The translations under genes were made by a program, and so were the position numbers. Under the pieces are notes generated by a model, which searched no databases, was not told the origin of the DNA, and saw nothing but the letters and a program-made list of their open reading frames with translations. A DNA stretch of 64,000 nucleotides from positions 126,679 through 190,678 of the forward strand of contig BDDD01000264.1 in the NCBI GenBank assembly GCA_001972305.1, written 5' to 3'. Position 1 is the first letter of the stretch, and each line of letters opens with the position of its first letter. Positions 1 through 64,000 of this stretch are shown here, piece by piece. This DNA comes from Cephalotus follicularis (Eukaryota; Streptophyta; Magnoliopsida; Oxalidales; Cephalotaceae).

Positions 1-198
1 TCCCCCTTATGTAATGCCTCAAGCCCGAAGGGCGAGTTCGTGATGTCACTCTCTGATCCTATATATTCACTTAGTCCAATGTTGGATGCTAGGTAAGTAA
101 TCCGTATGCGCAAAATATCTAAAACTTTAACAATCCATTCAATTACACAATCTATTTAACATGCATACGCATTCGATCTCAAATAAACTCATACAATC
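1..198. mobile_element. Edge of a Tekay-like gypsy LTR, cut by window start
   Basis: From about position 9 the sequence begins TGTAATGCC and then carries a block (gaagggcgagttcgtgat, followed by gtcactctctg) that closely matches the start of D's LTR at 48730. After about 40 bases the match falls to roughly two thirds by eye. It is therefore a related LTR rather than the other LTR of D. It ends where copia element C begins. No coding is seen. Confidence 0.5.
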
Positions 199-784
199 TG
201 TGAGAATATATAAGAGTGGGGGTGAATTGTATATTCTATGGATATATGAACTTTTTTCGGTTAATCAAAATAAACAACAATATTTACAACAATATCATAA
301 AGTTAATAACACCAAATAATCAACTAAAGTAGATAAATTTTATATTCTATGGTTATATGAACTTTTTTCGGTTAATCAAAATAAACAACAATATTTACAA
401 CAATATCATAAAGTTAATAACACCAAATAATCAACTAAAGTAGACACTCAAAATCACATAAGCAAATGAATTACTAAAATAAAAGAGTGAGTGGTAAGAG
501 AACTGCAAACACAGTTTTATAGTAGTTCGACAGATGTCTTGCTTATGTCCACTTTTCCCAAGGTCCTCCTTGAGTTTCCACTAGTATTCTTCCATGAACA
601 TGGCATTGATTTGGTTTCCGGGTACAAATCTTAATACCTTTACACCTTAGTGATTCACCCTAATCACTATACCTCACAACTAGAGGTTTTCAAGAGCTCA
701 ATACTTTTGATCACAATTACAGATATTGCATACTAATATTCACTCTTATCACTCAATTAGAAAATATAAACTTGGGAGGGACTA
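199..784 (-). repeat. Distal part of the 3' LTR of copia element C
   Basis: The sequence reads like the end of a SIRE LTR in reverse, with a purine-rich gggggtgaattgta block near 220 and a poly-pyrimidine/TTCGAC segment near 520-580. It stops at the duplicated bases gacta where solo LTR B1 entered, and resumes at 16702. Together the two pieces make an LTR of about 1.35 kb, a normal size for the family. No second copy of this half exists in the window for comparison. Confidence 0.6.
230..444. repeat. 104-bp tandem duplication inside C's LTR
   Basis: Two 104-bp copies (230-333 and 341-444) are separated by 7 bp and differ at one base by eye. The near identity shows that the duplication is much younger than the element around it. 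Confidence 0.9.
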
Positions 785-1084
785 TGTAACATCCCGTGTT
801 ATATTGTAAAAAATAACCATGTAAGTATACATTTAATGTGTGTGCCTGCCATTCGTTATAACTTGTTAGATTTGGGTGCTTTAGTTTAAGGCATGCACTG
901 ATTTATTTTTGAAACGATGCCTTCTCAAATGTGGCCTCTAAAGTACTTACAGACCTTGTTAGGAGAAGGGGCTGTGGGTGATTGATAGGCTTCAAGAGGT
1001 GGATCACAAGGGTAGCTCTAGCGATTTTGATATACTTCTGTTGGATTGAACGTAACAACAGGATGTTGGGCAATGAGCGCAGAG

Positions 1085-1220
1085 CAGACCTGCGTTAACA
1101 GAGCAGACTTGCAAAGCAACAGATAGCAAACCTGCGTTAGCATAGCAGACTTGCAGAGTAGCGCAGAGCAGACCTGCATTAGCAGAGAAGACTTGTAGAG
1201 CAGCATGGGGCAGACCTGTG
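1085..1220. repeat. Phased CAGACCTGC array in B1
   Basis: Seven copies of CAGACYTGC-like decamers start at 1085, 1104, 1127, 1146, 1169, 1188 and 1211. The spacing alternates strictly 19, 23, 19, 23, 19, 23, giving a 42-bp period (2 x 21). Confidence 0.85.
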
Positions 1221-1225
1221 TTAAC

Positions 1226-3455
1226 GGTTGCAGAGCATACTAGTTCCTGGAGTCTGCTCGGCATCATGTTCGCTAGTGGGGTACTATCCCGAGTAGACCT
1301 GGGAGCTGCTAGGAAAAAGCATTGTACATGTTTATAGGTTGCAGACTAGGCATATGCTGAGAATAAAAGGAAACCCATGATGAACAAACCTGCTCAATGC
1401 CATCCAGAGCATACCTGATATATGTTAAGCAGACTAGGAAGCAGGTGGGATTGTAGATCTGCTCTGGAGTGGGTTGTCTTACCCTGCTATAAAGTCGTGT
1501 ATGAAAAAGGATTTAAGAATTTTTAAGGCCCAATAATTCGCCCAATCTTTACTCTCTCTTGTATGGCCAAAATCATGCTTTCTCATGGCCCAATTATGAT
1601 GAATACATGTAGATAATTCAGCAAAGTTCTACACTATTCTCATGGGTTCTACGGCATTCCATACTTAGTATCTTTTAGCCTTATGAATAAGGAAGAACAA
1701 CAATTCTTGTTCTCTTTGGCCGAATCATATCAGCTTACAAGCTCCCCAATTCTTCTTCAATTTTCTTCAAGGAGATCAACATTGTAATAGAGCTATCATC
1801 CTTTCTTCTAGTACTTTAAGGTAAGATCATCATTTTGCTAAGATTTGTGGATACGTTGCATGTATACCTCTCAATTTTTGGGGCTGAGGAAGGATGATTA
1901 AAGTAATGAATATAGCTTGATAGTAAAAGATGTTTGGATTAGAATTGGAGCAAGGTATTATAGATCAATCATCGGGTTTCTTCCCTTAAAGTTTGGTTTC
2001 CATGAAGGAAAGGAGAATTTATGTTTTCTAAGGTTTAAAAGAATGATTAAGAGGAGTTATTAGCTTGTGGACTAAGAAATGGAAGCATATTAATATTGAG
2101 ATGATCATTTTGATGCCTTAAATATATTGGCTACCATGATAAGAGATTGATTAACTAATTTGGTTTAATGAAAAAGGTTGGTAATGCTAATTTAGAATCA
2201 AAGGGTACCATGGAGAATATAGCCTTGGTATGGCATATATGTGCACTACTTGTATCTTTTTTGTATAAGCATAGGAAATATGCTTATCGAATTGTCATGT
2301 GATGACATTGTAGACGTGGATACGGTAGCTGATCCAGAACATCGAGAGACTAGTCCGCGATAGTGTATTGCAGTAATCTGTGAGTGGGACATTCCCTTCG
2401 TATTCTTTATTGTCTTGAGACTCTTGTTTGATATGTGCCCTGTTGTACTTGGGTTATGTGATGATTCAATCAGGATTTAAATCCCATATGTCTTATGTTG
2501 AGCATGATCTTTGATTGTGATGAGATTTATGAGCATATGAGGCTCGGGCTCCCAGTGACTAGGTCACCTTCCCTTTTTATGTATCATTTTGATTATGATA
2601 CCGTACTTTGTACTCTGATGCTGGTACTCTGTGATATATCTCATGTGATTTCAGTCGAGGGTGAGGTGTACGTACGACGCTCAACTTTCCTTAGCAGACT
2701 CATTGTCTATGATGGGGTGTTATGTGGGAACTGCCCCTGGGAATCCATAGCCTGGATCTGTAGCATACCGTTGGTCTATGATGGTATGCAGAGTGTGAGT
2801 GCAGCAGAGCTCCGTTACTCACCTGTCGGACCATGTTTGATTATCGGGCGAGGGTTGGGTCCTTGCGGTGATATGCAGGCCCCTCGGACGAGGATGAGAT
2901 ATATTGGACGAGGGCTGGGTCCGTACGGTGATTCGTCAGTCCCTCGGACGAGGTAGAGGTATTGGCAATTTACATCGATGTATGAAGAATGTTGTACACA
3001 TCCTGTAGCCTTACCTGAGATTATTGCTGTAGCGGCTGATTTATGATGTCATGATATATGACGGTGATATGAGATATGACGTTCACATAATATGTGATGG
3101 TGATATGATTTATGATGATGACAGTATAGATGTACCAGCATCCCGAATACTATGATTTTATGGGCACATTTCTTGATTCATGATTATTGATCATATCCGT
3201 GATTCTTGATATTTTTATGTACTCTGATTTTATTGTGCTCCTATTATACTTATGGAGTTCCCTTGAACTTTGAGATTTGTTTAGTGGATTCATTGTTGAG
3301 TTACGAATCACTTTCTTTTTGGAGTCTCCTTGATGTTATTATCATTCCTTGGATTTAATTCACTTTATTTATGGTTTTATATTCTTGATCATGCTATACC
3401 GCTTTTATTCAGCGCATCCCGTTTTGGTCTGGATGCAGCAGGGAATGACTTGTCC
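1226..3455. repeat. Non-coding body of solo LTR B1 (left part)
   Basis: AT-rich LTR sequence without recognisable genes. Short degenerate GAGGG/CCTCGGACGAGG repeats lie near 2840-2960. An open frame of 153 codons crosses this part but has no recognisable domain and is not shared by B2, so it is not called a gene. Confidence 0.6.
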
Positions 3456-3658
3456 TGTAATAACCGCAATTTTCAATTAATATATATTGTACAATTATGA
3501 ATAAAATATACATTATATTGAGATTTTAGGTCCCAATTGTCATGTGAATGGTTATTATTAAATTGTTGAAGGTTGAATTGAATGTGTAAGTTGAGGGCTT
3601 AATCGAAATAAGTTGAAAGTTAGGGGAATAAATAGTAAAGAATCAAATTTGGGCGTTG

Positions 3659-3736
3659 CAGTCGACTGTCAAGGGGTAACAGTCGACTGGTCTGCCATAA
3701 AATGGACAGTCGACTGCCGGATAAAACAGTCGACTG
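3659..3736. repeat. CAGTCGACTG array 1 in A's 5' LTR
   Basis: Four perfect CAGTCGACTG palindromes start at 3659, 3680, 3707 and 3727 (spacing 21, 27, 20). The 3' LTR keeps the same spacing at 10760, 10781, 10808 and 10828, but three of the four motifs there show C-to-T type changes. Confidence 0.9.
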
Positions 3737-4454
3737 GTCTAGCTCAGACAGGTGTCTGTGCATGGTATGTGAAACAAAGTAGTGGCGTGTCTTCATCTTG
3801 GATAGGTGTTGGTTGGCGAGAATTAGAAAGACAGGTGGCACAAATGTGTCACCAACTGCCTACATAGATGGGCTGGAGTCCTAAGTCATTACACCTGTAA
3901 ATCAGAAAAAGAGTGAAGAAAACGTGAATGAGGGAGAGAGAAGAGAAAAGGCTGAAACCTTAAGTTAGTGATTGAAACGAATCTCTGGAATACTATTTTC
4001 TTTATGATAGAGGTGGCATGAATGGTTTTGAGTGTTGGAAATGTTAAAAGGAGAGAGAACCATCTGCTACTGTGTGCATGTGGAGTTGGAGCTCAAAGTG
4101 GGGTTAGAAAGCTTGAAATCTAACTGGTAAGCTTCTGGTTGATTCGGTTTGTTATAGTTGTTGCAATAGGTATATGTGTACTGAATTAGTTATCTATGCC
4201 TACTGTTAACATAAACGTATAGATTTATTTGTTGGATTGTTGAAGTGTGTTGGAACTCAAAGAGAAGAATCACTCAACTGATTCTGGGATAGCGATTTGA
4301 GGTAGGGGTTTTGACATGTTTTTGAAGATATAGTATGTATATCATGTCAGGATAGTCGCTATATGATTGCATGCTGTTCATTGGGTTGAATTAAAATTGT
4401 GAGCATGCATACTCTGTTTTTGTTTGTTATTGCCTGTTGATTTTCTGGGCACAA

Positions 4455-4586
4455 CAGTCGACTACTCAACGTAACAGCCGACTGTGAAGGACAAACAGTC
4501 GACTACTAAATGTAACCAGTCGGAAATTCTTATGTAACAGTCGGCTGTGCAAGTAAAAAGTCGGCTGGTGACAAAATAGTCGACTG
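4455..4586. repeat. CAGTCGACTG array 2 in A's 5' LTR
   Basis: Seven variants of CAGTCGACTG start at 4455, 4475, 4496, 4517, 4538, 4558 and 4577, a spacing of 19-21 bp. Confidence 0.88.
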
Positions 4587-5791
4587 TCAAGGGACATTTT
4601 GCTACTGATAGGTACTGTTTAGGCTTAAATTGTATGTAATTACACTGGCCTCCATATGGGATGATTCTAACACTCAATCCTGGCCATATGTATTTACATT
4701 TCTGGAGTTAAATGACTTATGCATTCCTTGTGAGAATTGTGTAGAAGGGACTATGGTTTCTCTATTGATCCTTTGTTTGAATCCTTGAATTCCTACTGTT
4801 CATACTGTTCTGCTACTATATAATGCTACTGACATTGCATATCTATCAAGTGTTCATAAATAATATTGTTTCACTTAATTTCAAGGGTTTTAACCAACTA
4901 AGTGCTACATGCACAAATAAGAATTTCAGTTATGGTTCTCAAAATGGAAACTACTGTTAATGATTTATTGTTTCCTCCCATGAGAGGTACCACTACTGTT
5001 TTGTTCTCCAAAAGATAACCACTATTATATTGTTTCGATTTCCTCCAAAAGAGAGGCACTGTTAATGAGTTGTTTAAATGTTTTCTAGAAGAAAACTACG
5101 TTTATATTACATACATATATGTAATATTGCTATTTGAATTGATTGTCTATGCTAATTGCCGGTAGTCGAGTGATAAGAGACATCACTGACTACGGGGGTG
5201 GTCCTAGGTGCCAGAAGTTGGCTAGAGCTTCCACCAAACTTATCTGCAATGCAGAGCTTGATATTTACCTGCCCACTAAATACCGGCAGAATGGTTACCT
5301 GATCTATCATCTTCGAAGTGTAGGGTGATAGTTAGGTGGTGCGCAGTTGGTGCTAGGAGTTAGCGACATGTGACACCCAACCATTGTATTGATTGATTGT
5401 ACCCTTGTGCGGTATTTTTTATAATTCAACTGATTGTAACCACTTGGCATGATTGATTATATATATTATTCAAAATAAACTATCGTGCATGTTTACATTT
5501 ATATATTCTTTCTCATGCATTATTCCTACTTAGCCGGATGAGGACAAAGGCTAACCCCCTACAATTTCAGATTGACGAAGGTATTTGGACAAGTGCTGCT
5601 GAGGCTTATTGGAGAGAGCTTCTGTTTTAAATTAAGGTTGTTACTTTAAGATGTCAAGTTGTATTGTAATAAATCATACTCCGTTCGTTATTCTTACATT
5701 TCAGATATGTAATTATAACCTCTATGTTGTTAATTTTTGAATGCTCCCCATATATATGTTATTATAACTGATACATATATATGTGACAACA

Positions 5792-5803
5792 TGGTATCAG
5801 AGC
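5792..5803 (+). other. Primer-binding site of element A
   Basis: TGGTATCAGAGC lies immediately after the LTR end. It matches the complement of the 3' end of plant initiator Met-tRNA, the usual primer for Tekay and many copia elements. Confidence 0.85.
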
Positions 5804-5854
5804 TTATTAATTAATAAGCAATCGTTGGGATAAGTTTCTAGGTAATTAAGTGCA

Positions 5855-8800
5855 TTGTTTCCTGATGATTATGTCATTCCTTATAGGAAACATAATGAAT
5901 CTAAGGAGAGGAGGCGTCGAAGGCCTCGTGCCGTTGACGAAGTTAATATTCCACAGGTGAATGAAGAAGGGAACCTTCCGCCAATGAATGAAGGAGTGGA
6001 TATTCCGCAGATGCCAGAAGCAGGGAATGTTCCCCCTGTACCTGATGAGAGGAGTAACTTCGATCGCATGGCTAATCTCTTTCAACAGCAGTTTCGGGCG
6101 AATGCGGAAAATATGGAACAATTGCGGCAGATGTATGAGGCTAACCAAGCCTATCAGTGTGCTCTGAAAGTTTATCATGCAAATGGATTTGGCAGAGATC
6201 TGGAGCAATTCATGAAGCAGAATCCGCCGCTATTCAAGGGTGAACTGGATGCTACTGTAGCAGAACAGTGGATAAGAGACATGGAGAAAATATTTGCTAC
6301 TTTGGGGTGTACTGATGGGCAGAAGCTCAATTTCGCTGTATACTGCTTATGGGGTGAAGCTACCTATTGGTGGGAGATGGATGAAGCAAAATGGAAATCT
6401 CAGGATCTTGATAGGACTTGGGACATATTTCAGTCTAAGTTCTTTGCAGCTTATGTTCCACAGATGGAGCATGGCCGGAGGGAAACCAAACTAATGGAGT
6501 TACGTCAAGGAGACATGACTGTAGCTTAGTACCAGACCAGATTTGTAGAGATGACAGACACACGCCTTATCTGGTGGAGGGTGAATCGAGGAAGATCAGA
6601 AGGTTTCTGAAAGGCCTTCGACCTGACATCAGATCTAAACTGTTAATGATGTAGCTCACTTTTTCTGTAGATATTGCTGAAAGGAAGAGAATTCTAGAGG
6701 CCGATGCAAATGACAGAAGGATGGAACGGTCTCATGCTAATCAATCAAGACCTGCACAATCACAATGGCAGGGAAGTAATAATCCTGCTAAATCAGCAAA
6801 GTCGGGCAACAGGGGTCAAGGAGGTTCTCGACGTGATGATTCTCGGTCAAAAACTCCTAACCAAAGCGGTCAACAGAATTCTGGTGGATGTAGTTTCTAT
6901 GGTCACCAAAACCATGATAAGAATGATTGCTGGAAAAAGATGGGTAAATGTTTGAGATGTGGCTCGCAAGAACATATGATGAATAGTTGTCCAATGATGA
7001 GGGATCAAGCACGCGGCCAACGAGGAAGTGCTGGTGCTAGTTGTAGTGTTGCGGCTATGCAACCGCGAAGGGATCCTAGAAAGGGGATTGTGAAAGGTAG
7101 GGTCTATACCATATCTAAAGATGATGTGCCAAAATCTACTTCTGTCATTGGAGGTATCATTTCCATATATGGCATATTAGATCATGTATCGATTGATCCT
7201 GGTGCTACACATTCATTCATTCCATCCGATTTTGCTTGCAACTTGCATGGTATGTCTTCTTGTTTGCCTTATGTACTGGAGGTGAGTACTCCAACTGGTA
7301 CTTGTCTTCTGACCGATACTGTAATGAATAATTGTGAGATCATGATAGTTGGGGTTCAGTTATCTACTGATCTAATAGTATTGCCTATCCAGGATTTCGA
7401 TGTGATCTTGGGGATGTACTGGCTCTACGCTCATCATGCTTGTGTTGATTGCTACAACAAGATGATGACCTTTTATCTACGGGATGGGACTGAGTACAAG
7501 TTTATCAGAGAGAAGAATGTTTCTGCTCCGATCATTTCGTATACTCGAGCACAAAAGTATCTAAAGCAAGGATGCGAAGGCTATTTGGCATATGTGATTG
7601 ATCATACGAAAGGTACGCCTATTATTGAGAAAGTTCCTATTGTATGTGATTTTCTTCACACATTTCTGGATGATCTTACTTCATTGCCACCGGAGAGAGA
7701 TGTAGAGTTCGGTATTGAGCTAGTGCCTAGGACTGCTCCTATATCCAAAGCTCTGTACAGAATGGCTCCCGCTGAATTGAAGGAGTTTAAGACTCGATTG
7801 TAGGATTATCTTTATATGTGCTTAATCAGACCGAGTGTGTCACCGCGGGGAGCACCGGTCCTATTTGTAAAAAAGAAGGATGGATCGATGTGGCTATGCA
7901 TCGATTATAGGCTGCTGAATCAGGTGACTGTGAAGAACAAGTATCCTCTGCCACATATTGAGGAGTTGTTCGACCAATTGCAAGGCTCAACTGTATTCTC
8001 CATACTTGACCTGAGGACAGGTTATCATCAGTGGAGGGTCCAGGAAGGTGATGTGGAGAAGACTACATTTCGATCCAGATATGGGCACTATGAATTCTTG
8101 ATACTGCCGTTTGGTTTGACGAATGCTCCTACAGCCTTTATGTGTTTGATGAACAGAGTATTTCAGCCCTATCTTGTCCAGTTTGTCGTTATATTCTTAG
8201 ACGACATCCTGATTTATTCGAGGTGTATTGAGGAGCACATGTAGCATTTGAGGATTGTGTTGCAGACATTGCTGAAGGAATAGTTATTAGCCAAATTCAG
8301 TAAGTGTGAATTTTTATGCTGGATCATGTGACTTTCCTTGGTCACATTGTGTCAAGTGAAGGACTATCGGTGGACCCTTCAAAAATTGAGAGTATTGTTG
8401 ATTGGCCCCAACCGAGGAGCGTTACTGAGGTTCATAGCTTCTTGGGATTGGCTGGCTATTACCGAAGGTTCATCAAAGGGTTTTCGAAGCTTGTCGTACC
8501 ATTAACACGGTTGACTCAGAAGAAGTCAAGCTTTGTGTGGGATGATTCGTGTGAAGCAAGTTTCCATGAGTTGAAGAGTCGGTTGATTTCGGCTCCAGTG
8601 TTGGCATTACCTGAGGGTAATGAGGGTTTTACTGTTTATAGTGTTGCTTCTGGGAAGGGCTTGGGATGCGTCCTTATGCAACATGGTAGAGTGATTGCAT
8701 ATGCATCAAGGAAGTTGAAGTCGTACGAAGAAAACTATCCCATACACGATCTTGAGTTGGCAGCCATAGTGTTCGCTTTACAGAAATGGAGACACTATCT

Positions 8801-10516
8801 CTATGGTGCTCAATTTGATATCTTCACGGACCACAATAGCCTGAAATGTCTATTTTCCCAGAAAGATCTAAACATGAGACATAGAAGGTGGGTGGAGTTC
8901 TTTAATGATTATAGCTGTAACATTCAATACCACCCAGGGAAGGCGAATCTAGTGGCGGATACGCTGAGTCTCAAGGCAATGATTGATGGTGCGATGGTTT
9001 CACAGTGGAAGCTATTGGAGGATTTTCAGATATGAAATCCATTCATGGTTTCCCAAAGAGTTATTGTGGCGAATCTTATAGCACAACCAGAACTTCTAGA
9101 TCGTATTCTGAATGCACACTTCAGTGATTCTGAGTTGTGGAACATTCGCGAGAATTTGGATCCTGATTCTGAGTTCTCCCTACATGCGGATGGCATATTG
9201 AGGTTCCGAGGAAGGGTATGTGTTCCGGATGACAAGAGCATCAGAGGTGAGCTACTGTTGCAAGCTCATAAGTCAAGTTATAGTGTTCATCCGGGAAGCT
9301 CTAAGCTGTGGCACGACCTGAAAAGGAACTACTGGTGGAGTGGTATGAAGAGAGAGATTGCCGAATATGTAGCCAGATGTTTTACCTGTCAGAGAGTGAA
9401 GGCTGAACATCAGAAACCAGCGGGACTGCTACAGTCGTTACCAGTGGTTGAGTGGAAGTGGGAGCATGTGACCATGGACTTCGTGTCAGGATTACCAAGG
9501 TCACAGAATCATCATGAGGTAGTGTGGGTTGTAGTGGACAGACTCACCAAGTCTGCACATTTTCTTCCGATGAATATGACGTATTCCATCGAGAAGTTTG
9601 CTGGATTATATATCAGGGAGATAGTGAGGTTGCATGGAGTGCCGATCAGTATTGTTTGTGACCGCGAAGCAAAATTCACCTCAAGTTTCTGGAAGAGGTT
9701 CCAAGCAGCGATGGGAATGACTTCGAACTTCAGTACTGCATTTCACCCACAGACTGACGGACAGTCCTAGCGTACCATTCAGACTCTTGAGATATGCTTC
9801 GGGCTTGTATGATTAATTTCGCTGGGAGTTGGGAGGATCATCTGTCACTGATTGAGTTCTCTTACAACAACGGCTATCATGCCAGCATTGGGATGGCTCC
9901 CTATGAAGCCTTGTATGGGAGAAAGTGTCGATCTCCTATTTGCTGGGATGAGGTGGGTGAGAAACAAGTGCTGGGACCAGACCTTGTGCAAGAGACTACT
10001 GATAAAGTGGAGGTGATCAAGAAGAGGTTACTCACTACACAAAGTCGGCAAAAGAGTTATGCCGGCATAAAGAGGACGAAGCTGGAATTCGAGAAGGGAG
10101 ATCATGTTTTTCTGAAGATCTCGCCTTCGAAAGGGATACACCATTTTGGCCTCAAAGGGAAGCTAGCTCCAAGGTACATTGGACCTTATGAGATACTGGA
10201 GAGAGTTGGCGAAGTGGCCTATCATATTGCACTACCGCCCCACTTGTCGAGTGTGCATAACGTGTTTCATGTTTCCATGATACGGAAATACGTACCCGAC
10301 CCATCTCACATATTGAGCTATAACCCTGGATTCATCAGTGATAATCTGTCGTATGAAGAGTGGCCAACGAGGATTGTTGATAAAATGGAGAAAGTACTAA
10401 GGAATAAGACTATTCCTATGGTAAAGGTATTGTGGCGGTTTCACGGAGCTGAGGAAGCTACATGGGAGCGTGAAGCTGAAATGATGGAGACGTTCCCTCA
10501 CTTTTTCAGAATGTGA
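5855..10516 (+). pseudogene. Gag-Pol remains of element A (chromovirus)
   Basis: Parts are in the usual order. Gag is at about 5.86-6.7 kb, with paired CCHC knuckles near 6.89-7.0 kb. Protease is near 7.15-7.45 kb (ATHSFI region). Reverse transcriptase is at 7.75-8.3 kb ([25 protein letters not shown]). RNase H is at 8.6-8.95 kb ([19 protein letters not shown]). The integrase zinc domain is near 9.25-9.4 kb (CFTCQRVKAEH) and its catalytic core near 9.46-9.9 kb. The GPY/F module is near 10.1-10.3 kb (PRYIGPYEILERVG), and a C-terminal chromodomain-like segment is near 10.36-10.5 kb (VKVLWRFHGAEEATWE). The last domain places it in the chromovirus branch, Tekay-like. It is a fossil with about six breaks and no product is expected. 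Confidence 0.88.
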
Positions 10517-10539
10517 AGCTAAATTCGAGGATGAATTTA

Positions 10540-10556
10540 CTATAAGGAGGGGGGAA
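10540..10556 (+). other. Polypurine tract of element A
   Basis: ATAAGGAGGGGGGAA stands directly before the TGTAATAACC start of the 3' LTR, the usual plus-strand primer position. Confidence 0.8.
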
Positions 10557-10759
10557 TGTAATAACCACAATTTTCAATTAATGTATATTGTACAATTATT
10601 AATAAAATATACATTATATTGAGATTTTAGGTCCCAATTGTCATGTGAATGGTTATTATTAAATTGTTGAAGGTTGAGTTGAATGTGTAAGTTGAGGGCT
10701 TAATCAAAATAAGTTGAAAGTTAGGGGAATAAATAGTAGAGAATCAGATTTGGGCGTTA

Positions 10760-10837
10760 CAGTCGATTGTCAAGGGGTAACAGCCGATTGGTTTGCCAAA
10801 AAATGGACAGTCGACTGCAGGATAAAACAGTTGACTG
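10760..10837. repeat. CAGTCGACTG array 1 in A's 3' LTR
   Basis: Four decamers at 10760, 10781, 10808 and 10828 (spacing 21, 27, 20) match the 5' LTR spacing exactly. The motif variants are CAGTCGATTG, CAGCCGATTG, CAGTCGACTG and CAGTTGACTG. Confidence 0.88.
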
Positions 10838-11045
10838 GCCTAACTCAGACTGGTGTCTGTGGATGGCATGCGAAACAGAGTAGTGACATGTCTTCATCTT
10901 GGAAAGGTGTTGGTTGGCGAGAATTACAAAGACAGGTGGCACAAATGTGTCACCAATTGCCTACACTGATGGGCAGGTGTCCTGAGTCATTACACTTGCA
11001 AAATAGAAAAAGAGTGAAGAAATCGTGCATGAGGGAGAGAGAAGA

Positions 11046-13834
11046 TGTAATACCCTGCTTGTTCGTAAATATATTTTACGGATTTTATGGTTGTGTTCGG
11101 GCTTTTTAATTGTGTTTAATTTTAAAGTTCAGTTGCCCTTTGTTTTGGGCTTATGTGATTTGGGCTGACTGATACCAGTCCGAATATTTGGGTATGTTAT
11201 GCTATGTTGGGCTTGGGTTTTATTTATTTATAATCCAAAATTATTTTATTATTATCTTTTATTTTTAAAATCCCTTTTATTATTAATTCCTTATTTTCCT
11301 TTTTCCTTATTTCCTTATTTTTCTTCCTTTTTCTTTTCTTTCCTTTTCTTCTTATTTCCTTCTTCCTTCTCCCTTCACCCGAAGTCTCCCTCTCCCTCAT
11401 TGAATTCCACTCGTTTACAATCTTTCTTTCCTTTCTATATCCCCACAAATCCTCTCCTTTTCCTTATGTGGGCAGATTTGGTCTCCCCTTTTTCCTTTTG
11501 TTGTGCCATTGCCATTCTATAATTGCCTCTTTCTTTTTTCTGCCTTATGTCACTGCCGATTCTGCCTTGTGAGTGTCTGTCCAGCTGCTGTGTAATTCGT
11601 TCTTCAAAATTCGAAGAGGTAATCTCAGTCCTTTTATGTTTCTTTGGATTGAATTCTTTTAGTTTGTTAAGCATGTATGTACTCCTTGTTTTGTTTTCTT
11701 GTCCTCCTTCTGTACAGTTGTTTGATCAGTGAATTCGTGGTATTCTTGCTGTGTTTTCTGTGTCCTTAACATCATTACAAGTCAGTTAATTTGTCTCTTC
11801 TATTATGGTTTTGTTGCAATGTGGTAAAAGTTTGAGTTTTTATGCTCTTGGTGTCTTTGAGTCTTGATTCCTGCCTAAATGTGTTGTCATTGTGTTAATA
11901 GGATTGTCAACACGTTTTATGCACATAGATATGTCACAAACTGGGTTTATAACATCCGTATTTGATAAAAGACAGAATCTGGATATATACATATGCATTG
12001 TCTTCTTGCTTCCTTTTGTAAGTTAACCCACTGTCAGGTTATTTTCTTGTCAATTCTGTGTTTTTATGTCACCTACAAGTCATATATAATCATATGTTTA
12101 TGTCCATATGTCTCTGGTTTAATGTAGAAACCATTTAAACACATTTCAGTATCAAATTGTCGAAATTCCAACTGTTCTGTCGCCCAGAACAGTCGGCTGT
12201 CTCTGTGGACAGTCGGCTGGAATGGATGAGTAGCCGACTGCCAGATGAATGCAGTCGACTGCCTTAGGTTGAGTAGTCGACTGGAGGTATGAACCAGTTG
12301 ACTGCCTGCACTTTAGATTGAGTAGTCGACTGGACCTTATGAATAGTCGACTGTCTTGCTTCCCCAGTCGACTGGAGCCCTGTATTAGTCGACTGTTTTG
12401 CCCAGAAATGTACTATTTTCAACTGTTTTAATTCGTTTGATCCCCGAATCGATCCGAGTCCTTTCCAAACACTGTTAAGAGTCTGTTTAATACTTATGAT
12501 GTGTTTTAGACTCTTATACGTATGATTCTGAATGTTTTTTTTAGATTGTTGTGTTTCAAGTGGATTCCGCTTAAATCGCCCATTCGTAAGTACTTTGTGA
12601 GCGCATAAGGTACGGATTTTCTATTCCTTGGCTATCTAATATTCGAACTGAAAACAGATTTACTAAGCTTCTTCGTTTATGAAATTGAGAATGTTTTATG
12701 ACTTTTACATGTTTCGTAATTAAAGTTGGTTTGATATTTAAATGATTCCGACTTTATCCATACGATATGAAATGATACGATATGTTATGATACGATACGT
12801 TATGATACCGTTGTGAGCGGTTTCCGAATATGTTAAGAGAAAACATATGTCATGTGATTTTAAATTGATTTTGATAAATCAATATTTTTGAAATAAATAC
12901 TGAGTGTTGTACCCACCTATGGGGCGTATCCATAGGCACGTCGTAGGCCTGGCACGGGGACGTGACACTTCCGTAGCAGTGTGATTAGACTACGGCGTCT
13001 CTGAGTGTATGAACGAATCCCATGAGGTGGATTTGTGGATCCGCTATGTATGATAGAGGCATATGAATCGATTCTAGTTTATGTGATCTGAGCCGAATGA
13101 TCAATTATGTGATCCGAGGTGTGATCGGATATGTGTATGTGAGAATTGACTTGTGTAGTACCGTACACTTCAATTCTAGTGGGCATGTGGAATTAGCGCC
13201 TCCCTTGCCAAATTTATGATATGTGATATGTATATGGCTCAGTATGTTTTATGAACTATGATTTGTGATTTAAGATTCGTAAATCGAAAATAATGTTTTG
13301 AAATGTTCCGTAATTGTTTCGAAAGTTATGTAATTGTTATTTGAATATGATTAAACTGTTTTAACTGTTTAAGATTTTTGTTACGTTATTATTGAAATAT
13401 TAATGTTTTAAATTACCATTTACTGTTTTATTTCCCTTATCCATACTGAGGTTTGCTCAGCCGCGTTTTGTTTTCCATACGGCAGGTTTTCAGGAGCAGC
13501 GGGGGAAAGTGTGACGAGTGATGACCACCCTTTGTGATAGGATCCCTAGGAGTGTGATCCTTGTTTTATATCTAGTGGTCATGAATATTTTTGAGAAACA
13601 ATGATATTTATGTTTTCAGCTTTTAAATTTGGAACTTAATTATGTTTTAGGTATTTCACGAAATACTTAATTGTTAAGTTTTTAATGTTTCAGATATGAT
13701 AAGACTGCCACGTTTTGGCTGTTTTTGACTAATAAAGTAATGTTATGATTCGTTATATTATGGTTATATTATGATAAGTTAATGTTATGTATGATATGAC
13801 CCTGTGACGACTCCCGCCGTCCGGGGGTGTTACA
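11046..13834 (+). mobile_element. Solo LTR of the K gypsy family inside A's 3' LTR
   Basis: It starts TGTAATACCCTGCTTG and ends CGGGGGTGTTACA. The 5-bp direct repeat gaaga flanks it at 11041-11045 and 13835-13839. It is 2789 bp long with no coding domains, so it is a solo LTR. Both ends and the internal palindrome array match the LTR of element K (54397-57141, opposite strand). A pyrimidine-rich run lies at about 11270-11400. It is younger than A by nesting. Confidence 0.9.
12190..12395. repeat. Phased CAGTCGACTG array in the K-family solo LTR
   Basis: Ten decamers of the form YAGNCGNCTG start at 12190, 12210, 12231, 12252, 12274, 12295, 12323, 12344, 12365 and 12386. All intervals are 20-22 bp except one of 28. 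The position of the 28-bp interval is shared with both LTRs of element K. Confidence 0.93.
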
Positions 13835-14364
13835 GAAGATAAAAGGCTGAAACCTTGAGTTAGTGACTGAAACGGATCTCTGGAATACTATTTTCTTTAT
13901 AACAGAGGTTGCATGAATGGTTTTGAGTGCTGGAAACGTTGAAAGGGGAGAGAACCATCTGCTACTGTGTGCATGTGGAGTTGGAGCTCAAAGTGGGGTT
14001 AGAAAGCTTGAAATCTAACTGGTAAGCTTCTAGTTGATTCGGTTTGTTATAGTTGTTGCAATAGGTATATGTGTACTGAATTAGTTATCTATGTCTACTG
14101 TTAACATGAACGTATAGATTTATTTGCTGGATTGTCGAATTGAGTTTGATTGAAGTGTGTTGGAACTCAAAGAGAAGAATCACTCAACTGATTCTGGGAT
14201 AGCAATTTGAGGTAGGGGTTTTGACATGTTTTTGAAGATATAGTATGTATATCATGTCAGGATAGTTGCTATATGATTGCATACTATTGATTGGGTTGAA
14301 TTAAAATTGTGAGCATGCATACTCTGTTTTTGTTTGTTATTGCCTGTTTATTTTTTGGGCTTAA

Positions 14365-14517
14365 CAGTCGACTGTTAAGGAAAAACAGTCGACTACTCAA
14401 CGCAATAGCTGACTGTTAAGGACAAACAATCGACTACTAAATGTAACCAGTCAGCTATTCTTATGTAACAGTCGATTGTGCAAGTAAACAGTGGGCTGGT
14501 GATAAAATAGTCGACTG
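14365..14517. repeat. CAGTCGACTG array 2 in A's 3' LTR
   Basis: Eight decamer variants start at 14365, 14386, 14406, 14427, 14448, 14469, 14489 and 14508 (19-21 bp apart). This is one unit more than in the 5' LTR. Confidence 0.88.
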
Positions 14518-15847
14518 TCAAGGGACATTTTGGTACTGATAGGTACTATTTAGGCTTAAATTATATGTAATTACACAGGCCTCCATGTGGGATGATTCTA
14601 ACACTCAATCCTGGCCATATGTATTTACATTTCTGGAGTTAAATGACTTATACATTCCTTGTGAGAATTGTGTAGAAGGGACTATGGTTTTGCTATTGAT
14701 CCTTTGTTTGAATCCTTGAATTACTACTGTTCATACTGTTATGCTACTATATAATGCTACTGTTATAGATATTGCATATCTATCAAGTGTTCATAAATAC
14801 TATTGTTTCCCTTAATTTCAAGGGTTTTAACCAACTAAGTGCTATATGCACAAATAAGGATTTCAGTTATGGTTCTCAAAATGGAAACTACTGTTAATGA
14901 TTTATTGTTTCCTCCCATGAGAGGTACCACTACTGTTTTGTTCTCTAAAAGAGAACCACTATTATATTGTTTCGGTTTCCTCCAAAAGAGAGGTACAGTT
15001 AATGAGTTGTTTAAATGTTTTCTAGAAGAAAACTACGTTTATATTACATATATATATATATATATATGTAATATTGCTATTTGAATTGATTGTCTATGCT
15101 AATTGCCGGTAGTCGAGTGATAGGAGACATCACTACAGGGGTGGTTCTAGGTGCCGGGAGTTGGCTAGAGCTTCCACCAAACTTATCTGCAATGCAGATC
15201 TTGATATTTACCTGCCCACTAAATGCCGGTAGAATTGTTACCCTATCTATCATCTTCGGAGTATAGGGTGATAGTTAGGTGGTGCGTAGTTGGTGCTAGG
15301 AGTTAGCGACATGTGACACCCAACCATTGTATTGATTTATTGTACTCTTGTGCGGTATTCTTGATAATTCAACTGATTGTAGCCACTTGGCATGTTTGAT
15401 TATATATATTGGAATAAATATATATATATTGTTCAAAATAAACTGTCGTGCATGTTTACATTTATATATTCTTTCTCATGCATTATTCCTACTTAACCGA
15501 GTGAGGACAAAGGCTAACCCCCTACAATTTCAAATTGACAAAGGTATTTGGGCAAGTGCTGCTGAAGCTTATTGGAGAGAGCTTCTGTTTTAAATTAAGG
15601 TTGTTACTTTAAGATGTCAAGTTGTATTGTAATAAATCATACTCCGTTCGTTATTCTTACATTTCAGATATGTAATTATAACCTTGTATTGTACTTAAAA
15701 GCACGTAGTATGGGCTGCGTGCGGATAAATTTAATAATCCGGTTATGGAATGCTTCCGCTTTTGATTAATGGATCATGATTAATTGTTGAATGCTGGATT
15801 ATTATAACTGATATCTATATATATGTTGTTAAATTTGAAAAACGGGG

Positions 15848-16261
15848 TGTAAACTCACCTAGTCATTTAGACTAACCCCCTCACTGTTATTTTTTTCCAG
15901 ATGAGGTAGCAGTTGACGTTTCACCTGATCCACAAAACTAGTAGCATTTGTGTCTGCGAGAGGTAGACCACAAAATTTAGGCACCTTACACTGGCAGCTC
16001 TAGCCAGCATCATATGCATGCATTGGGACATATGGGAGTTCATTTATGTTTAGTTTATGAGTGATAGATGGATGTTATGTTGAGATCTTATGGATTTATA
16101 AGGTTATAATGAATCGAAATTCATAATATAATGATTGTGGTATTCTTGTGATGGATTTAGACTTAATGAACTGCTGATTGCTCCTTCGAGAATGTGGAAA
16201 TACATATATTGTGGTTTGAACTGTAAATTTTAGCAGTTGTTGTCGATGCTATGCTATGGCT
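15848..16261. repeat. Right part of solo LTR B1, non-coding
   Basis: From aactcacctagtcattt onward it matches the B2 copy at 45535-45930, including a stretch near 15950-16010 (gtagcatttgtgtctgc). This shows that the B1 LTR resumes after element A. No gene is seen. Confidence 0.7.
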
Positions 16262-16490
16262 GAGCTCAAATAGTTAAAGGAAGAGCTCAAAAATGATAAG
16301 GCATAGCTTAGACAATGGAAGGCAGAGCTCTGAATGCTAGGGCAGACCTCGGAGGTAGAGGTCATAGCTCAAAGCTCGAAGTTACACCTCGGTGCTTGAG
16401 GGTAGACATCGGAGGAAGAGACCAGAGCTCAAAGTTCTAAGTCAGACCTCTGAGTCTGAAGGCAGACCTCAGAGGTAGAGGTCAGACCTC
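16262..16490. repeat. Phased GAGCTC/GACCTC array in B1
   Basis: Twelve hexamer sites (GAGCTC, GACCTC and variants, best form CAGAGCTCTG) start at 16262, 16283, 16304, 16325, 16345, 16365, 16385, 16405, 16425, 16445, 16465 and 16485. The spacing is 20-21 bp throughout. Confidence 0.93.
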
Positions 16491-16701
16491 ATAGTAAAGA
16501 AGCTTAGGAAGAGCTTGGGGAGATAAGGCAGACATCGGCGCATAGCGCTTGTTCTCTAAAAAAATGATGTTTGGTGTACGTAGTTAGTTGTAGAATAGAG
16601 GTCAATGATATGGAATAAGTTATGAAGAAATAAGGTAAAGTATAGTATGGCACAGCTCGTCTGGTGTGGTTACGGCCTAGAGGACGGGTTGTGTCAGACT
16701 A

Positions 16702-17467
16702 AAGGCTTTTTGAGAAAGAACTTTGAAGAATGATGCTCAAGCTTTGTTCTTGTGTTTGTTGTTGTTCTCTCTTGTCGAAAATGATCCGAGGCTTGTTTAT
16801 ATAGCTGAAAATCAATCATATGACCGTTTGAGAGAGTCCATAAAATTCACTGATTGTAGTTGTATCTGTTAACTAGCCGTTACTTAAGTTTTTCGATCTA
16901 AGAGGTCGACTTCATAGGTCAACATGTCGACTTAATTCTGATGTGGCACAAAACTTCAACTTGTACTTGAGATAAGCTCGCATTGTTCAATTGAATCTCC
17001 AGCACGTCGACCTATTCATCAATACGCATCGATTTAATCTTCAAGTTTTCCAGCACGTCAACCTGATAAGGCTTTAAACGTCGATTTTATTTGGCAAAAG
17101 TCTCTGCCAAACTTTTGTACTTAAAATAATTTCCTCACGTCGACTTCTAAGAACTGGATGTTGACTTGGTCTTTGCATGTTTACTTGACTTTTGCTTTGA
17201 AGGGTTGAACGCCGACTTAATCAGTTTGCACGTCGACTTGTTTTTCATAACTTCCTACACAAGTAAAATTTCCAGCACCTCAACTTAATACAGCAATACG
17301 TCGACGTTATTTGGAAAAGTCACTATACTATATATTGAAGGCATATTTTTAATTTAGTTCAAGATTCTTTTCATTTCTTTTTAAGATTGTTCACTTGAAT
17401 CTTTTTGTTATCATCAAAATCAGCATTTTACTTTTTATGGATTGATTAAGGTTTGAAAAACCTAACA
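16702..17467 (-). repeat. Proximal part of the 3' LTR of copia element C
   Basis: It resumes after the gacta duplication and ends at CCTAACA (TGTTAGG on the sense strand). Bases 16733-17076 are identical to 20886-21229 in the 5' LTR, whereas 17077-17467 differs from its counterpart at roughly one base in eight. It contains paired GTCGAC-like sites about 21 bp apart, for example 17139/17160, 17211/17232 and 17279/17300. Confidence 0.8.
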
Positions 17468-17480
17468 TTCTCTCCCTTTG
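17468..17480 (-). other. Polypurine tract of copia element C
   Basis: On the minus strand CAAAGGGAGAGAA stands directly before TGTTAGG, the start of the 3' LTR. This is the typical SIRE arrangement. Confidence 0.75.
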
Positions 17481-18023
17481 ATATGATGAAAAAAATCTTA
17501 GCATAAATTTACAAATACAATACCAATATTTCTAAGTATAAGAATGTTAAGAATTTTGGTTTTGAGAAACCTCCCCCTTTATAAAAACTCCCCCTTAATA
17601 TAATAAGGGTTCAAGAACTAACTTATTATAAGTAGGATTAAATTCTTATAATCTTTACAGATTGAAGTAAAGAATAAAAGAGTAAAATCATTATACCTTT
17701 ACATAAAGAATAAAAGAGTAAAAGTAGTATACCTTTGAATCTTAGCAAACTTATGCTTTTGCTTAATTCACCTTATAGCTTCCTTACTTCACAATCATAA
17801 TCTATTCATGCTATTTTCTAGCATAAAACCATATAGAAAATATATAAACATTCAAAAATATTCTTACATAATGTCAAACATTAACATTAAACTTCACACA
17901 AGTCATGTTCTCTTCTAAATTTTGAAAAAGTGTTCTCATCAAGAGGTTTTGTGGAAATATCCACAATTTGATTTTCAGTTGAAACAAAGATTAAAGAAAT
18001 CTATCTATTTTCAGTATGATCTC
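17481..18023. repeat. AT-rich 3' internal region of element C, no gene seen
   Basis: Purine/pyrimidine-skewed, AT-rich sequence containing CTCCCCC blocks (sense GGGGGAG), as is common downstream of pol in SIRE elements. No domain is recognised. Confidence 0.5.
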
Positions 18024-20849
18024 TTATAAAGTGATATATAATATTAATATGTTTTGTCCTTGAATGATGAACTGATTTTTTAAATGAGCATATAATACTA
18101 CTGTTATCACATTTAATAGGAACATTTTCATAAGAAAAACCATAATCAACAAGTTACTGCATCGTCCATAATACTTGAGCACAACAACTTCTAACTGCAA
18201 TATACCCAGTCTTGGCAGTAGAAAGTGGTACTGAATTTTGCTTTTTATTATACCAAGATATAAGCAGGTTTCCAAGAAATTGGCTTGAGCGACTGGTACT
18301 TTTACGATTTATCTTATAACCACCAAAATTGACATCCGAGTAAGCATGCAACTCAAGCAAGAATCTCGAGAATACCAAAGGTCTAAAACAGGCGTATATG
18401 CTAAATATTTAAAAAACTCTTCTTTCAACAGAAAGATAAAATTATTTAGGATCATATTGAAAACATTCACATAAACAAACACTAAACAAAATATCCGGTT
18501 TACTAATAGTTAAATATACCAATGATCCAATTTTCATCTTTTTCTATCACTTCTATATTTTTAGGCTCGATTTGAGATAGAAAAGTAATATCTTTACAAA
18601 TATTAGTTTGTGAATGAGTTACAATATCTTGTTTAGGATTACCTATACTTGCTTCAAGTGGATGATCTTTTACTACCTTTAAAGTCTTCTCTTGCAAATC
18701 TCTTTGGTAGTTTTCTTGAGAAGTATCATTTGCCTCTTCCTCCTTTTGGTGAATTTCAAGTTGACCTTCTCTTTCTTTTTCTTCAAAAAAAAAATCTATT
18801 TCAACTATTCTTCTAGAAGGTTTAGGACTAGATTCATCAAAAACAATAAGCATAGATTCTTCAACTAAAAATTTCTTCTATTGAAATATCTATATGCTCT
18901 ACTATTAGTTGAATAACCAAGACGAATACCTTCATCCACTTTGGAGTCAAACTTACCGAGTTGATCCTTACCATTGTTATGTATGAAACACTTACATCCA
19001 AATATGTGAAAGTAGCTAGTGTTAGGCTTTCTATTTCTCCGCAATTCATACGCAGTCTTTTTGAGAATTGACCTTATTGATATTCTATTTAAAACATAAC
19101 AAGAAATGTTTGTAGCTTAAGCCCAAAAATATTTTGGCCAGTTATTTTCACAAAGCAGAGTTTTAGCCATCTCCTCTACAGTTCTATTCTTTCTTTCAGC
19201 AACACCATTTGTTGAAGAGTTCTAAGATTTGAAAATTCATGTTTAAAATCATTTTCATTACAATATTCTTCAAAGAAATGATTTTTAAATTTCTTACCAT
19301 GATCACTTCTAATTTTCAAAATATAAATGACATTTTCTTTTTGAACACTTTTACAAAAATTTGAAAATTCTTTTGAACACTTCATTTTTATGTGTAAGAA
19401 ACAAAGTCCATATATATCTACACTAATCTTCAACAATAACAAAGGCATATGATTTACCACAATGACTTCTAATGCCAATTGGTTCAATAAATCAATATAT
19501 AATAGGAAAAGTGACCTAGTCATAGAGACTATATTTTTGCTTTAGAAAGAGGTTCGAGTTTGCTTCTCATGTTGCATCACAAATTTTGTCTTTTTGAAAA
19601 CATATATTGGGAAGGCCTTCAACTAAACCATGTTTAAATACTTTTGAAATAGTTTTCATGTTCACATGACCAAGTCTCCTATGCTACAATCAATTATCAT
19701 AATTTATGGATACAAAACATTTGACATTTTGAGATTGTAAAACATTTAAATATAAACATTGCCTTGCCTATATCCAATAAATTTAGTAGAGTTATCATTA
19801 ATATCCACTACTTTACAATATGCTTTTTCAAAAATGACTCTACAACTCTTTTCACATGATTGACTTATACTCAACAAATTGTGTTTGAGTCCTTCCACAT
19901 GCAATAAATTATTAATGGAAGTAAGATTGTTACCTAGGGATCCTATGCCAATAATCTTTCCTTTTTCATTGTCTTCAAAAGTAACTTGTCCTCCGTCTTT
20001 CAATTCCAAAGTGACAAATAAACTTTTGTCACCCGTCATGTACTTTGAACATCCGCTATCAAGATACCATCTTGTTTTACTTGAGGATGCCTTCAAACAC
20101 ACCTCGGTTTCATTTTCATACTCATCATCCATAGACATCAAATTTATTTGAGCTACTTCATCATTTGACTCCTCATCGGAACTTGAGTCGTCGCTATCAC
20201 TCCAAGTAGCATTTTCCAGCATTGCTTTCTTTTTTCTTGAGAACTCCTTGTTCTTCTTTAGTTTAGGGCAATTATTTTTCAAATGACCAAGTTTGTTGCA
20301 CTCGAAACAAGTCAACTCTTCTTTCTTAGGTTCTTGTTTTGATGATTGACCCCTTTTGAAACTCTTGCCACCAAATTTGTTTTTGTCTAAGAATTTTTTG
20401 AACCTTCGCGTTATGAGAACCATTCCTTCATCGCTTTCCTTATCACTATCATATTTGGAAGATTTGAAGGCCGTTACTTTTTTTTTCATTTCGAGTTCTT
20501 TGTCTTCCTCCTCATCTTTAAGCTTTATTGACATCTCATGTCTCATGAGTGATCCAAGAAGCTCTTCTAATGGTAACTCATTTAAATTCTTCGTTTCTTT
20601 AATCACAGTCACTTTTGGCATCCATTTTTTTGGTAAACACCTCAGCATCTTTCTAACCATTTCACCATTAGTATAGGTCTCATCAAGTGCTTGTAGAGAA
20701 TTTATAATATTTGTGAAACGAATGTACATATTAGATATAGATTCATTTTCACGTATTGAGAACATTTCATACTCTCTAGTAAGCATATTTATTTTAGCAC
20801 CCTTGACTTGGTTGGTACCTTCATATGGTACCTCAAGTCGATCCCACAT
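18024..20849 (-). pseudogene. Gag-Pol remains of copia element C (SIRE-like)
   Basis: In sense order (high to low coordinates), a UBN2-type Gag segment comes first (YEGTNQVKGAKINMLTREYE), with a charged linker and a CCHC knuckle near 20.3 kb (CFECNKLGHLKNNC). The aspartic protease (WYLDSGCSKYMTGD) is near 20.05 kb, with a GAG-pre-integrase region just after. Integrase remnants are near 19.2-19.5 kb. A charged integrase-to-RT linker is near 18.5-18.85 kb. Copia RNase H is near 18.05-18.35 kb (AYSDVNFGGYKINRKSTSR). The domain order integrase before RNase H marks Ty1/copia. It is strongly decayed, with several breaks. Confidence 0.8.
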
Positions 20850-20885
20850 TTCTTTTACAGTGTTACCTTCATATGGTACCTTCTA

Positions 20886-21617
20886 ATGCTCAAGCTTTGT
20901 TCTTGTGTTTGTTGTTGTTCTCTCTTGTCGAAAATGATCCGAGGCTTGTTTATATAGCTGAAAATCAATCATATGACCGTTTGAGAGAGTCCATAAAATT
21001 CACTGATTGTAGTTGTATCTGTTAACTAGCCGTTACTTAAGTTTTTCGATCTAAGAGGTCGACTTCATAGGTCAACATGTCGACTTAATTCTGATGTGGC
21101 ACAAAACTTCAACTTGTACTTGAGATAAGCTCGCATTGTTCAATTGAATCTCCAGCACGTCGACCTATTCATCAATACGCATCGATTTAATCTTCAAGTT
21201 TTCCAGCACGTCAACCTGATAAGGCTTTAGACGTGGACTTTATTTGGAAAAAGTCTCTACCAAACTTTTGTACTAAAAATAATTTCCTCACATTGACTTC
21301 TAAGACCTGGACGTCGACTTGGTCTTCGTATGTTGACTTGACTTTTGCTTTGAAGCATTAAACATCGACTTAATCAGTTTGCACGTCGACTTGTTCTTCC
21401 TGACTTCTTATACAACTCAGTAAAATTTTCATCCCGTCAACTTAATACAACAATACGTCAACATTATTTGGAAAAGTTAGTGTAGTATATATTGAAAACA
21501 TATTTTAGCCTTAGTTCAAAATTCTTTTCATTTCTTTTTAAGATTGTTCACTTTAATATTTTTGTTATCATTATAATCAACATTTTATGGATTGATTAAG
21601 TTTTGAAAAACCTAACC
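20886..21617 (-). repeat. 5' LTR copy of copia element C, incomplete
   Basis: It matches 16733-17467. The first 344 bases on the plus strand are identical to the other LTR and the remaining 390 or so are clearly diverged. It is about half the inferred full LTR length. The TATA-like TGTTTATATAGC near 20946 is on the plus strand, and its relevance to transcription from the minus strand is doubtful. Confidence 0.75.
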
Positions 21618-21640
21618 AACTTCACTTTCTTAGAGGTGAT

Positions 21641-23141
21641 CTATACAATCTCTGGTCCCAATATACTCCTCTCACCAACCTGATCCCAATAAATAGGTGA
21701 TCGACATTTCCTACCAAACAAAGCCATCTGGATGCTCATATGAAAACTATTGTTGTAGGAAAACTCAATCAATGTAAGATGATCAACGTACCTACCTTCA
21801 AAATCAATAGCACATGCTCGAAGAATGTCTTCCAGTATTTCAATAGTCCTCTCGGACCGACCATCTGGCTGAGGATGAAAGACAGTGCTAAAGTTCAAAT
21901 GTGTACCCATAGTTGTCCGTAACTTTCTCCAGAAATTGAAAGTGAAATGGGTATCTCTATCTGAAACAATGTTGATCGGTACTCCATGCATTCTAACAAT
22001 CTCATTTATATACAACCGAGCCAATCTCTCCATAGCGTAAGTCACCCAAATAGGTATAAAGTGGGCCAACTTCATGAATCGATCAATCACAACCCAAATG
22101 GCATCATGGTTTCCACGAGCCATTGGCAATCTAGTGACAAAATCAGTGGTGTTGTGTTCCTACTTCCACTTGGGAATGGACAAAGGTTGATGCAACCCAT
22201 CTGGCCTCTGATGTTTCCTTGACCTGCTGACAAGTTAGGCACTTCGATATGAACTCGATAATCTCTCTCTTCCTGTTATTCCACCAATAGTGAAGTTTAA
22301 GATCTTGGTACATCTTCGTATTTTCAGGATTAATGGAGAAATGAGATATATGAGCTTGAGCTAAAAGCTTATCTTTCAACTCACTATTGGCTGGAACACA
22401 TATACAGTCTTGGTATCTCAAAAAACCATCGGTAAGAAGAGTGAAATTTGGTTTCAACTGTCCCTCGGCAGTTGTTTCTAGATTCTATAACTCTGTATTT
22501 GAACTATAAGCTTTTTTTATCCTAGCAAACAAGAATGGTTGTGCATGAATAAAGGAAAGTGTCATACAAGCCATTTTGTGACTTAATGAATCAATGACTA
22601 CATTCGCTTTTTGGGATGATATATCTCACAGTTGCAGTCATTAAGAAGTTCAAACCATTTATGTTATCTCATGTTCAGATCCTTCTGTGTGAACATATGC
22701 TTCAGATTTTTTTGATCAAACCTGGTACCATAAAGATAATGGCGTCGTTTTCGTAAAGCAAAGACAATGGCCACCAACTCAAGATCATGTACTGAATAGT
22801 TCTCTTCATGTGGTTTGATCTTTCTAGATGTATAGGCAATAATATTGCCATAATGCATAAAGACACAACCCAGTCAATTTCCAGAAGCATTAGTATAGAC
22901 AACAAAGTCTTCATTCCCATCAGGCAAAGCTAAGATAGGAGGAGAAATCAAACTCTCCTTTAGCTCCTAGAAACTCCATTGACAGGAATAATCCCATACG
23001 AAAGCAGCATGTTTCTATGTCAGTCGAGTCAACGGTATGAAAATCCATGAAAAATCCTGAACAAACCTGCGACAATGGCCTTGCCAGTCCCAAGAAATTG
23101 TGACTTGCAATATTTGTGTTGTCTCCAATATCTAACTGTCT
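21641..23141 (-). pseudogene. Element D pol remains: RNase H and integrase
   Basis: In sense order the segment holds the end of RT/RNase H ([21 protein letters not shown] near 22.75 kb), the integrase zinc domain (CLTCQQVKE near 22.25 kb) and the integrase catalytic core (VVIDRFMKLAHFIPIWVTYA; FHPQPDGRSERT) near 21.65-22.1 kb. The sequence resembles the integrases of elements A, F and K. It is a fossil with several breaks. Confidence 0.8.
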
Positions 23142-23146
23142 CAACC

Positions 23147-24604
23147 TGTTAGATTAGGGTGTCCCCGCAAGCCACGAGGAGGCTGCAGACATATGTACTC
23201 AACATATGATACACTCTTGAATCGTACATTCTTAGTTTCATTCGTGTTATATTGTGCATATTCAGAAAACATTGGCATCTTGCTATATGTAGAATCCCAA
23301 CCGTCTCAACGGATCAACTGATCACAATGTCAACTGAATACACATATAAAGCCCTGGCTGAAAAGGGTTGGATCTCGTGCTTAAGAGGTTATGAGAATGA
23401 GATCCTTACTCCCTTGTGACAAAAGTTTCAAGTCATAGGTTCACTTCTTAGGGCAATTGATGAACCGCAAATACTTGCTGTGTTATGCTTGCTCCGAATG
23501 ATAAAGGAGGATAGATTATCTCATTGCCATTTGGGTTTTATCCTAAAGCTGATGCGGGGTGCGTGCAGAGGCATGACACTGAACCAACCCACAATAGGTT
23601 ATCTATTTGGAGAGTCAACACCTCTGTCAATAGAGTTCCTATTGTAGAGGTAGTGCTTAGTCAAAGGTGACTAGTATATCATACGTTATTTACGTTGTAT
23701 CGTTAGACTTGAGCGGCTGGCATGCATTGTGTAGTAACTGCTTGACTTTGATTTTCGCCTTCCCCAGCACTAGCCACGTGTTGGCAAAAGGGTTGTCTTT
23801 GGGCCTTGTGGGAGCTGCATTGAGATGTATGGCCGAGTGCGCAAGATGGAATCGTCACACCCGTGTTGAGGGTTATAGGCTCTATAACTTATGTGACCGT
23901 TGAAGACTTAAAGTCCCGGGCGGGCACTGGGAGATAGGGAACGAGAGGTTTCCGGGGATGTCTCCCATAGTCTCAGTATGTTTATAGAATTATAGTTATC
24001 GCGGTTTTACCTAGGGGTGATATTTATCCAAACCCTAGTCCGCGATCGGAGCCCAGACGATGAAAGATACGCGGCACACAAACCGAGGATAGTGATAAAG
24101 TACTGGAGAACCGGCTAACGAATGATAGACGTGGTACTTTGTTGTCCACGGATCCGATGGTGATTATAGATCACACCGGGGCTATCAGCTGGATAGTAGT
24201 ACCAGAACTTTAGAATGTTTTGGAAAATTTATCATCGTGCTGGAAATCCACCAGTCTTTCGGGTCCCGCCTGATTATTAGAAAAGTGGTGCATGCTGCAC
24301 ACATGCTCACTTTGTGGTAAATCTAGCTTTTAACTAGTATATATTCATTTGACATTTGTGGATTGTTTTACTCACCATAATTTGCTTTTTTAATATATAA
24401 AGAGATTTTACAGTCGGAGCATGATTTAATTTTAATTAAATTAATTAAAGAGGGAGTCTTTAATTATTTAAAGTGAGAGACTTTAATTAAATCATAAAAG
24501 AGAGAAATTTAATTAATTAAAGAGAGAGTCTTTAATTAATGAAAGGAGAAACAAATTTTAAATTGAAAGATATTTTTTAAAAGAGAAAAAGAGAAAAGAC
24601 AAAT

Positions 24605-24650
<46 letters not shown>

Positions 24651-25785
24651 GTTTTAATTAAGTCAAAAATCATTTTTTTACAAATTTTTTATAATCTCTA
24701 TCTCACACTCTCTCCCCTTTCTTTTCTCTCCCGCACGACTCGTGCGTTTTGGGCAGCAAAGACGCTTTAACGCACAGGGGCGCGATTCAGCCAGGGAAGA
24801 TGACCGGCGCTTCACATCGGTGAATGGAAGAAGGCGGGCGTCCTTCTACGGTGAGTCTCCTTCCCTCTCTCTCCCGTTTTCTCCCTCTTTCTCCCCCTTT
24901 CTCTCTCTGGATGCAGAATCAGTTTTTGCCGGCGTCTCTTTCCATCGCCCATCGTCACTGGTAGGTGGAGCCAACCTTTGGCTCTACCTATCTTGATCTT
25001 AGATTAGGCGTTTCCTGACCTTTTTGGCCAGTTTCGCGTTCTGGTGAGTCAACTCTGGCGAGTTAACGCGTCGGCCGCCGTGACTTGGTGTTACACACTG
25101 AGTCACAGCGAGTCTAGGGTGTAGGTGTGTCGGCCTGAAGACGCTGAAACGTTTTTGGGTCTTGGCCGCCGCTGATGACGAATGGCGAGTCAACTCAGTG
25201 ACTCACCGCCGTCCGTTCTTACCATTCCAGGCCAAGTCTGGCCGTGTCTCGGCCAACAGTGCGTAGATCGGGGTGCTGGCATCCTCATATGTCGCGGCAT
25301 TTCAATGGCGAGTTGATCGAGACTCACTAAGTTTGAACTCATCGAGTCACCGCTGTTGTTCGTCATGTTCCGGCGTGATTCCTTGTGAGTTTCCTCAAGA
25401 AACGGGTAGAGCAGATTTTTTGGAGTCCGTTAGTGTCAAGATCGAACCTCAAGTGAACTGGCCAAAATCTGGAGGTGTTATCGGTGACCGGCAGTGGCTG
25501 CTGCAAGCGTGTAGCGACAAAGTGGTAGAGCCTCCAACATTGGTATGGTTGCTTCCCTTTTGTATTTATGTTTTCCGTTGTGTTTACGCTTTATGGTTTT
25601 GCATGCATTCTTGATTTCGTAATGATTCAATTGAACATCAAACGGAGATCCTAGGCATATTGATTTTGGTAGCATGATGTTAGTGTGAACCTTGACTTGC
25701 TGTCTTGGGGTTTTGAAAAATTAAAATTAGACACACTAGCATCCTCGACCCAAAATCGACCGGGACCCCTCCCAGGTTTCCAACA
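23147..25785 (+). mobile_element. I: solo LTR (2639 bp), probable Ty1/copia, in element D pol
   Basis: It starts TGTTAGATTAGGG and ends GGTTTCCAACA. The perfect 5-bp direct repeat caacc flanks it at 23142-23146 and 25786-25790, and D's coding sense continues on both sides. A central segment (caagtcataggttcactt near 23435) matches LTR G in reverse, so I and G belong to related families. It contains AT-rich TTAATTAA repeats, a (GA)n run and a GC-rich zone at 24.7-25.5 kb with GAGTCAACTC-like sites. Open frames in that zone show no recognisable domain. Confidence 0.82.
24606..24646. repeat. (AG)n microsatellite in LTR I
   Basis: An uninterrupted AG dinucleotide run of 41 bases, preceded by TTAATTAAAG-rich short repeats at about 24430-24550. 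Confidence 0.95.
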
Positions 25786-25790
25786 CAACC

Positions 25791-28119
25791 TTGGGTGGAT
25801 CAACCACTAACCCAGCACTAGGTATGATATGCCCCAAGAAGGAACCTTCACTTAGCCAGAGTTCACACTTGTTGAACTTGGCATACAACTGTCGGTTTCC
25901 CAACAACTGTAGAACAATATAGATATGTTGTACATGCTCCTCCTCGATATTGGAAAAGATCCGGATATCGTCAATGAAAACCACTATGAGCTGGTCCAGA
26001 TAAGGGATGAACACATGGTTCATCAAGTCCATGAAAGTTCCCGGTACCAAAAGGCATAACCAGAAATTTGTAATAGCCGTCCTGTGACCTTAAAAAGGTC
26101 TTCACAATGTCCTCCTAACCCTCAACTGATGATAATCTTCGAGAAAAATATAGAACCTCATAGTTGGTCAAAACAACTCATCAATATGCAGCAGAGGGTA
26201 ATAATTCTTAATTGTGACTCTGTTGAGCTACCGATAATCGATGCACATCCTCAACAGAGAGGATCGGTGCTCCTCTTGGTGAAATGCTAGATCTTATGAA
26301 ACATTTATCAAGAAGATTCTGAAGTTGTAACTTTAGCTCCTTCAGTTCAATCGGTGTCATTCGGTACAGTGCTCTAGAAAATGGACATGTTCCCAATATC
26401 AAGTCGATCACTAATTCGGTTTCTCTGTTGGCCGGTAAAGACGTCAAGTCCTGACGAAACACATCCTATAAATCCCAAATCATTGGAATATCGTTCAGTC
26501 TTCGTTGCCATCTGTCGGTCGTTTAGTCTTTGTTCCCATCTGTCGGTATCGATTACATGTGCCAAGAATCCCTAACAACCTTGTCTCAACAGTCGGTCTA
26601 CATGAGAAATTCTCTATACCAATATGGCTTGAAAGTTCCCACAAATTGGAAAGGTAACCGATCTGGTGGGCTAAAAGTCACTACCTTCCGTATCAGTTCA
26701 CTTAAGCATAATGGGCTGACAACCAATCCATGCCCACGATCACAGCAGTTCATCCATCGATATCATGATAAGATCGGCCTGTGGGCAACAATCATCAATC
26801 TCCATAGTGCAGTCTCTACAAACCCTATCGGTAGTCACTGACTCACCAACAAGTGTATTCACCTCCATTAGGAATGGTAGGAACTAAGGTCTCAAACTCA
26901 TGAGGCATACAAAATGAGATTCAATGTATGAATGCAATGAGCATGGATCTATAAGAACTTGTGTTGAATGCTGCAAAAGTTGAAACGTACCTCTAATGAC
27001 AGTATTCGACCCAGCAGCAGCTTCTTGATCCATGACAAAATCCCTATCCTAAAAACTTGGTGCATAACCTATAACATGTTTCCATTTGGACTGACCAGTC
27101 GCTCGAAGAGAAGACGATGTATTACTAATCTACCTATGAGGCATCTGTCTCTATGGAGCCTATGACTCCAATGTCTGCATCTGTCCTCTATTAACATAGT
27201 TTTGTGAATAGTCGCTACCAATGTGATCTAAGGCTCCAAAAGCCAAGCATTTACCCAAGTCCTAATGACTATTGTCAGAAGTATGGTTGGTCTTCTAGAA
27301 ATGCTCACAAGGCATGGGAGTACACTGGTTGTCTGCGTTGAAAAATATGGATGGTGTACCCTATGTGGATACTCTAGATCGTTTCCCCCATAGGAATTCT
27401 GTGAATGTCCTCTCCTGCCTAAAGACTAGGACTGACTCCCACGTCCTCTGAGACTTCCCTGTGAACCTCCACTCTGGTAGCCTCCACCAAGAGATCCACT
27501 ATTATGAGTCCGACGAGATTTTCCACTGACACTGCTACTACTGCCGCCTTTCCAAGAAGAAGGTCCAGGTTGGGTGTTGGTTTGGTTCCTCTGTTGTCTA
27601 GGTTCCTCTAAAAAGTCTTCAACCTGCCTAACCCGAGTAGCAACCTCTGACAAAGTTCTCAAACCAAAAGGAAGTAGCTGTCACCTTAGTTCGATCCTCA
27701 ATCCTTGAAGAAACTACTACACTCTTTGTGACTCATCTCCCACTAGGTGTGGGGAAGATCGAGCTAGTTTAGCGAACATAGCCTCATTCTATGGTACTGT
27801 CATGCCTCCTTCTACCAAGTTGGTAAACTCAACTTCCCTCATATCTTTCTCATCATCAGGATAGAAATGAGCATTGAACTCTGACAAGAAAGTACTCCAT
27901 GTATGTTCAGTTCATTCCGTGTCCAATCGATGTTCACCATCGCCCACTAGTGTTCAGCTTCTCCCTGCAACAAGTAAACGGCTAAAGGAAGCTTTTGTTC
28001 ATAAGTACATTTCCGCATTAGAAAGTTCTTCTCAATTTGGAGGACCCAGGACTCAGCTACAAACAAATTTAAATGTCCGATGAAAATAGGAGGGTTCAGT
28101 TGGTGGAATATGGAGAAGG
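25791..28119 (-). pseudogene. Element D remains: gag linker, protease region and reverse transcriptase
   Basis: In sense order, a Gag segment near 27.95-28.12 kb (VAESWVLQIEKNF) is followed by a Ser/Gly-rich linker near 27.43-27.66 kb. A poorly preserved protease region is near 26.5-27.0 kb. Reverse transcriptase follows at 25.8-26.46 kb, with SRALYRMTPIELKELK and the catalytic-region block VVFIDDIRIFS. It is broken at several points. Solo LTR I interrupts it just after the RT. Confidence 0.7.
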
Positions 28120-28124
28120 CATCG

Positions 28125-28776
28125 TGTGACACCCCGTACCCGTGGGGGGTCCGAGACACCACCCAAACCTATTCAGTAATTCATGAGTCGGGTGCCATGT
28201 AAGTCTATTCCATACAAGAGAAAAACCATAGTAACTTTAAACTTTAACAAAACATAGGTGTGTGTCCATTCAACCATACTTGAACATCAATACACTACAA
28301 TCCCATATCATACAAATCCCATAATCCTTACAATTCATTAACATTCAGTGCTTATCTTTGATTGTAGTACAAATCCATACATAACATAAAATCCATAATC
28401 AAAGTCCCTTCCTTGAACCTATTCTCCATACAACTCTACCTTCACTTGTGTCTATGTCCTTGACCACAACTACCTGCCCTTACCTCATCTAAACCTGAAC
28501 ACAATATAGGTGGCCCATCCTGAAGGATAGGTTAGCCATACGGCCAAGCATAACATAACCCCATGCATAAAGAATGAATGAACATTCATAACAGTTTTAT
28601 CCATGGCATGAATGAACAATTATCACAGTTATAAGCGTGTCATGGCATGATGCGTGATAACAGTTACGGTCAACTTATTCATGTATATAACCGTCCCATA
28701 CCGGCATATACATAAATTGTCAACTTATACATACATTCCTTTCCATACACCTATCAGACAATCATGAGATTAACTA
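28125..28776. repeat. Left part of solo LTR H, non-coding
   Basis: AT-rich LTR sequence. The block ccgtcccataccggcatata near 28700 recurs in the right part of H near 46270 and in D's LTR near 49140, which ties these gypsy LTRs together. No gene is seen. Confidence 0.65.
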
Positions 28777-29069
28777 GGTAATACCCCGTGTTATATTGTG
28801 GAGAATAACCATTTAAGTATGCATTTTATGTGTGCCTGCCATTCATTATATTTTTGAGATTTGGGTGATTGAATTAAGGCATGCACTGTTTTATTTTTGG
28901 AACCAATGCCTTCGCAAATGAGGCTTTCAAAGGAGTTGTAGACCTTGGCAGGAGGAGGCACTGTGGGTAATTGATAGCCTTCAAGAGGTGGATCACAAGA
29001 GTAGCTCTAGCGGCTTCGATATACTTTTGTTGGATTGAACGTAACAACAGGAGGCTCCATAATGAGTAC

Positions 29070-29205
29070 AAGACCTACGCTAGCAAAGCAGACCTGCAAA
29101 GCAGTGCATAGTAGACCTGCGTTAGCAGAGCAGTCTTGCAAAGCAGTACATAGCAGACCTCCGTGAGCAGAGCAGGCTTGCAGAGCAGCGTGGAGTGGAC
29201 CTGTG
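29070..29205. repeat. Phased CAGACCTGC array in B2
   Basis: Seven sites start at 29070, 29089, 29112, 29131, 29154, 29173 and 29196. The intervals alternate 19/23 exactly as in B1. Confidence 0.88.
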
Positions 29206-30525
29206 TTAACTGTTGTAGAGTAGACCAGTTCCTACAGTCTGCTCAACATCATGTTCGATTGTGGGGTACTCTGCCGAGCAGACCTTGGAGCTGCTAGGAA
29301 AAAGGCATTGTACATGTTTACATATTGCATACTAGGCATATCTTGAGAATGGAAGGAAACCTACGATGAGCAGACCTGCTCAATGCCTTCCTTGAGCAGA
29401 CCTGATATATATTGGGCAAACATGGCAGTCAACTAGGAAAAAGGTGGGATTGTAAATCTGCTCTGGAGAGGTTTGACTTACCCTGCGGTAAAGTTATGTA
29501 CGAAAAAGGATTTAAGCATTTTTTAAGGCCCAATAATCCGACCCAATCCTTACTCCCTCTTGTAAGGCCGAAATCATGCTTTCTCAAAGCCCAATTGTGC
29601 TGAATACATGTAGAAAATTCAGCAAAGCTCTACACTATTCTCATGGGTTCTAGAGCATTCCATACTTAGTATCTTCTTAGCCTTATAAATAAGGAAGAAC
29701 GGAAATTCTTGTTCTCTTTGGCCGAAACATATCAACTTACAAGCTCCCCAATTCTTCTTCAATTTTCTTCAAGGAAATCAAGCTTGTAATAGATCAATCA
29801 TCCTTTCTTCTAGTACTTTAAGGTAAGGTCATCATTTCATTGCTAAGATTTGTGGATATATTTGCATTTTACCTCTCACTTTTCAGGTTGGAGGAAGGAT
29901 GACTAAAGTAATGAATATAGCTTGATAGTAAAAGATGTTTTGATTAGAATTGGAGCGAGGAATTATAGATCAATCATCAAGTTTCTTCCTTTAAATTTTG
30001 GGTTCCAAGAAGGAAAGGAGAATTGTTTTTTTTATGGTTTAAAAGAATGATTAAGGGGAGTTATTATATGTTAGTAAATTGTGGATTAAGAAATGGAAGT
30101 ATATTAGTATTTAGATTATCATTTTGATGCCTTAAATATGTTGGCTTCCATGATTAAATGATAAGAGATTGATTAACTCTATTGCTTTAATGAAAAGGTT
30201 GGTAATGCTAATTTAGAATCAAAGGGTAACATGGAGAATATAGCCCTTGTATGGCATATATGTGCATTACCTACATCTTTCTTGTATAAGCATAGGAAAT
30301 ATGCTTATTGAATTGTCATGTGATGACATTGTACACGTGGATACGATAGCCGATCCAAAACATCGAGAGACTAGTTCGCGATAGTGGATTGTAGTTATCT
30401 GTGAGTAGGACATTCCCTTCCTTCTATTATTTTGAGACTCCTATTTGATATGTGCCCTGTTGTACTTGGGTTATGTGATGATTCGATCTGGATTTGAATC
30501 CCGTATGACTTATGTTCAGCAAGAT

Positions 30526-32550
30526 TGTCACGACTCGAATCGCGAGCGTAAACCCCCATGATCCGACACGTGAGATACATTCCCTTCAATTCAATCATAT
30601 AACGATCATACACCCAAAAGTGCCATAAATTTAAAACTTTAACCAATCATTTAACATTATTGGAATAATTAAATCAAATATAATCTAACTCTTATAATCT
30701 CCCAAAAATCGGGCATAAAGTATTCGTTTATCTGACTTATTCCCCCTGTAAAGAAAACCACAGTTTAACATGGGCTCAGCCCTCAACATGTCCACACTCC
30801 CAAAGGACGAAATCAGGAGTATAACATTCTAATCTCTTAGATAAATAATCCATGATATAATCAATACATCAACACACGTATATAAGGCAATGCCACAACC
30901 CGGTAGGTCAATAGCTGAAAATAAACATATCTCTTATAATTACCAAGTATCATTGGCTTATTCAATACAAATTATATCGATAAATCCATAACATGACTTT
31001 AACAGGACCATAAGTAGCAACTCAAACTCAACACCACTACCATCCAAGATCCATTCAAGTATCCATTCGTCTCGCTCTCTTTTTACTGTGATCCATCACA
31101 TGGGCCTGGCCCATTCCATGACAATGAAATGGGTCCGCGACATAAAGTCGAGTAGGTATACTACATGCTATGTATGAACAATATAATAATATGCCATGTA
31201 TGATAGAGGGTAGTAATGTGCTATGCATGTAACCAATATATCCATATGTCATGTGGTGAATAATGTATATCATATTCCATGTAACGTCATGAGTGTGAAT
31301 GACAATTGCGGGTATATTAGCTAGTCCTAATCTTAGGGAGGTCATAGACCAGCAGACGCTCAGCAAGCAATAAAAATCATACATGGGTGTCAAGATAACC
31401 TAGCACGTATATCGGTCCTATCGCGCTTGTGGGGTCCCATTGCAATTTATATCGGTCCTCCAACACTTGCGGGGTCCCATTGGTCCTCCCATGAAGTGGG
31501 GTTCCTCATATTGTGTAGTCTAACATTCATGACCATTCATTAAAAACCGTTGTATAAAACTCTTTTAGAAACTCCTTTAGGGAGAACTTTTCGTAAAACA
31601 TCTTCCTTGAAGCTTTGTTTTTGTAATCCAAGTGTTAAAGATGGATTTATAGGTTCGTATGGAATCCATTTAAGGTAGAAGCCATTTAAAATCCAAAACA
31701 ATGTAAAAACAGTCATTTTTGGCAAAGCAGGGCACTAAGCGTCGACGCTAAGCAACCAGGCGTCGACGCTTAAGTGTTTTAAGCGTCATTTGCCCCAGAA
31801 TTACACTGCAAAGCGTCGACAGGTAAAAACAAGAAGGGTATAAGGCATTGACGCTTTTGATAGATAAAAGAGAAAGATAGCTCAAAAACTAGTGGAAATC
31901 ATGTCTAACTCCAGAAAATCCATTTTAGAACCAGTAAAAACATATTATACCCACATACCCGACTCCCCATTTCATCTCTTTGTCATATAAATCCATCAAT
32001 CACTCATTAACAGCAAATATTCATACAAAATGCAAGAATGTGGAAAATAGTATAACCTACCTTTAAAACAAGGATTTAGCTTGCAACAATGGAGGATTTG
32101 CTGTCAAAATGACGAGCTGCCGGTGCTTCAAGCCCCACTGCAGAGCCCTCACTTCTTCCTTGTTACTGTTTCTCTTCTTCCTTTTCTTCTTTTCTGCCTT
32201 TCCTTCTTTATTTTTCCTTCTCTTTTCTTCCTTTCCCACTGGCTCTCCCTTTCTTTCTCTTTTCTCTTCTCTTCTCCCGCTGGCTCTCTTTTCTCTATTT
32301 TCTTTCTTTTTGTTTTGGCAAGGCAACGGGCGTGGCGTTTTAACAAGAGAAAAGGTGAGCCGCCTTTGGCATCTTGCAATAATCAATACAGCATTGGGCC
32401 CATGTGCTATATATTCTCCTTTCAATTATTTAATGTTGCTTGGCCTTAATAATTCACAAAAGAATAGCACGTCAATAAGATGACATATCCAAAGCACCAT
32501 TTCATAATATTATTTATCATAACAATTTACAAATAATTGTGCGGCTTATA
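30526..32550 (-). repeat. 3' LTR of element F
   Basis: It begins TGTCACGACTCG on the plus strand and extends to about 32550, next to the purine tract. It matches 40769-42748 over all but its last 65 or so bases. It contains a GTCGAC array (31741-31852), GGGGTCCCATTG repeats near 31.43-31.5 kb and a pyrimidine-rich run at 32.14-32.3 kb. Confidence 0.8.
31741..31852. repeat. GTCGAC array in F's 3' LTR
   Basis: GTCGAC-like cores, mostly in the palindrome AGCGTCGACGCT, start at 31741, 31762, 31785, 31815 and 31847. The intervals 21, 23, 30 and 32 bp are close to two or three helical turns. The 5' LTR has 41974, 41997, 42027 and 42059 (23, 30, 32), one unit fewer. Confidence 0.8.
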
Positions 32551-32563
32551 TCCTCCCATCCTT
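32551..32563 (-). other. Polypurine tract of element F
   Basis: On the minus strand AAGGATGGGAGGA borders the 3' LTR start, downstream of the chromodomain remains. Confidence 0.7.
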
Positions 32564-32594
32564 AAAGAAATCTCGTCCTGGAGATTCTCTAAGG

Positions 32595-35500
32595 TCAAAA
32601 CAGATGAGGATACAATGCTCTCATGTTGTCCTCACGCTCCCAGGTTGCCTCTTCGATCCTGTGATGCTGCCACAACACTTTAACCAATGCAATCTCCTTG
32701 TTTCTCAGCTGTTTGGTTCGGCAATCGAGAATCTGAATGGGCATCTCTTCAAATCTCATCTCTACCTTCAATTCCAAAGGCTCGTACTGTAATACATGTG
32801 AAGGATCTGGGTAGTACTGCCTCAACATTGACACATGGAAGACATTGTGTACTTCAGATAACTCTGGCGGTAAGGCAAGCCTGTAAGCAATAGTGCCTAC
32901 CCTTTCGAGGATCTCAAAAGGTCCGATATACCGCGGAGCTAACTTCCCTCTTTTACAAAACATCGTGACTCCCTTGGTTGGTGAAACCTTGAGGATTACA
33001 TGATTCCCCACCGAGAACTCTATATCCTTCCTTCGGTGATCTACATAACTCTTCTGCCGACTTTGAGCCGTTAAGAGCCTTTCCCTGATCATTTTAGTAA
33101 TTTCTGTTGTTGTTTGTACCATCTTTGGCCCTAGGAGACTCTGTTCACCTACCTTAAACCAACAGACTGGAGTTCTGCACTTCCGTCCATATAGATCTTC
33201 AAATGGCACCATGCCGATACTATCATGGAAACTATTGTTATAAGAGAACTCCACCAAAGGTAAATGTTCCTCCCAGCTTCCTCCCCAATCAATAACACAT
33301 GCTTGGAGCATATCCTCAAGAGTCTTAATTGTCAGTTCAGACTGACCATCCGTTTAGGGATGAAAAGCTGTACTGAAACTCAGTTGGGTACCAAAAGCTG
33401 CCTGCAATCTCTTCCAAAATCGGGAAGTGAACCGCGGATCTCTGTCAGAAACAACACTAACCGGCACACCATGGAGTCTCATAATCTCTCCAACATATAG
33501 AGATGCTAACCGATCCAGAGAGTAATTTGTTCAGATTTCTAGAAAATGGGCAGACTTTGTAAAGCGGTCAGCAACAACCCACATAGCATCATGGTTAGCT
33601 CTCGTCCGTGGAAATCCGGTCACAAAATCCATAGTGATATGCTCCTATTTCCCTTGTGCCACCGGTAACGGTTGTAATAGTCCAGCTGGTCTCTGGTGTT
33701 CTGCCTTGATCTGTTGATAGGTCAAGCAGGAAGCAACATATTCATCTATCTCTCTCTTCATATTATTCCACCAGTAACTAGGCTTCAGATCTCGATACAT
33801 CTTGGTACTTCCCGGCTGAACTGAGAAACAGGAGTGATGGGCTTGCGAAAGCAACTCATCTTTCAACCCCATGTCATTAGGAACACATATTCTGCCTTGG
33901 TATCTTATCAATCCGTCACTATGGACTGAGAATTCAGGCCATAAACCACCTCGACCATCCAATGCAACTGCAAGTAAATCTCCATCCTTCCCTTGATCCT
34001 CTCTAATCCTGTCTATCAACTGTGGTCGTGCCTGAATTTGGGAAGCCGTGAAGCAAGCTAATCGGCGATTCAAAGCGTCTGCCACCACATTAGCTTTACC
34101 TAGATGGTACTGTATCTCGCAATTGTAATTGTTAAGAAACTCCATCCACCTCCGTTGCCTCATATTGAAGTCCTTATGGGAAAATAAGTGCTTTAAGCTT
34201 TTGTGATCGCTATATACTTCAAACTTCGTGCGATATAAATAATGCCTCCATTTGTGTAGCCCGAAGACTATCGCTGCCAACTCAAGATCATGAGTTGGAT
34301 AAGTCTCTTCATGAGGTTTTAACTTTCTTTAGGCATAAGCAATCACTTTTCCATTATGCATAAGTACACATCCCAAGCCACTTCCGGACGCATTGCTGTA
34401 CACAAAAAAGTCTTCATCGCCCTCTGGTAGGGCTAATATAGGTGCTGAAATTAGGCGGTGCTTCAACTATTGAAAACTCTACTCACAGTCATCATCCCAA
34501 TCAAACGTCGACTTCTTTTGAGTCAATCGGGTCAATGGCGTAGCAATCCGTGAGAATTATTCGACAAAGCGGCGATAATAGCCCGCTAAGCCTAAGAAAC
34601 TACGGACCTCAGTCACGTTTGTTGGTCGTCTCCAATCCCTTACCAGTTCTATTTTTGTTGGATCCACAAACAAACCAGCACCGGAGATGACATTACCCAG
34701 AAAAGCCACCTCTGACACCCACATTTGTCAAACCTGTCATACATTAGATGTTTTCTTAAGGTCTTCAATGTCAAGTGTAAATGTTCTCCATGGTCCTCCA
34801 TAGACTTAGAGTACACCAAAATATCATTAATATAGAACACAATGAATTGGTCGAGATATGAGCAAAGCACCCGGTTCACCAGGCTCATAAATGCGGTAGG
34901 GGCATCGGTCACCCCAAAAGGCATCACCACAAGCTCGTAATGTCCATACCATGACCTAAAAGCCATCTTCGAAATGTCTTCTGCTCTAACTCTGAGCTGA
35001 TGATACCCTGTGCTCAAATCCAAATTGGAGAATACTAACGATCCTTTCAACTGATCAAACAATTTATCAATATGCAACAGCGGGTACTTGTTCTTGATAG
35101 TAGCCTTGTTAAGCTACCGATAATCAATACACATTCTCAAGGATCCATCTTTCTTCTTGACAAACAGCATAGGCACTCCCCCCAGGGAAACACTCGGTCT
35201 GATAAAACCCTTATCAAGCAACTCCTGCAATTGTAATTTCAATTCCTTCAACTCCGGAGGGGCCATACGATACGGAGCTCTTGATATAGTTGTTGTTCCT
35301 TGCAGTAGATCTATAACAAACTCCATACTTCTCTCAAGAGGTAAGGATGTCAACTCCTTTGGAAACACATCAGGTACTCACAGACAACTGGAACGTCCTC
35401 CAGTTATCATCGGTCACATATGCCAAGTATCCACTGCAACCTTGCTTCAAAAGTATGTCAGCATGTATAATGGATATCGTCCGAACTGACTGGTGCTCTA

Positions 35501-37259
35501 AGGTTCCAATAAACTGGAACTGAGGTTGTCCTGGTGTACTGAAGGTTATGATCTTTCCATTACAATCCACATGAGCATAATGCGCCATTAACTAATCCAT
35601 GCCAAGAATTACATCTAACTCACCCATAGGCAGCACAATCAGATCCGCTAGCAAACTACGGCTAGCGATCTCTATAACACAAGAGTTACATATCCATTTC
35701 GCAATCACAGAACCTCCATTATAAAAGGTAAACACTCGGGCTCCACAGTAACATGGCATATAAAATGAGATGGGATGTATGAATGAGATGAGCCCAGATC
35801 AATAAGGGTCCATGCCATACATCGAGAAACATAAACCGTACCTCCAATAACTGAGGTAGATCCTTCTGCTACCCTCTGGTCCATCGTGTATACTCTACCC
35901 TGCTCGGTATGTGTTGATCCCATAGGTTGTTTCCCTTAGTCCCTTCCTGTCACTAAAGGTGTACCGGTACCAGAACGGCCCTGTTGCTGACGGCAACCAC
36001 TGCCTGGCTGATACCCCGTACTCTGGTTCTACTAAGAACCTCCACAACACCCATATGAACCCTGCCCAGCCTGATCCCTGGAACCATATCTGTCATGATG
36101 ACACTCCCTAGTCCCATGATCAGAAGCCCCACATACCATACATTTACCAACTCTCCACCAACAATCATCGGATGTGTGATTAGTGCTACCACAATGCACG
36201 CACTGCTCAATGGGAGCTTGTCCACTGTCACTGAAAAATCTGGAGAGACCTCCTTGAGACATAGACCTCCTAAGCTCTCTCTACTGGAAGCCACGACCAC
36301 CACTCCTCCGTCGAGACCCTCCATTTTGACCTCTCTATCTAGAAAATCTAGATGAACTGCCCGCACCCTAAGGCGAACCACCCTGTCCAGGACTGCTATT
36401 TCCTGACCTCGGGGACTTGTTACTACTCCCCAAACTCCTTCCCGATTACCCACCTGAGGAAGATGGTCTCTTGTTATCATTTTGAATTCTCAAATTATGC
36501 AACTGATCAATTATTAACTCAATCTCCCTGGCTCTACTAGCTATTTCTGGAAAATATCTCAACCGATGCGGTGCCAGATTCAGCCTGACATCTGGTCTCA
36601 ATCCATGTAGGAACTTCTTAGCCCTTCGAGTCTTTGAGTTAACCATGTGAAGAGCAACTCTTGCCAGTTCGATGAACTTGGCTTCATACTGGAGTACCGT
36701 CATATTTCCTTGTGTCAAACCAAGGAATTCTGATTCCATCGTGTCAGTCTCTATTTCGGGAAAATATTTCTTGTTGAATTCTTTCACAAACAAGTACCAA
36801 GACCTTTGCACCCCTGATTCTTCCCATAAGGATTTAACCATTCTTCACCAGTGTTCTGCCTTACCTTGTAGCATATAATAGGCAAAGGCAACTTTGTCTG
36901 CATCCGAGCATCCCAATACATCAAAGATCTTCTCGATCTGCATTATCCATCTATCAGAAGATATAGCATCTGGATCTCCCGTGAAGACTGAAGGTTTTAA
37001 CTTCAAAAACTGAATTAGGGGATCCTCCCTCCGAGCAAGCATATCCACGTATCTCATTGCCATTTTTGCACGCCTAGCTGGTCTTACTATACGAGTCTGT
37101 TCGGGTGCTTCTGCTGCACGCCTCACTGATCTTTCAACAGGAGTTTCCTTGACGGTAGCTCTTTGACGCCGCATAAAAGTACTCAATCGAGCCATCATAG
37201 AACGCACTTCTCTCAAAAGACCTCTGGATTCTTCTCGGGCAGGAAGAACATTCTCTGCT
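32595..37259 (-). pseudogene. Gag-Pol remains of element F (chromovirus)
   Basis: In sense order, Gag is at 36.45-37.26 kb (KIFDVLGCSDADKVAFAYYM) and two CCHC knuckles at 36.1-36.22 kb (CVHCGSTNHTSDDC; CMVCGASDHGTREC). Protease is near 35.7-35.9 kb (DLGSSHSYIPSHF). RT is at 34.65-35.37 kb ([20 protein letters not shown]). RNase H is at 34.1-34.45 kb. The integrase zinc domain is near 33.7 kb and its core at 33.2-33.6 kb. The GPY/F module is at 32.85-33.05 kb (PRYIGPFEILERVG) and the chromodomain-like end at 32.6-32.75 kb (VKVLWQHHRIEEATWE). The layout is the same as in A and K. About eight or more breaks. The gag start lies beyond solo LTR J. Confidence 0.85.
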
Positions 37260-37264
37260 TCCTG

Positions 37265-40200
37265 TGTAACGACCCGCATTAATTTTGGATAAATTGATGT
37301 TTGGGCCAGGGGAAATTTTTTTTTCTCCTTGGTTGTGGTTGGTTTGGGCTCTTCTTTTTCTTGGGTAAATGGTTGTTTGGTTTGGGCTTGGTGGAGGCCC
37401 AAAGGTTGTTTGTGGTTAAGAGATAAAAGTTGTTTAGATGGTGTTGGGATATGTGCAAAGCTTGCTTAGGAAGCTTGACAGTTGACTTCGGTAGATATCA
37501 TATCCATCTTTTCACATCTGAAGAAGCATTTGAGAGAGTGAGCCTTCATGTTTCATCTTTCTTCTGAAGCTTTGAGCGTTATTTGAGGTTGGAACTTTCT
37601 TTCACCCATTTACCCGTTTAGCAGGTGAGTGTCCTCCTCGGTACGCTTTGGTGCGTCACATGGTTGGTGCAGGCACGATCTTTGAGGCCAAGAAGGAGCT
37701 TTGCCTTGGGTATCATGGTTGTATGTGGTTCATGCATAGCTTCAGAGATGTTGTTCATGGTAGCTAAGCATTGTTGTGTGTTGGTCTTGCAGAGGAAGAT
37801 CTAGGCACGAAGCTCGCGTAACAAGGAAGCTAGCTTAGGAAGCTGTTGATACTAGTGAGTGGGATGTTCTTCTTTCTATCAATTTATAACTGAGAGTTTA
37901 TTGTTTATATGTCCTTCCATGATATTATCTTTGACTAGGATTTCTTCTCCTGTCATCTTGTTGATATTGCATGTGAATACTGTTGTTTTCGAGCTGATGG
38001 CTCAACGCCTGGGTTGAACTTGTTGTTTCCCCTTTATGTTTAAGTATTCATGCTTTATTTGATATCATGTGTTGTTGTCCTTGGGTACTGGTTACTGGGT
38101 GCTGGTTACTTGGTTATGTAGGAGATTGCCGGCATGAGATGGCCTAAGTGGTGATACACTTACCGCTGAGACGAGGTTCTCTTCTGTTATCTCATCAAGG
38201 GTGGAGCTGAGTAGTGATTCGCAGGCCCCTTTGACGATACTAACACTATGTGATTGCCGACGAGGTAGCTTCTCGATCGAGGTTCACCTAGTGTAGTGTT
38301 GAGCTCATGATTGCCGACGGGGGTGGCTTGCATAGCCCCTTGATCGAGGTTCATGTAGTGAGGTGCGCCAAGGTGTGATTTGCCGGGTGAGGAGAGCTTG
38401 CGTAGCCCTTCTACCGATGTTCATATGTGCTCTAGAAGTGGGTATCTATATGAGTATATGAGGGATGTGTTCAGTCCTGTAGCCCATGACCGCGTCGATA
38501 GAATGTCAACAAAGTTGTTATTTATGCTGCCGAGGTGGTTCCGGCTATGGAAGTATGTGAGCTTGATGCGTGCATGTGCATGTGTGGAATGTGCATGTGA
38601 TTGATACAGTACCAGTAGTCCCCTTGACAATTGTTGATCCTTAGAGTTGATCTTTTGTTGATCCTTGGATCCCTGGCATGTTCTGACATATAAACTGTTG
38701 TTTATCTTCTTTCCTTGAGGTCAGTCATTGAGTTGGTAGCTCTGGCGTCTCCTCGGGCTTTCTTTTTCATTGATATCCTTGTATATTTTCACCCCTGCCT
38801 TGTTTTGTTGAGCAGTGGATATGGGTTGTCCCCGGTCCAGTTGGGGTAGGGCACGTTCACCTTGACTCTTGGCACCCCGGTGGAAGTGGGTCACCCAGGA
38901 TACTCCTTGATCTTACTCACCAGTCAGTTGGACTAATCCCCTCTCAGTTTTGTGTGCATAGGGAGCGGGGCAGTAGTGTTCTTGAGATCCACTAAGGACA
39001 GCTTGTTGAGAGAGGTCAACGCCGGACGCATCACCTTAGGATGGCTCCTAGGCCACGGACACCTTCATGCATTTGGGGACATTCATGAGGTTTTTGTATA
39101 GATTTTGTTAATGTCTATGTTGTAAAAACCTTCTTTGTAAACATGTGTTTAACTCTTGGATATTGTGTGTCCTTGGCCTTTTGCCGGGATCGTGTATATA
39201 ATTCCTTTCTTTTGTTTTATATACTTTTTTGTTTGTGCTGTTTTCCCAGCCCTAGCGTTGTTTTTGCTTTGTGTTTGGGTGTGCAGGGACGACGTATGTG
39301 TTCGGGGGTTGTTAGACCCTGGGCAGAGGAGCAAGTCTCCCCAGCCCTGGCCTTGGTAAAACTTCAGTGTTTCTCCCGGGCCCTTTTATGCGTGGCACCT
39401 CTGCTGAGATGCCGGGGGAGGGGTGGCTTTGGTTGGTTGGTCAAACCATATGTTGACTTCACAGCTCAGGGTGGTTGACTCTAAGCTGGAGTCTGGTGGC
39501 GTCCACGGGTGTTGTCCCCGGGCATGCCGTAGGCGTGAAGTGGGAGTTCGCAGTTTTCTTTAGTTTTGCCCATCCTCCCGACCTCGAACCAGCTCGGTCC
39601 TTGGAGACGTTTTTGTGGGTGAGCTCTGGTGGATCCCCTGGGTACCTGGCCGGGGTGAGATTTTATCTCCATAGTGTAGTTCGAGTTTTGGTGGGACCTC
39701 GGGTGGTTGTCCCATGTGCTTGGCGTTTGTCCCCAGGCCTTTGTGTTGATCCCAGGCTTAGCCTTTGGTTGAACGTTGTCATTTTCTTGTGCCCGGGCCT
39801 AACCTTGTTTGTATGGGTCATGCCCTGGAGAGGACATTTCCGAAGTTGTAGTACAATGAGGACATGCCCGAGGATGGTTCATCCAGGGAAGGCATGTCTT
39901 AGTATGTTTGGTACGTCATGTGGTGTTGGCATCCCCTGTCCGGGACCCCGGGCAAGACGTATTGTTACGTTCTTTGCCCTGGCTCCCTCCCATGGCATGT
40001 TCCCTTGAATGGAACAATGCGTTTGGGCAGTGGGTGTGGTGCGCGTTCCCTTTAGTTAAACGGTGCATTTGCTAAGTGGGTGTTGCGTTTGTTACCTTTG
40101 GTTAAACGGTGAGTTGTGGGAATGGTTTTAAGTAAGGGTTAATTTACGATTTTACCCTTCCTTCTTTCCTCCTTCCCACTCGGGCATTCCTTGTTTTTAT

Positions 40201-40379
40201 GCCTTGGGTGCGTTTGGCCTGGGGATAGGGGTTCTCCTCGGCAGCTCGTTTTTAACGCCTGCCCTGGCCTTAGCGTTAGCCTTTGTTGTTGTTGGGGTTT
40301 GGTTAGGGATCCAGGTGAGGGATCCTTCCACCAGGTACGACCGTCCTCGGGCAGGGGTCCTTGGGAATGGGGCGTGTCA
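37265..40379 (+). mobile_element. J: solo LTR (3115 bp) in element F gag
   Basis: It starts TGTAACGACCCGC and ends GGGGCGTGTCA. The perfect 5-bp direct repeat tcctg flanks it at 37260-37264 and 40380-40384, and F's gag sense continues on the far side (40385-40507). Its end pattern (TGTAAC to TGTCA) resembles the B family. It contains degenerate repeats of gattgccgacg and cgatcgaggttc near 38.1-38.4 kb. The second half is unusually GC-rich (CCCGGGC and CCCTGGCC blocks at 39.3-40.35 kb). An open frame of 177 codons in that zone has no recognisable domain. It is the innermost layer of the stack. Confidence 0.88.
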
Positions 40380-40384
40380 TCCTG

Positions 40385-40507
40385 AGCTGCACTTTCTTCT
40401 ACTACATCTCTGGTGGATCGTGTCCGTCTAACTATAGGTGCAGCTATTCCTCCTATTGCGGTTCTACTACGTCTACCTTCCATATTTCCACCTTGAATAA
40501 GAGACAA
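40385..40507 (-). pseudogene. Gag N-terminal remnant of element F beyond J
   Basis: A short minus-strand segment (MSLIQGGNMEGRRSRTAIGG, then a basic stretch) lies between J and F's primer site, where the start of gag is expected. It is separated from the rest of gag by solo LTR J. Confidence 0.55.
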
Positions 40508-40753
40508 AAGAATCAGCTATTGATTTTAAAAATCATAATCCAAGACAATTTAATACAGCCCTCAATCATTATCAATATTACTCGATTTCAACATCACAAT
40601 CTTATCCCTAACATTAAATTTCCAAGGGGCTCAATACGATACTTATTATTATTCCGTAACTCCAATTAACTCCAGATAGCACTTTTAATTTAATCGATCA
40701 CTTTAACCTCAAATCTTTAAGGATCCTATACTGGTATATCTAATATAGTTGCG
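40508..40753. other. F leader between gag start and primer site, no gene seen
   Basis: AT-rich 5' leader of element F on the minus strand. No recognisable motif. Confidence 0.5.
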
Positions 40754-40765
40754 TCTCTGATACTA
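40754..40765 (-). other. Primer-binding site of element F
   Basis: On the minus strand TAGTATCAGAGA lies 3 nt from the 5' LTR end. It is a variant of the initiator Met-tRNA primer site used by the other gypsy elements here. Confidence 0.7.
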
Positions 40766-40768
40766 AGC

Positions 40769-42748
40769 TGTCATGCCTCGAATCGTGAGGGTAAACCCCC
40801 AAGATTTGACACGTGAGATACATTCCCTTCAATTCAATCATATAATGATCATACCCCCAAAAGTGCCATAAATTTAAAACTTTAATCAATCATTTAACAT
40901 CAGCGGAATAATTAAATCGAATATAATCTAACTCTTATAATCTCCTAAAAATTGGGCATAAAGTATTCGTTTATCTGACTTATGCCCCCTGTAAAGAAAA
41001 CCACAGTTTAACATGGGCTCAGCCCTCAACATGTCCACACTCCCAAAGGAGGAAATCAGGAATATAACATTCTAATCTTTCAGATAAAGAATCCATGATA
41101 TAATCAATACATCAACACACGTATAGAAGGCACTGCCATAAGCTGACAGGTCAATAGCTGAAAATAAACATGTCTCTTATAATTACCAAGTCTCATTGGC
41201 TTATTCAATACAAATCATATCGATAAATCCATAACGTGACATTAACAGGACCATAAGTATCAACTCAAACTCAACACCACTACCATCCAAGATCCATTCG
41301 TCTCGATCCCTTTTTACTGTGATCCATCACATGGGCCTGACCCATTCCATGACAATGAAATGGGTCAGTGACATAAAGTCGGGTAGGTATACTACATGCT
41401 ATGTATGAACAATATAATAATATGCCATGTATGCCAGAGGGTAGTAATATGCTATGAATGTAACCAATATATCCATATGTCATGTGGTGAATAATGTATA
41501 TCATATACCATCTAACGTCATGAGTGTGAATGACAATTACGGGTATATTAGCTAGTCCTAATCTTAGGGAGGTCATAGACCAACAGATGCTCAGTAAGCA
41601 ATCAAAATCACACATGGGCATCAAGATAACCTAGCACGTATATCGGTCCTCCCACATTTACGGGGTCCAATTGCAATTTATATCAGTCCTCCCGCACTTG
41701 CGGGGTCCCATTGGTCCTCCCATGAAGTGGGGTCCCTCGTATTGTGTAGTCTAACATTCATGACCATTCATTGAAAACCGTTGTATAAAACTCTTTTAGA
41801 AACTCTTTTAGGGGGAACTTTCCGTAAAACATCTTCCTTGAAGCTTTGTTTTTGTAATCCAAGTGTTAAAGATGGATTTATATAGGTTACTATGGAATCC
41901 ATTTACGGTAGAAGCCATTTAAAATCGAAAACAGTGTTAAAACAGTCATTTTTGGCAATGCAGGGCACTAAGCGTCGACGCTTAAGTGTTTTAAGCGTCA
42001 TTTGTCCCAGAATTACACTGCAAAGCGTCTACGGGTAAAAACTAGAAGGGTATAAGGCGTCGACGCTTTTGACAGATAAAAGAGAAAGACAGCTCAACAA
42101 CGAGTGGAAATCATGTCTAACTCCAGAAAATCCATTTTAAAACCAGTAAAAACAGATTATACACACATACCCAGCTCCCCATTTCATCTCTTTGTCATAT
42201 AAATCCATCAATCACTCATTAACAGCAAATATTCATACAAAATGCAAGAATGTGGCAAATAGTATAACCTACCTTTAAAACAACGATTTAGCTTGCAACA
42301 ATAGAGGATATGCTGTCAAAATGACGAGCTGCCCGTGCTTCAAGCCCCATTGTCGAGCCCTCACTTCTTCCTTGTCACTATTTCTCTTCATCCTTTTCTT
42401 CTTTTCTTCCTTTCCTTCTTCCTTTTTCCTTATCTTTTCTTCCTTTCCCGCTGGCTCTCCCTTTCTTCCTCTTTTCTCTTCTCTTCCCCCACTGGCTCTC
42501 TTTTCTCTCTTTTCTTTCTTTTTGTTTTGGCGAGGCAATGGGTATGGCGTTTTAATAAGAGAAAATGTGAGCCGCCTTTGGCGTCTTGCAATAATCAATA
42601 AAGCATTGGGCCCATGTGCTATAATATATATATATATATGTATGTATCTATATGCTCCTTTAAATTATTTAATGCTGCTTGGCCTTAATAATTCACAAAA
42701 GAACTATACCGTATAGCACAATATAGCACGTCAATAAGATGACATATC
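40769..42748 (-). repeat. 5' LTR of element F
   Basis: It matches the 3' LTR from TGTCATGCCTCG to GACATATC, then abuts LTR G directly. The GTCGAC array is at 41974-42064 and a pyrimidine-rich run is at 42.36-42.53 kb. Confidence 0.8.
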
Positions 42749-44824
42749 TAGCGGAATAACACCCAATTAAAACATAACTAGTCCATTATGGCACGTCCAC
42801 AGACCACATGGATCACCACAACATCTACAGAATTGAATTGGTGTCACCATTGCAAACAATGGTGACACACAAGCATGGAAAAAGGAAGAAGGACCAAGAA
42901 TTATACCAGCGGGTGAAGGCTCCTTCTTTCTTTGCCTCTACAAGCTTGAGTAGATTCCCCTTTGATGTTCTCCAAGCCTCAGGAACAACAAGGAATCCAA
43001 CCAGTAATGATAAAGTGTATAAACTCTCACTCTCTCTCACTTAGCTTAGAAAAGCTAAATTGATATTGACCAATGAAGTCAATGATCAATCCACCCTAGA
43101 TAAGCTCTTGCTTGGTGTATCACAGATGAAGAGAACACGCTGCAGAGAAGAATTCGAGCTCTCTTGCCCAGCAAAACTCAAACCTTTTCCATTTTTCCTT
43201 CACTTCTTCATTTTCTGCAGAAAATGCCTATTACTAGCCTCATTTCCTCTCTCCCAATCTCCCATTCAATTAGGATCATGGCCTTCACTCCCTGGGAGTC
43301 CGAAGCCATGATTCCCACGTTTCTTAAACGTGCAAGAACAGGAGGTGGAAGCTGGATATGAGAGAGAAATCGTGCCCACGAAGTGAGCTCGTGCACAGGT
43401 TGCACGTTCTGCTCAAAGACGTCGACGCCTTTTCAAAAGACATCGACGTCCATGTAATGTGGCACTAAAAACATCGATGCTTTCTAAAAGACATCGACGC
43501 CTTTCAAAATGTTAAGCATCGACGTCTTTCTAAAAGATGTCGACGCTTTGTCTGGCCAGTGAAGCATTAAGAGTCTAACTCTTATAGTGATCTCATGTAC
43601 CCTTAGAATAATGGTTAAGTAAGATCAGACATATGTGTTTCCACAAAATGCAAAATCCACATAACCAATATTTGACACCAAGACTTAATATGTCCAACAT
43701 ATTAAAGATCTAATCATGATAAGCCAGGGACCCTTTAAAATCTTGATTAAAACGAGAGGTGTTCATAAATTACCGAAATACCCCTAGGGTTCGGTTTAGC
43801 CATTCTAAATGATCCCAAACCATTTAAATGCTCTCAGAATAATATCTAATATTATCCAGATGGAAAATTAATCTAATTAATTTTCCCACACCTCATAAAC
43901 CCAGATTTTCTAAGTCGTCGGTTCGCGTGCACTATAATCCCTTGTCATACTTGGCCCCGATTGAGCTCTAGGGTAAGGATATGTGTCAACCCTATATAGT
44001 ACCTCAATGGCTAAAATATCTGATCATTACTAGGACCTTTGGTAAACTTTCCGGAAATCTAATTTCCAGTCTACCTCAACCTTGGCCAATGATTTCATAA
44101 GTCCAAAGTATAATCAGACCATAATAGGGCCGATCACCTTCGCTCAGGTGTGACAATCCCTTATTGCGCACTCACTTATATTCGTATAGATTCGATCATA
44201 ACCAAAGACCACCCGATTGCCAGCCCTGCGTAAGAACTGGGTAAGGTGGAGATCAAAGCATAACCGTCTCCATACAATATAGAGTAGTCGCTCAGGTCTA
44301 AGGATCAGACGAGTTAAAGAACTCGCTAAGTGATGATCACTTATACACAACCGCAACAAGTAGGAGTCACTACTGACACGAGAATAGCGACTATCCAAAT
44401 AGTGTCTCCTACGCGGGTCCTGTTCAGTGTACACGCTCCCAGCGCGCACCCCGTATTTGCCCTAGTGTCCAACACAGATGGTAGTGAGAGAATCCATCCC
44501 TCGATTCCATGAGCAGGCAACATACGCGCAAGTCTATCCGGTTCACTAATGCCCACAAAGTGAACCTATGACTTGGAACAAATTTGACATAAGGAATAAG
44601 GTAACCAGTCTCACAGCCTCCATGCCAGGCATCCAACCTTATGTCAGGGCATCACTAGTATAAGTAGGTAATTAATAAACTACTTCAATTATGTGATAAA
44701 ATACAAGTGATATAGCCATAACAAATTTAGCACGCATCATATATAACGAATAAGATTGTTCCATACATGGTAAAATATAATATGACAACCCATCTAATGG
44801 CTTATCGGGTCACTATCTCTAACA
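42749..44824 (-). mobile_element. G: copia-like LTR (about 2.1 kb), no coding
   Basis: On the minus strand it starts TGTTAGAGATAGTGACC (end at 44824) and runs to gggtgttattccgcta at the left edge. A segment near 44560-44590 matches LTR I in reverse. The bases atgtt just right of it correspond to B1 bases near 2833, which marks an insertion into B2. The left duplication is not present because G abuts F. No coding domains are seen. The clade assignment is tentative. Confidence 0.65.
43421..43545. repeat. RTCGAC array in LTR G
   Basis: RTCGAY cores start at 43421, 43442, 43473, 43493, 43518 and 43539 (intervals 21, 31, 20, 25, 21). Three pairs about 21 bp apart share a CTTTYYAAAAGA-like linker between two dyads. 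Confidence 0.85.
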
Positions 44825-45937
44825 ATGTTAGCCTCTCGACGAGGGTGGGGTGCGTACGGTAACACGTAGGCCCCTCGTGCGAGGTATGGTTGTTATATAC
44901 ATAGGCACTCTGCACCAGTGTATGAAGGATGATGTACACATCCTGTAGCTTATTGGCCTGTGCTTATTGCTGTAACTGATATATGATGATGATATGAGGT
45001 ATGATGAGCTGACGACATAAGATGTGATGATATTGAGATGTTTTTTCACGTATGCCCCTCGAACAAGTGTGGGGTGAGTGCGGTGACGCGTAGACCCCTC
45101 GGACAAGGGTGGGGTGCGTGTAGCGTAGTAGGAACCTCGGGCGAGGGTGGGGTGCTACGTTGAGGCCTGTGATGGCCTAATATGAGATGATAAGGTTTTA
45201 TTTATACCAGCATCCCCGAATAATATGATTTATATGGGCACATTTCTTTATTCGTGATTATTGATCATATTAGTAACTCTGGATATTTTATTGCACTTTG
45301 ATTTTTATTGTGATTCTATTATACTCAAAAAGTACTATCTTGAGTTTGAGATTTGTTCAGTGGATTCATTGTTGAGTTACAAATCTCTTTCTTTTTGGAG
45401 TCTCATTGATGTTATATTCATTCCCTGGATTTATTTCACTTTATTTATGGCTTTCTTTTCTTGATCATGCCACACCGCTTTTATTCAGCACATCCCGTTT
45501 TGGTCTGGAACTAGTAGGGAATGACTTGTCCCAACTCACTTAGTCATTTGGACTAACCCCCTCACAGTTATTTTTTCAGATGAGGCAGCAGTTGACATTT
45601 TACTGATCCACCAGACCAGTAGCATTTGTGTCTGCTAGAGGTAGACCACGAAAATTCAGGCACCTAATACTGGCAGCTCTGGCTAGCATCACATGCATTC
45701 AAGAGGACATATGGGATATTTATTATGTTTATGCTGGGTAGTTAGAATTATTATGAGATATAGAGTTATGTTCTATTGAGTTATTATGAATCAAAATGCA
45801 TAATTAAATGATTGTTGTATCCATGTGATGGATTTGGATCTAATGAACTGTTGATTTCTCTTTCGGGAGTGTGGAAATATATATATTGTGGTTGAACTGC
45901 AAATTTTAGCAACTGTTATTGATGTTACATCAAGGCA
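44825..45937. repeat. Right part of solo LTR B2, non-coding
   Basis: It aligns with B1 from about 2833 on. CGAGGGTGGGGTGCG repeats lie near 44.84, 45.06, 45.1 and 45.14 kb, followed by the uninterrupted sequence across the site where element A sits in B1 (near 45531). No gene is seen. Confidence 0.75.
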
Positions 45938-46086
45938 GAGCCCGATCAGCTGAAGGAAGAGCTCAAAATGTTAAGGCAAAGCTCGGACAAGTGAAAGCAG
46001 AGCTCGGACAAGTGAAGGCGGAGCTCTGAATGCCAGGGCAGACCGAAAAGGTAAAGGTCAGAGCTCAAGGCTCGAAGGCAAACCTT
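45938..46086. repeat. Phased GAGCTC array in B2
   Basis: Eight sites (GAGCTC and variants) start at 45938, 45959, 45979, 46000, 46021, 46041, 46061 and 46081, a spacing of 20-21 bp as in B1, with four fewer units. Confidence 0.9.
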
Positions 46087-46530
46087 GGTGCGTAGCGTCT
46101 GTTCTCTGATAATAATAAAAAAACGTTGTTTGGTGTACGTAGTTAGTTATAGAATAGAGGTCAAGGATACGGAATAAGTTAGGAAGAAATAAGGTTATGT
46201 TTTATATGGCACGGCTCGTCTGATGGGGTTAAGTCCTAGGGGACGGGTCGTGTCAAACTGGATATATACATTGTCCCATACCAGCATATATAAATGGTTA
46301 AGCTAAGCGTACAATATTCGTAAGTCTAAACCCCATCTTTTCAGGGTGACTGAAATAGCTTTAAAGTTAGAACATCTAGTTGCCTATCATAAGATAGATA
46401 AGTACACAACTAAAACTAGTTGCCTATAGGTAGGCCTATAGGTGCTCAACTAGTTACAGATCCATACAAGTCATATCATACATACATAGCATACCATGGC
46501 TCAACATGAGTCTCAATCCCACCTTTTCAA

Positions 46531-46850
46531 GATGGTAAACAGGTCAAGGATGAGACATCTGACCTTACCTTTTCATGATGGTAAATAGCTCAAGGGTTAG
46601 TCACATGGCCCCCTCATTCGAACGTAAGTCTAAATCCAGCCTTTTCAGGATGGTAAACAGATCAAGGATTATACATCTAACCTACCTTTCTCGGATGGTA
46701 AACAGCTCAAGGGTTAGTCAACCAGTCGTATATCGGTCCGCCGATAATAGCTCAACGTGAGTCTCAAATCCCACTTTTTCAGGTTGGTAAACAGCTTAAC
46801 AGTGAGACATCTAACCCCTCCTTTTTAGGATGGTAAACAGCTAAAGGTTT
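46531..46850. repeat. Composite GATGGTAAACAGCTCAAGG repeats in LTR H
   Basis: Six copies of a GATGGTAAACAGCTCAAGG-like unit start at 46531, 46577, 46649, 46694, 46783 and 46829. Each pair is 45-46 bp apart and the pairs recur every 118-134 bp. They are accompanied by gagacatctaacc or gttagtcac tails. Confidence 0.82.
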
Positions 46851-47337
46851 AGTCACAAGACTCAACCAATCACATACTATAAGTAACTATAGTAGAGGGC
46901 TCAGTCGATTAGATATCGACGCCTCATACATGACTAGCAATTTCTATTCACTCTACTGTGAACACATACATAGACTCTCTCTTATTCTTTACTACGACAT
47001 TGTAGAAAATATTTTAAGCAATCATTCACTCAATGTAAAACATATTTACATAGGTTAGACTCAAGCTTTAGAGGGCTCACGAAGTAGCCCGTTTGAGAAA
47101 AACCCGGTATAAAGTCTCAAACAAGCTATTTCAGAGAAAACGTATGTAAAACTTTACCTTTCAAATTATTCTAATAAAATTATCAAATACTTTAATAAAA
47201 ATTTTGAAATATGGTAAAACATGTTTAAAGAAAAGTTATTTAGACCTTGGAAGGCTCCCCTTGAAAACACTTTGAGAAAACGAGCAAAACAGGACTTTTC
47301 GGGTGAAAACAACACTTTGGGTGCCTAGGGGCATGTC

Positions 47338-47439
47338 CAGTTGATTGGAGGAGGAACCTCCAGCCGGCTGTGATCAATACAGAAGGATTGGCATAATTTC
47401 ACCTTTTCCAATCGACTAGGAAAAGGCTCCAGTCGACTG
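47338..47439. repeat. CAGTCGACTG cluster in LTR H
   Basis: CAGTTGATTG (47338), CAGCCGGCTG (47361), CAATCGACTA (47409) and CAGTCGACTG (47430) have intervals of 23, 48 and 21 bp. This is the same decamer family as in A and K. Confidence 0.75.
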
Positions 47440-48333
47440 GTAACTCGTATTTAGCAGAAACAGTAGTTTTTACAGCAAACTCAAATTGGCATAACTTTTG
47501 ATTTTCATAATCTTTTTCAAATCCGTTTGAAACAAAACATTAGGTAAAGTTTGTATAAATGTATAAAAACAAGAAATATCAATTTCAAATCATTTGGACC
47601 TTCCTAAGGTCACTGGATCTTAAAATAGGCAAAATAGATCTAAGAACTCTTTTAGGTGAAAAATCTGTTTTAATTCGTTCTAATTGATCCTAATCACATC
47701 CATACTCAAGTACTTATCAAGAAACTATAATTATGCATATATAAAATAATAAATCAATTCCAAAATTTTAGGTTGAGAAATTCCTATCGTTTTCACTTTC
47801 TAAGTTTGAACGATCGAAACTATTAGATAATGGAGGAGAGACTCAAGTCTCTAGGTTCTATCAACTACCCCTTGTTCCCATGATCATTTAGGTTCCAAGT
47901 TTGCAAATTTTGGAGGAGATTTTCAAGAGAGAGTGTGAGAGAGAGATCGGCTACAGAGAGAGATAAAGAGAGAGAGATAGAGAAAGTGAAAGTGAAATAT
48001 GAAATGAAATCCTATTTATAGGTTTTCTGAGTTTTCTCTCTTATACTCAAAACTCTCACATCTCTCATATGCAATTAATTACCTCAATGTTATCCCTCAT
48101 GTACGCACATATAACATTTAAATATCTCATAGCATGCATTTATGCAATGTGCACAAATACGGGCAATTAATGCCTCAACATCCTAAAACATTTCATATAA
48201 GCACTCCATATGGGTATTAAATACTTCAATCCATATCATAATCATATGCACAATCATATGCATACTATTCATATTGTGTTTCAATGTGATGTACAATGCT
48301 AAACCTAGTAGGGGGTGGTTTTCGGGAGTTACA
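47440..48333. repeat. Distal part of solo LTR H, non-coding
   Basis: AT-rich, with a GAGAGA-rich stretch near 47.93-47.99 kb and tatttataggttttctgag near 48013. No gene is seen. Confidence 0.55.
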
Positions 48334-48714
48334 CATCGTCCCTTTGTGACCGATGCTCATCTCTAGTAGCTCCCTTTTCCAAGAGGTCTCCCATGCGCAC
48401 CATGGTGGCACACATATCTATCCAAGTGTCATGGTTAACTCCCTAAGGTGGATTATATGCATCATACTATGATGCAACATTCTTGTGCATTGATTCATTT
48501 TCAATATCGAGACCCAAGGGAGGCCTCCTTCCATAGCCTCTGCAACATCTATTTTCCAAGGGTAAATTGGAATGATTAGATAATCAACCTATCTAAACAC
48601 AGTCCAATCATCAACACAAAAGCATAGACAAATGTAGGAACATAAGTCATTCAAGACCATTCAGTCAATCTATAGTAGTTAGATCCACAAACTTAACCTA
48701 GTGGGCCAACGCAG
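48334..48714 (-). pseudogene. Element D leader and gag start beyond H
   Basis: Minus-strand sequence between D's primer site and solo LTR H, where the leader and the first part of gag are expected. A short gag-like stretch near 48.34-48.42 kb is in the same sense as the gag remains at 28.12 kb. It is interrupted by H and not intact. Confidence 0.5.
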
Positions 48715-48726
48715 CCTCTGATACCA
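48715..48726 (-). other. Primer-binding site of element D
   Basis: On the minus strand TGGTATCAGAGG lies 3 nt from the end of D's 5' LTR. It is an initiator Met-tRNA type site and identifies the adjacent LTR as the 5' copy. Confidence 0.8.
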
Positions 48727-48729
48727 TTC

Positions 48730-50954
48730 TGTAACAACCCGAGTAGGAAGGGCGAGCTCGTGACGTCACTCTCTGTCCAATTCAGTCACTTAATCCCATG
48801 GTTGGGTACTAATTAACTCTAACAATTATGGAATAATAAAAAACTTTCAATCAAATACATAAATCCATTCATAAACTTAATATAAATTTATTACAGTTCA
48901 CAAATGTAATACAGTATAATCTTAAATAATTCAGAACAAAGACCATTAGCAATCTCTAGGTCCAGCAGCCACGGCTATCAATCACTGACCGCTGCTCCAT
49001 GTCGCTTCTCCTGTATATAATATAAATGTCCTATCTCGAAGGATGGTTTGCTAAACGGCCAAGCAGAAGAGTCCCCATGCACAAAGATGTATGTCATAGT
49101 ATATGCATGAATGCCAGTTGTGATATAACTATTCTTATACAACCGTCCCATGCCGGTGTATAAGAATAGTATCTAATCAGCCATTCATATCCAATCATCT
49201 ATCAAACAATCCTGTACAAGTGTACGAAGACACTCAAACAATCTATAGAGTATTATGACCATCGGTATCGATATATCATATCTAACCCACGGAAGGTAAT
49301 CCTTCAAAAAGGGTAGGTTAGATGATCTAGTCATCTATGGATCAGCCCGATAGAAACGTAACTAGACAGTGATTTAACTTTCCTAAATCAACCCAAGGAA
49401 TACTTAGTTAGATCTTACTTAGCTATCCTGAATCAACCCAAGGAATACGCAACTAAGTCTCCTAACTGTCTACGGATCAACCCAATAGAAACGCAATTAT
49501 ATATTGGAGTTAACTAGTCAGAAGAAGCATTGAGGGCGATTGACTATCTAATCAAAAGGAATAGTTGAATAGAGTTCAACACCTAGCATGCCTGACTATA
49601 AGTCACTAAGGTCACTCTAATAGATTCAATCAATCAATTAATACAGTAATTGGTCAGTCAATACATTCAATATGTTTAATTGGTGTAGAAAATAGTTTGG
49701 TTTATGTAAAGATCGATCCATGATCAATTCACGTTAAAACATTATTAAAATAGTGTTTCCGGGTCTAGGGAAGCATCCAAAAGAAAACCAGTTGAAAAAT
49801 GTTCAGTAGAAGCCATGAACAAACTCCAACAAGAAGCAGCAAGAAAGGTGTCAACTTCTTTCAACAAAGAATTCGATGCCTTTCAGTACTCCTTCAAGCC
49901 TATGAAATAGTTTTGTAAGCGTCAACTTGTTTGGGGAAAGAAGTCTGACTCTTGGTGAAATAATCTCACAATTGTTCAAAATGTAAAACATCAGCATTTC
50001 AATTGAAAAGTGTAGATGTTATTTCAGTATCACATCGAAGCTCAAAGGAAGGCGTCGACATGTTGAGTTGGGATTAGAGCTATGGAATTTCAAGGTAACA
50101 CACCGATGTTTATGGGAGAAGGCGTCGGCGTACTAGAAAATAAGATAAAGACTATTCATCTCAATCAAGAACACATCAATGTCTTTGGTAAAAGGTGTCG
50201 TCATGCTAAGAAATAGACCCAGCAATTCTTAGCTCAAATCCAACTCCAATCGTTTCTAGTTTAAAACCCAGTCATTTAAAAGGTTCAGAGAAGTTTAAAA
50301 ACATCTTTTAAACATTTCTAAACTAGTTTTAGGTCATTGAATTACAAGATCCACTAATTAGGTTAGAATCCCTAATTTTTCCTAAAACCCAAATTTTCAA
50401 TTGAACATTCAATCAATCAATCAATAATCAATTTATGTATATAATAAAGCAATAACCATGCATTTATGGTGCATTTAAGATAGAGAAATTCTACCAATCA
50501 ATTAGGAGCTTGAACTTTTGTAGAAAATCAGATATAGGAGATTGAACTCAAGTTCAAGGCTTTAATCGTTTCTAATCAGTTGTGGATGATCAAACTAATC
50601 CATAAGCAACTTCCCTATTTGATCCCAAGTGAAAACAGCAAGAGAGGGGTGAGAGAGGAGGGTTTTGTGTGTTTTTGACAAAAAGAGGGAGAGAAAACGG
50701 GCGAGGGAGATATTTATATAGGGAGTGTTACAGTGTATCTCAGTGCACGGCAAGGTTTGCAACTCCCAGGTATCCCGTAAAACTACCCCATGCTCAAATA
50801 GAGTCATTTAGCAATCACAAAAATCATAAAAATAAGTATTAAATACTCCAATCTAGTCGATCAGTTTATATTTGCAATCAATATCAGTTCAGTAAAACAA
50901 TAAACGTGATTCTAACAATGCAATAAATAGGGTATTGGGGTTCAGGTCCTTACA
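48730..50954 (-). repeat. 5' LTR of element D (2225 bp)
   Basis: The plus strand starts TGTAACAACCCGAG and ends GGTCCTTACA. The primer site at the left proves orientation. Degenerate repeats of about 60 bp (ATCAACCCAAGGAATACG) lie at 49.32-49.51 kb. Paired GTCGAC-like sites lie at 49.85-50.2 kb. A purine-rich run and TATTTATATAGGG near 50.71 kb are on the plus strand, their relevance unknown. Confidence 0.8.
49850..50202. repeat. Paired RTCRAY dyads, 22 bp apart, in D's LTR
   Basis: Degenerate hexamer pairs at 49850/49872, 49990/50012, 50102/50124 and 50175/50197 are each 22 bp apart. GTCGAC at 50054 is single. The motifs are weaker than in other LTRs. Confidence 0.55.
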
Positions 50955-51487
50955 GCACCTCTATGCTTGATTCTCAGTAATGGTCGCTGCACTCAATGCA
51001 TATTATATGGTCAGGTAAGGGCAGAATGGTAATCAAGAAAACCCAAAATCTCCTATAAGTACCAGCCTGAATCACCAGATAAAGGATTCAAGATTTCTAG
51101 CTCTAACATACCTATCAGTTACATGTACATTTTTTGGTTCTTCATATCTACCCATCTCTGACTTAAACATCGAAGCGATCCTAGAGTAAAACTCTTGGAA
51201 TCCTAATCTTCTTTTACAAGTTCTTGTGTGTAGGGCCCAGAAACGCAATTCTACTCAGGTTCCTATAGTCATTATTTTAAATATACTGCTTATAGTATTT
51301 GGATGCCCTACAAGATAAGAAACCTACCTCTTCCTCGTAAACTTTGTGGGGAAGTCTAGATTCTTGTATCAATTTATATATATATAGGTAACGAATATCC
51401 GGATATAATACAAACGTGTATATATACGGATACCGGATATACATAAATGGGTTTGAGTAGCATGGACATTTTACCCAAACCCTATAT
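50955..51487. other. Unassigned interval between D and the CACTA element
   Basis: It has about 530 bp of AT-rich sequence without recognisable coding, LTR ends or terminal repeats. It contains short TATATA/GGATAC repeats near 51.37-51.45 kb. It may be the sequence that hosted D's insertion, but no target duplication can be checked because D's other end is missing. Confidence 0.5.
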
Positions 51488-51499
51488 CACTATTAGAAA

Positions 51500-51935
51500 A
51501 TCAGGGATGTCTCAAATCGATTAATCCCGTCTCAAATTTCATTTTGGGATGAAAATTGTCTATCTCTAAAATCGCCGTCTCAAAGCGTAATTTGAGACAG
51601 AAAATTGATTTCGTCTCAAATTTGAGACTGAATATTTCTGTCTCCTTATTTTTCTAGAAAGAAAACTCTTTCAAAAAAGTTTGTTCCGTCTCAATTTTTT
51701 GGAGACAGAATAAATTCTGTCTGAAAATATATTAAGATAGGATTTTTTTCCTTTGAAAAACATCTAAGACGGAAAACATTCCGTCTCAAATTTTTTTTAT
51801 TGTAATGTATTAAGATGGGATTTTGTCCTTTGAAAAACATTTAAGACGGAAAACATTCCATCTCAAATTTTTTAACAAGACAATATTCCGTCTCAAACTA
51901 CTTTGAGACGGAACAAATTCCATCTCAAACTTTAT
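51500..51935. repeat. CACTA subterminal repeats
   Basis: There are many copies of CCGTCTCAAA and of its inverse TTTGAGACGG in both orientations. A tandem duplication of about 78 bp (51729-51797 and 51807-51874) contains the unit AAGACGGAAAACATTCC. Such repeats bind the element's TNPA-type protein in En/Spm. Confidence 0.85.
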
Positions 51936-52134
51936 TTTTATTTTTCTTGGAAATACATTACTTGTATAAAAGAAAACATTCAATAGACAGAACAAATCCA
52001 AATCAACATCGAAATTTAGTAAAACATCCAAAATATATAAGTTGTCCAACAATATAATGTAGTCAAGCAAATAACGACTAAACAAGTGTAATTCATTAAG
52101 TCCAACTCAGCCATACAATGTTCATGCACGAGTG

Positions 52135-53900
52135 AAAAGAAATAAACCTAACTATCACGACTACTTCAAGTGCCAAGTAATTTGGACAATAGCTCCACCA
52201 TCTCCTTCTACTTCTCCATCATCACCCGTTGTCCCTCCTCTATTGCCCGATGCCCCTCCTCCGTCAACTGAACCTTCAACTGCGTCTTTCAAAGCTTGGT
52301 CTCTAGCTCAAGCTCTCTCTATGTAGGATGGCCATAACGAGTGGGAGTGGAGCATCGAGTGGTGGTCCAGTAATATCCTTCACCTTTTGCTAAGAGTCGT
52401 ATCTGATTACCCTATTCTTTTAAAGGTATCAGTATGCTACATAAAATACCACAGACTGAGCTAGGGGTGGCAATTCGTATCAACGGGTCGTGTCTTTATC
52501 GTGTTTGGGTCAGGTTCGAGTCGGGTTCTGTCATATTTAGCGGGTCGAAATCGGATTGACCCGAATATGAATCCAATTCAAATTAAGTTATACGAGTTAA
52601 TACTGATATAATTGGACAAAATTTAGACTAAACCCATTTAATTTATTGTCGTGACTGGTTCGAGTCGGGTTCATGTGTCATGACCCACATTGCCAACCCT
52701 AGGCTGACCGCAGCAGGAACAGAAGTAGAGGGCGGGCCATCACCATCCATCACTGACACATCAGTTGTATCTCGCTCTCGGGCGTCCTACAATTACATAA
52801 ACAAACGTGTTCAATCAAAGCAGCACAAAATCAATAACAAATTCATACAGCTTATTAAATTAACAATACCTTATAAGCCAAAACCAAATGGCTGCCTACA
52901 AGTGGAAAACACCCATCCTTGCGAGTTTGAGTATCTATAAAGAGCTAGACCATTGATTTCTCTTAATGTTTCTCTCTCTGCATAGAATTAAATAAATTAA
53001 ACAATTACTTATATTTGGATAATAATTTCTACATAAAAAATGAAAAACAAAATTTATTATACCTGTTCACACTGAAGTAGATCAAATGGTTTAGATCCTA
53101 TAGTGTGGCATGTATGTCGATCAAAAAATTGATTTCTTTAATTGGTTTCCCGCTGGTCGGTGTACTCGGGTTGTGTCCACTTTTGAATAGCAGAAGCCCA
53201 ACCTGTCTCCTTCATTCCTTTAGGAGGGTTTGCAAGTATATGTGATATAGTCATCACATTGTCTAGCATTTTATCCATTTCCTTGCTAATCCGGTGGAAT
53301 GATCCTAACATTGTCGTTTCATGTATATATCCCACACTTTCTAGACTCATTCCTCTAGGAAAACCAACTGATAGATACCCTGAAAACATCCACAACAAAG
53401 AAAAATGAGTAATCATGAAGCATTGTGAGCAATATGATTATATATTACTTAATACTAACAAAATATATATCTCTCTTGCCATAAACATATCGAACATCCT
53501 GTCCTTCACAACTTGGAGAACCTTGCACCAACTGGTGCATTATGGGGGTATGTGCCTCCGTCCTATTTTGCCTGCTTTTATACGAGCAACAACCAATTTA
53601 AAACTATAAGCAAACATAGACAATATTTGTTGATTAAGTTTGCAAAGCAACAAAGCGTGTTTTGTGTCATACGAAGATCAAGAAGAAACAAGAATGCAAA
53701 ATAGATACTAGCTAACAAATAACAAATATTCTAACAAATGACAATAACAAATATTCTGAAAATGTAATTACCTATTATCAACAATGTCACAAGAAAGCCT
53801 CCTATCATTAGGGTCAGCTGGTGCAGGGTCATCTGCTATAGGTGCATCAACCTCAGGTGCCGCATCAATCTGCTCTGAATGGGCGATATGCGATATATGA
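52135..53900 (-). pseudogene. CACTA-encoded Ptta/En/Spm-like (Transposase_24 type) gene, multi-exon, decayed
   Basis: Minus-strand exon-like pieces with GT/AG borders are visible. One ends at 53772 (HIAHSEQIDAAPEVDAPIAD, later PNDRRLSCDIVDN). The next starts at 53603 (FKLVVARIKAGKIGRRHIPP) in matching phase. Others are 53063-53379 (GMSLESVGYIHETTMLGSFH; KGMKETGWASAIQKWTQPEY; later HTIGSKPFDLL), 52870-52977 (LFIDTQTRKDGCF) and one from 52786 (DARERDTTDVSVMDGDGPPS). A coiled-coil-like end rich in Glu/Gln lies at 52.14-52.3 kb. The HTxGSK and THTRKDG-like blocks resemble the Ptta/En/Spm transposase-associated family. In-frame stops occur, for example after GRRHIPP, after YTDQRETN and upstream of LFIDTQ. 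The MITE at 52462-52701 lies in the last part. Probably a dead TNPA-like gene. Confidence 0.6.
52462..52701. mobile_element. hAT-like MITE (240 bp) inside the CACTA gene
   Basis: Terminal inverted repeats are TAGGGGTGGCAAT at the left and ATTGCCAACCCTA at the right, with one mismatch. The flanking 8-bp direct repeat is gactgagc (52454-52461) and ggctgacc (52702-52709), six of eight matching. The internal CGGGTCGTGTC and GGTTCGAGTCGGGTT blocks are typical of small non-autonomous hAT elements in plants. It has no coding capacity. Confidence 0.85.
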
Positions 53901-54060
53901 TGCATCAATAGGCACCGGAAGGGGTCATGTATACGCGGTGCACTTCAAACCATATGTACAAATAATAATAAAAAAGACGATTACAATTAAAAAGATAAAT
54001 TAATGATTAATTTATTTTAATTATAATAGAAATGTCTTACACTACAAACATTGCTTCCAA

Positions 54061-54396
54061 TTAATTTGCATCATCACTATTATCATCTATTTCATCATCT
54101 TCGAAATTATTGTCCCCCTCTTCATCTTCTTCGTGTTCAATATACTCGTATCCATCATCAGGATCATTAGCATGGACATCNNNNNNNNNNNNNNNNNNNN
54201 NNNNNNNNNNNNNNNNNNNNNNNNNNNNNNNNNNNNNNNNNNNNNNNNNNNNNNNNNNNNNNNNNNNNNNNNNNNNNNNNNNNNNNNNNNNNNNNNNNNN
54301 NNNNNTTCACAAACCCTATCATTCTCAAATGCATCATCATTATTTAATTGAACACTATGAGTATCATCTTCTTGGTACGATTGATATTGGTCTACC
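54061..54396 (-). pseudogene. C-terminal end of a TNP2-type CACTA transposase
   Basis: The minus-strand frame reads VDQYQSYQEDDTHSVQLNND, then a 125-N gap, then an acidic tail (DDGYEYIEHEEDEEGDNNFE and on) ending at a stop codon at 54061-54063. TNP2/TNPD transposases end in a DUF4216-like region followed by such an acidic tail. Only this end is in the window. The upstream part is cut off by element K. Whether the frame is open across the gap is unknown. The assignment rests on composition, order and position relative to the Ptta-like gene. Confidence 0.55.
54181..54305. other. Assembly gap (125 N)
   Basis: A run of 125 undetermined bases within the TNP2-like tail. The length may be an estimate. 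Confidence 1.
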
Positions 54397-57141
54397 TGTA
54401 ACACCCCTGAACGTTGGGAGGCCTTACAGGTCATAATACAAAACATATCTAAACATGAACTCAAAACATAAACTTATCGTTGTTCAAAACTACGTGCTGG
54501 TCTAAAACATAATCCGGCAACATAACATAGTCTGAAAACATAGTCTGAAACTTTTAACATAAACCAAAATCATAATCCGAAGTCATAATATGAAAAGCAT
54601 AACATTGTTCAAAAGACATGCCCAAACATCACCATATGACAACAAAAACACAATATGATCAAACTCCTAGATGATCCTCAGATATAGGTGGACATCACTC
54701 ATCACACATTTTCCCGATTCTCCTGCTAACCTGCGACATGGAAAGAAAAACGCAGCTAAGCAAACCTCAATACGGATGAGGAATGTAAAACAGCAAAGAA
54801 AAATTTAAAAGATAAATAAATAAATAAATATCTTTAAATCATGATTTTAATGCAAAACATGATTGAAATATATATTCATAAGTAAAACAGAATACTCATA
54901 ATAAACAGTTATGAAATCACACCATTTCTGCATATTCAATTTTTTTCGAATTTCTGAAAACATCCGTATAGAAAAATATCATAATTTATCTGAATTATTA
55001 ATTCCATACAGAGATTGATGTACATATATATAAGTGCAAGGGGTTCGCGAGGCCCACATGCCAAACGAAAATACGTGTATGGCACTAAAAAATCAATCCC
55101 AAAATCCCAATCCAATAATAACTAGAGTCGACTCATACCCCTCAAATGGATCCATACCCTACCCTCTGGATATATATAAAGAGAGACTCCAAAGACAGAT
55201 CACACCGTCACGGTAAGTGTCATGTCCTCCGTGCCAAAGAACATGCCTATGATACCTCATAGGTAAGTTTTTCTCTGTATGTTATTATTCTAAAAACAAT
55301 CTAAAACATAAACAGATTTCCCAAACAATTTTCTGAACATATCCAAAATCATAATCATATCCGTATTAACATACCTCCGAAAGCTAAAGTCATGTTCGTT
55401 TAATAAAAAATCAGCACACTTTCGAAGGTGAAAGTCATACCCGTTTCACATACTTCCGATAGTGAAAGTCATGCTCAATTTATAAAATCAGTAATGTTCA
55501 ACTTTATTCATAAAGTAATAAAACATATTTTCTTCAAATAAAACTAAATATCCGAGAACGAAAAATTCCATTTCAATACCATTAGAAGATAGCGAAAAAT
55601 ATCCGTACATTAATCATAAAACTGAAACTGAATTGTTTCAATAAAATCATATTAAGATAGCCAAAAAACGATAGTATCCGTACCTTACGCGATCACAGAA
55701 TAACTTTATAAAAAGATCGACAATTTCTAAACTGCCCCACGGTAGCACAAAAATCTATAAAATACAAAATCATTCATATAAGGGCTTCAAATGAACTGCA
55801 AACATTATATCAGAAGTATAACTGTGTTTAACATAGACCCTGATCCATCAGAAGTACAAACGGATAAGGAAATTTGAAAGTAGAAATTTTCTGAACTCAC
55901 CAGCCGACTGTAACAGGACTCCAGTCGACTGTTCGAAGCCTGGCAGTCGACTACCCAACATGGCCAGCTGACTACACAAGCAGAACTGCAGCCAACCAAT
56001 TGGGACAGGGGTCCAGTCGACTGTGCAAGACATAGCAGTCAACTGATCAGGAAGACAGCTGACTACACAATGTATAACAGCCGACTGTTCAGAAAAACAG
56101 CACCCTATACTGGGCGACAGAACACAAAATCTAACAGTCCTATTCAATTTTTCTGTTAAAAATATGGATATCACATTACCAGAGGATCATAACCATTTAA
56201 ATAGAACTCTATAAGGTATTTAAAACAGTAAGAGAACACATAATTAAAAATAAGTATATAGACAGTGGCTAAGCTTAAAGAGAATGCTAATATCTGCATA
56301 TGTACAATCTGACAATTATCAATGCGTAAATCATCAGCTTATCATATCCAGATTACAGCATAAATAGGACACTTAAAGCTATTAAAAGACTCACAAACAA
56401 TAACAAGATAGAGTGTGGCAGGAATCAAAATAGAATTCTAACAGCCTGTATAGATATGCAAACGGATTCATAACAAAACAGGACAAACCATTACAGTAAA
56501 ATGAGAAAACCAACCTGCAATGGCGACACAAAAATCGTAGAAGGAACACAACAATTTCAAAGACTTACACGGCTATTCAACAGGAAAAGGAAAAAGGGAA
56601 AAACACATGGATTCAAAGCCTGCCCACGTTATGCATATCAAAGCAAAACAATCCATAAGTCTAACCATTAGAGAACAAACCTGATTGACTGCAAGAAGAA
56701 CACAGTAATTTCCCCAAACTTGCAGACTCAGCTACAGCCAAGCGTGAGAGAGAGAATGGCACGAAACAATGGACAAAAGGCATAATTAAACAGAAAAGAG
56801 AGGCAATTTTCGGAGGGATAAGGAAAGAGGGAGAGATTTTGGGAGAATTTGAGAGGAAGAAGAGAGATATACGGGATTGAGGGAGATAGGAGAGAGAGAG
56901 AGAGATAATTAATTCAAAAGATTTAGTTTTATAATGTTTAAAAAAAATTGATAATAAGTTAAAATAAAAATAAAAATAAGATAAAATAAAATAAATCTTA
57001 CTTATGCACATACACATACTAACAAACCCAATAACCAAGGCTGGTATAAGTCAGCCCAAAACCAAAATAAAAATAGGCAGATTTCTTAACAAAACATATT
57101 AAAAGTCTGGAAATACACACATGAACAAGCAGGGTATTACA
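54397..57141 (-). repeat. 3' LTR of element K
   Basis: The plus strand starts TGTAACACCCCTGAACG and ends GGGTATTACA. It carries three ~50-bp GTGAAAGTCATNC repeats near 55.38-55.5 kb and a CAGTCGACTG array at 55901-56087. A GAGAGA run and AT-rich stretch lie at 56.82-57.0 kb. Confidence 0.85.
55901..56087. repeat. Phased CAGTCGACTG array in K's 3' LTR
   Basis: Nine decamer variants start at 55901, 55922, 55944, 55965, 55993, 56014, 56036, 56056 and 56078 (intervals 21, 22, 21, 28, 21, 22, 20, 22). The fifth site is the most decayed. Confidence 0.92.
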
Positions 57142-57159
57142 TCTCTACCCCCTTAAAAG
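57142..57159 (-). other. Polypurine tract of element K
   Basis: On the minus strand CTTTTAAGGGGGTAGAGA stands directly before TGTAATACCC, the 3' LTR start. Confidence 0.8.
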
Positions 57160-57243
57160 AAGATTTCGTCTCGAAATTATAAATAACCACATACCTTAAA
57201 CAAACAAGCGAGGGCATTGCTCTCGAATGTGCTCCTCTAACTC

Positions 57244-60200
57244 TCATGTAGCTTCACGCTCAGAATGGTTCTTCCACAAGACATTGACAAAAGGAATGGT
57301 CTTGCTTCTTGTAACCCTTTCCTGTCGATCCAGAATAGCTTCATCCTCCTCCTCACAAGATAAATCCTCTTGAATCCTGTCCAAAGGATAGTGGACCACG
57401 TGCAAGGGATGGTGCTGATAACCCCTCAACATATACACATGGAACACATTATGGACATGTGATAACTGTGGAGGCAATGCTAACCGATATGCAACTGCGC
57501 CAACCTTCTCCAGAACTTCGAATGGTCCTATAAACCGAGGACTCAACTTCCCTTTCAAGCCAAAATGACGAACTCCTTTCCAAGGTGAAACCTTTAAAAA
57601 CACATGCTCACCTACTTCAAACTCCAAGTCCCTCCGATGTTTGTCTGCATAACTCTTCCGTCGGGATTGAGCTACCTTCAATCTTTCCCTATCTATAGTC
57701 ACTTTATCAGTAGTGATCTGGACTAGCTCGGGTCCCTCAATAACACTTTCTCCAACCTCATCCCAACACGTCGGAGCTCGACACTTCCTCCCTATAAAGC
57801 CTCAAACGGAGCCATCCGAATGCTAGCACGCCAACTGTTATTGTAGGCAAACTCCACCAAGCTCAAATACTCATCCCAGTTTCCAGTCCACTCTAAAGCA
57901 CAAGACCTCAGCATATCCTCTAAAGTCTGGATGGTCCTCTTAGACTGTCCATCTGTCCGCGGATGGAAAGTTGTACTGAAATTGAGCCTTGTACCCCACG
58001 CCTTCTGAAACCCTTTCCAAAACAGCGAAGTGAAATGGGGATCCCTATCCGAAATAATGGATACAAGTGTCTCGTGAAGTCTCACTATCTCTTGCTGCAA
58101 AACCTCCGTCAATCAGTCCGCAGAAAAATCCTCTAGGATAGCCAAGAATTGAGCCGATTTGGTCAATCAATCCACCACTACCCAGATAGCATCATTCCTC
58201 CTAAAAGTCCTTGGCAAACCCGTAACAAAATCCATCGCCATTCTCTCCCATTTCCATACTGGAATCTCCAACCCTGAACAAACAAATTCAAGTCCAAACT
58301 TTCCATATCTGATATCAACTGCGGCTGAGTAAGCAAAGCCGCTACACTGCCAGAACTCTTCCTACTTAGAGCATCAGCTACCACATTAGCCTTACCAGGG
58401 TGGTACTGAATATTAATATCGTAATCCTTCAGAAGCTCCAACCACCTTCTCTGACCCATGTTCAACTCCTTTTGAGTGAAAATGTACTTGAGACTCTTGT
58501 GATCGATGAAAATGTGACAAGTTTCTCCGTACAAATAATGCCTCTAGATCTTCAACGCAAAAACAATTGCTGCCAACTCAAGGTCATGTGTAGGGTAGTT
58601 CACTTCATAGGGCTTAAGCTGTTTGGAAGCATAAGCTATCACATGACCATGTTGCATCAATACACATCCCAAACCCTTCTTAGAAGCATCACTGTAAATC
58701 TGGTATCCAGCTGACCTAGATGGCAAACGAAGAATCGGTGCAGACACAAGACCATTCTTCAACTTTTCAAAGCTTGCCTCCCGTTCTTCATTCCACACAA
58801 ACTTAGCTCCCTTCCTCATAAGCTGAGTCAGTGGCAAGGCTATGGAGGAAAAGCCTTCCACAAACTGCCTATAGTAACAAGCCAAACCCAAAAAACTCCT
58901 AACCTCCGTCACTGTGGTAGGTCTCGGCCATTTAACCTTGTCATGATCCATACTGATACCTTCAGCTTTACCACGTGGCCTAAGAATGCCACCTGTTCCA
59001 ACCAGAACTCACATTTTGAAAACTTCTCATATAGTTTATTCTTCCTCAAGATCCCCAGCACTATACGAAGTTGATCTTCATGTTCCTCCTTCGACTTTGA
59101 GTACACAAGAATATCATCGATAAACACAATTACAAACAAATCCAAGAACTCATGAAACACCCGATTCATCAAATCCATGAAGACTGTTGGTGCATTGGTA
59201 AGTCTGAACGGCATCACCAGAAACTCCTAATGCCCATACCGTGTACGAAAAGCAATCTTAGGTACGTCTTCATCTTTTACCCATAGCTGATGATATCGAG
59301 ACCTCAAATCTATTTCAGAAAAATACCTCGCACCTTGGAGTTGATCAAATAAGTCGTCAATCCTAGGCAAAGGGTATTTGTTCCTGATAGTAATCCGATT
59401 CAATTCTCTGTAATCTATGCACAACCTCATAGAACCGTCCTTCTTCTTAACAAACGGAACCGGAGCACCCCACGGCGAAACACTTGGCCGGATGAAACCC
59501 GGATCTAACAACTCTTGCAACTGCTCCTTCAGCTCTTGCAACTCAAGCGGTGCCATCCTATATGGTGCTTTAGATATAGGTCCCGCCCCAGGAATGAGCT
59601 CGATGGTAAACTCCACTTCTCGTTGCGGTGGCAATCCCAGTAACTCCTTCGGAAAAAAATTTGAAAACTCTCTAACCACAGGATAATCCTCAAGGCGAGG
59701 CTCATCCTTAGAGACATCTTTCACAACAGCTAAGAATCCCTCAACGCCCTTAGCCACCAACCTCTGAGCCTTCAAAACTGAAATAATCTTAACATCCTTC
59801 TTCGACCATGAACCTTGATAAATAAAATCAGATATATCCACATCTCCAAACAAAATCCTCCGAGCGTGACAATCAATCGTAGCTCGATGACGATCCAACC
59901 AGTCTATGCCAAGAATCATATAAAAATCATGCATATCAATAGGGAGAAGGTCCGCCTCACGAACCTTGTCATCGAACGTAACAGGGCAATCACAGAAATA
60001 CTCAGATATCATAACATAAGTCCCCACAAGGGTCGAAAGAACCAAAACTGGGTCCAAAGACTAAGAAGGCACCCCAAGATGTCGAACAAAAGATCTCGCT
60101 ACCATAGAGTGAGTCGATCCACTATCATACAATACAAAAGCCCTATGGTTACCAACAAAAAGAAAACCCGAAACAGTACCTGGAGCATTTGATGCCTGAT

Positions 60201-61310
60201 GAGTTGTCAATGCGAAGACTCTTCCTCCCACATTGCATCGTCCTGCATTTCCACCATTACCGCTCCTCTCCTTTGCACGAGGGTCTGGACAATCCATAAA
60301 ACGATGACCCAGCTGTCCACATAAAAAGCATTCCCTAGTAGCCTTGTAACACGTTCCAACCGGATGCCTCTTACCACAAGTGTCACACTGTGCAATCTAA
60401 ACATTGGGGTTACCCCCACCACCAGCTCCCTGAGCTTGCCTCTTATCAATACCTTGCTGACGCTACTATCCTCCACCCTTGTTCTAATCATTATTCTTTT
60501 TATGCTGCTTACTGTCACGGCCTTTATTCCACTGACCACCTTTTCCATTATTTTGTTGCCCAGAACTCTGACCCTGAGCATCACCTCTGCCCCGCTTCCT
60601 TTCTCCTTCTTGTCGAGCTGCCTGAAAATCTAACCTCTCAATCTCTATGTTCTTCGCAGCATTGGCAACTTCAGAAACATCAGCAAATCTTGAACTTATC
60701 AGTTTGCCCCTGAGTTGATAGTGCAACTTCCACTTAAACTTCTCAGCCTGTTCCTCTGCCGTCCCAGCCACGGATCCAGCAAAGCCTGCCAATCTGGTGA
60801 ACCGATCTAAGAACTCAGTAACTGACTCTCCATCTTTTTGCCTTGTATTCACATACTCCCTTGCATAAACCTCCTTGTCAGCAGTGGGAAAATACTACTG
60901 ATAGATGACTTCACAAAACCCCGACCAGGATAAAGCATTAATAAATCTTCCACCCTTAGCCAACCTCAAGGTCTTCCACCACCTTTGAGCGTCACCTTCC
61001 ATCTTGTAAGCAGCCAACTTAACTTTCTGCTCATCATCACAACCCAACACATCAAAAATTTTCTCCATGTGTGCAACTCGGGGCTCAGCCTCAACTGGTG
61101 TCGGTGCTGAGCTAAAAGATTGTGATCGCTGCTTCTGGAACCTCTCAAGCCAGACATATACTGGTGTGTCGGGCCAGTCCTCAGCTCCCCTATCGGCATA
61201 ATCATCAGCTGGTGCATTCTCCTCAGCAACTTGCGCTCGGCGACCTTGTCTCGTATTTTGTTGGTGCTTAACTCGATTAACCTCTTGAGCCACTGCCTAT
61301 CTCACCAACT
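57244..61310 (-). pseudogene. Gag-Pol remains of element K (chromovirus)
   Basis: In sense order, Gag is at 60.5-61.3 kb (KIFDVLGCDDEQKVKLAAYK). A knuckle region is near 60.3-60.4 kb, and protease at 59.85-60.2 kb (DSGSTHSMVARSFVRHLG). RT is at 58.95-59.6 kb ([34 protein letters not shown]). RNase H is at 58.35-58.75 kb ([13 protein letters not shown]). The integrase core is at 57.8-58.25 kb (FHPRTDGQSKRTIQTLEDML). The GPY/F module is at 57.45-57.65 kb (PRFIGPFEVLEKVG) and the chromodomain-like end at 57.24-57.4 kb (AILDRQERVTRSKTIPFVNV). Tekay-like. A fossil with about eight to ten breaks. Confidence 0.87.
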
Positions 61311-61549
61311 CGTCCACATCAGACTCATTTCTGACGTCTTCCCGTGCCCCAGCTGGTGCAGTTCTCTAAGGGGTATTCCTTGTTCAAACCATCTATGCAA
61401 CAAAAACCAGGACAAGATAGAGACAAAAAGAATCAGAAAGCTGAAACAACAGACATATCGAAAAGACCATAACGAAATAGCCCTAACCCAAAGTCTACCC
61501 AATGTCACGGGTCAAACCTAGTTAGGTTTTCTAAGGAACCAAACATATT

Positions 61550-61560
61550 CTCTGATACCA
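61550..61560 (-). other. Primer-binding site of element K
   Basis: On the minus strand TGGTATCAGAG lies 5 nt from the 5' LTR end. Initiator Met-tRNA type. Confidence 0.8.
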
Positions 61561-61565
61561 CAATC

Positions 61566-64000
61566 TGTAACACCCCCGAACGATGGGAGCCCTTACAGGT
61601 CATAATACATAACACATCTAAACATGAACTCAAAACATAAACTAATCTTTATTCAAAAATATGTGGTGGTCTAAAACATAATCTGACAACATAACATAAT
61701 CTGAAAACATAGTCTGAAACTTTTAACATAAACCAACATCATAATCCAAAGTCATAATCTGGAAAGCATAACATTGTTCAAAAGACAGGCCCTAACATGA
61801 CCATAGGACAACAAAAACTCAATAGGATCAAACTCCTAGATGATCCTCAGATATAGGTGGACATCACTCATCACGCATTTCCCAGATACTCCTGATAACC
61901 TGCCGCATGGAAACAAAAACGTAGCTGAGCAAATCTCAGTACGGATAAGGAATGTAAAACAGTAAACATATATTTAAAAGATATATAAATAAATATCTTA
62001 AAATCATGATTTTCCTGTAAAACATGATTGAAATATACTTTAATAAGTAAAACAGAATATTCATAATAAACAGTTATGAAATCGCACCATTTCTGAATAT
62101 TCAATTTTTTTTGAATTTCCGAAAACATCTGTATGGAAAAATATCATAATTTATCTGATTTAATAATTCCATACAGAGATCTGATGTACATATATATAAG
62201 TACAAGGGGTTCGCGAGGCCCACATGCCAAACGAAAAGACATGTATGGCACTACACAATCAATCCAAAAACCGAATCCGATAATAGCTAGAGTCAACTCA
62301 TATGCCTCAAATGGATCCATACCCTACCCTCAGGATATATATAAAGAGAGACGCCGTAGACCGATCACACCGCCATGGTAGGTGTCATGTCCTCCGTGCC
62401 AAAGAACATGCCTATGATACCTCATAGGTAAGTTTTTATCTGTATGTTATTATTCTAAAAATAATCTAAAACATAAACAGATTTCCCAAAAAAAATTCTG
62501 AACATATCCAAAATCATAATCATATCCCTATTAACATCCGAAAGTGAAAGTCATGTTCGTTTAATCAAATATTGGCACACTTTCGAAGGTGAAAGTCATA
62601 CCCGTTTCACATATTTCTGATAGTGAAAGTCATGCTCAATTTATAAAATCAGTAATGTTTAACTTTATTCATAAAGTAATAAAACAAATTTTGTTCAAAT
62701 AAAGCAGAATATCCGAGAACGAAAAATTCCATTTCAATACCATTAGAAGATAGCGAAAAATATCCGTACATTAATCATAAAAGTGAAACTAAACTGTTTC
62801 AATAAAATCAGATTAAGATAGCCAAAGAACTATAGTATCCGTACCTTACGCGATCACAGAATAACTTTATGAAAAGATCGACAATTTCTAAACTGCCCCA
62901 TGGTAGCACAAAAATCTATAAAATACAAAATCATTCATATAAGGACTTCAAATGAACTACAGGCATTAAATCAGAAGTATAACTGTGTTTAAAAATGACC
63001 CCGATCCATCAGAAGAACAAACGGATAAGGAAATTTGAAAGTAGAAATTTTCTAGACTCACCAGCCAACTGTAACAGGACTCCAATCGACTGTTCGAAGC
63101 CTGGTAGTCGACTACCCAACATGGCCAGCAGACTACACAAGCAGAACTGCAGCCAGTTGACTGGGACAGGGGTCCAGTCGACTGTGCAAGACATAGCAAT
63201 TGACTGATCAGGAAGACAGTCGACTACACAATGTATAACAACCGGCTATACTGGGCGACAGAACACAAATTCTAACAGTCCTATGCAATTTTTCTGTCAA
63301 AAATCTGGATATCACATTACCAGAGGATCACAACCATTTAAATAGGACTCTATAAGGTATTTAAAACATAAAGAGAACACAGAATTAAAAATGAGTATGT
63401 AGATAGTGGCTAAGCTTAAAGAGAATGCTAATCTCTGCATATGTACAATTATACAATTATCAATGCATAAATCATCAGCTTATCATATCCAAATTAAAGC
63501 ATAAACAGGACACTTAAAAGCTATTAAAAGACTCACAAACAATAACAAGACAGAGTGTGGCAGGAATCAAAACGGAATTCTAACAGCCTGTATAGATATG
63601 CAAACGGATTCATAACAAAACAGGACAAACCATTATAGTAAAATAAGAAAACCAACCTGCAATGGTGACACAAAAACCGTAGAAGGAACACAACAATTTT
63701 CCAAGACTTACATGGTTGTTCAACAGGAAAAGGAAAAAGGGAAAAACACACAGATTCAAAGCCTGCCAACGTTATGCTTATCAAAGCAAAACAATCCATG
63801 AGTCTAACCATTAGAGAACAAACCTTATTGAAAAGATGAGACTGCAAGAAGAACACATTAATTTCCCCAAACTTGCAGACTCGACTACAACCAAGCGAGA
63901 GGGAGAGAATGGCACGAAACAGTGGACAAAAGGCATACTTAAACAGAAAAGAGAGGCAATTTCGGGAGGGAAAAGGAAAGAAGGAGAGATTTTGGGAGAT
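61566..64000 (-). repeat. 5' LTR of element K, cut by window end
   Basis: It matches 54397 onward along its whole visible length (about 2.43 of 2.75 kb). The palindrome array is at 63062-63248. Confidence 0.88.
63062..63248. repeat. Phased CAGTCGACTG array in K's 5' LTR
   Basis: Nine sites start at 63062, 63083, 63105, 63126, 63154, 63175, 63197, 63217 and 63239. The intervals are identical to those in the 3' LTR (21, 22, 21, 28, 21, 22, 20, 22), although several motifs differ by base changes. Confidence 0.92.

Follow-up and report, generated by a model that had tools for sequence, protein, structure and literature searches.

Why should the LTRs of several retrotransposon families carry short palindromes placed about two turns of the DNA helix apart? 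An earlier note on a 64,000-nucleotide stretch of the Cephalotus follicularis genome (GCA_001972305.1, BDDD01000264.1:126,679-190,678, forward strand; the window) claimed that LTR palindromes there are phased at about 21 bp, and at its core, though not in every part, this is borne out. GTCGAC occurs 45 times in the window against 5.0 expected, a nine-fold excess that is the highest ratio among all 64 palindromic hexamers, and 40 of the 45 copies lie inside LTR DNA (21,170 bp); CAGTCGACTG occurs 12 times. Against a jitter null, GTCGAC pairs at 20-22 bp number 11 versus 1.10 and RYCGRY pairs 30 versus 4.46, with none of 2000 null runs as high in either case.

The elements were lettered A-K in the follow-up and paired with the earlier letters through their motifs. 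Element A (3456-15684) is a Ty3/gypsy element, probably a chromovirus, whose interior encodes gag, protease and integrase and gives a sub-threshold Pfam match to a chromodomain. Its 5′ LTR (3456..5721, plus strand; LTR pair from self-BLAST) contains four CAGTCGACTG sites at steps of 21, 27 and 20 bp (array A1, 3659..3736, LTR offset 203-280) and seven CAGYCGRCTG-like sites at steps of 20, 21, 21, 21, 20 and 19 bp (array A2, 4455..4586). Both recur in the 3′ LTR, at 10760..10837, where 40 bp hold four differences, all of them transitions, and at 14365..14517. Nested in that 3′ LTR is the solo LTR H (11046..13834, plus strand; TGTAATACCC...GGGTGTTACA, with GAAGA at either flank), whose ten YAGTCGACTG-like sites (12190..12395), supported by alignment to K, are spaced by 20, 21, 21, 22, 21, 28, 21, 21 and 21 bp. 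The gypsy LTR K (54397..57141, minus strand) has eight CAGYCGACTG-like sites (55901..56087; steps 21, 22, 21, 49, 22, 20 and 22 bp); the same array lies at 63062..63226 in the second LTR, which starts at about 61566 and extends past the window edge, and the DNA between the two encodes a gypsy-type protease, an RT and the C-terminal domain of an integrase. Element F, also gypsy and probably a chromovirus (chromodomain match below cut-off), has LTRs at 30526..32489 and 40769-42748 (minus strand; self-BLAST pair). The array proposed for it comes down to one 21-bp pair among the AAGCGTCGACGCTT-like sites of one LTR (31737..31856; steps 21, 53 and 32 bp) and none in the other (41970-42068; steps 53 and 32 bp). 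The domain scan found SH3_Tf2-1 in A, F and K, the integrase C-terminus of A has 60% identity with that of F and 57% with that of K, and the LTRs of H and K can be aligned, so that calling these families unrelated was too strong.

Similar sites are found in copia-type DNA. Element C, which has a Retrotran_gag_2 gag, carries six pairs of ACGTCGACTT-like sites in its 3′ LTR (LTR 16733..17466, minus strand; array 16903..17307), 21-23 bp apart within a pair and 29-80 bp between pairs, and the same array in its 5′ LTR (LTR 20886-21616; array 21056..21464). The LTR G (42923..43964) was recognised via its homologue L015, an LTR pair enclosing a copia-type RT, and has three pairs (43416..43550; steps 21, 20 and 21 bp) separated by 31 and 25 bp. 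In D, a candidate LTR at about 47.4 kb, two pairs (23 and 21 bp; 47338..47439) lie 48 bp apart. Two families that the earlier note had counted were rejected as class members: the CAGACCTGC family (E; 781-2508 / 28773-30525, array 1080..1223) is a 42-bp tandem repeat with 77-85% matching, and the CAGAGCTCTG family (B, array 16263..16536) repeats an asymmetric motif, CAGASCTC, at 20-21 bp and forms the full palindrome once.

Among the 47 steps between adjacent sites in eight arrays, 34 measure 19-23 bp (mean 21.03, SD 0.83), a tally made partly by eye, with the weak sites at 4517, 55965 and 56056 added and 12 of 17 scan hits kept in C; the unbiased evidence for spacing is the jitter-null pair counts, a sample of other contigs and a motif-blind scan with its repeat. 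The other 13 steps range over 25-80 bp, beyond the occasional 27-32 bp that had been allowed for, and no 10.5-bp phasing stands out among them (R 0.40, p about 0.12). A continuous alignment on one helix face is therefore too strong a claim: the step between nearest neighbours is fixed, but the gaps between groups are not clearly in phase.

The spacing is real and holds beyond the window. A 200-kb sample drawn from 20 further contigs of the genome again ranks AGTCGA and GTCGAC as the hexamers with the strongest 20-22-bp spacing (62 pairs against 2.67 and 32 against a background of 0.22, respectively), and seven control palindromes pooled give 6 such pairs, including 3 of GACGTC. Genome-wide, CAGTCGACTG-N11-CAGTCGACTG is found at 25,896 places versus 89 for the reversed pattern, and CAGTCGACTG-N10-CAGTCGACTG at 8,471 versus 36. 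The motif-blind scan returned 22 chains at a lag of 20-22 bp and 0-2 in each of 12 other lag windows, and its repeat run agrees; a consensus palindrome with a half-length of at least 3 is present in only 7 of the 22. Among 12 sampled array-bearing stretches of 10 kb, only 2 have direct repeats flanking the array, so that location within an LTR is demonstrated for a minority of sampled arrays.

Arrays of this kind might be diverged minisatellites, in which an original unit of roughly 21 bp was tandemly duplicated and has since done no more than age. The orientation of motif flanks is mostly uniform within arrays (11 of 12 C sites, in a scan that used one orientation), hinting at an origin by tandem duplication. 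Array length varies, the B copies having 13 and 6 matches and the F LTRs also differing, and E is a plain tandem repeat conserved over its whole unit. Moreover, spacing by itself could survive for some time under neutrality: with simulated neutral indels 76% of steps were still 19-23 bp after one substitution per site, and 90% with indels up to 5 bp, for comparison with 20 of 22 observed in A2, H and K. Neutral ageing would not, however, spare the motifs. In four comparisons of related elements motif identity is 89-97% and spacer identity 53-87%. Between H and K, 90 of 100 motif positions are identical and 56 of 105 spacer positions (p 5e-9); between the elements L019 and L013 the motifs are 96% identical (154/160) and spacers (92/127), linkers (104/143) and flanks (420/561) 72-75% (p 7e-11). 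When the motif mask was slid along the alignment, the true register ranked first of 301 for L019/L013 and second, after a one-period shift, for H/K. Within A1, motif identity is 1.00 and spacer identity 0.21-0.27 against 0.28 expected. The 8-mers flanking the sites are at the random level in A1 and H (0.21-0.28; expected 0.26-0.29), somewhat higher in A2, D, C and K (0.27-0.42; same expectation) and clearly higher in G (0.49-0.55 versus 0.34), which is not the conservation over a whole unit that a tandem repeat displays. The steps themselves changed between relatives in 8 of 20 cases, each by at most 2 bp (p 0.028; about 0.02 including one 8-bp indel), and comparable chains at other repeat lengths are almost absent. 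Simple ageing of minisatellites is thus distinctly unlikely.

The motifs also change faster once an element has inserted. Within LTR pairs, 41 of 349 motif positions differ, as against 387 of 6216 positions in the rest of the LTR (p 2e-4) and 52 of 783 spacer positions (p 0.005), which is a decay about twice that of the remaining LTR DNA and again unlike a minisatellite; 32 of the 41 site changes are transitions. Conservation across elements together with rapid decay after insertion indicates that the motifs are selected in active lineages.

The earlier note knew of no description of such an architecture, but Bousios et al. 2010 (PMC2829016) had reported a "repeated motif" (RM) that in Sireviruses precedes both the TATA box of the LTR and the envelope-like gene, and the arrays are this RM, as the Sireviruses of this genome show. 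The RM consists of many palindromic copies with divergent flanks, placed early in the LTR and ahead of a TATA box, with a second cluster ahead of the envelope-like gene, and L013 fits this layout. Multiple copies early in the LTR are seen in L013, C and A1, a TATA box shortly after the cluster in L013 and C, and arrays ahead of the putative envelope-like gene in L013, L017 and L028. The RM was reported to be Sirevirus-specific and absent from classic retrotransposons, whereas the carriers here are three Ty3/gypsy families (A, F and K, with solo LTR H), one copia family without Sirevirus marks (L015/G) and Sireviruses. Its core is mainly CGG-CCG, with TCGA-core examples from Vitis and Tnd-1, the latter the one exception in the published table; the core here is RYCGRY. 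In the available text of that paper 'spacing' and 'helical' occur only within reference titles, and its section 19 leaves the function of the palindrome clusters open. What is new here is the fixed 21-bp step, the presence of such arrays in the LTRs of gypsy and other copia elements, and the sharing of motifs between the superfamilies. No copies of the AGGGGGA tract were found inside A, F, K or L015. Element C has two AAGGGGGAG copies and a terminal AAAGGGAGAG as polypurine tracts before its 3′ LTR, but its attachment junction is AA/TG, not AT/TG as in L013, and C is accordingly only Sirevirus-like.

In L013, sixteen sites lie at offset 164-600 of the 3′ LTR, 117 bp upstream of CTATATAAG, and four more (7055-7126) lie 5′ of a PF20167 ORF with its ATG at 7241, which we infer from its position to be the envelope-like gene; arrays in L017 and L028 are likewise 5′ of a PF20167 ORF. 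The 12 sites of C, at offset 160-564 of 735, lie about 100 bp upstream of a strict TATA box, CTATATAAA, on the element strand. A strict TATA box that faces outward and is no more than 300 bp away accompanies 3 of 17 sampled arrays versus 1.29 under the null (265 of 2000 runs as high), and none was found in the A, H and K LTRs (2.3-2.8 kb), where arrays lie about 200-1,350 bp in; both observations count against a promoter role. In L013, one and the same motif precedes the envelope-like gene and also the TATA box of the LTR, which favours promoter activation over the insulator or silencer function raised earlier, in which a host protein would coat the arrays and elements would retain them for stealth or host protection. 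The array geometry would suit a cooperative or polymerising protein, and the sites, judged from the motif, are rich in CG and CHG. Loss of a silencer, however, would benefit an element, yet the motif is conserved between relatives, and the placement in L013 and C is that of a promoter array; we consider such a function highly improbable.

The palindromes might instead act as RNA, with hairpins in the transcripts entering small-RNA silencing or helping in packaging. As RNA, the arrays of H, A, K, F, G and D fold with z of -3.2 to -6.7, and according to the accessible passages of PMC5311732 and PMC10760457 (citing Bousios et al. 2016) palindrome clusters in the LTR cis-region of maize Sireviruses are small-RNA hotspots. 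Those clusters resemble the present ones in type and location but have the motif CACCGGACNNNGTCCGGTG and a small-RNA targeting context, and the same passages do not mention fixed spacing. C, with its pairs at 21-23 bp, does not fold more stably than shuffled sequence (z -1.67, -1.39 and +0.05), no compensatory change was found for pairs inside single sites, hairpins could form without a fixed 21-bp step, and a position before two promoters favours a role at the DNA level. An RNA function is thus very unlikely.

A protein reader is the leading idea, given the strict two-turn step, the near-neutrality of the spacers and the strong selection acting on the motif. Indeed, the earlier proposal of an array for a dimeric DNA-binding protein fits best with the dyad core, the step, the free spacers and the conserved motif. 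On balance, and with slightly better than even confidence, sequence comparison points to LTR promoter arrays bound cooperatively by a putative dimeric host transcription factor that activates the elements. The protein would recognise palindromes whose core is RYCGRY, in most cases GTCGAC, and whose flanks depend on the family; adjacent dimers would cooperate at about 21 bp between centres, and the occupied array would switch on the promoter of the LTR and also, where the element is a Sirevirus, the envelope-like gene inside it. Counting against this model, mutations inside a site are not compensated by matching changes, and most chains from the motif-blind scan have no consensus palindrome of that half-length. 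Most probably the reader is a transcription factor of the host, or a few related ones, because gypsy and copia elements have the same sites: the 14-mer AAGCGTCGACGCTT is common to gypsy F and copia L015, and one 10-mer to gypsy A, H and K and Sirevirus L013. This sharing argues against a separate motif and reader for each family, as would be expected if the arrays were targets of element-encoded anti-silencing proteins like VANC of Arabidopsis VANDAL. That comparison does have a basis, in that family-specific motifs are amplified in non-coding TE DNA (CA..TG, GC..GC and AC..TT flanks here) and CG and CHG cytosines are present in the sites, whose decay is mainly through transitions. VANDALs, however, are DNA transposons whose VANC motifs, in the accessible part of PMC5735166, are non-palindromic and read by an element-encoded protein. 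The domain scan of ten window ORFs found only gag/pol-type domains, with one ORF lacking a match and no extra DNA-binding domain. We regard VANC-like targets as unlikely. A further partial likeness is with Retand (PMC11963269, as far as its text is available), where tandem repeats share a region with an extra, possibly DNA-binding protein (antisense ORF) but lie between pol and the 3′ LTR, phased dyads not being mentioned.

A common host factor would offer a single point of host control over many retrotransposon families, and a stress or developmental signal could wake many of them together. The RYCGRY palindromes 21 bp apart are grouped in pairs, quartets or longer chains. It is conceivable, though we hold this only tentatively, that the LTRs of the two superfamilies have converged on this two-turn code and that one host transcription factor family reads it; unrelated retrotransposons would then tap the same host switch and jointly form a very large decoy array. 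A bolder variant of this idea starts from the tolerance of T or C at the fourth base and A or G at the seventh: 5-methylcytosine may pass for thymine with the putative reader, which would then bind copies that are methylated and silenced. Among 161 CAG-N4-CTG matches in the sample and window, the core is TCGA in 52, CCGA/TCGG in 44 and CCGG in 8.

The palindromic hexamer GTCGAC occurs 45 times in the window against 5.0 copies expected under a first-order model, which places it top of the 64 palindromic hexamers, and 40 of these copies lie in LTRs (density 1.89 versus 0.12 per kb). The excess of palindromes overall is mild (112 versus 69 at half-length 5; 46 versus 37 when four or more bases are G or C), so general palindromy was rejected as the signal, which resides in one core. 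Among words paired 19–23 bp apart in the window, AGTCGA tops all 6-mers and AGTCGAC all 7-mers; of the 5-mers, ATATA ranks first (60 pairs, background 36), followed by GTCGA (54, background 1.6). Pairs at 20–22 bp number 11 for GTCGAC, 19 for RTCGAY and 30 for RYCGRY, against 1.10, 2.17 and 4.46 in a jitter null that reached the observed counts in none of 2000 runs; these counts are partly dependent, the 5' and 3' LTRs being copies of each other.

The earlier note had claimed that LTR palindromes are phased at about 21 bp, a claim that would not survive the absence of a 20–22-bp excess. Outside the window the excess is present. A sample of twenty 10-kb stretches (L010–L029), drawn from even-numbered contigs 2–40 at positions set by a fixed rule, contains 133 copies of GTCGAC that form 32 pairs at 20–22 bp against a background of 0.22. 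When canonical hexamers in the sample were ranked by z-score, AGTCGA came first (62 versus 2.67) and GTCGAC second. Control palindromes gave no such pairs (GAGCTC, GCATGC, GGATCC and CAATTG) or few (ATGCAT 2, AAGCTT 1, GACGTC 3). RYCGRY chains with steps of 19–23 bp number 83 with at least two sites and 29 with at least three, the latter being present in 11 of the 20 stretches. A second, small sample of four 6-kb stretches yielded nine RYCGRY pairs at 20–22 bp in one and none in three. Across the assembly (1,577,397,061 bases, 9,746 contigs), the 10-mer site form CAGTCGACTG was counted at two distances, with 25,896 pairs exactly 21 bp apart (reversed control 89) and 8,471 pairs 20 bp apart (control 36). 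The window itself occupies positions 126,679–190,678 of contig 264. The arrays are a real feature of this one species, Cephalotus follicularis, from which all the results come; they are numerous across the genome, and the sample from outside the window confirms them. Among 12 array-bearing stretches of that sample, a direct-repeat pair flanks the array in L015 and, as a tandem pair, in L021, so the LTR placement of most sampled arrays is putative. Viral contigs scanned for the arrays gave five isolated, chance-looking pairs, and scans of viral contigs with integrase or RNase H queries gave no confirmed relatives.

The same spacing emerged from a motif-blind scan, which accepted 8-mers of any sequence with four or more repeats at one constant lag, provided that the spacers were < 50% identical. 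Window and sample together contained 22 such chains at lag 20–22 and 0–2 in each of 12 other lag windows. A rerun split by source found 4 in the window and 20 in the sample at this lag; in non-overlapping 3-bp lag windows from 13 to 60 there were at most 2 chains, 19–21 excepted. The peak is less exclusive with chains of three than with chains of four: the sample then has 32 at 20–22 but also 14 at 25–27 and 10 at 13–15, and the window has 8 at 20–22 and up to 3 in lag windows clear of 19–24. With chains of four, the sample excess at 25–27 and 13–15 is gone (2 and 1). The modal word has a YCGR core in 16 of the 22 blind chains. Among the other six, AACAGTCG and CGATGTCT are off-centre frames of YCGR sites, ATGTCTTT (two chains) is probably another, and TACAGAAG (L028) and GATCGTAT (L029) have different cores. 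The consensus is a palindrome of half-length at least 3 in just 7 of the 22, because the fourth and seventh site bases vary.

Of the 47 steps in the eight arrays of the window, 34 measure 19–23 bp (mean 21.03, SD 0.83), a tally in which three weak sites were added, and 12 of 17 hits in the copia-type element C kept, by eye. The remaining 13 steps, of 25–80 bp, show no clear helical phase, and phasing across all gaps was rejected. Motif identity within arrays is 1.00 in A1, 0.87 in H, 0.77 in C and G, 0.75 in A2, 0.70 in D and 0.65 in K, the last lowered by one site entered one base out of register. The adjoining 8 bp are 0.21–0.28 identical in A1 and H and 0.27–0.42 in A2, D, C and K, with 0.26–0.29 expected from composition; in G they are more alike (0.49–0.55 versus 0.34 expected). 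The possibility that these are simple tandem repeats, also raised in the earlier note, accordingly fails for A1, A2, H, K, C, D and G, but it holds for repeat E, with a 42-bp unit matching at 77–85%.

Sites are paired in C, G, D and A1. Four quartets occur in each of L013, L019 and L020 and two in L021, with linkers of 46–65 bp; as a general rule quartets were rejected, having been seen in one Sirevirus group; other arrays form pairs or longer chains. In L013 (9119–9555), L019 (714–1146) and L020 (9116–9548), the LTR has 16 sites grouped in fours, with three 20–22-bp steps per quartet, and the linkers are site-free and 49–65 bp long, those of L013 (64, 62 and 49) matching those of L019 (65, 60 and 50).

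By self-BLAST, the LTR pairs of the window are 3456–5721 with 10557–15684 (A), 30526–32489 with 40769–42748 (F), 54396 to at least 56846 with 61565 to at least 63999 (K), 16733–17466 with 20886–21616 (C) and 781–2508 with 28773–30525 (E); H (11046–13834) is a solo LTR nested in the 3' LTR of A. Repeat B (3093–3455 and 15852–16700) is split by the insertion of A and has another copy at 45168–46259. Its copies differ in array length, with 13 ASMTC matches at 16263–16536 and 6 at 45927–46066, a sign that units were gained or lost. Ten ORFs were scanned, of which one gave no domain match; gypsy-type domains were found in A, F and K, with SH3_Tf2-1 in all three and chromodomain matches below the Pfam cut-off in A and F, and copia gag was found in C. 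The top matches of the C gag ORF are C. follicularis proteins (best 68% identity). In the integrase C-terminus, identity to A is 60% for F and 57% for K, so the three are probably sister families within one chromovirus lineage. LTR alignment among the gypsy families by self-BLAST is restricted to the H/K group. One phased site, gained or lost since insertion, separates the two F LTRs (31737–31771 versus 41970–41983).

The motifs cross superfamilies. CAGTCGACTG is common to gypsy A, H and K and to Sireviruses of the L013 type, and the LTRs of L015 (3–1014 and 7851–8862), which align to copia-type G at 69%, bear AAGCGTCGACGCTT, the motif of gypsy F. L015 is itself a copia-type element, with a reverse transcriptase (RT) identified by visual inspection of the listed ORFs; it has no AGGGGGA tracts, and we take its primer site to be of the tRNA-Met type. 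BLAST groups the 25 arrays (17 sample, 8 window) into 11 clusters, some of which are linked solely via the arrays themselves.

The LTRs of H and K are homologous, and the two arrays stay in register when aligned, the 28-bp step included. Agreement between H and either copy of K is 90/100 in the motifs, 56/105 in the spacers and 180/288 in the flanks (P = 5e-9, motif versus spacers). In the Sirevirus group, L019 matches L013 at 154/160 motif, 92/127 spacer, 104/143 linker and 420/561 flank positions (P = 7e-11), L020 at 155/160, 111/128, 120/145 and 484/566, and L021 at 62/70, 33/52, 27/55 and 440/560. All these comparisons carry a mild bias, in that sites were chosen by motif likeness in one member of each pair. 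When the motif mask was slid along the L019/L013 alignment, the true register ranked first of 301 offsets (0.963; mid-spacer 0.71); for H/K it ranked second (0.840), a one-period shift giving 0.845. After insertion the trend is reversed: comparing the two LTRs of each of A, K, C and F gives differences at 41/349 positions in motifs, 52/783 in spacers and 387/6216 elsewhere, and 32 of the 41 motif differences are transitions, a decay that would be expected of methylated CG and CHG cytosines. Because the motif is conserved within the lineage and decays in inserted copies, it behaves as a sequence needed for transposition or transcription, not by the host.

Between relatives (L019/L013, H/K), 8 of 20 steps changed, each by ≤ 2 bp, while 9 of 25 comparison neutral indels of up to 9 bp are longer than 2 bp (P = 0.028; about 0.02 by hand with one 8-bp indel that the script omitted). 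Spacing retention was found insufficient as proof of selection, since a neutral simulation allows passive retention; the data suggest, but do not prove, that spacing is under selection. Most arrays fold strongly as RNA; C does not, yet its spacing is retained. Selection for self-hairpins was rejected, there being no compensatory change within sites. In the H array (12190–12395), the first site base is C in 5/10 and T in 5/10 and the last is G in 10/10, so symmetry is not maintained at the two outermost bases of the dyad.

In L013, four sites (7055–7126) lie between the copia RT (5194–6834) and a PF20167 ORF (ATG at 7241), which is followed by three AGGGGGA tracts, an AT/TG junction and the 3' LTR (from 8955) with sixteen sites at LTR offset 164–600 and CTATATAAG at offset 717. 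The same succession of copia RT, sites, PF20167 ORF and tracts is found in L028, and L017 has sites, ORF and tracts. The position of this ORF between arrays raised the possibility of an element-encoded reader. This was dropped: the layout is that given for Sireviruses by Bousios et al. (2010; PMC2829016), and the ORF occupies the position of the envelope-like gene. Downstream (3') of the PF20167 ORF in the L028 copia element, an array of a different motif (4804–5107) alternates CTGCAGCTACAG with CCTAGCTACAG in 20–22-bp steps with 48–49-bp gaps. In C, a TATA box follows the array at a distance of ∼ 100 bp. Across all arrays a TATA association was rejected as not significant, an outward strict TATA box lying within 300 bp of 3 of 17 sampled arrays (null 1.29); the long gypsy LTRs gave looser matches and no strict TATA box.

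A dimeric activator that would bind the arrays cooperatively fits the dyad core and conserved flanks as well as the two-turn step and the placement on the promoter side. Motifs common to both superfamilies favour a host factor as reader, and flanks that differ by family point to several related factors or, by analogy, to readers that may have co-evolved as in the VANC anti-silencing proteins of VANDAL elements (PMC5735166). A feature of this kind is already known from Sireviruses; what is new is the fixed two-turn step and the wider range of elements, gypsy and other copia. As far as the literature was searched, no description of fixed spacing, nor of such arrays in gypsy LTRs, was found. CBF/DREB proteins, which bind RYCGAC, were considered as a possible link to the arrays.

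Finally, L021 (2906–4654) carries two 875-bp copies of a Sirevirus-type LTR, 99.3% identical and head to tail, within a gypsy pol whose reverse transcriptase and RNase H parts lie on either side. The border of this tandem insertion seems to be common to L019 and L020.
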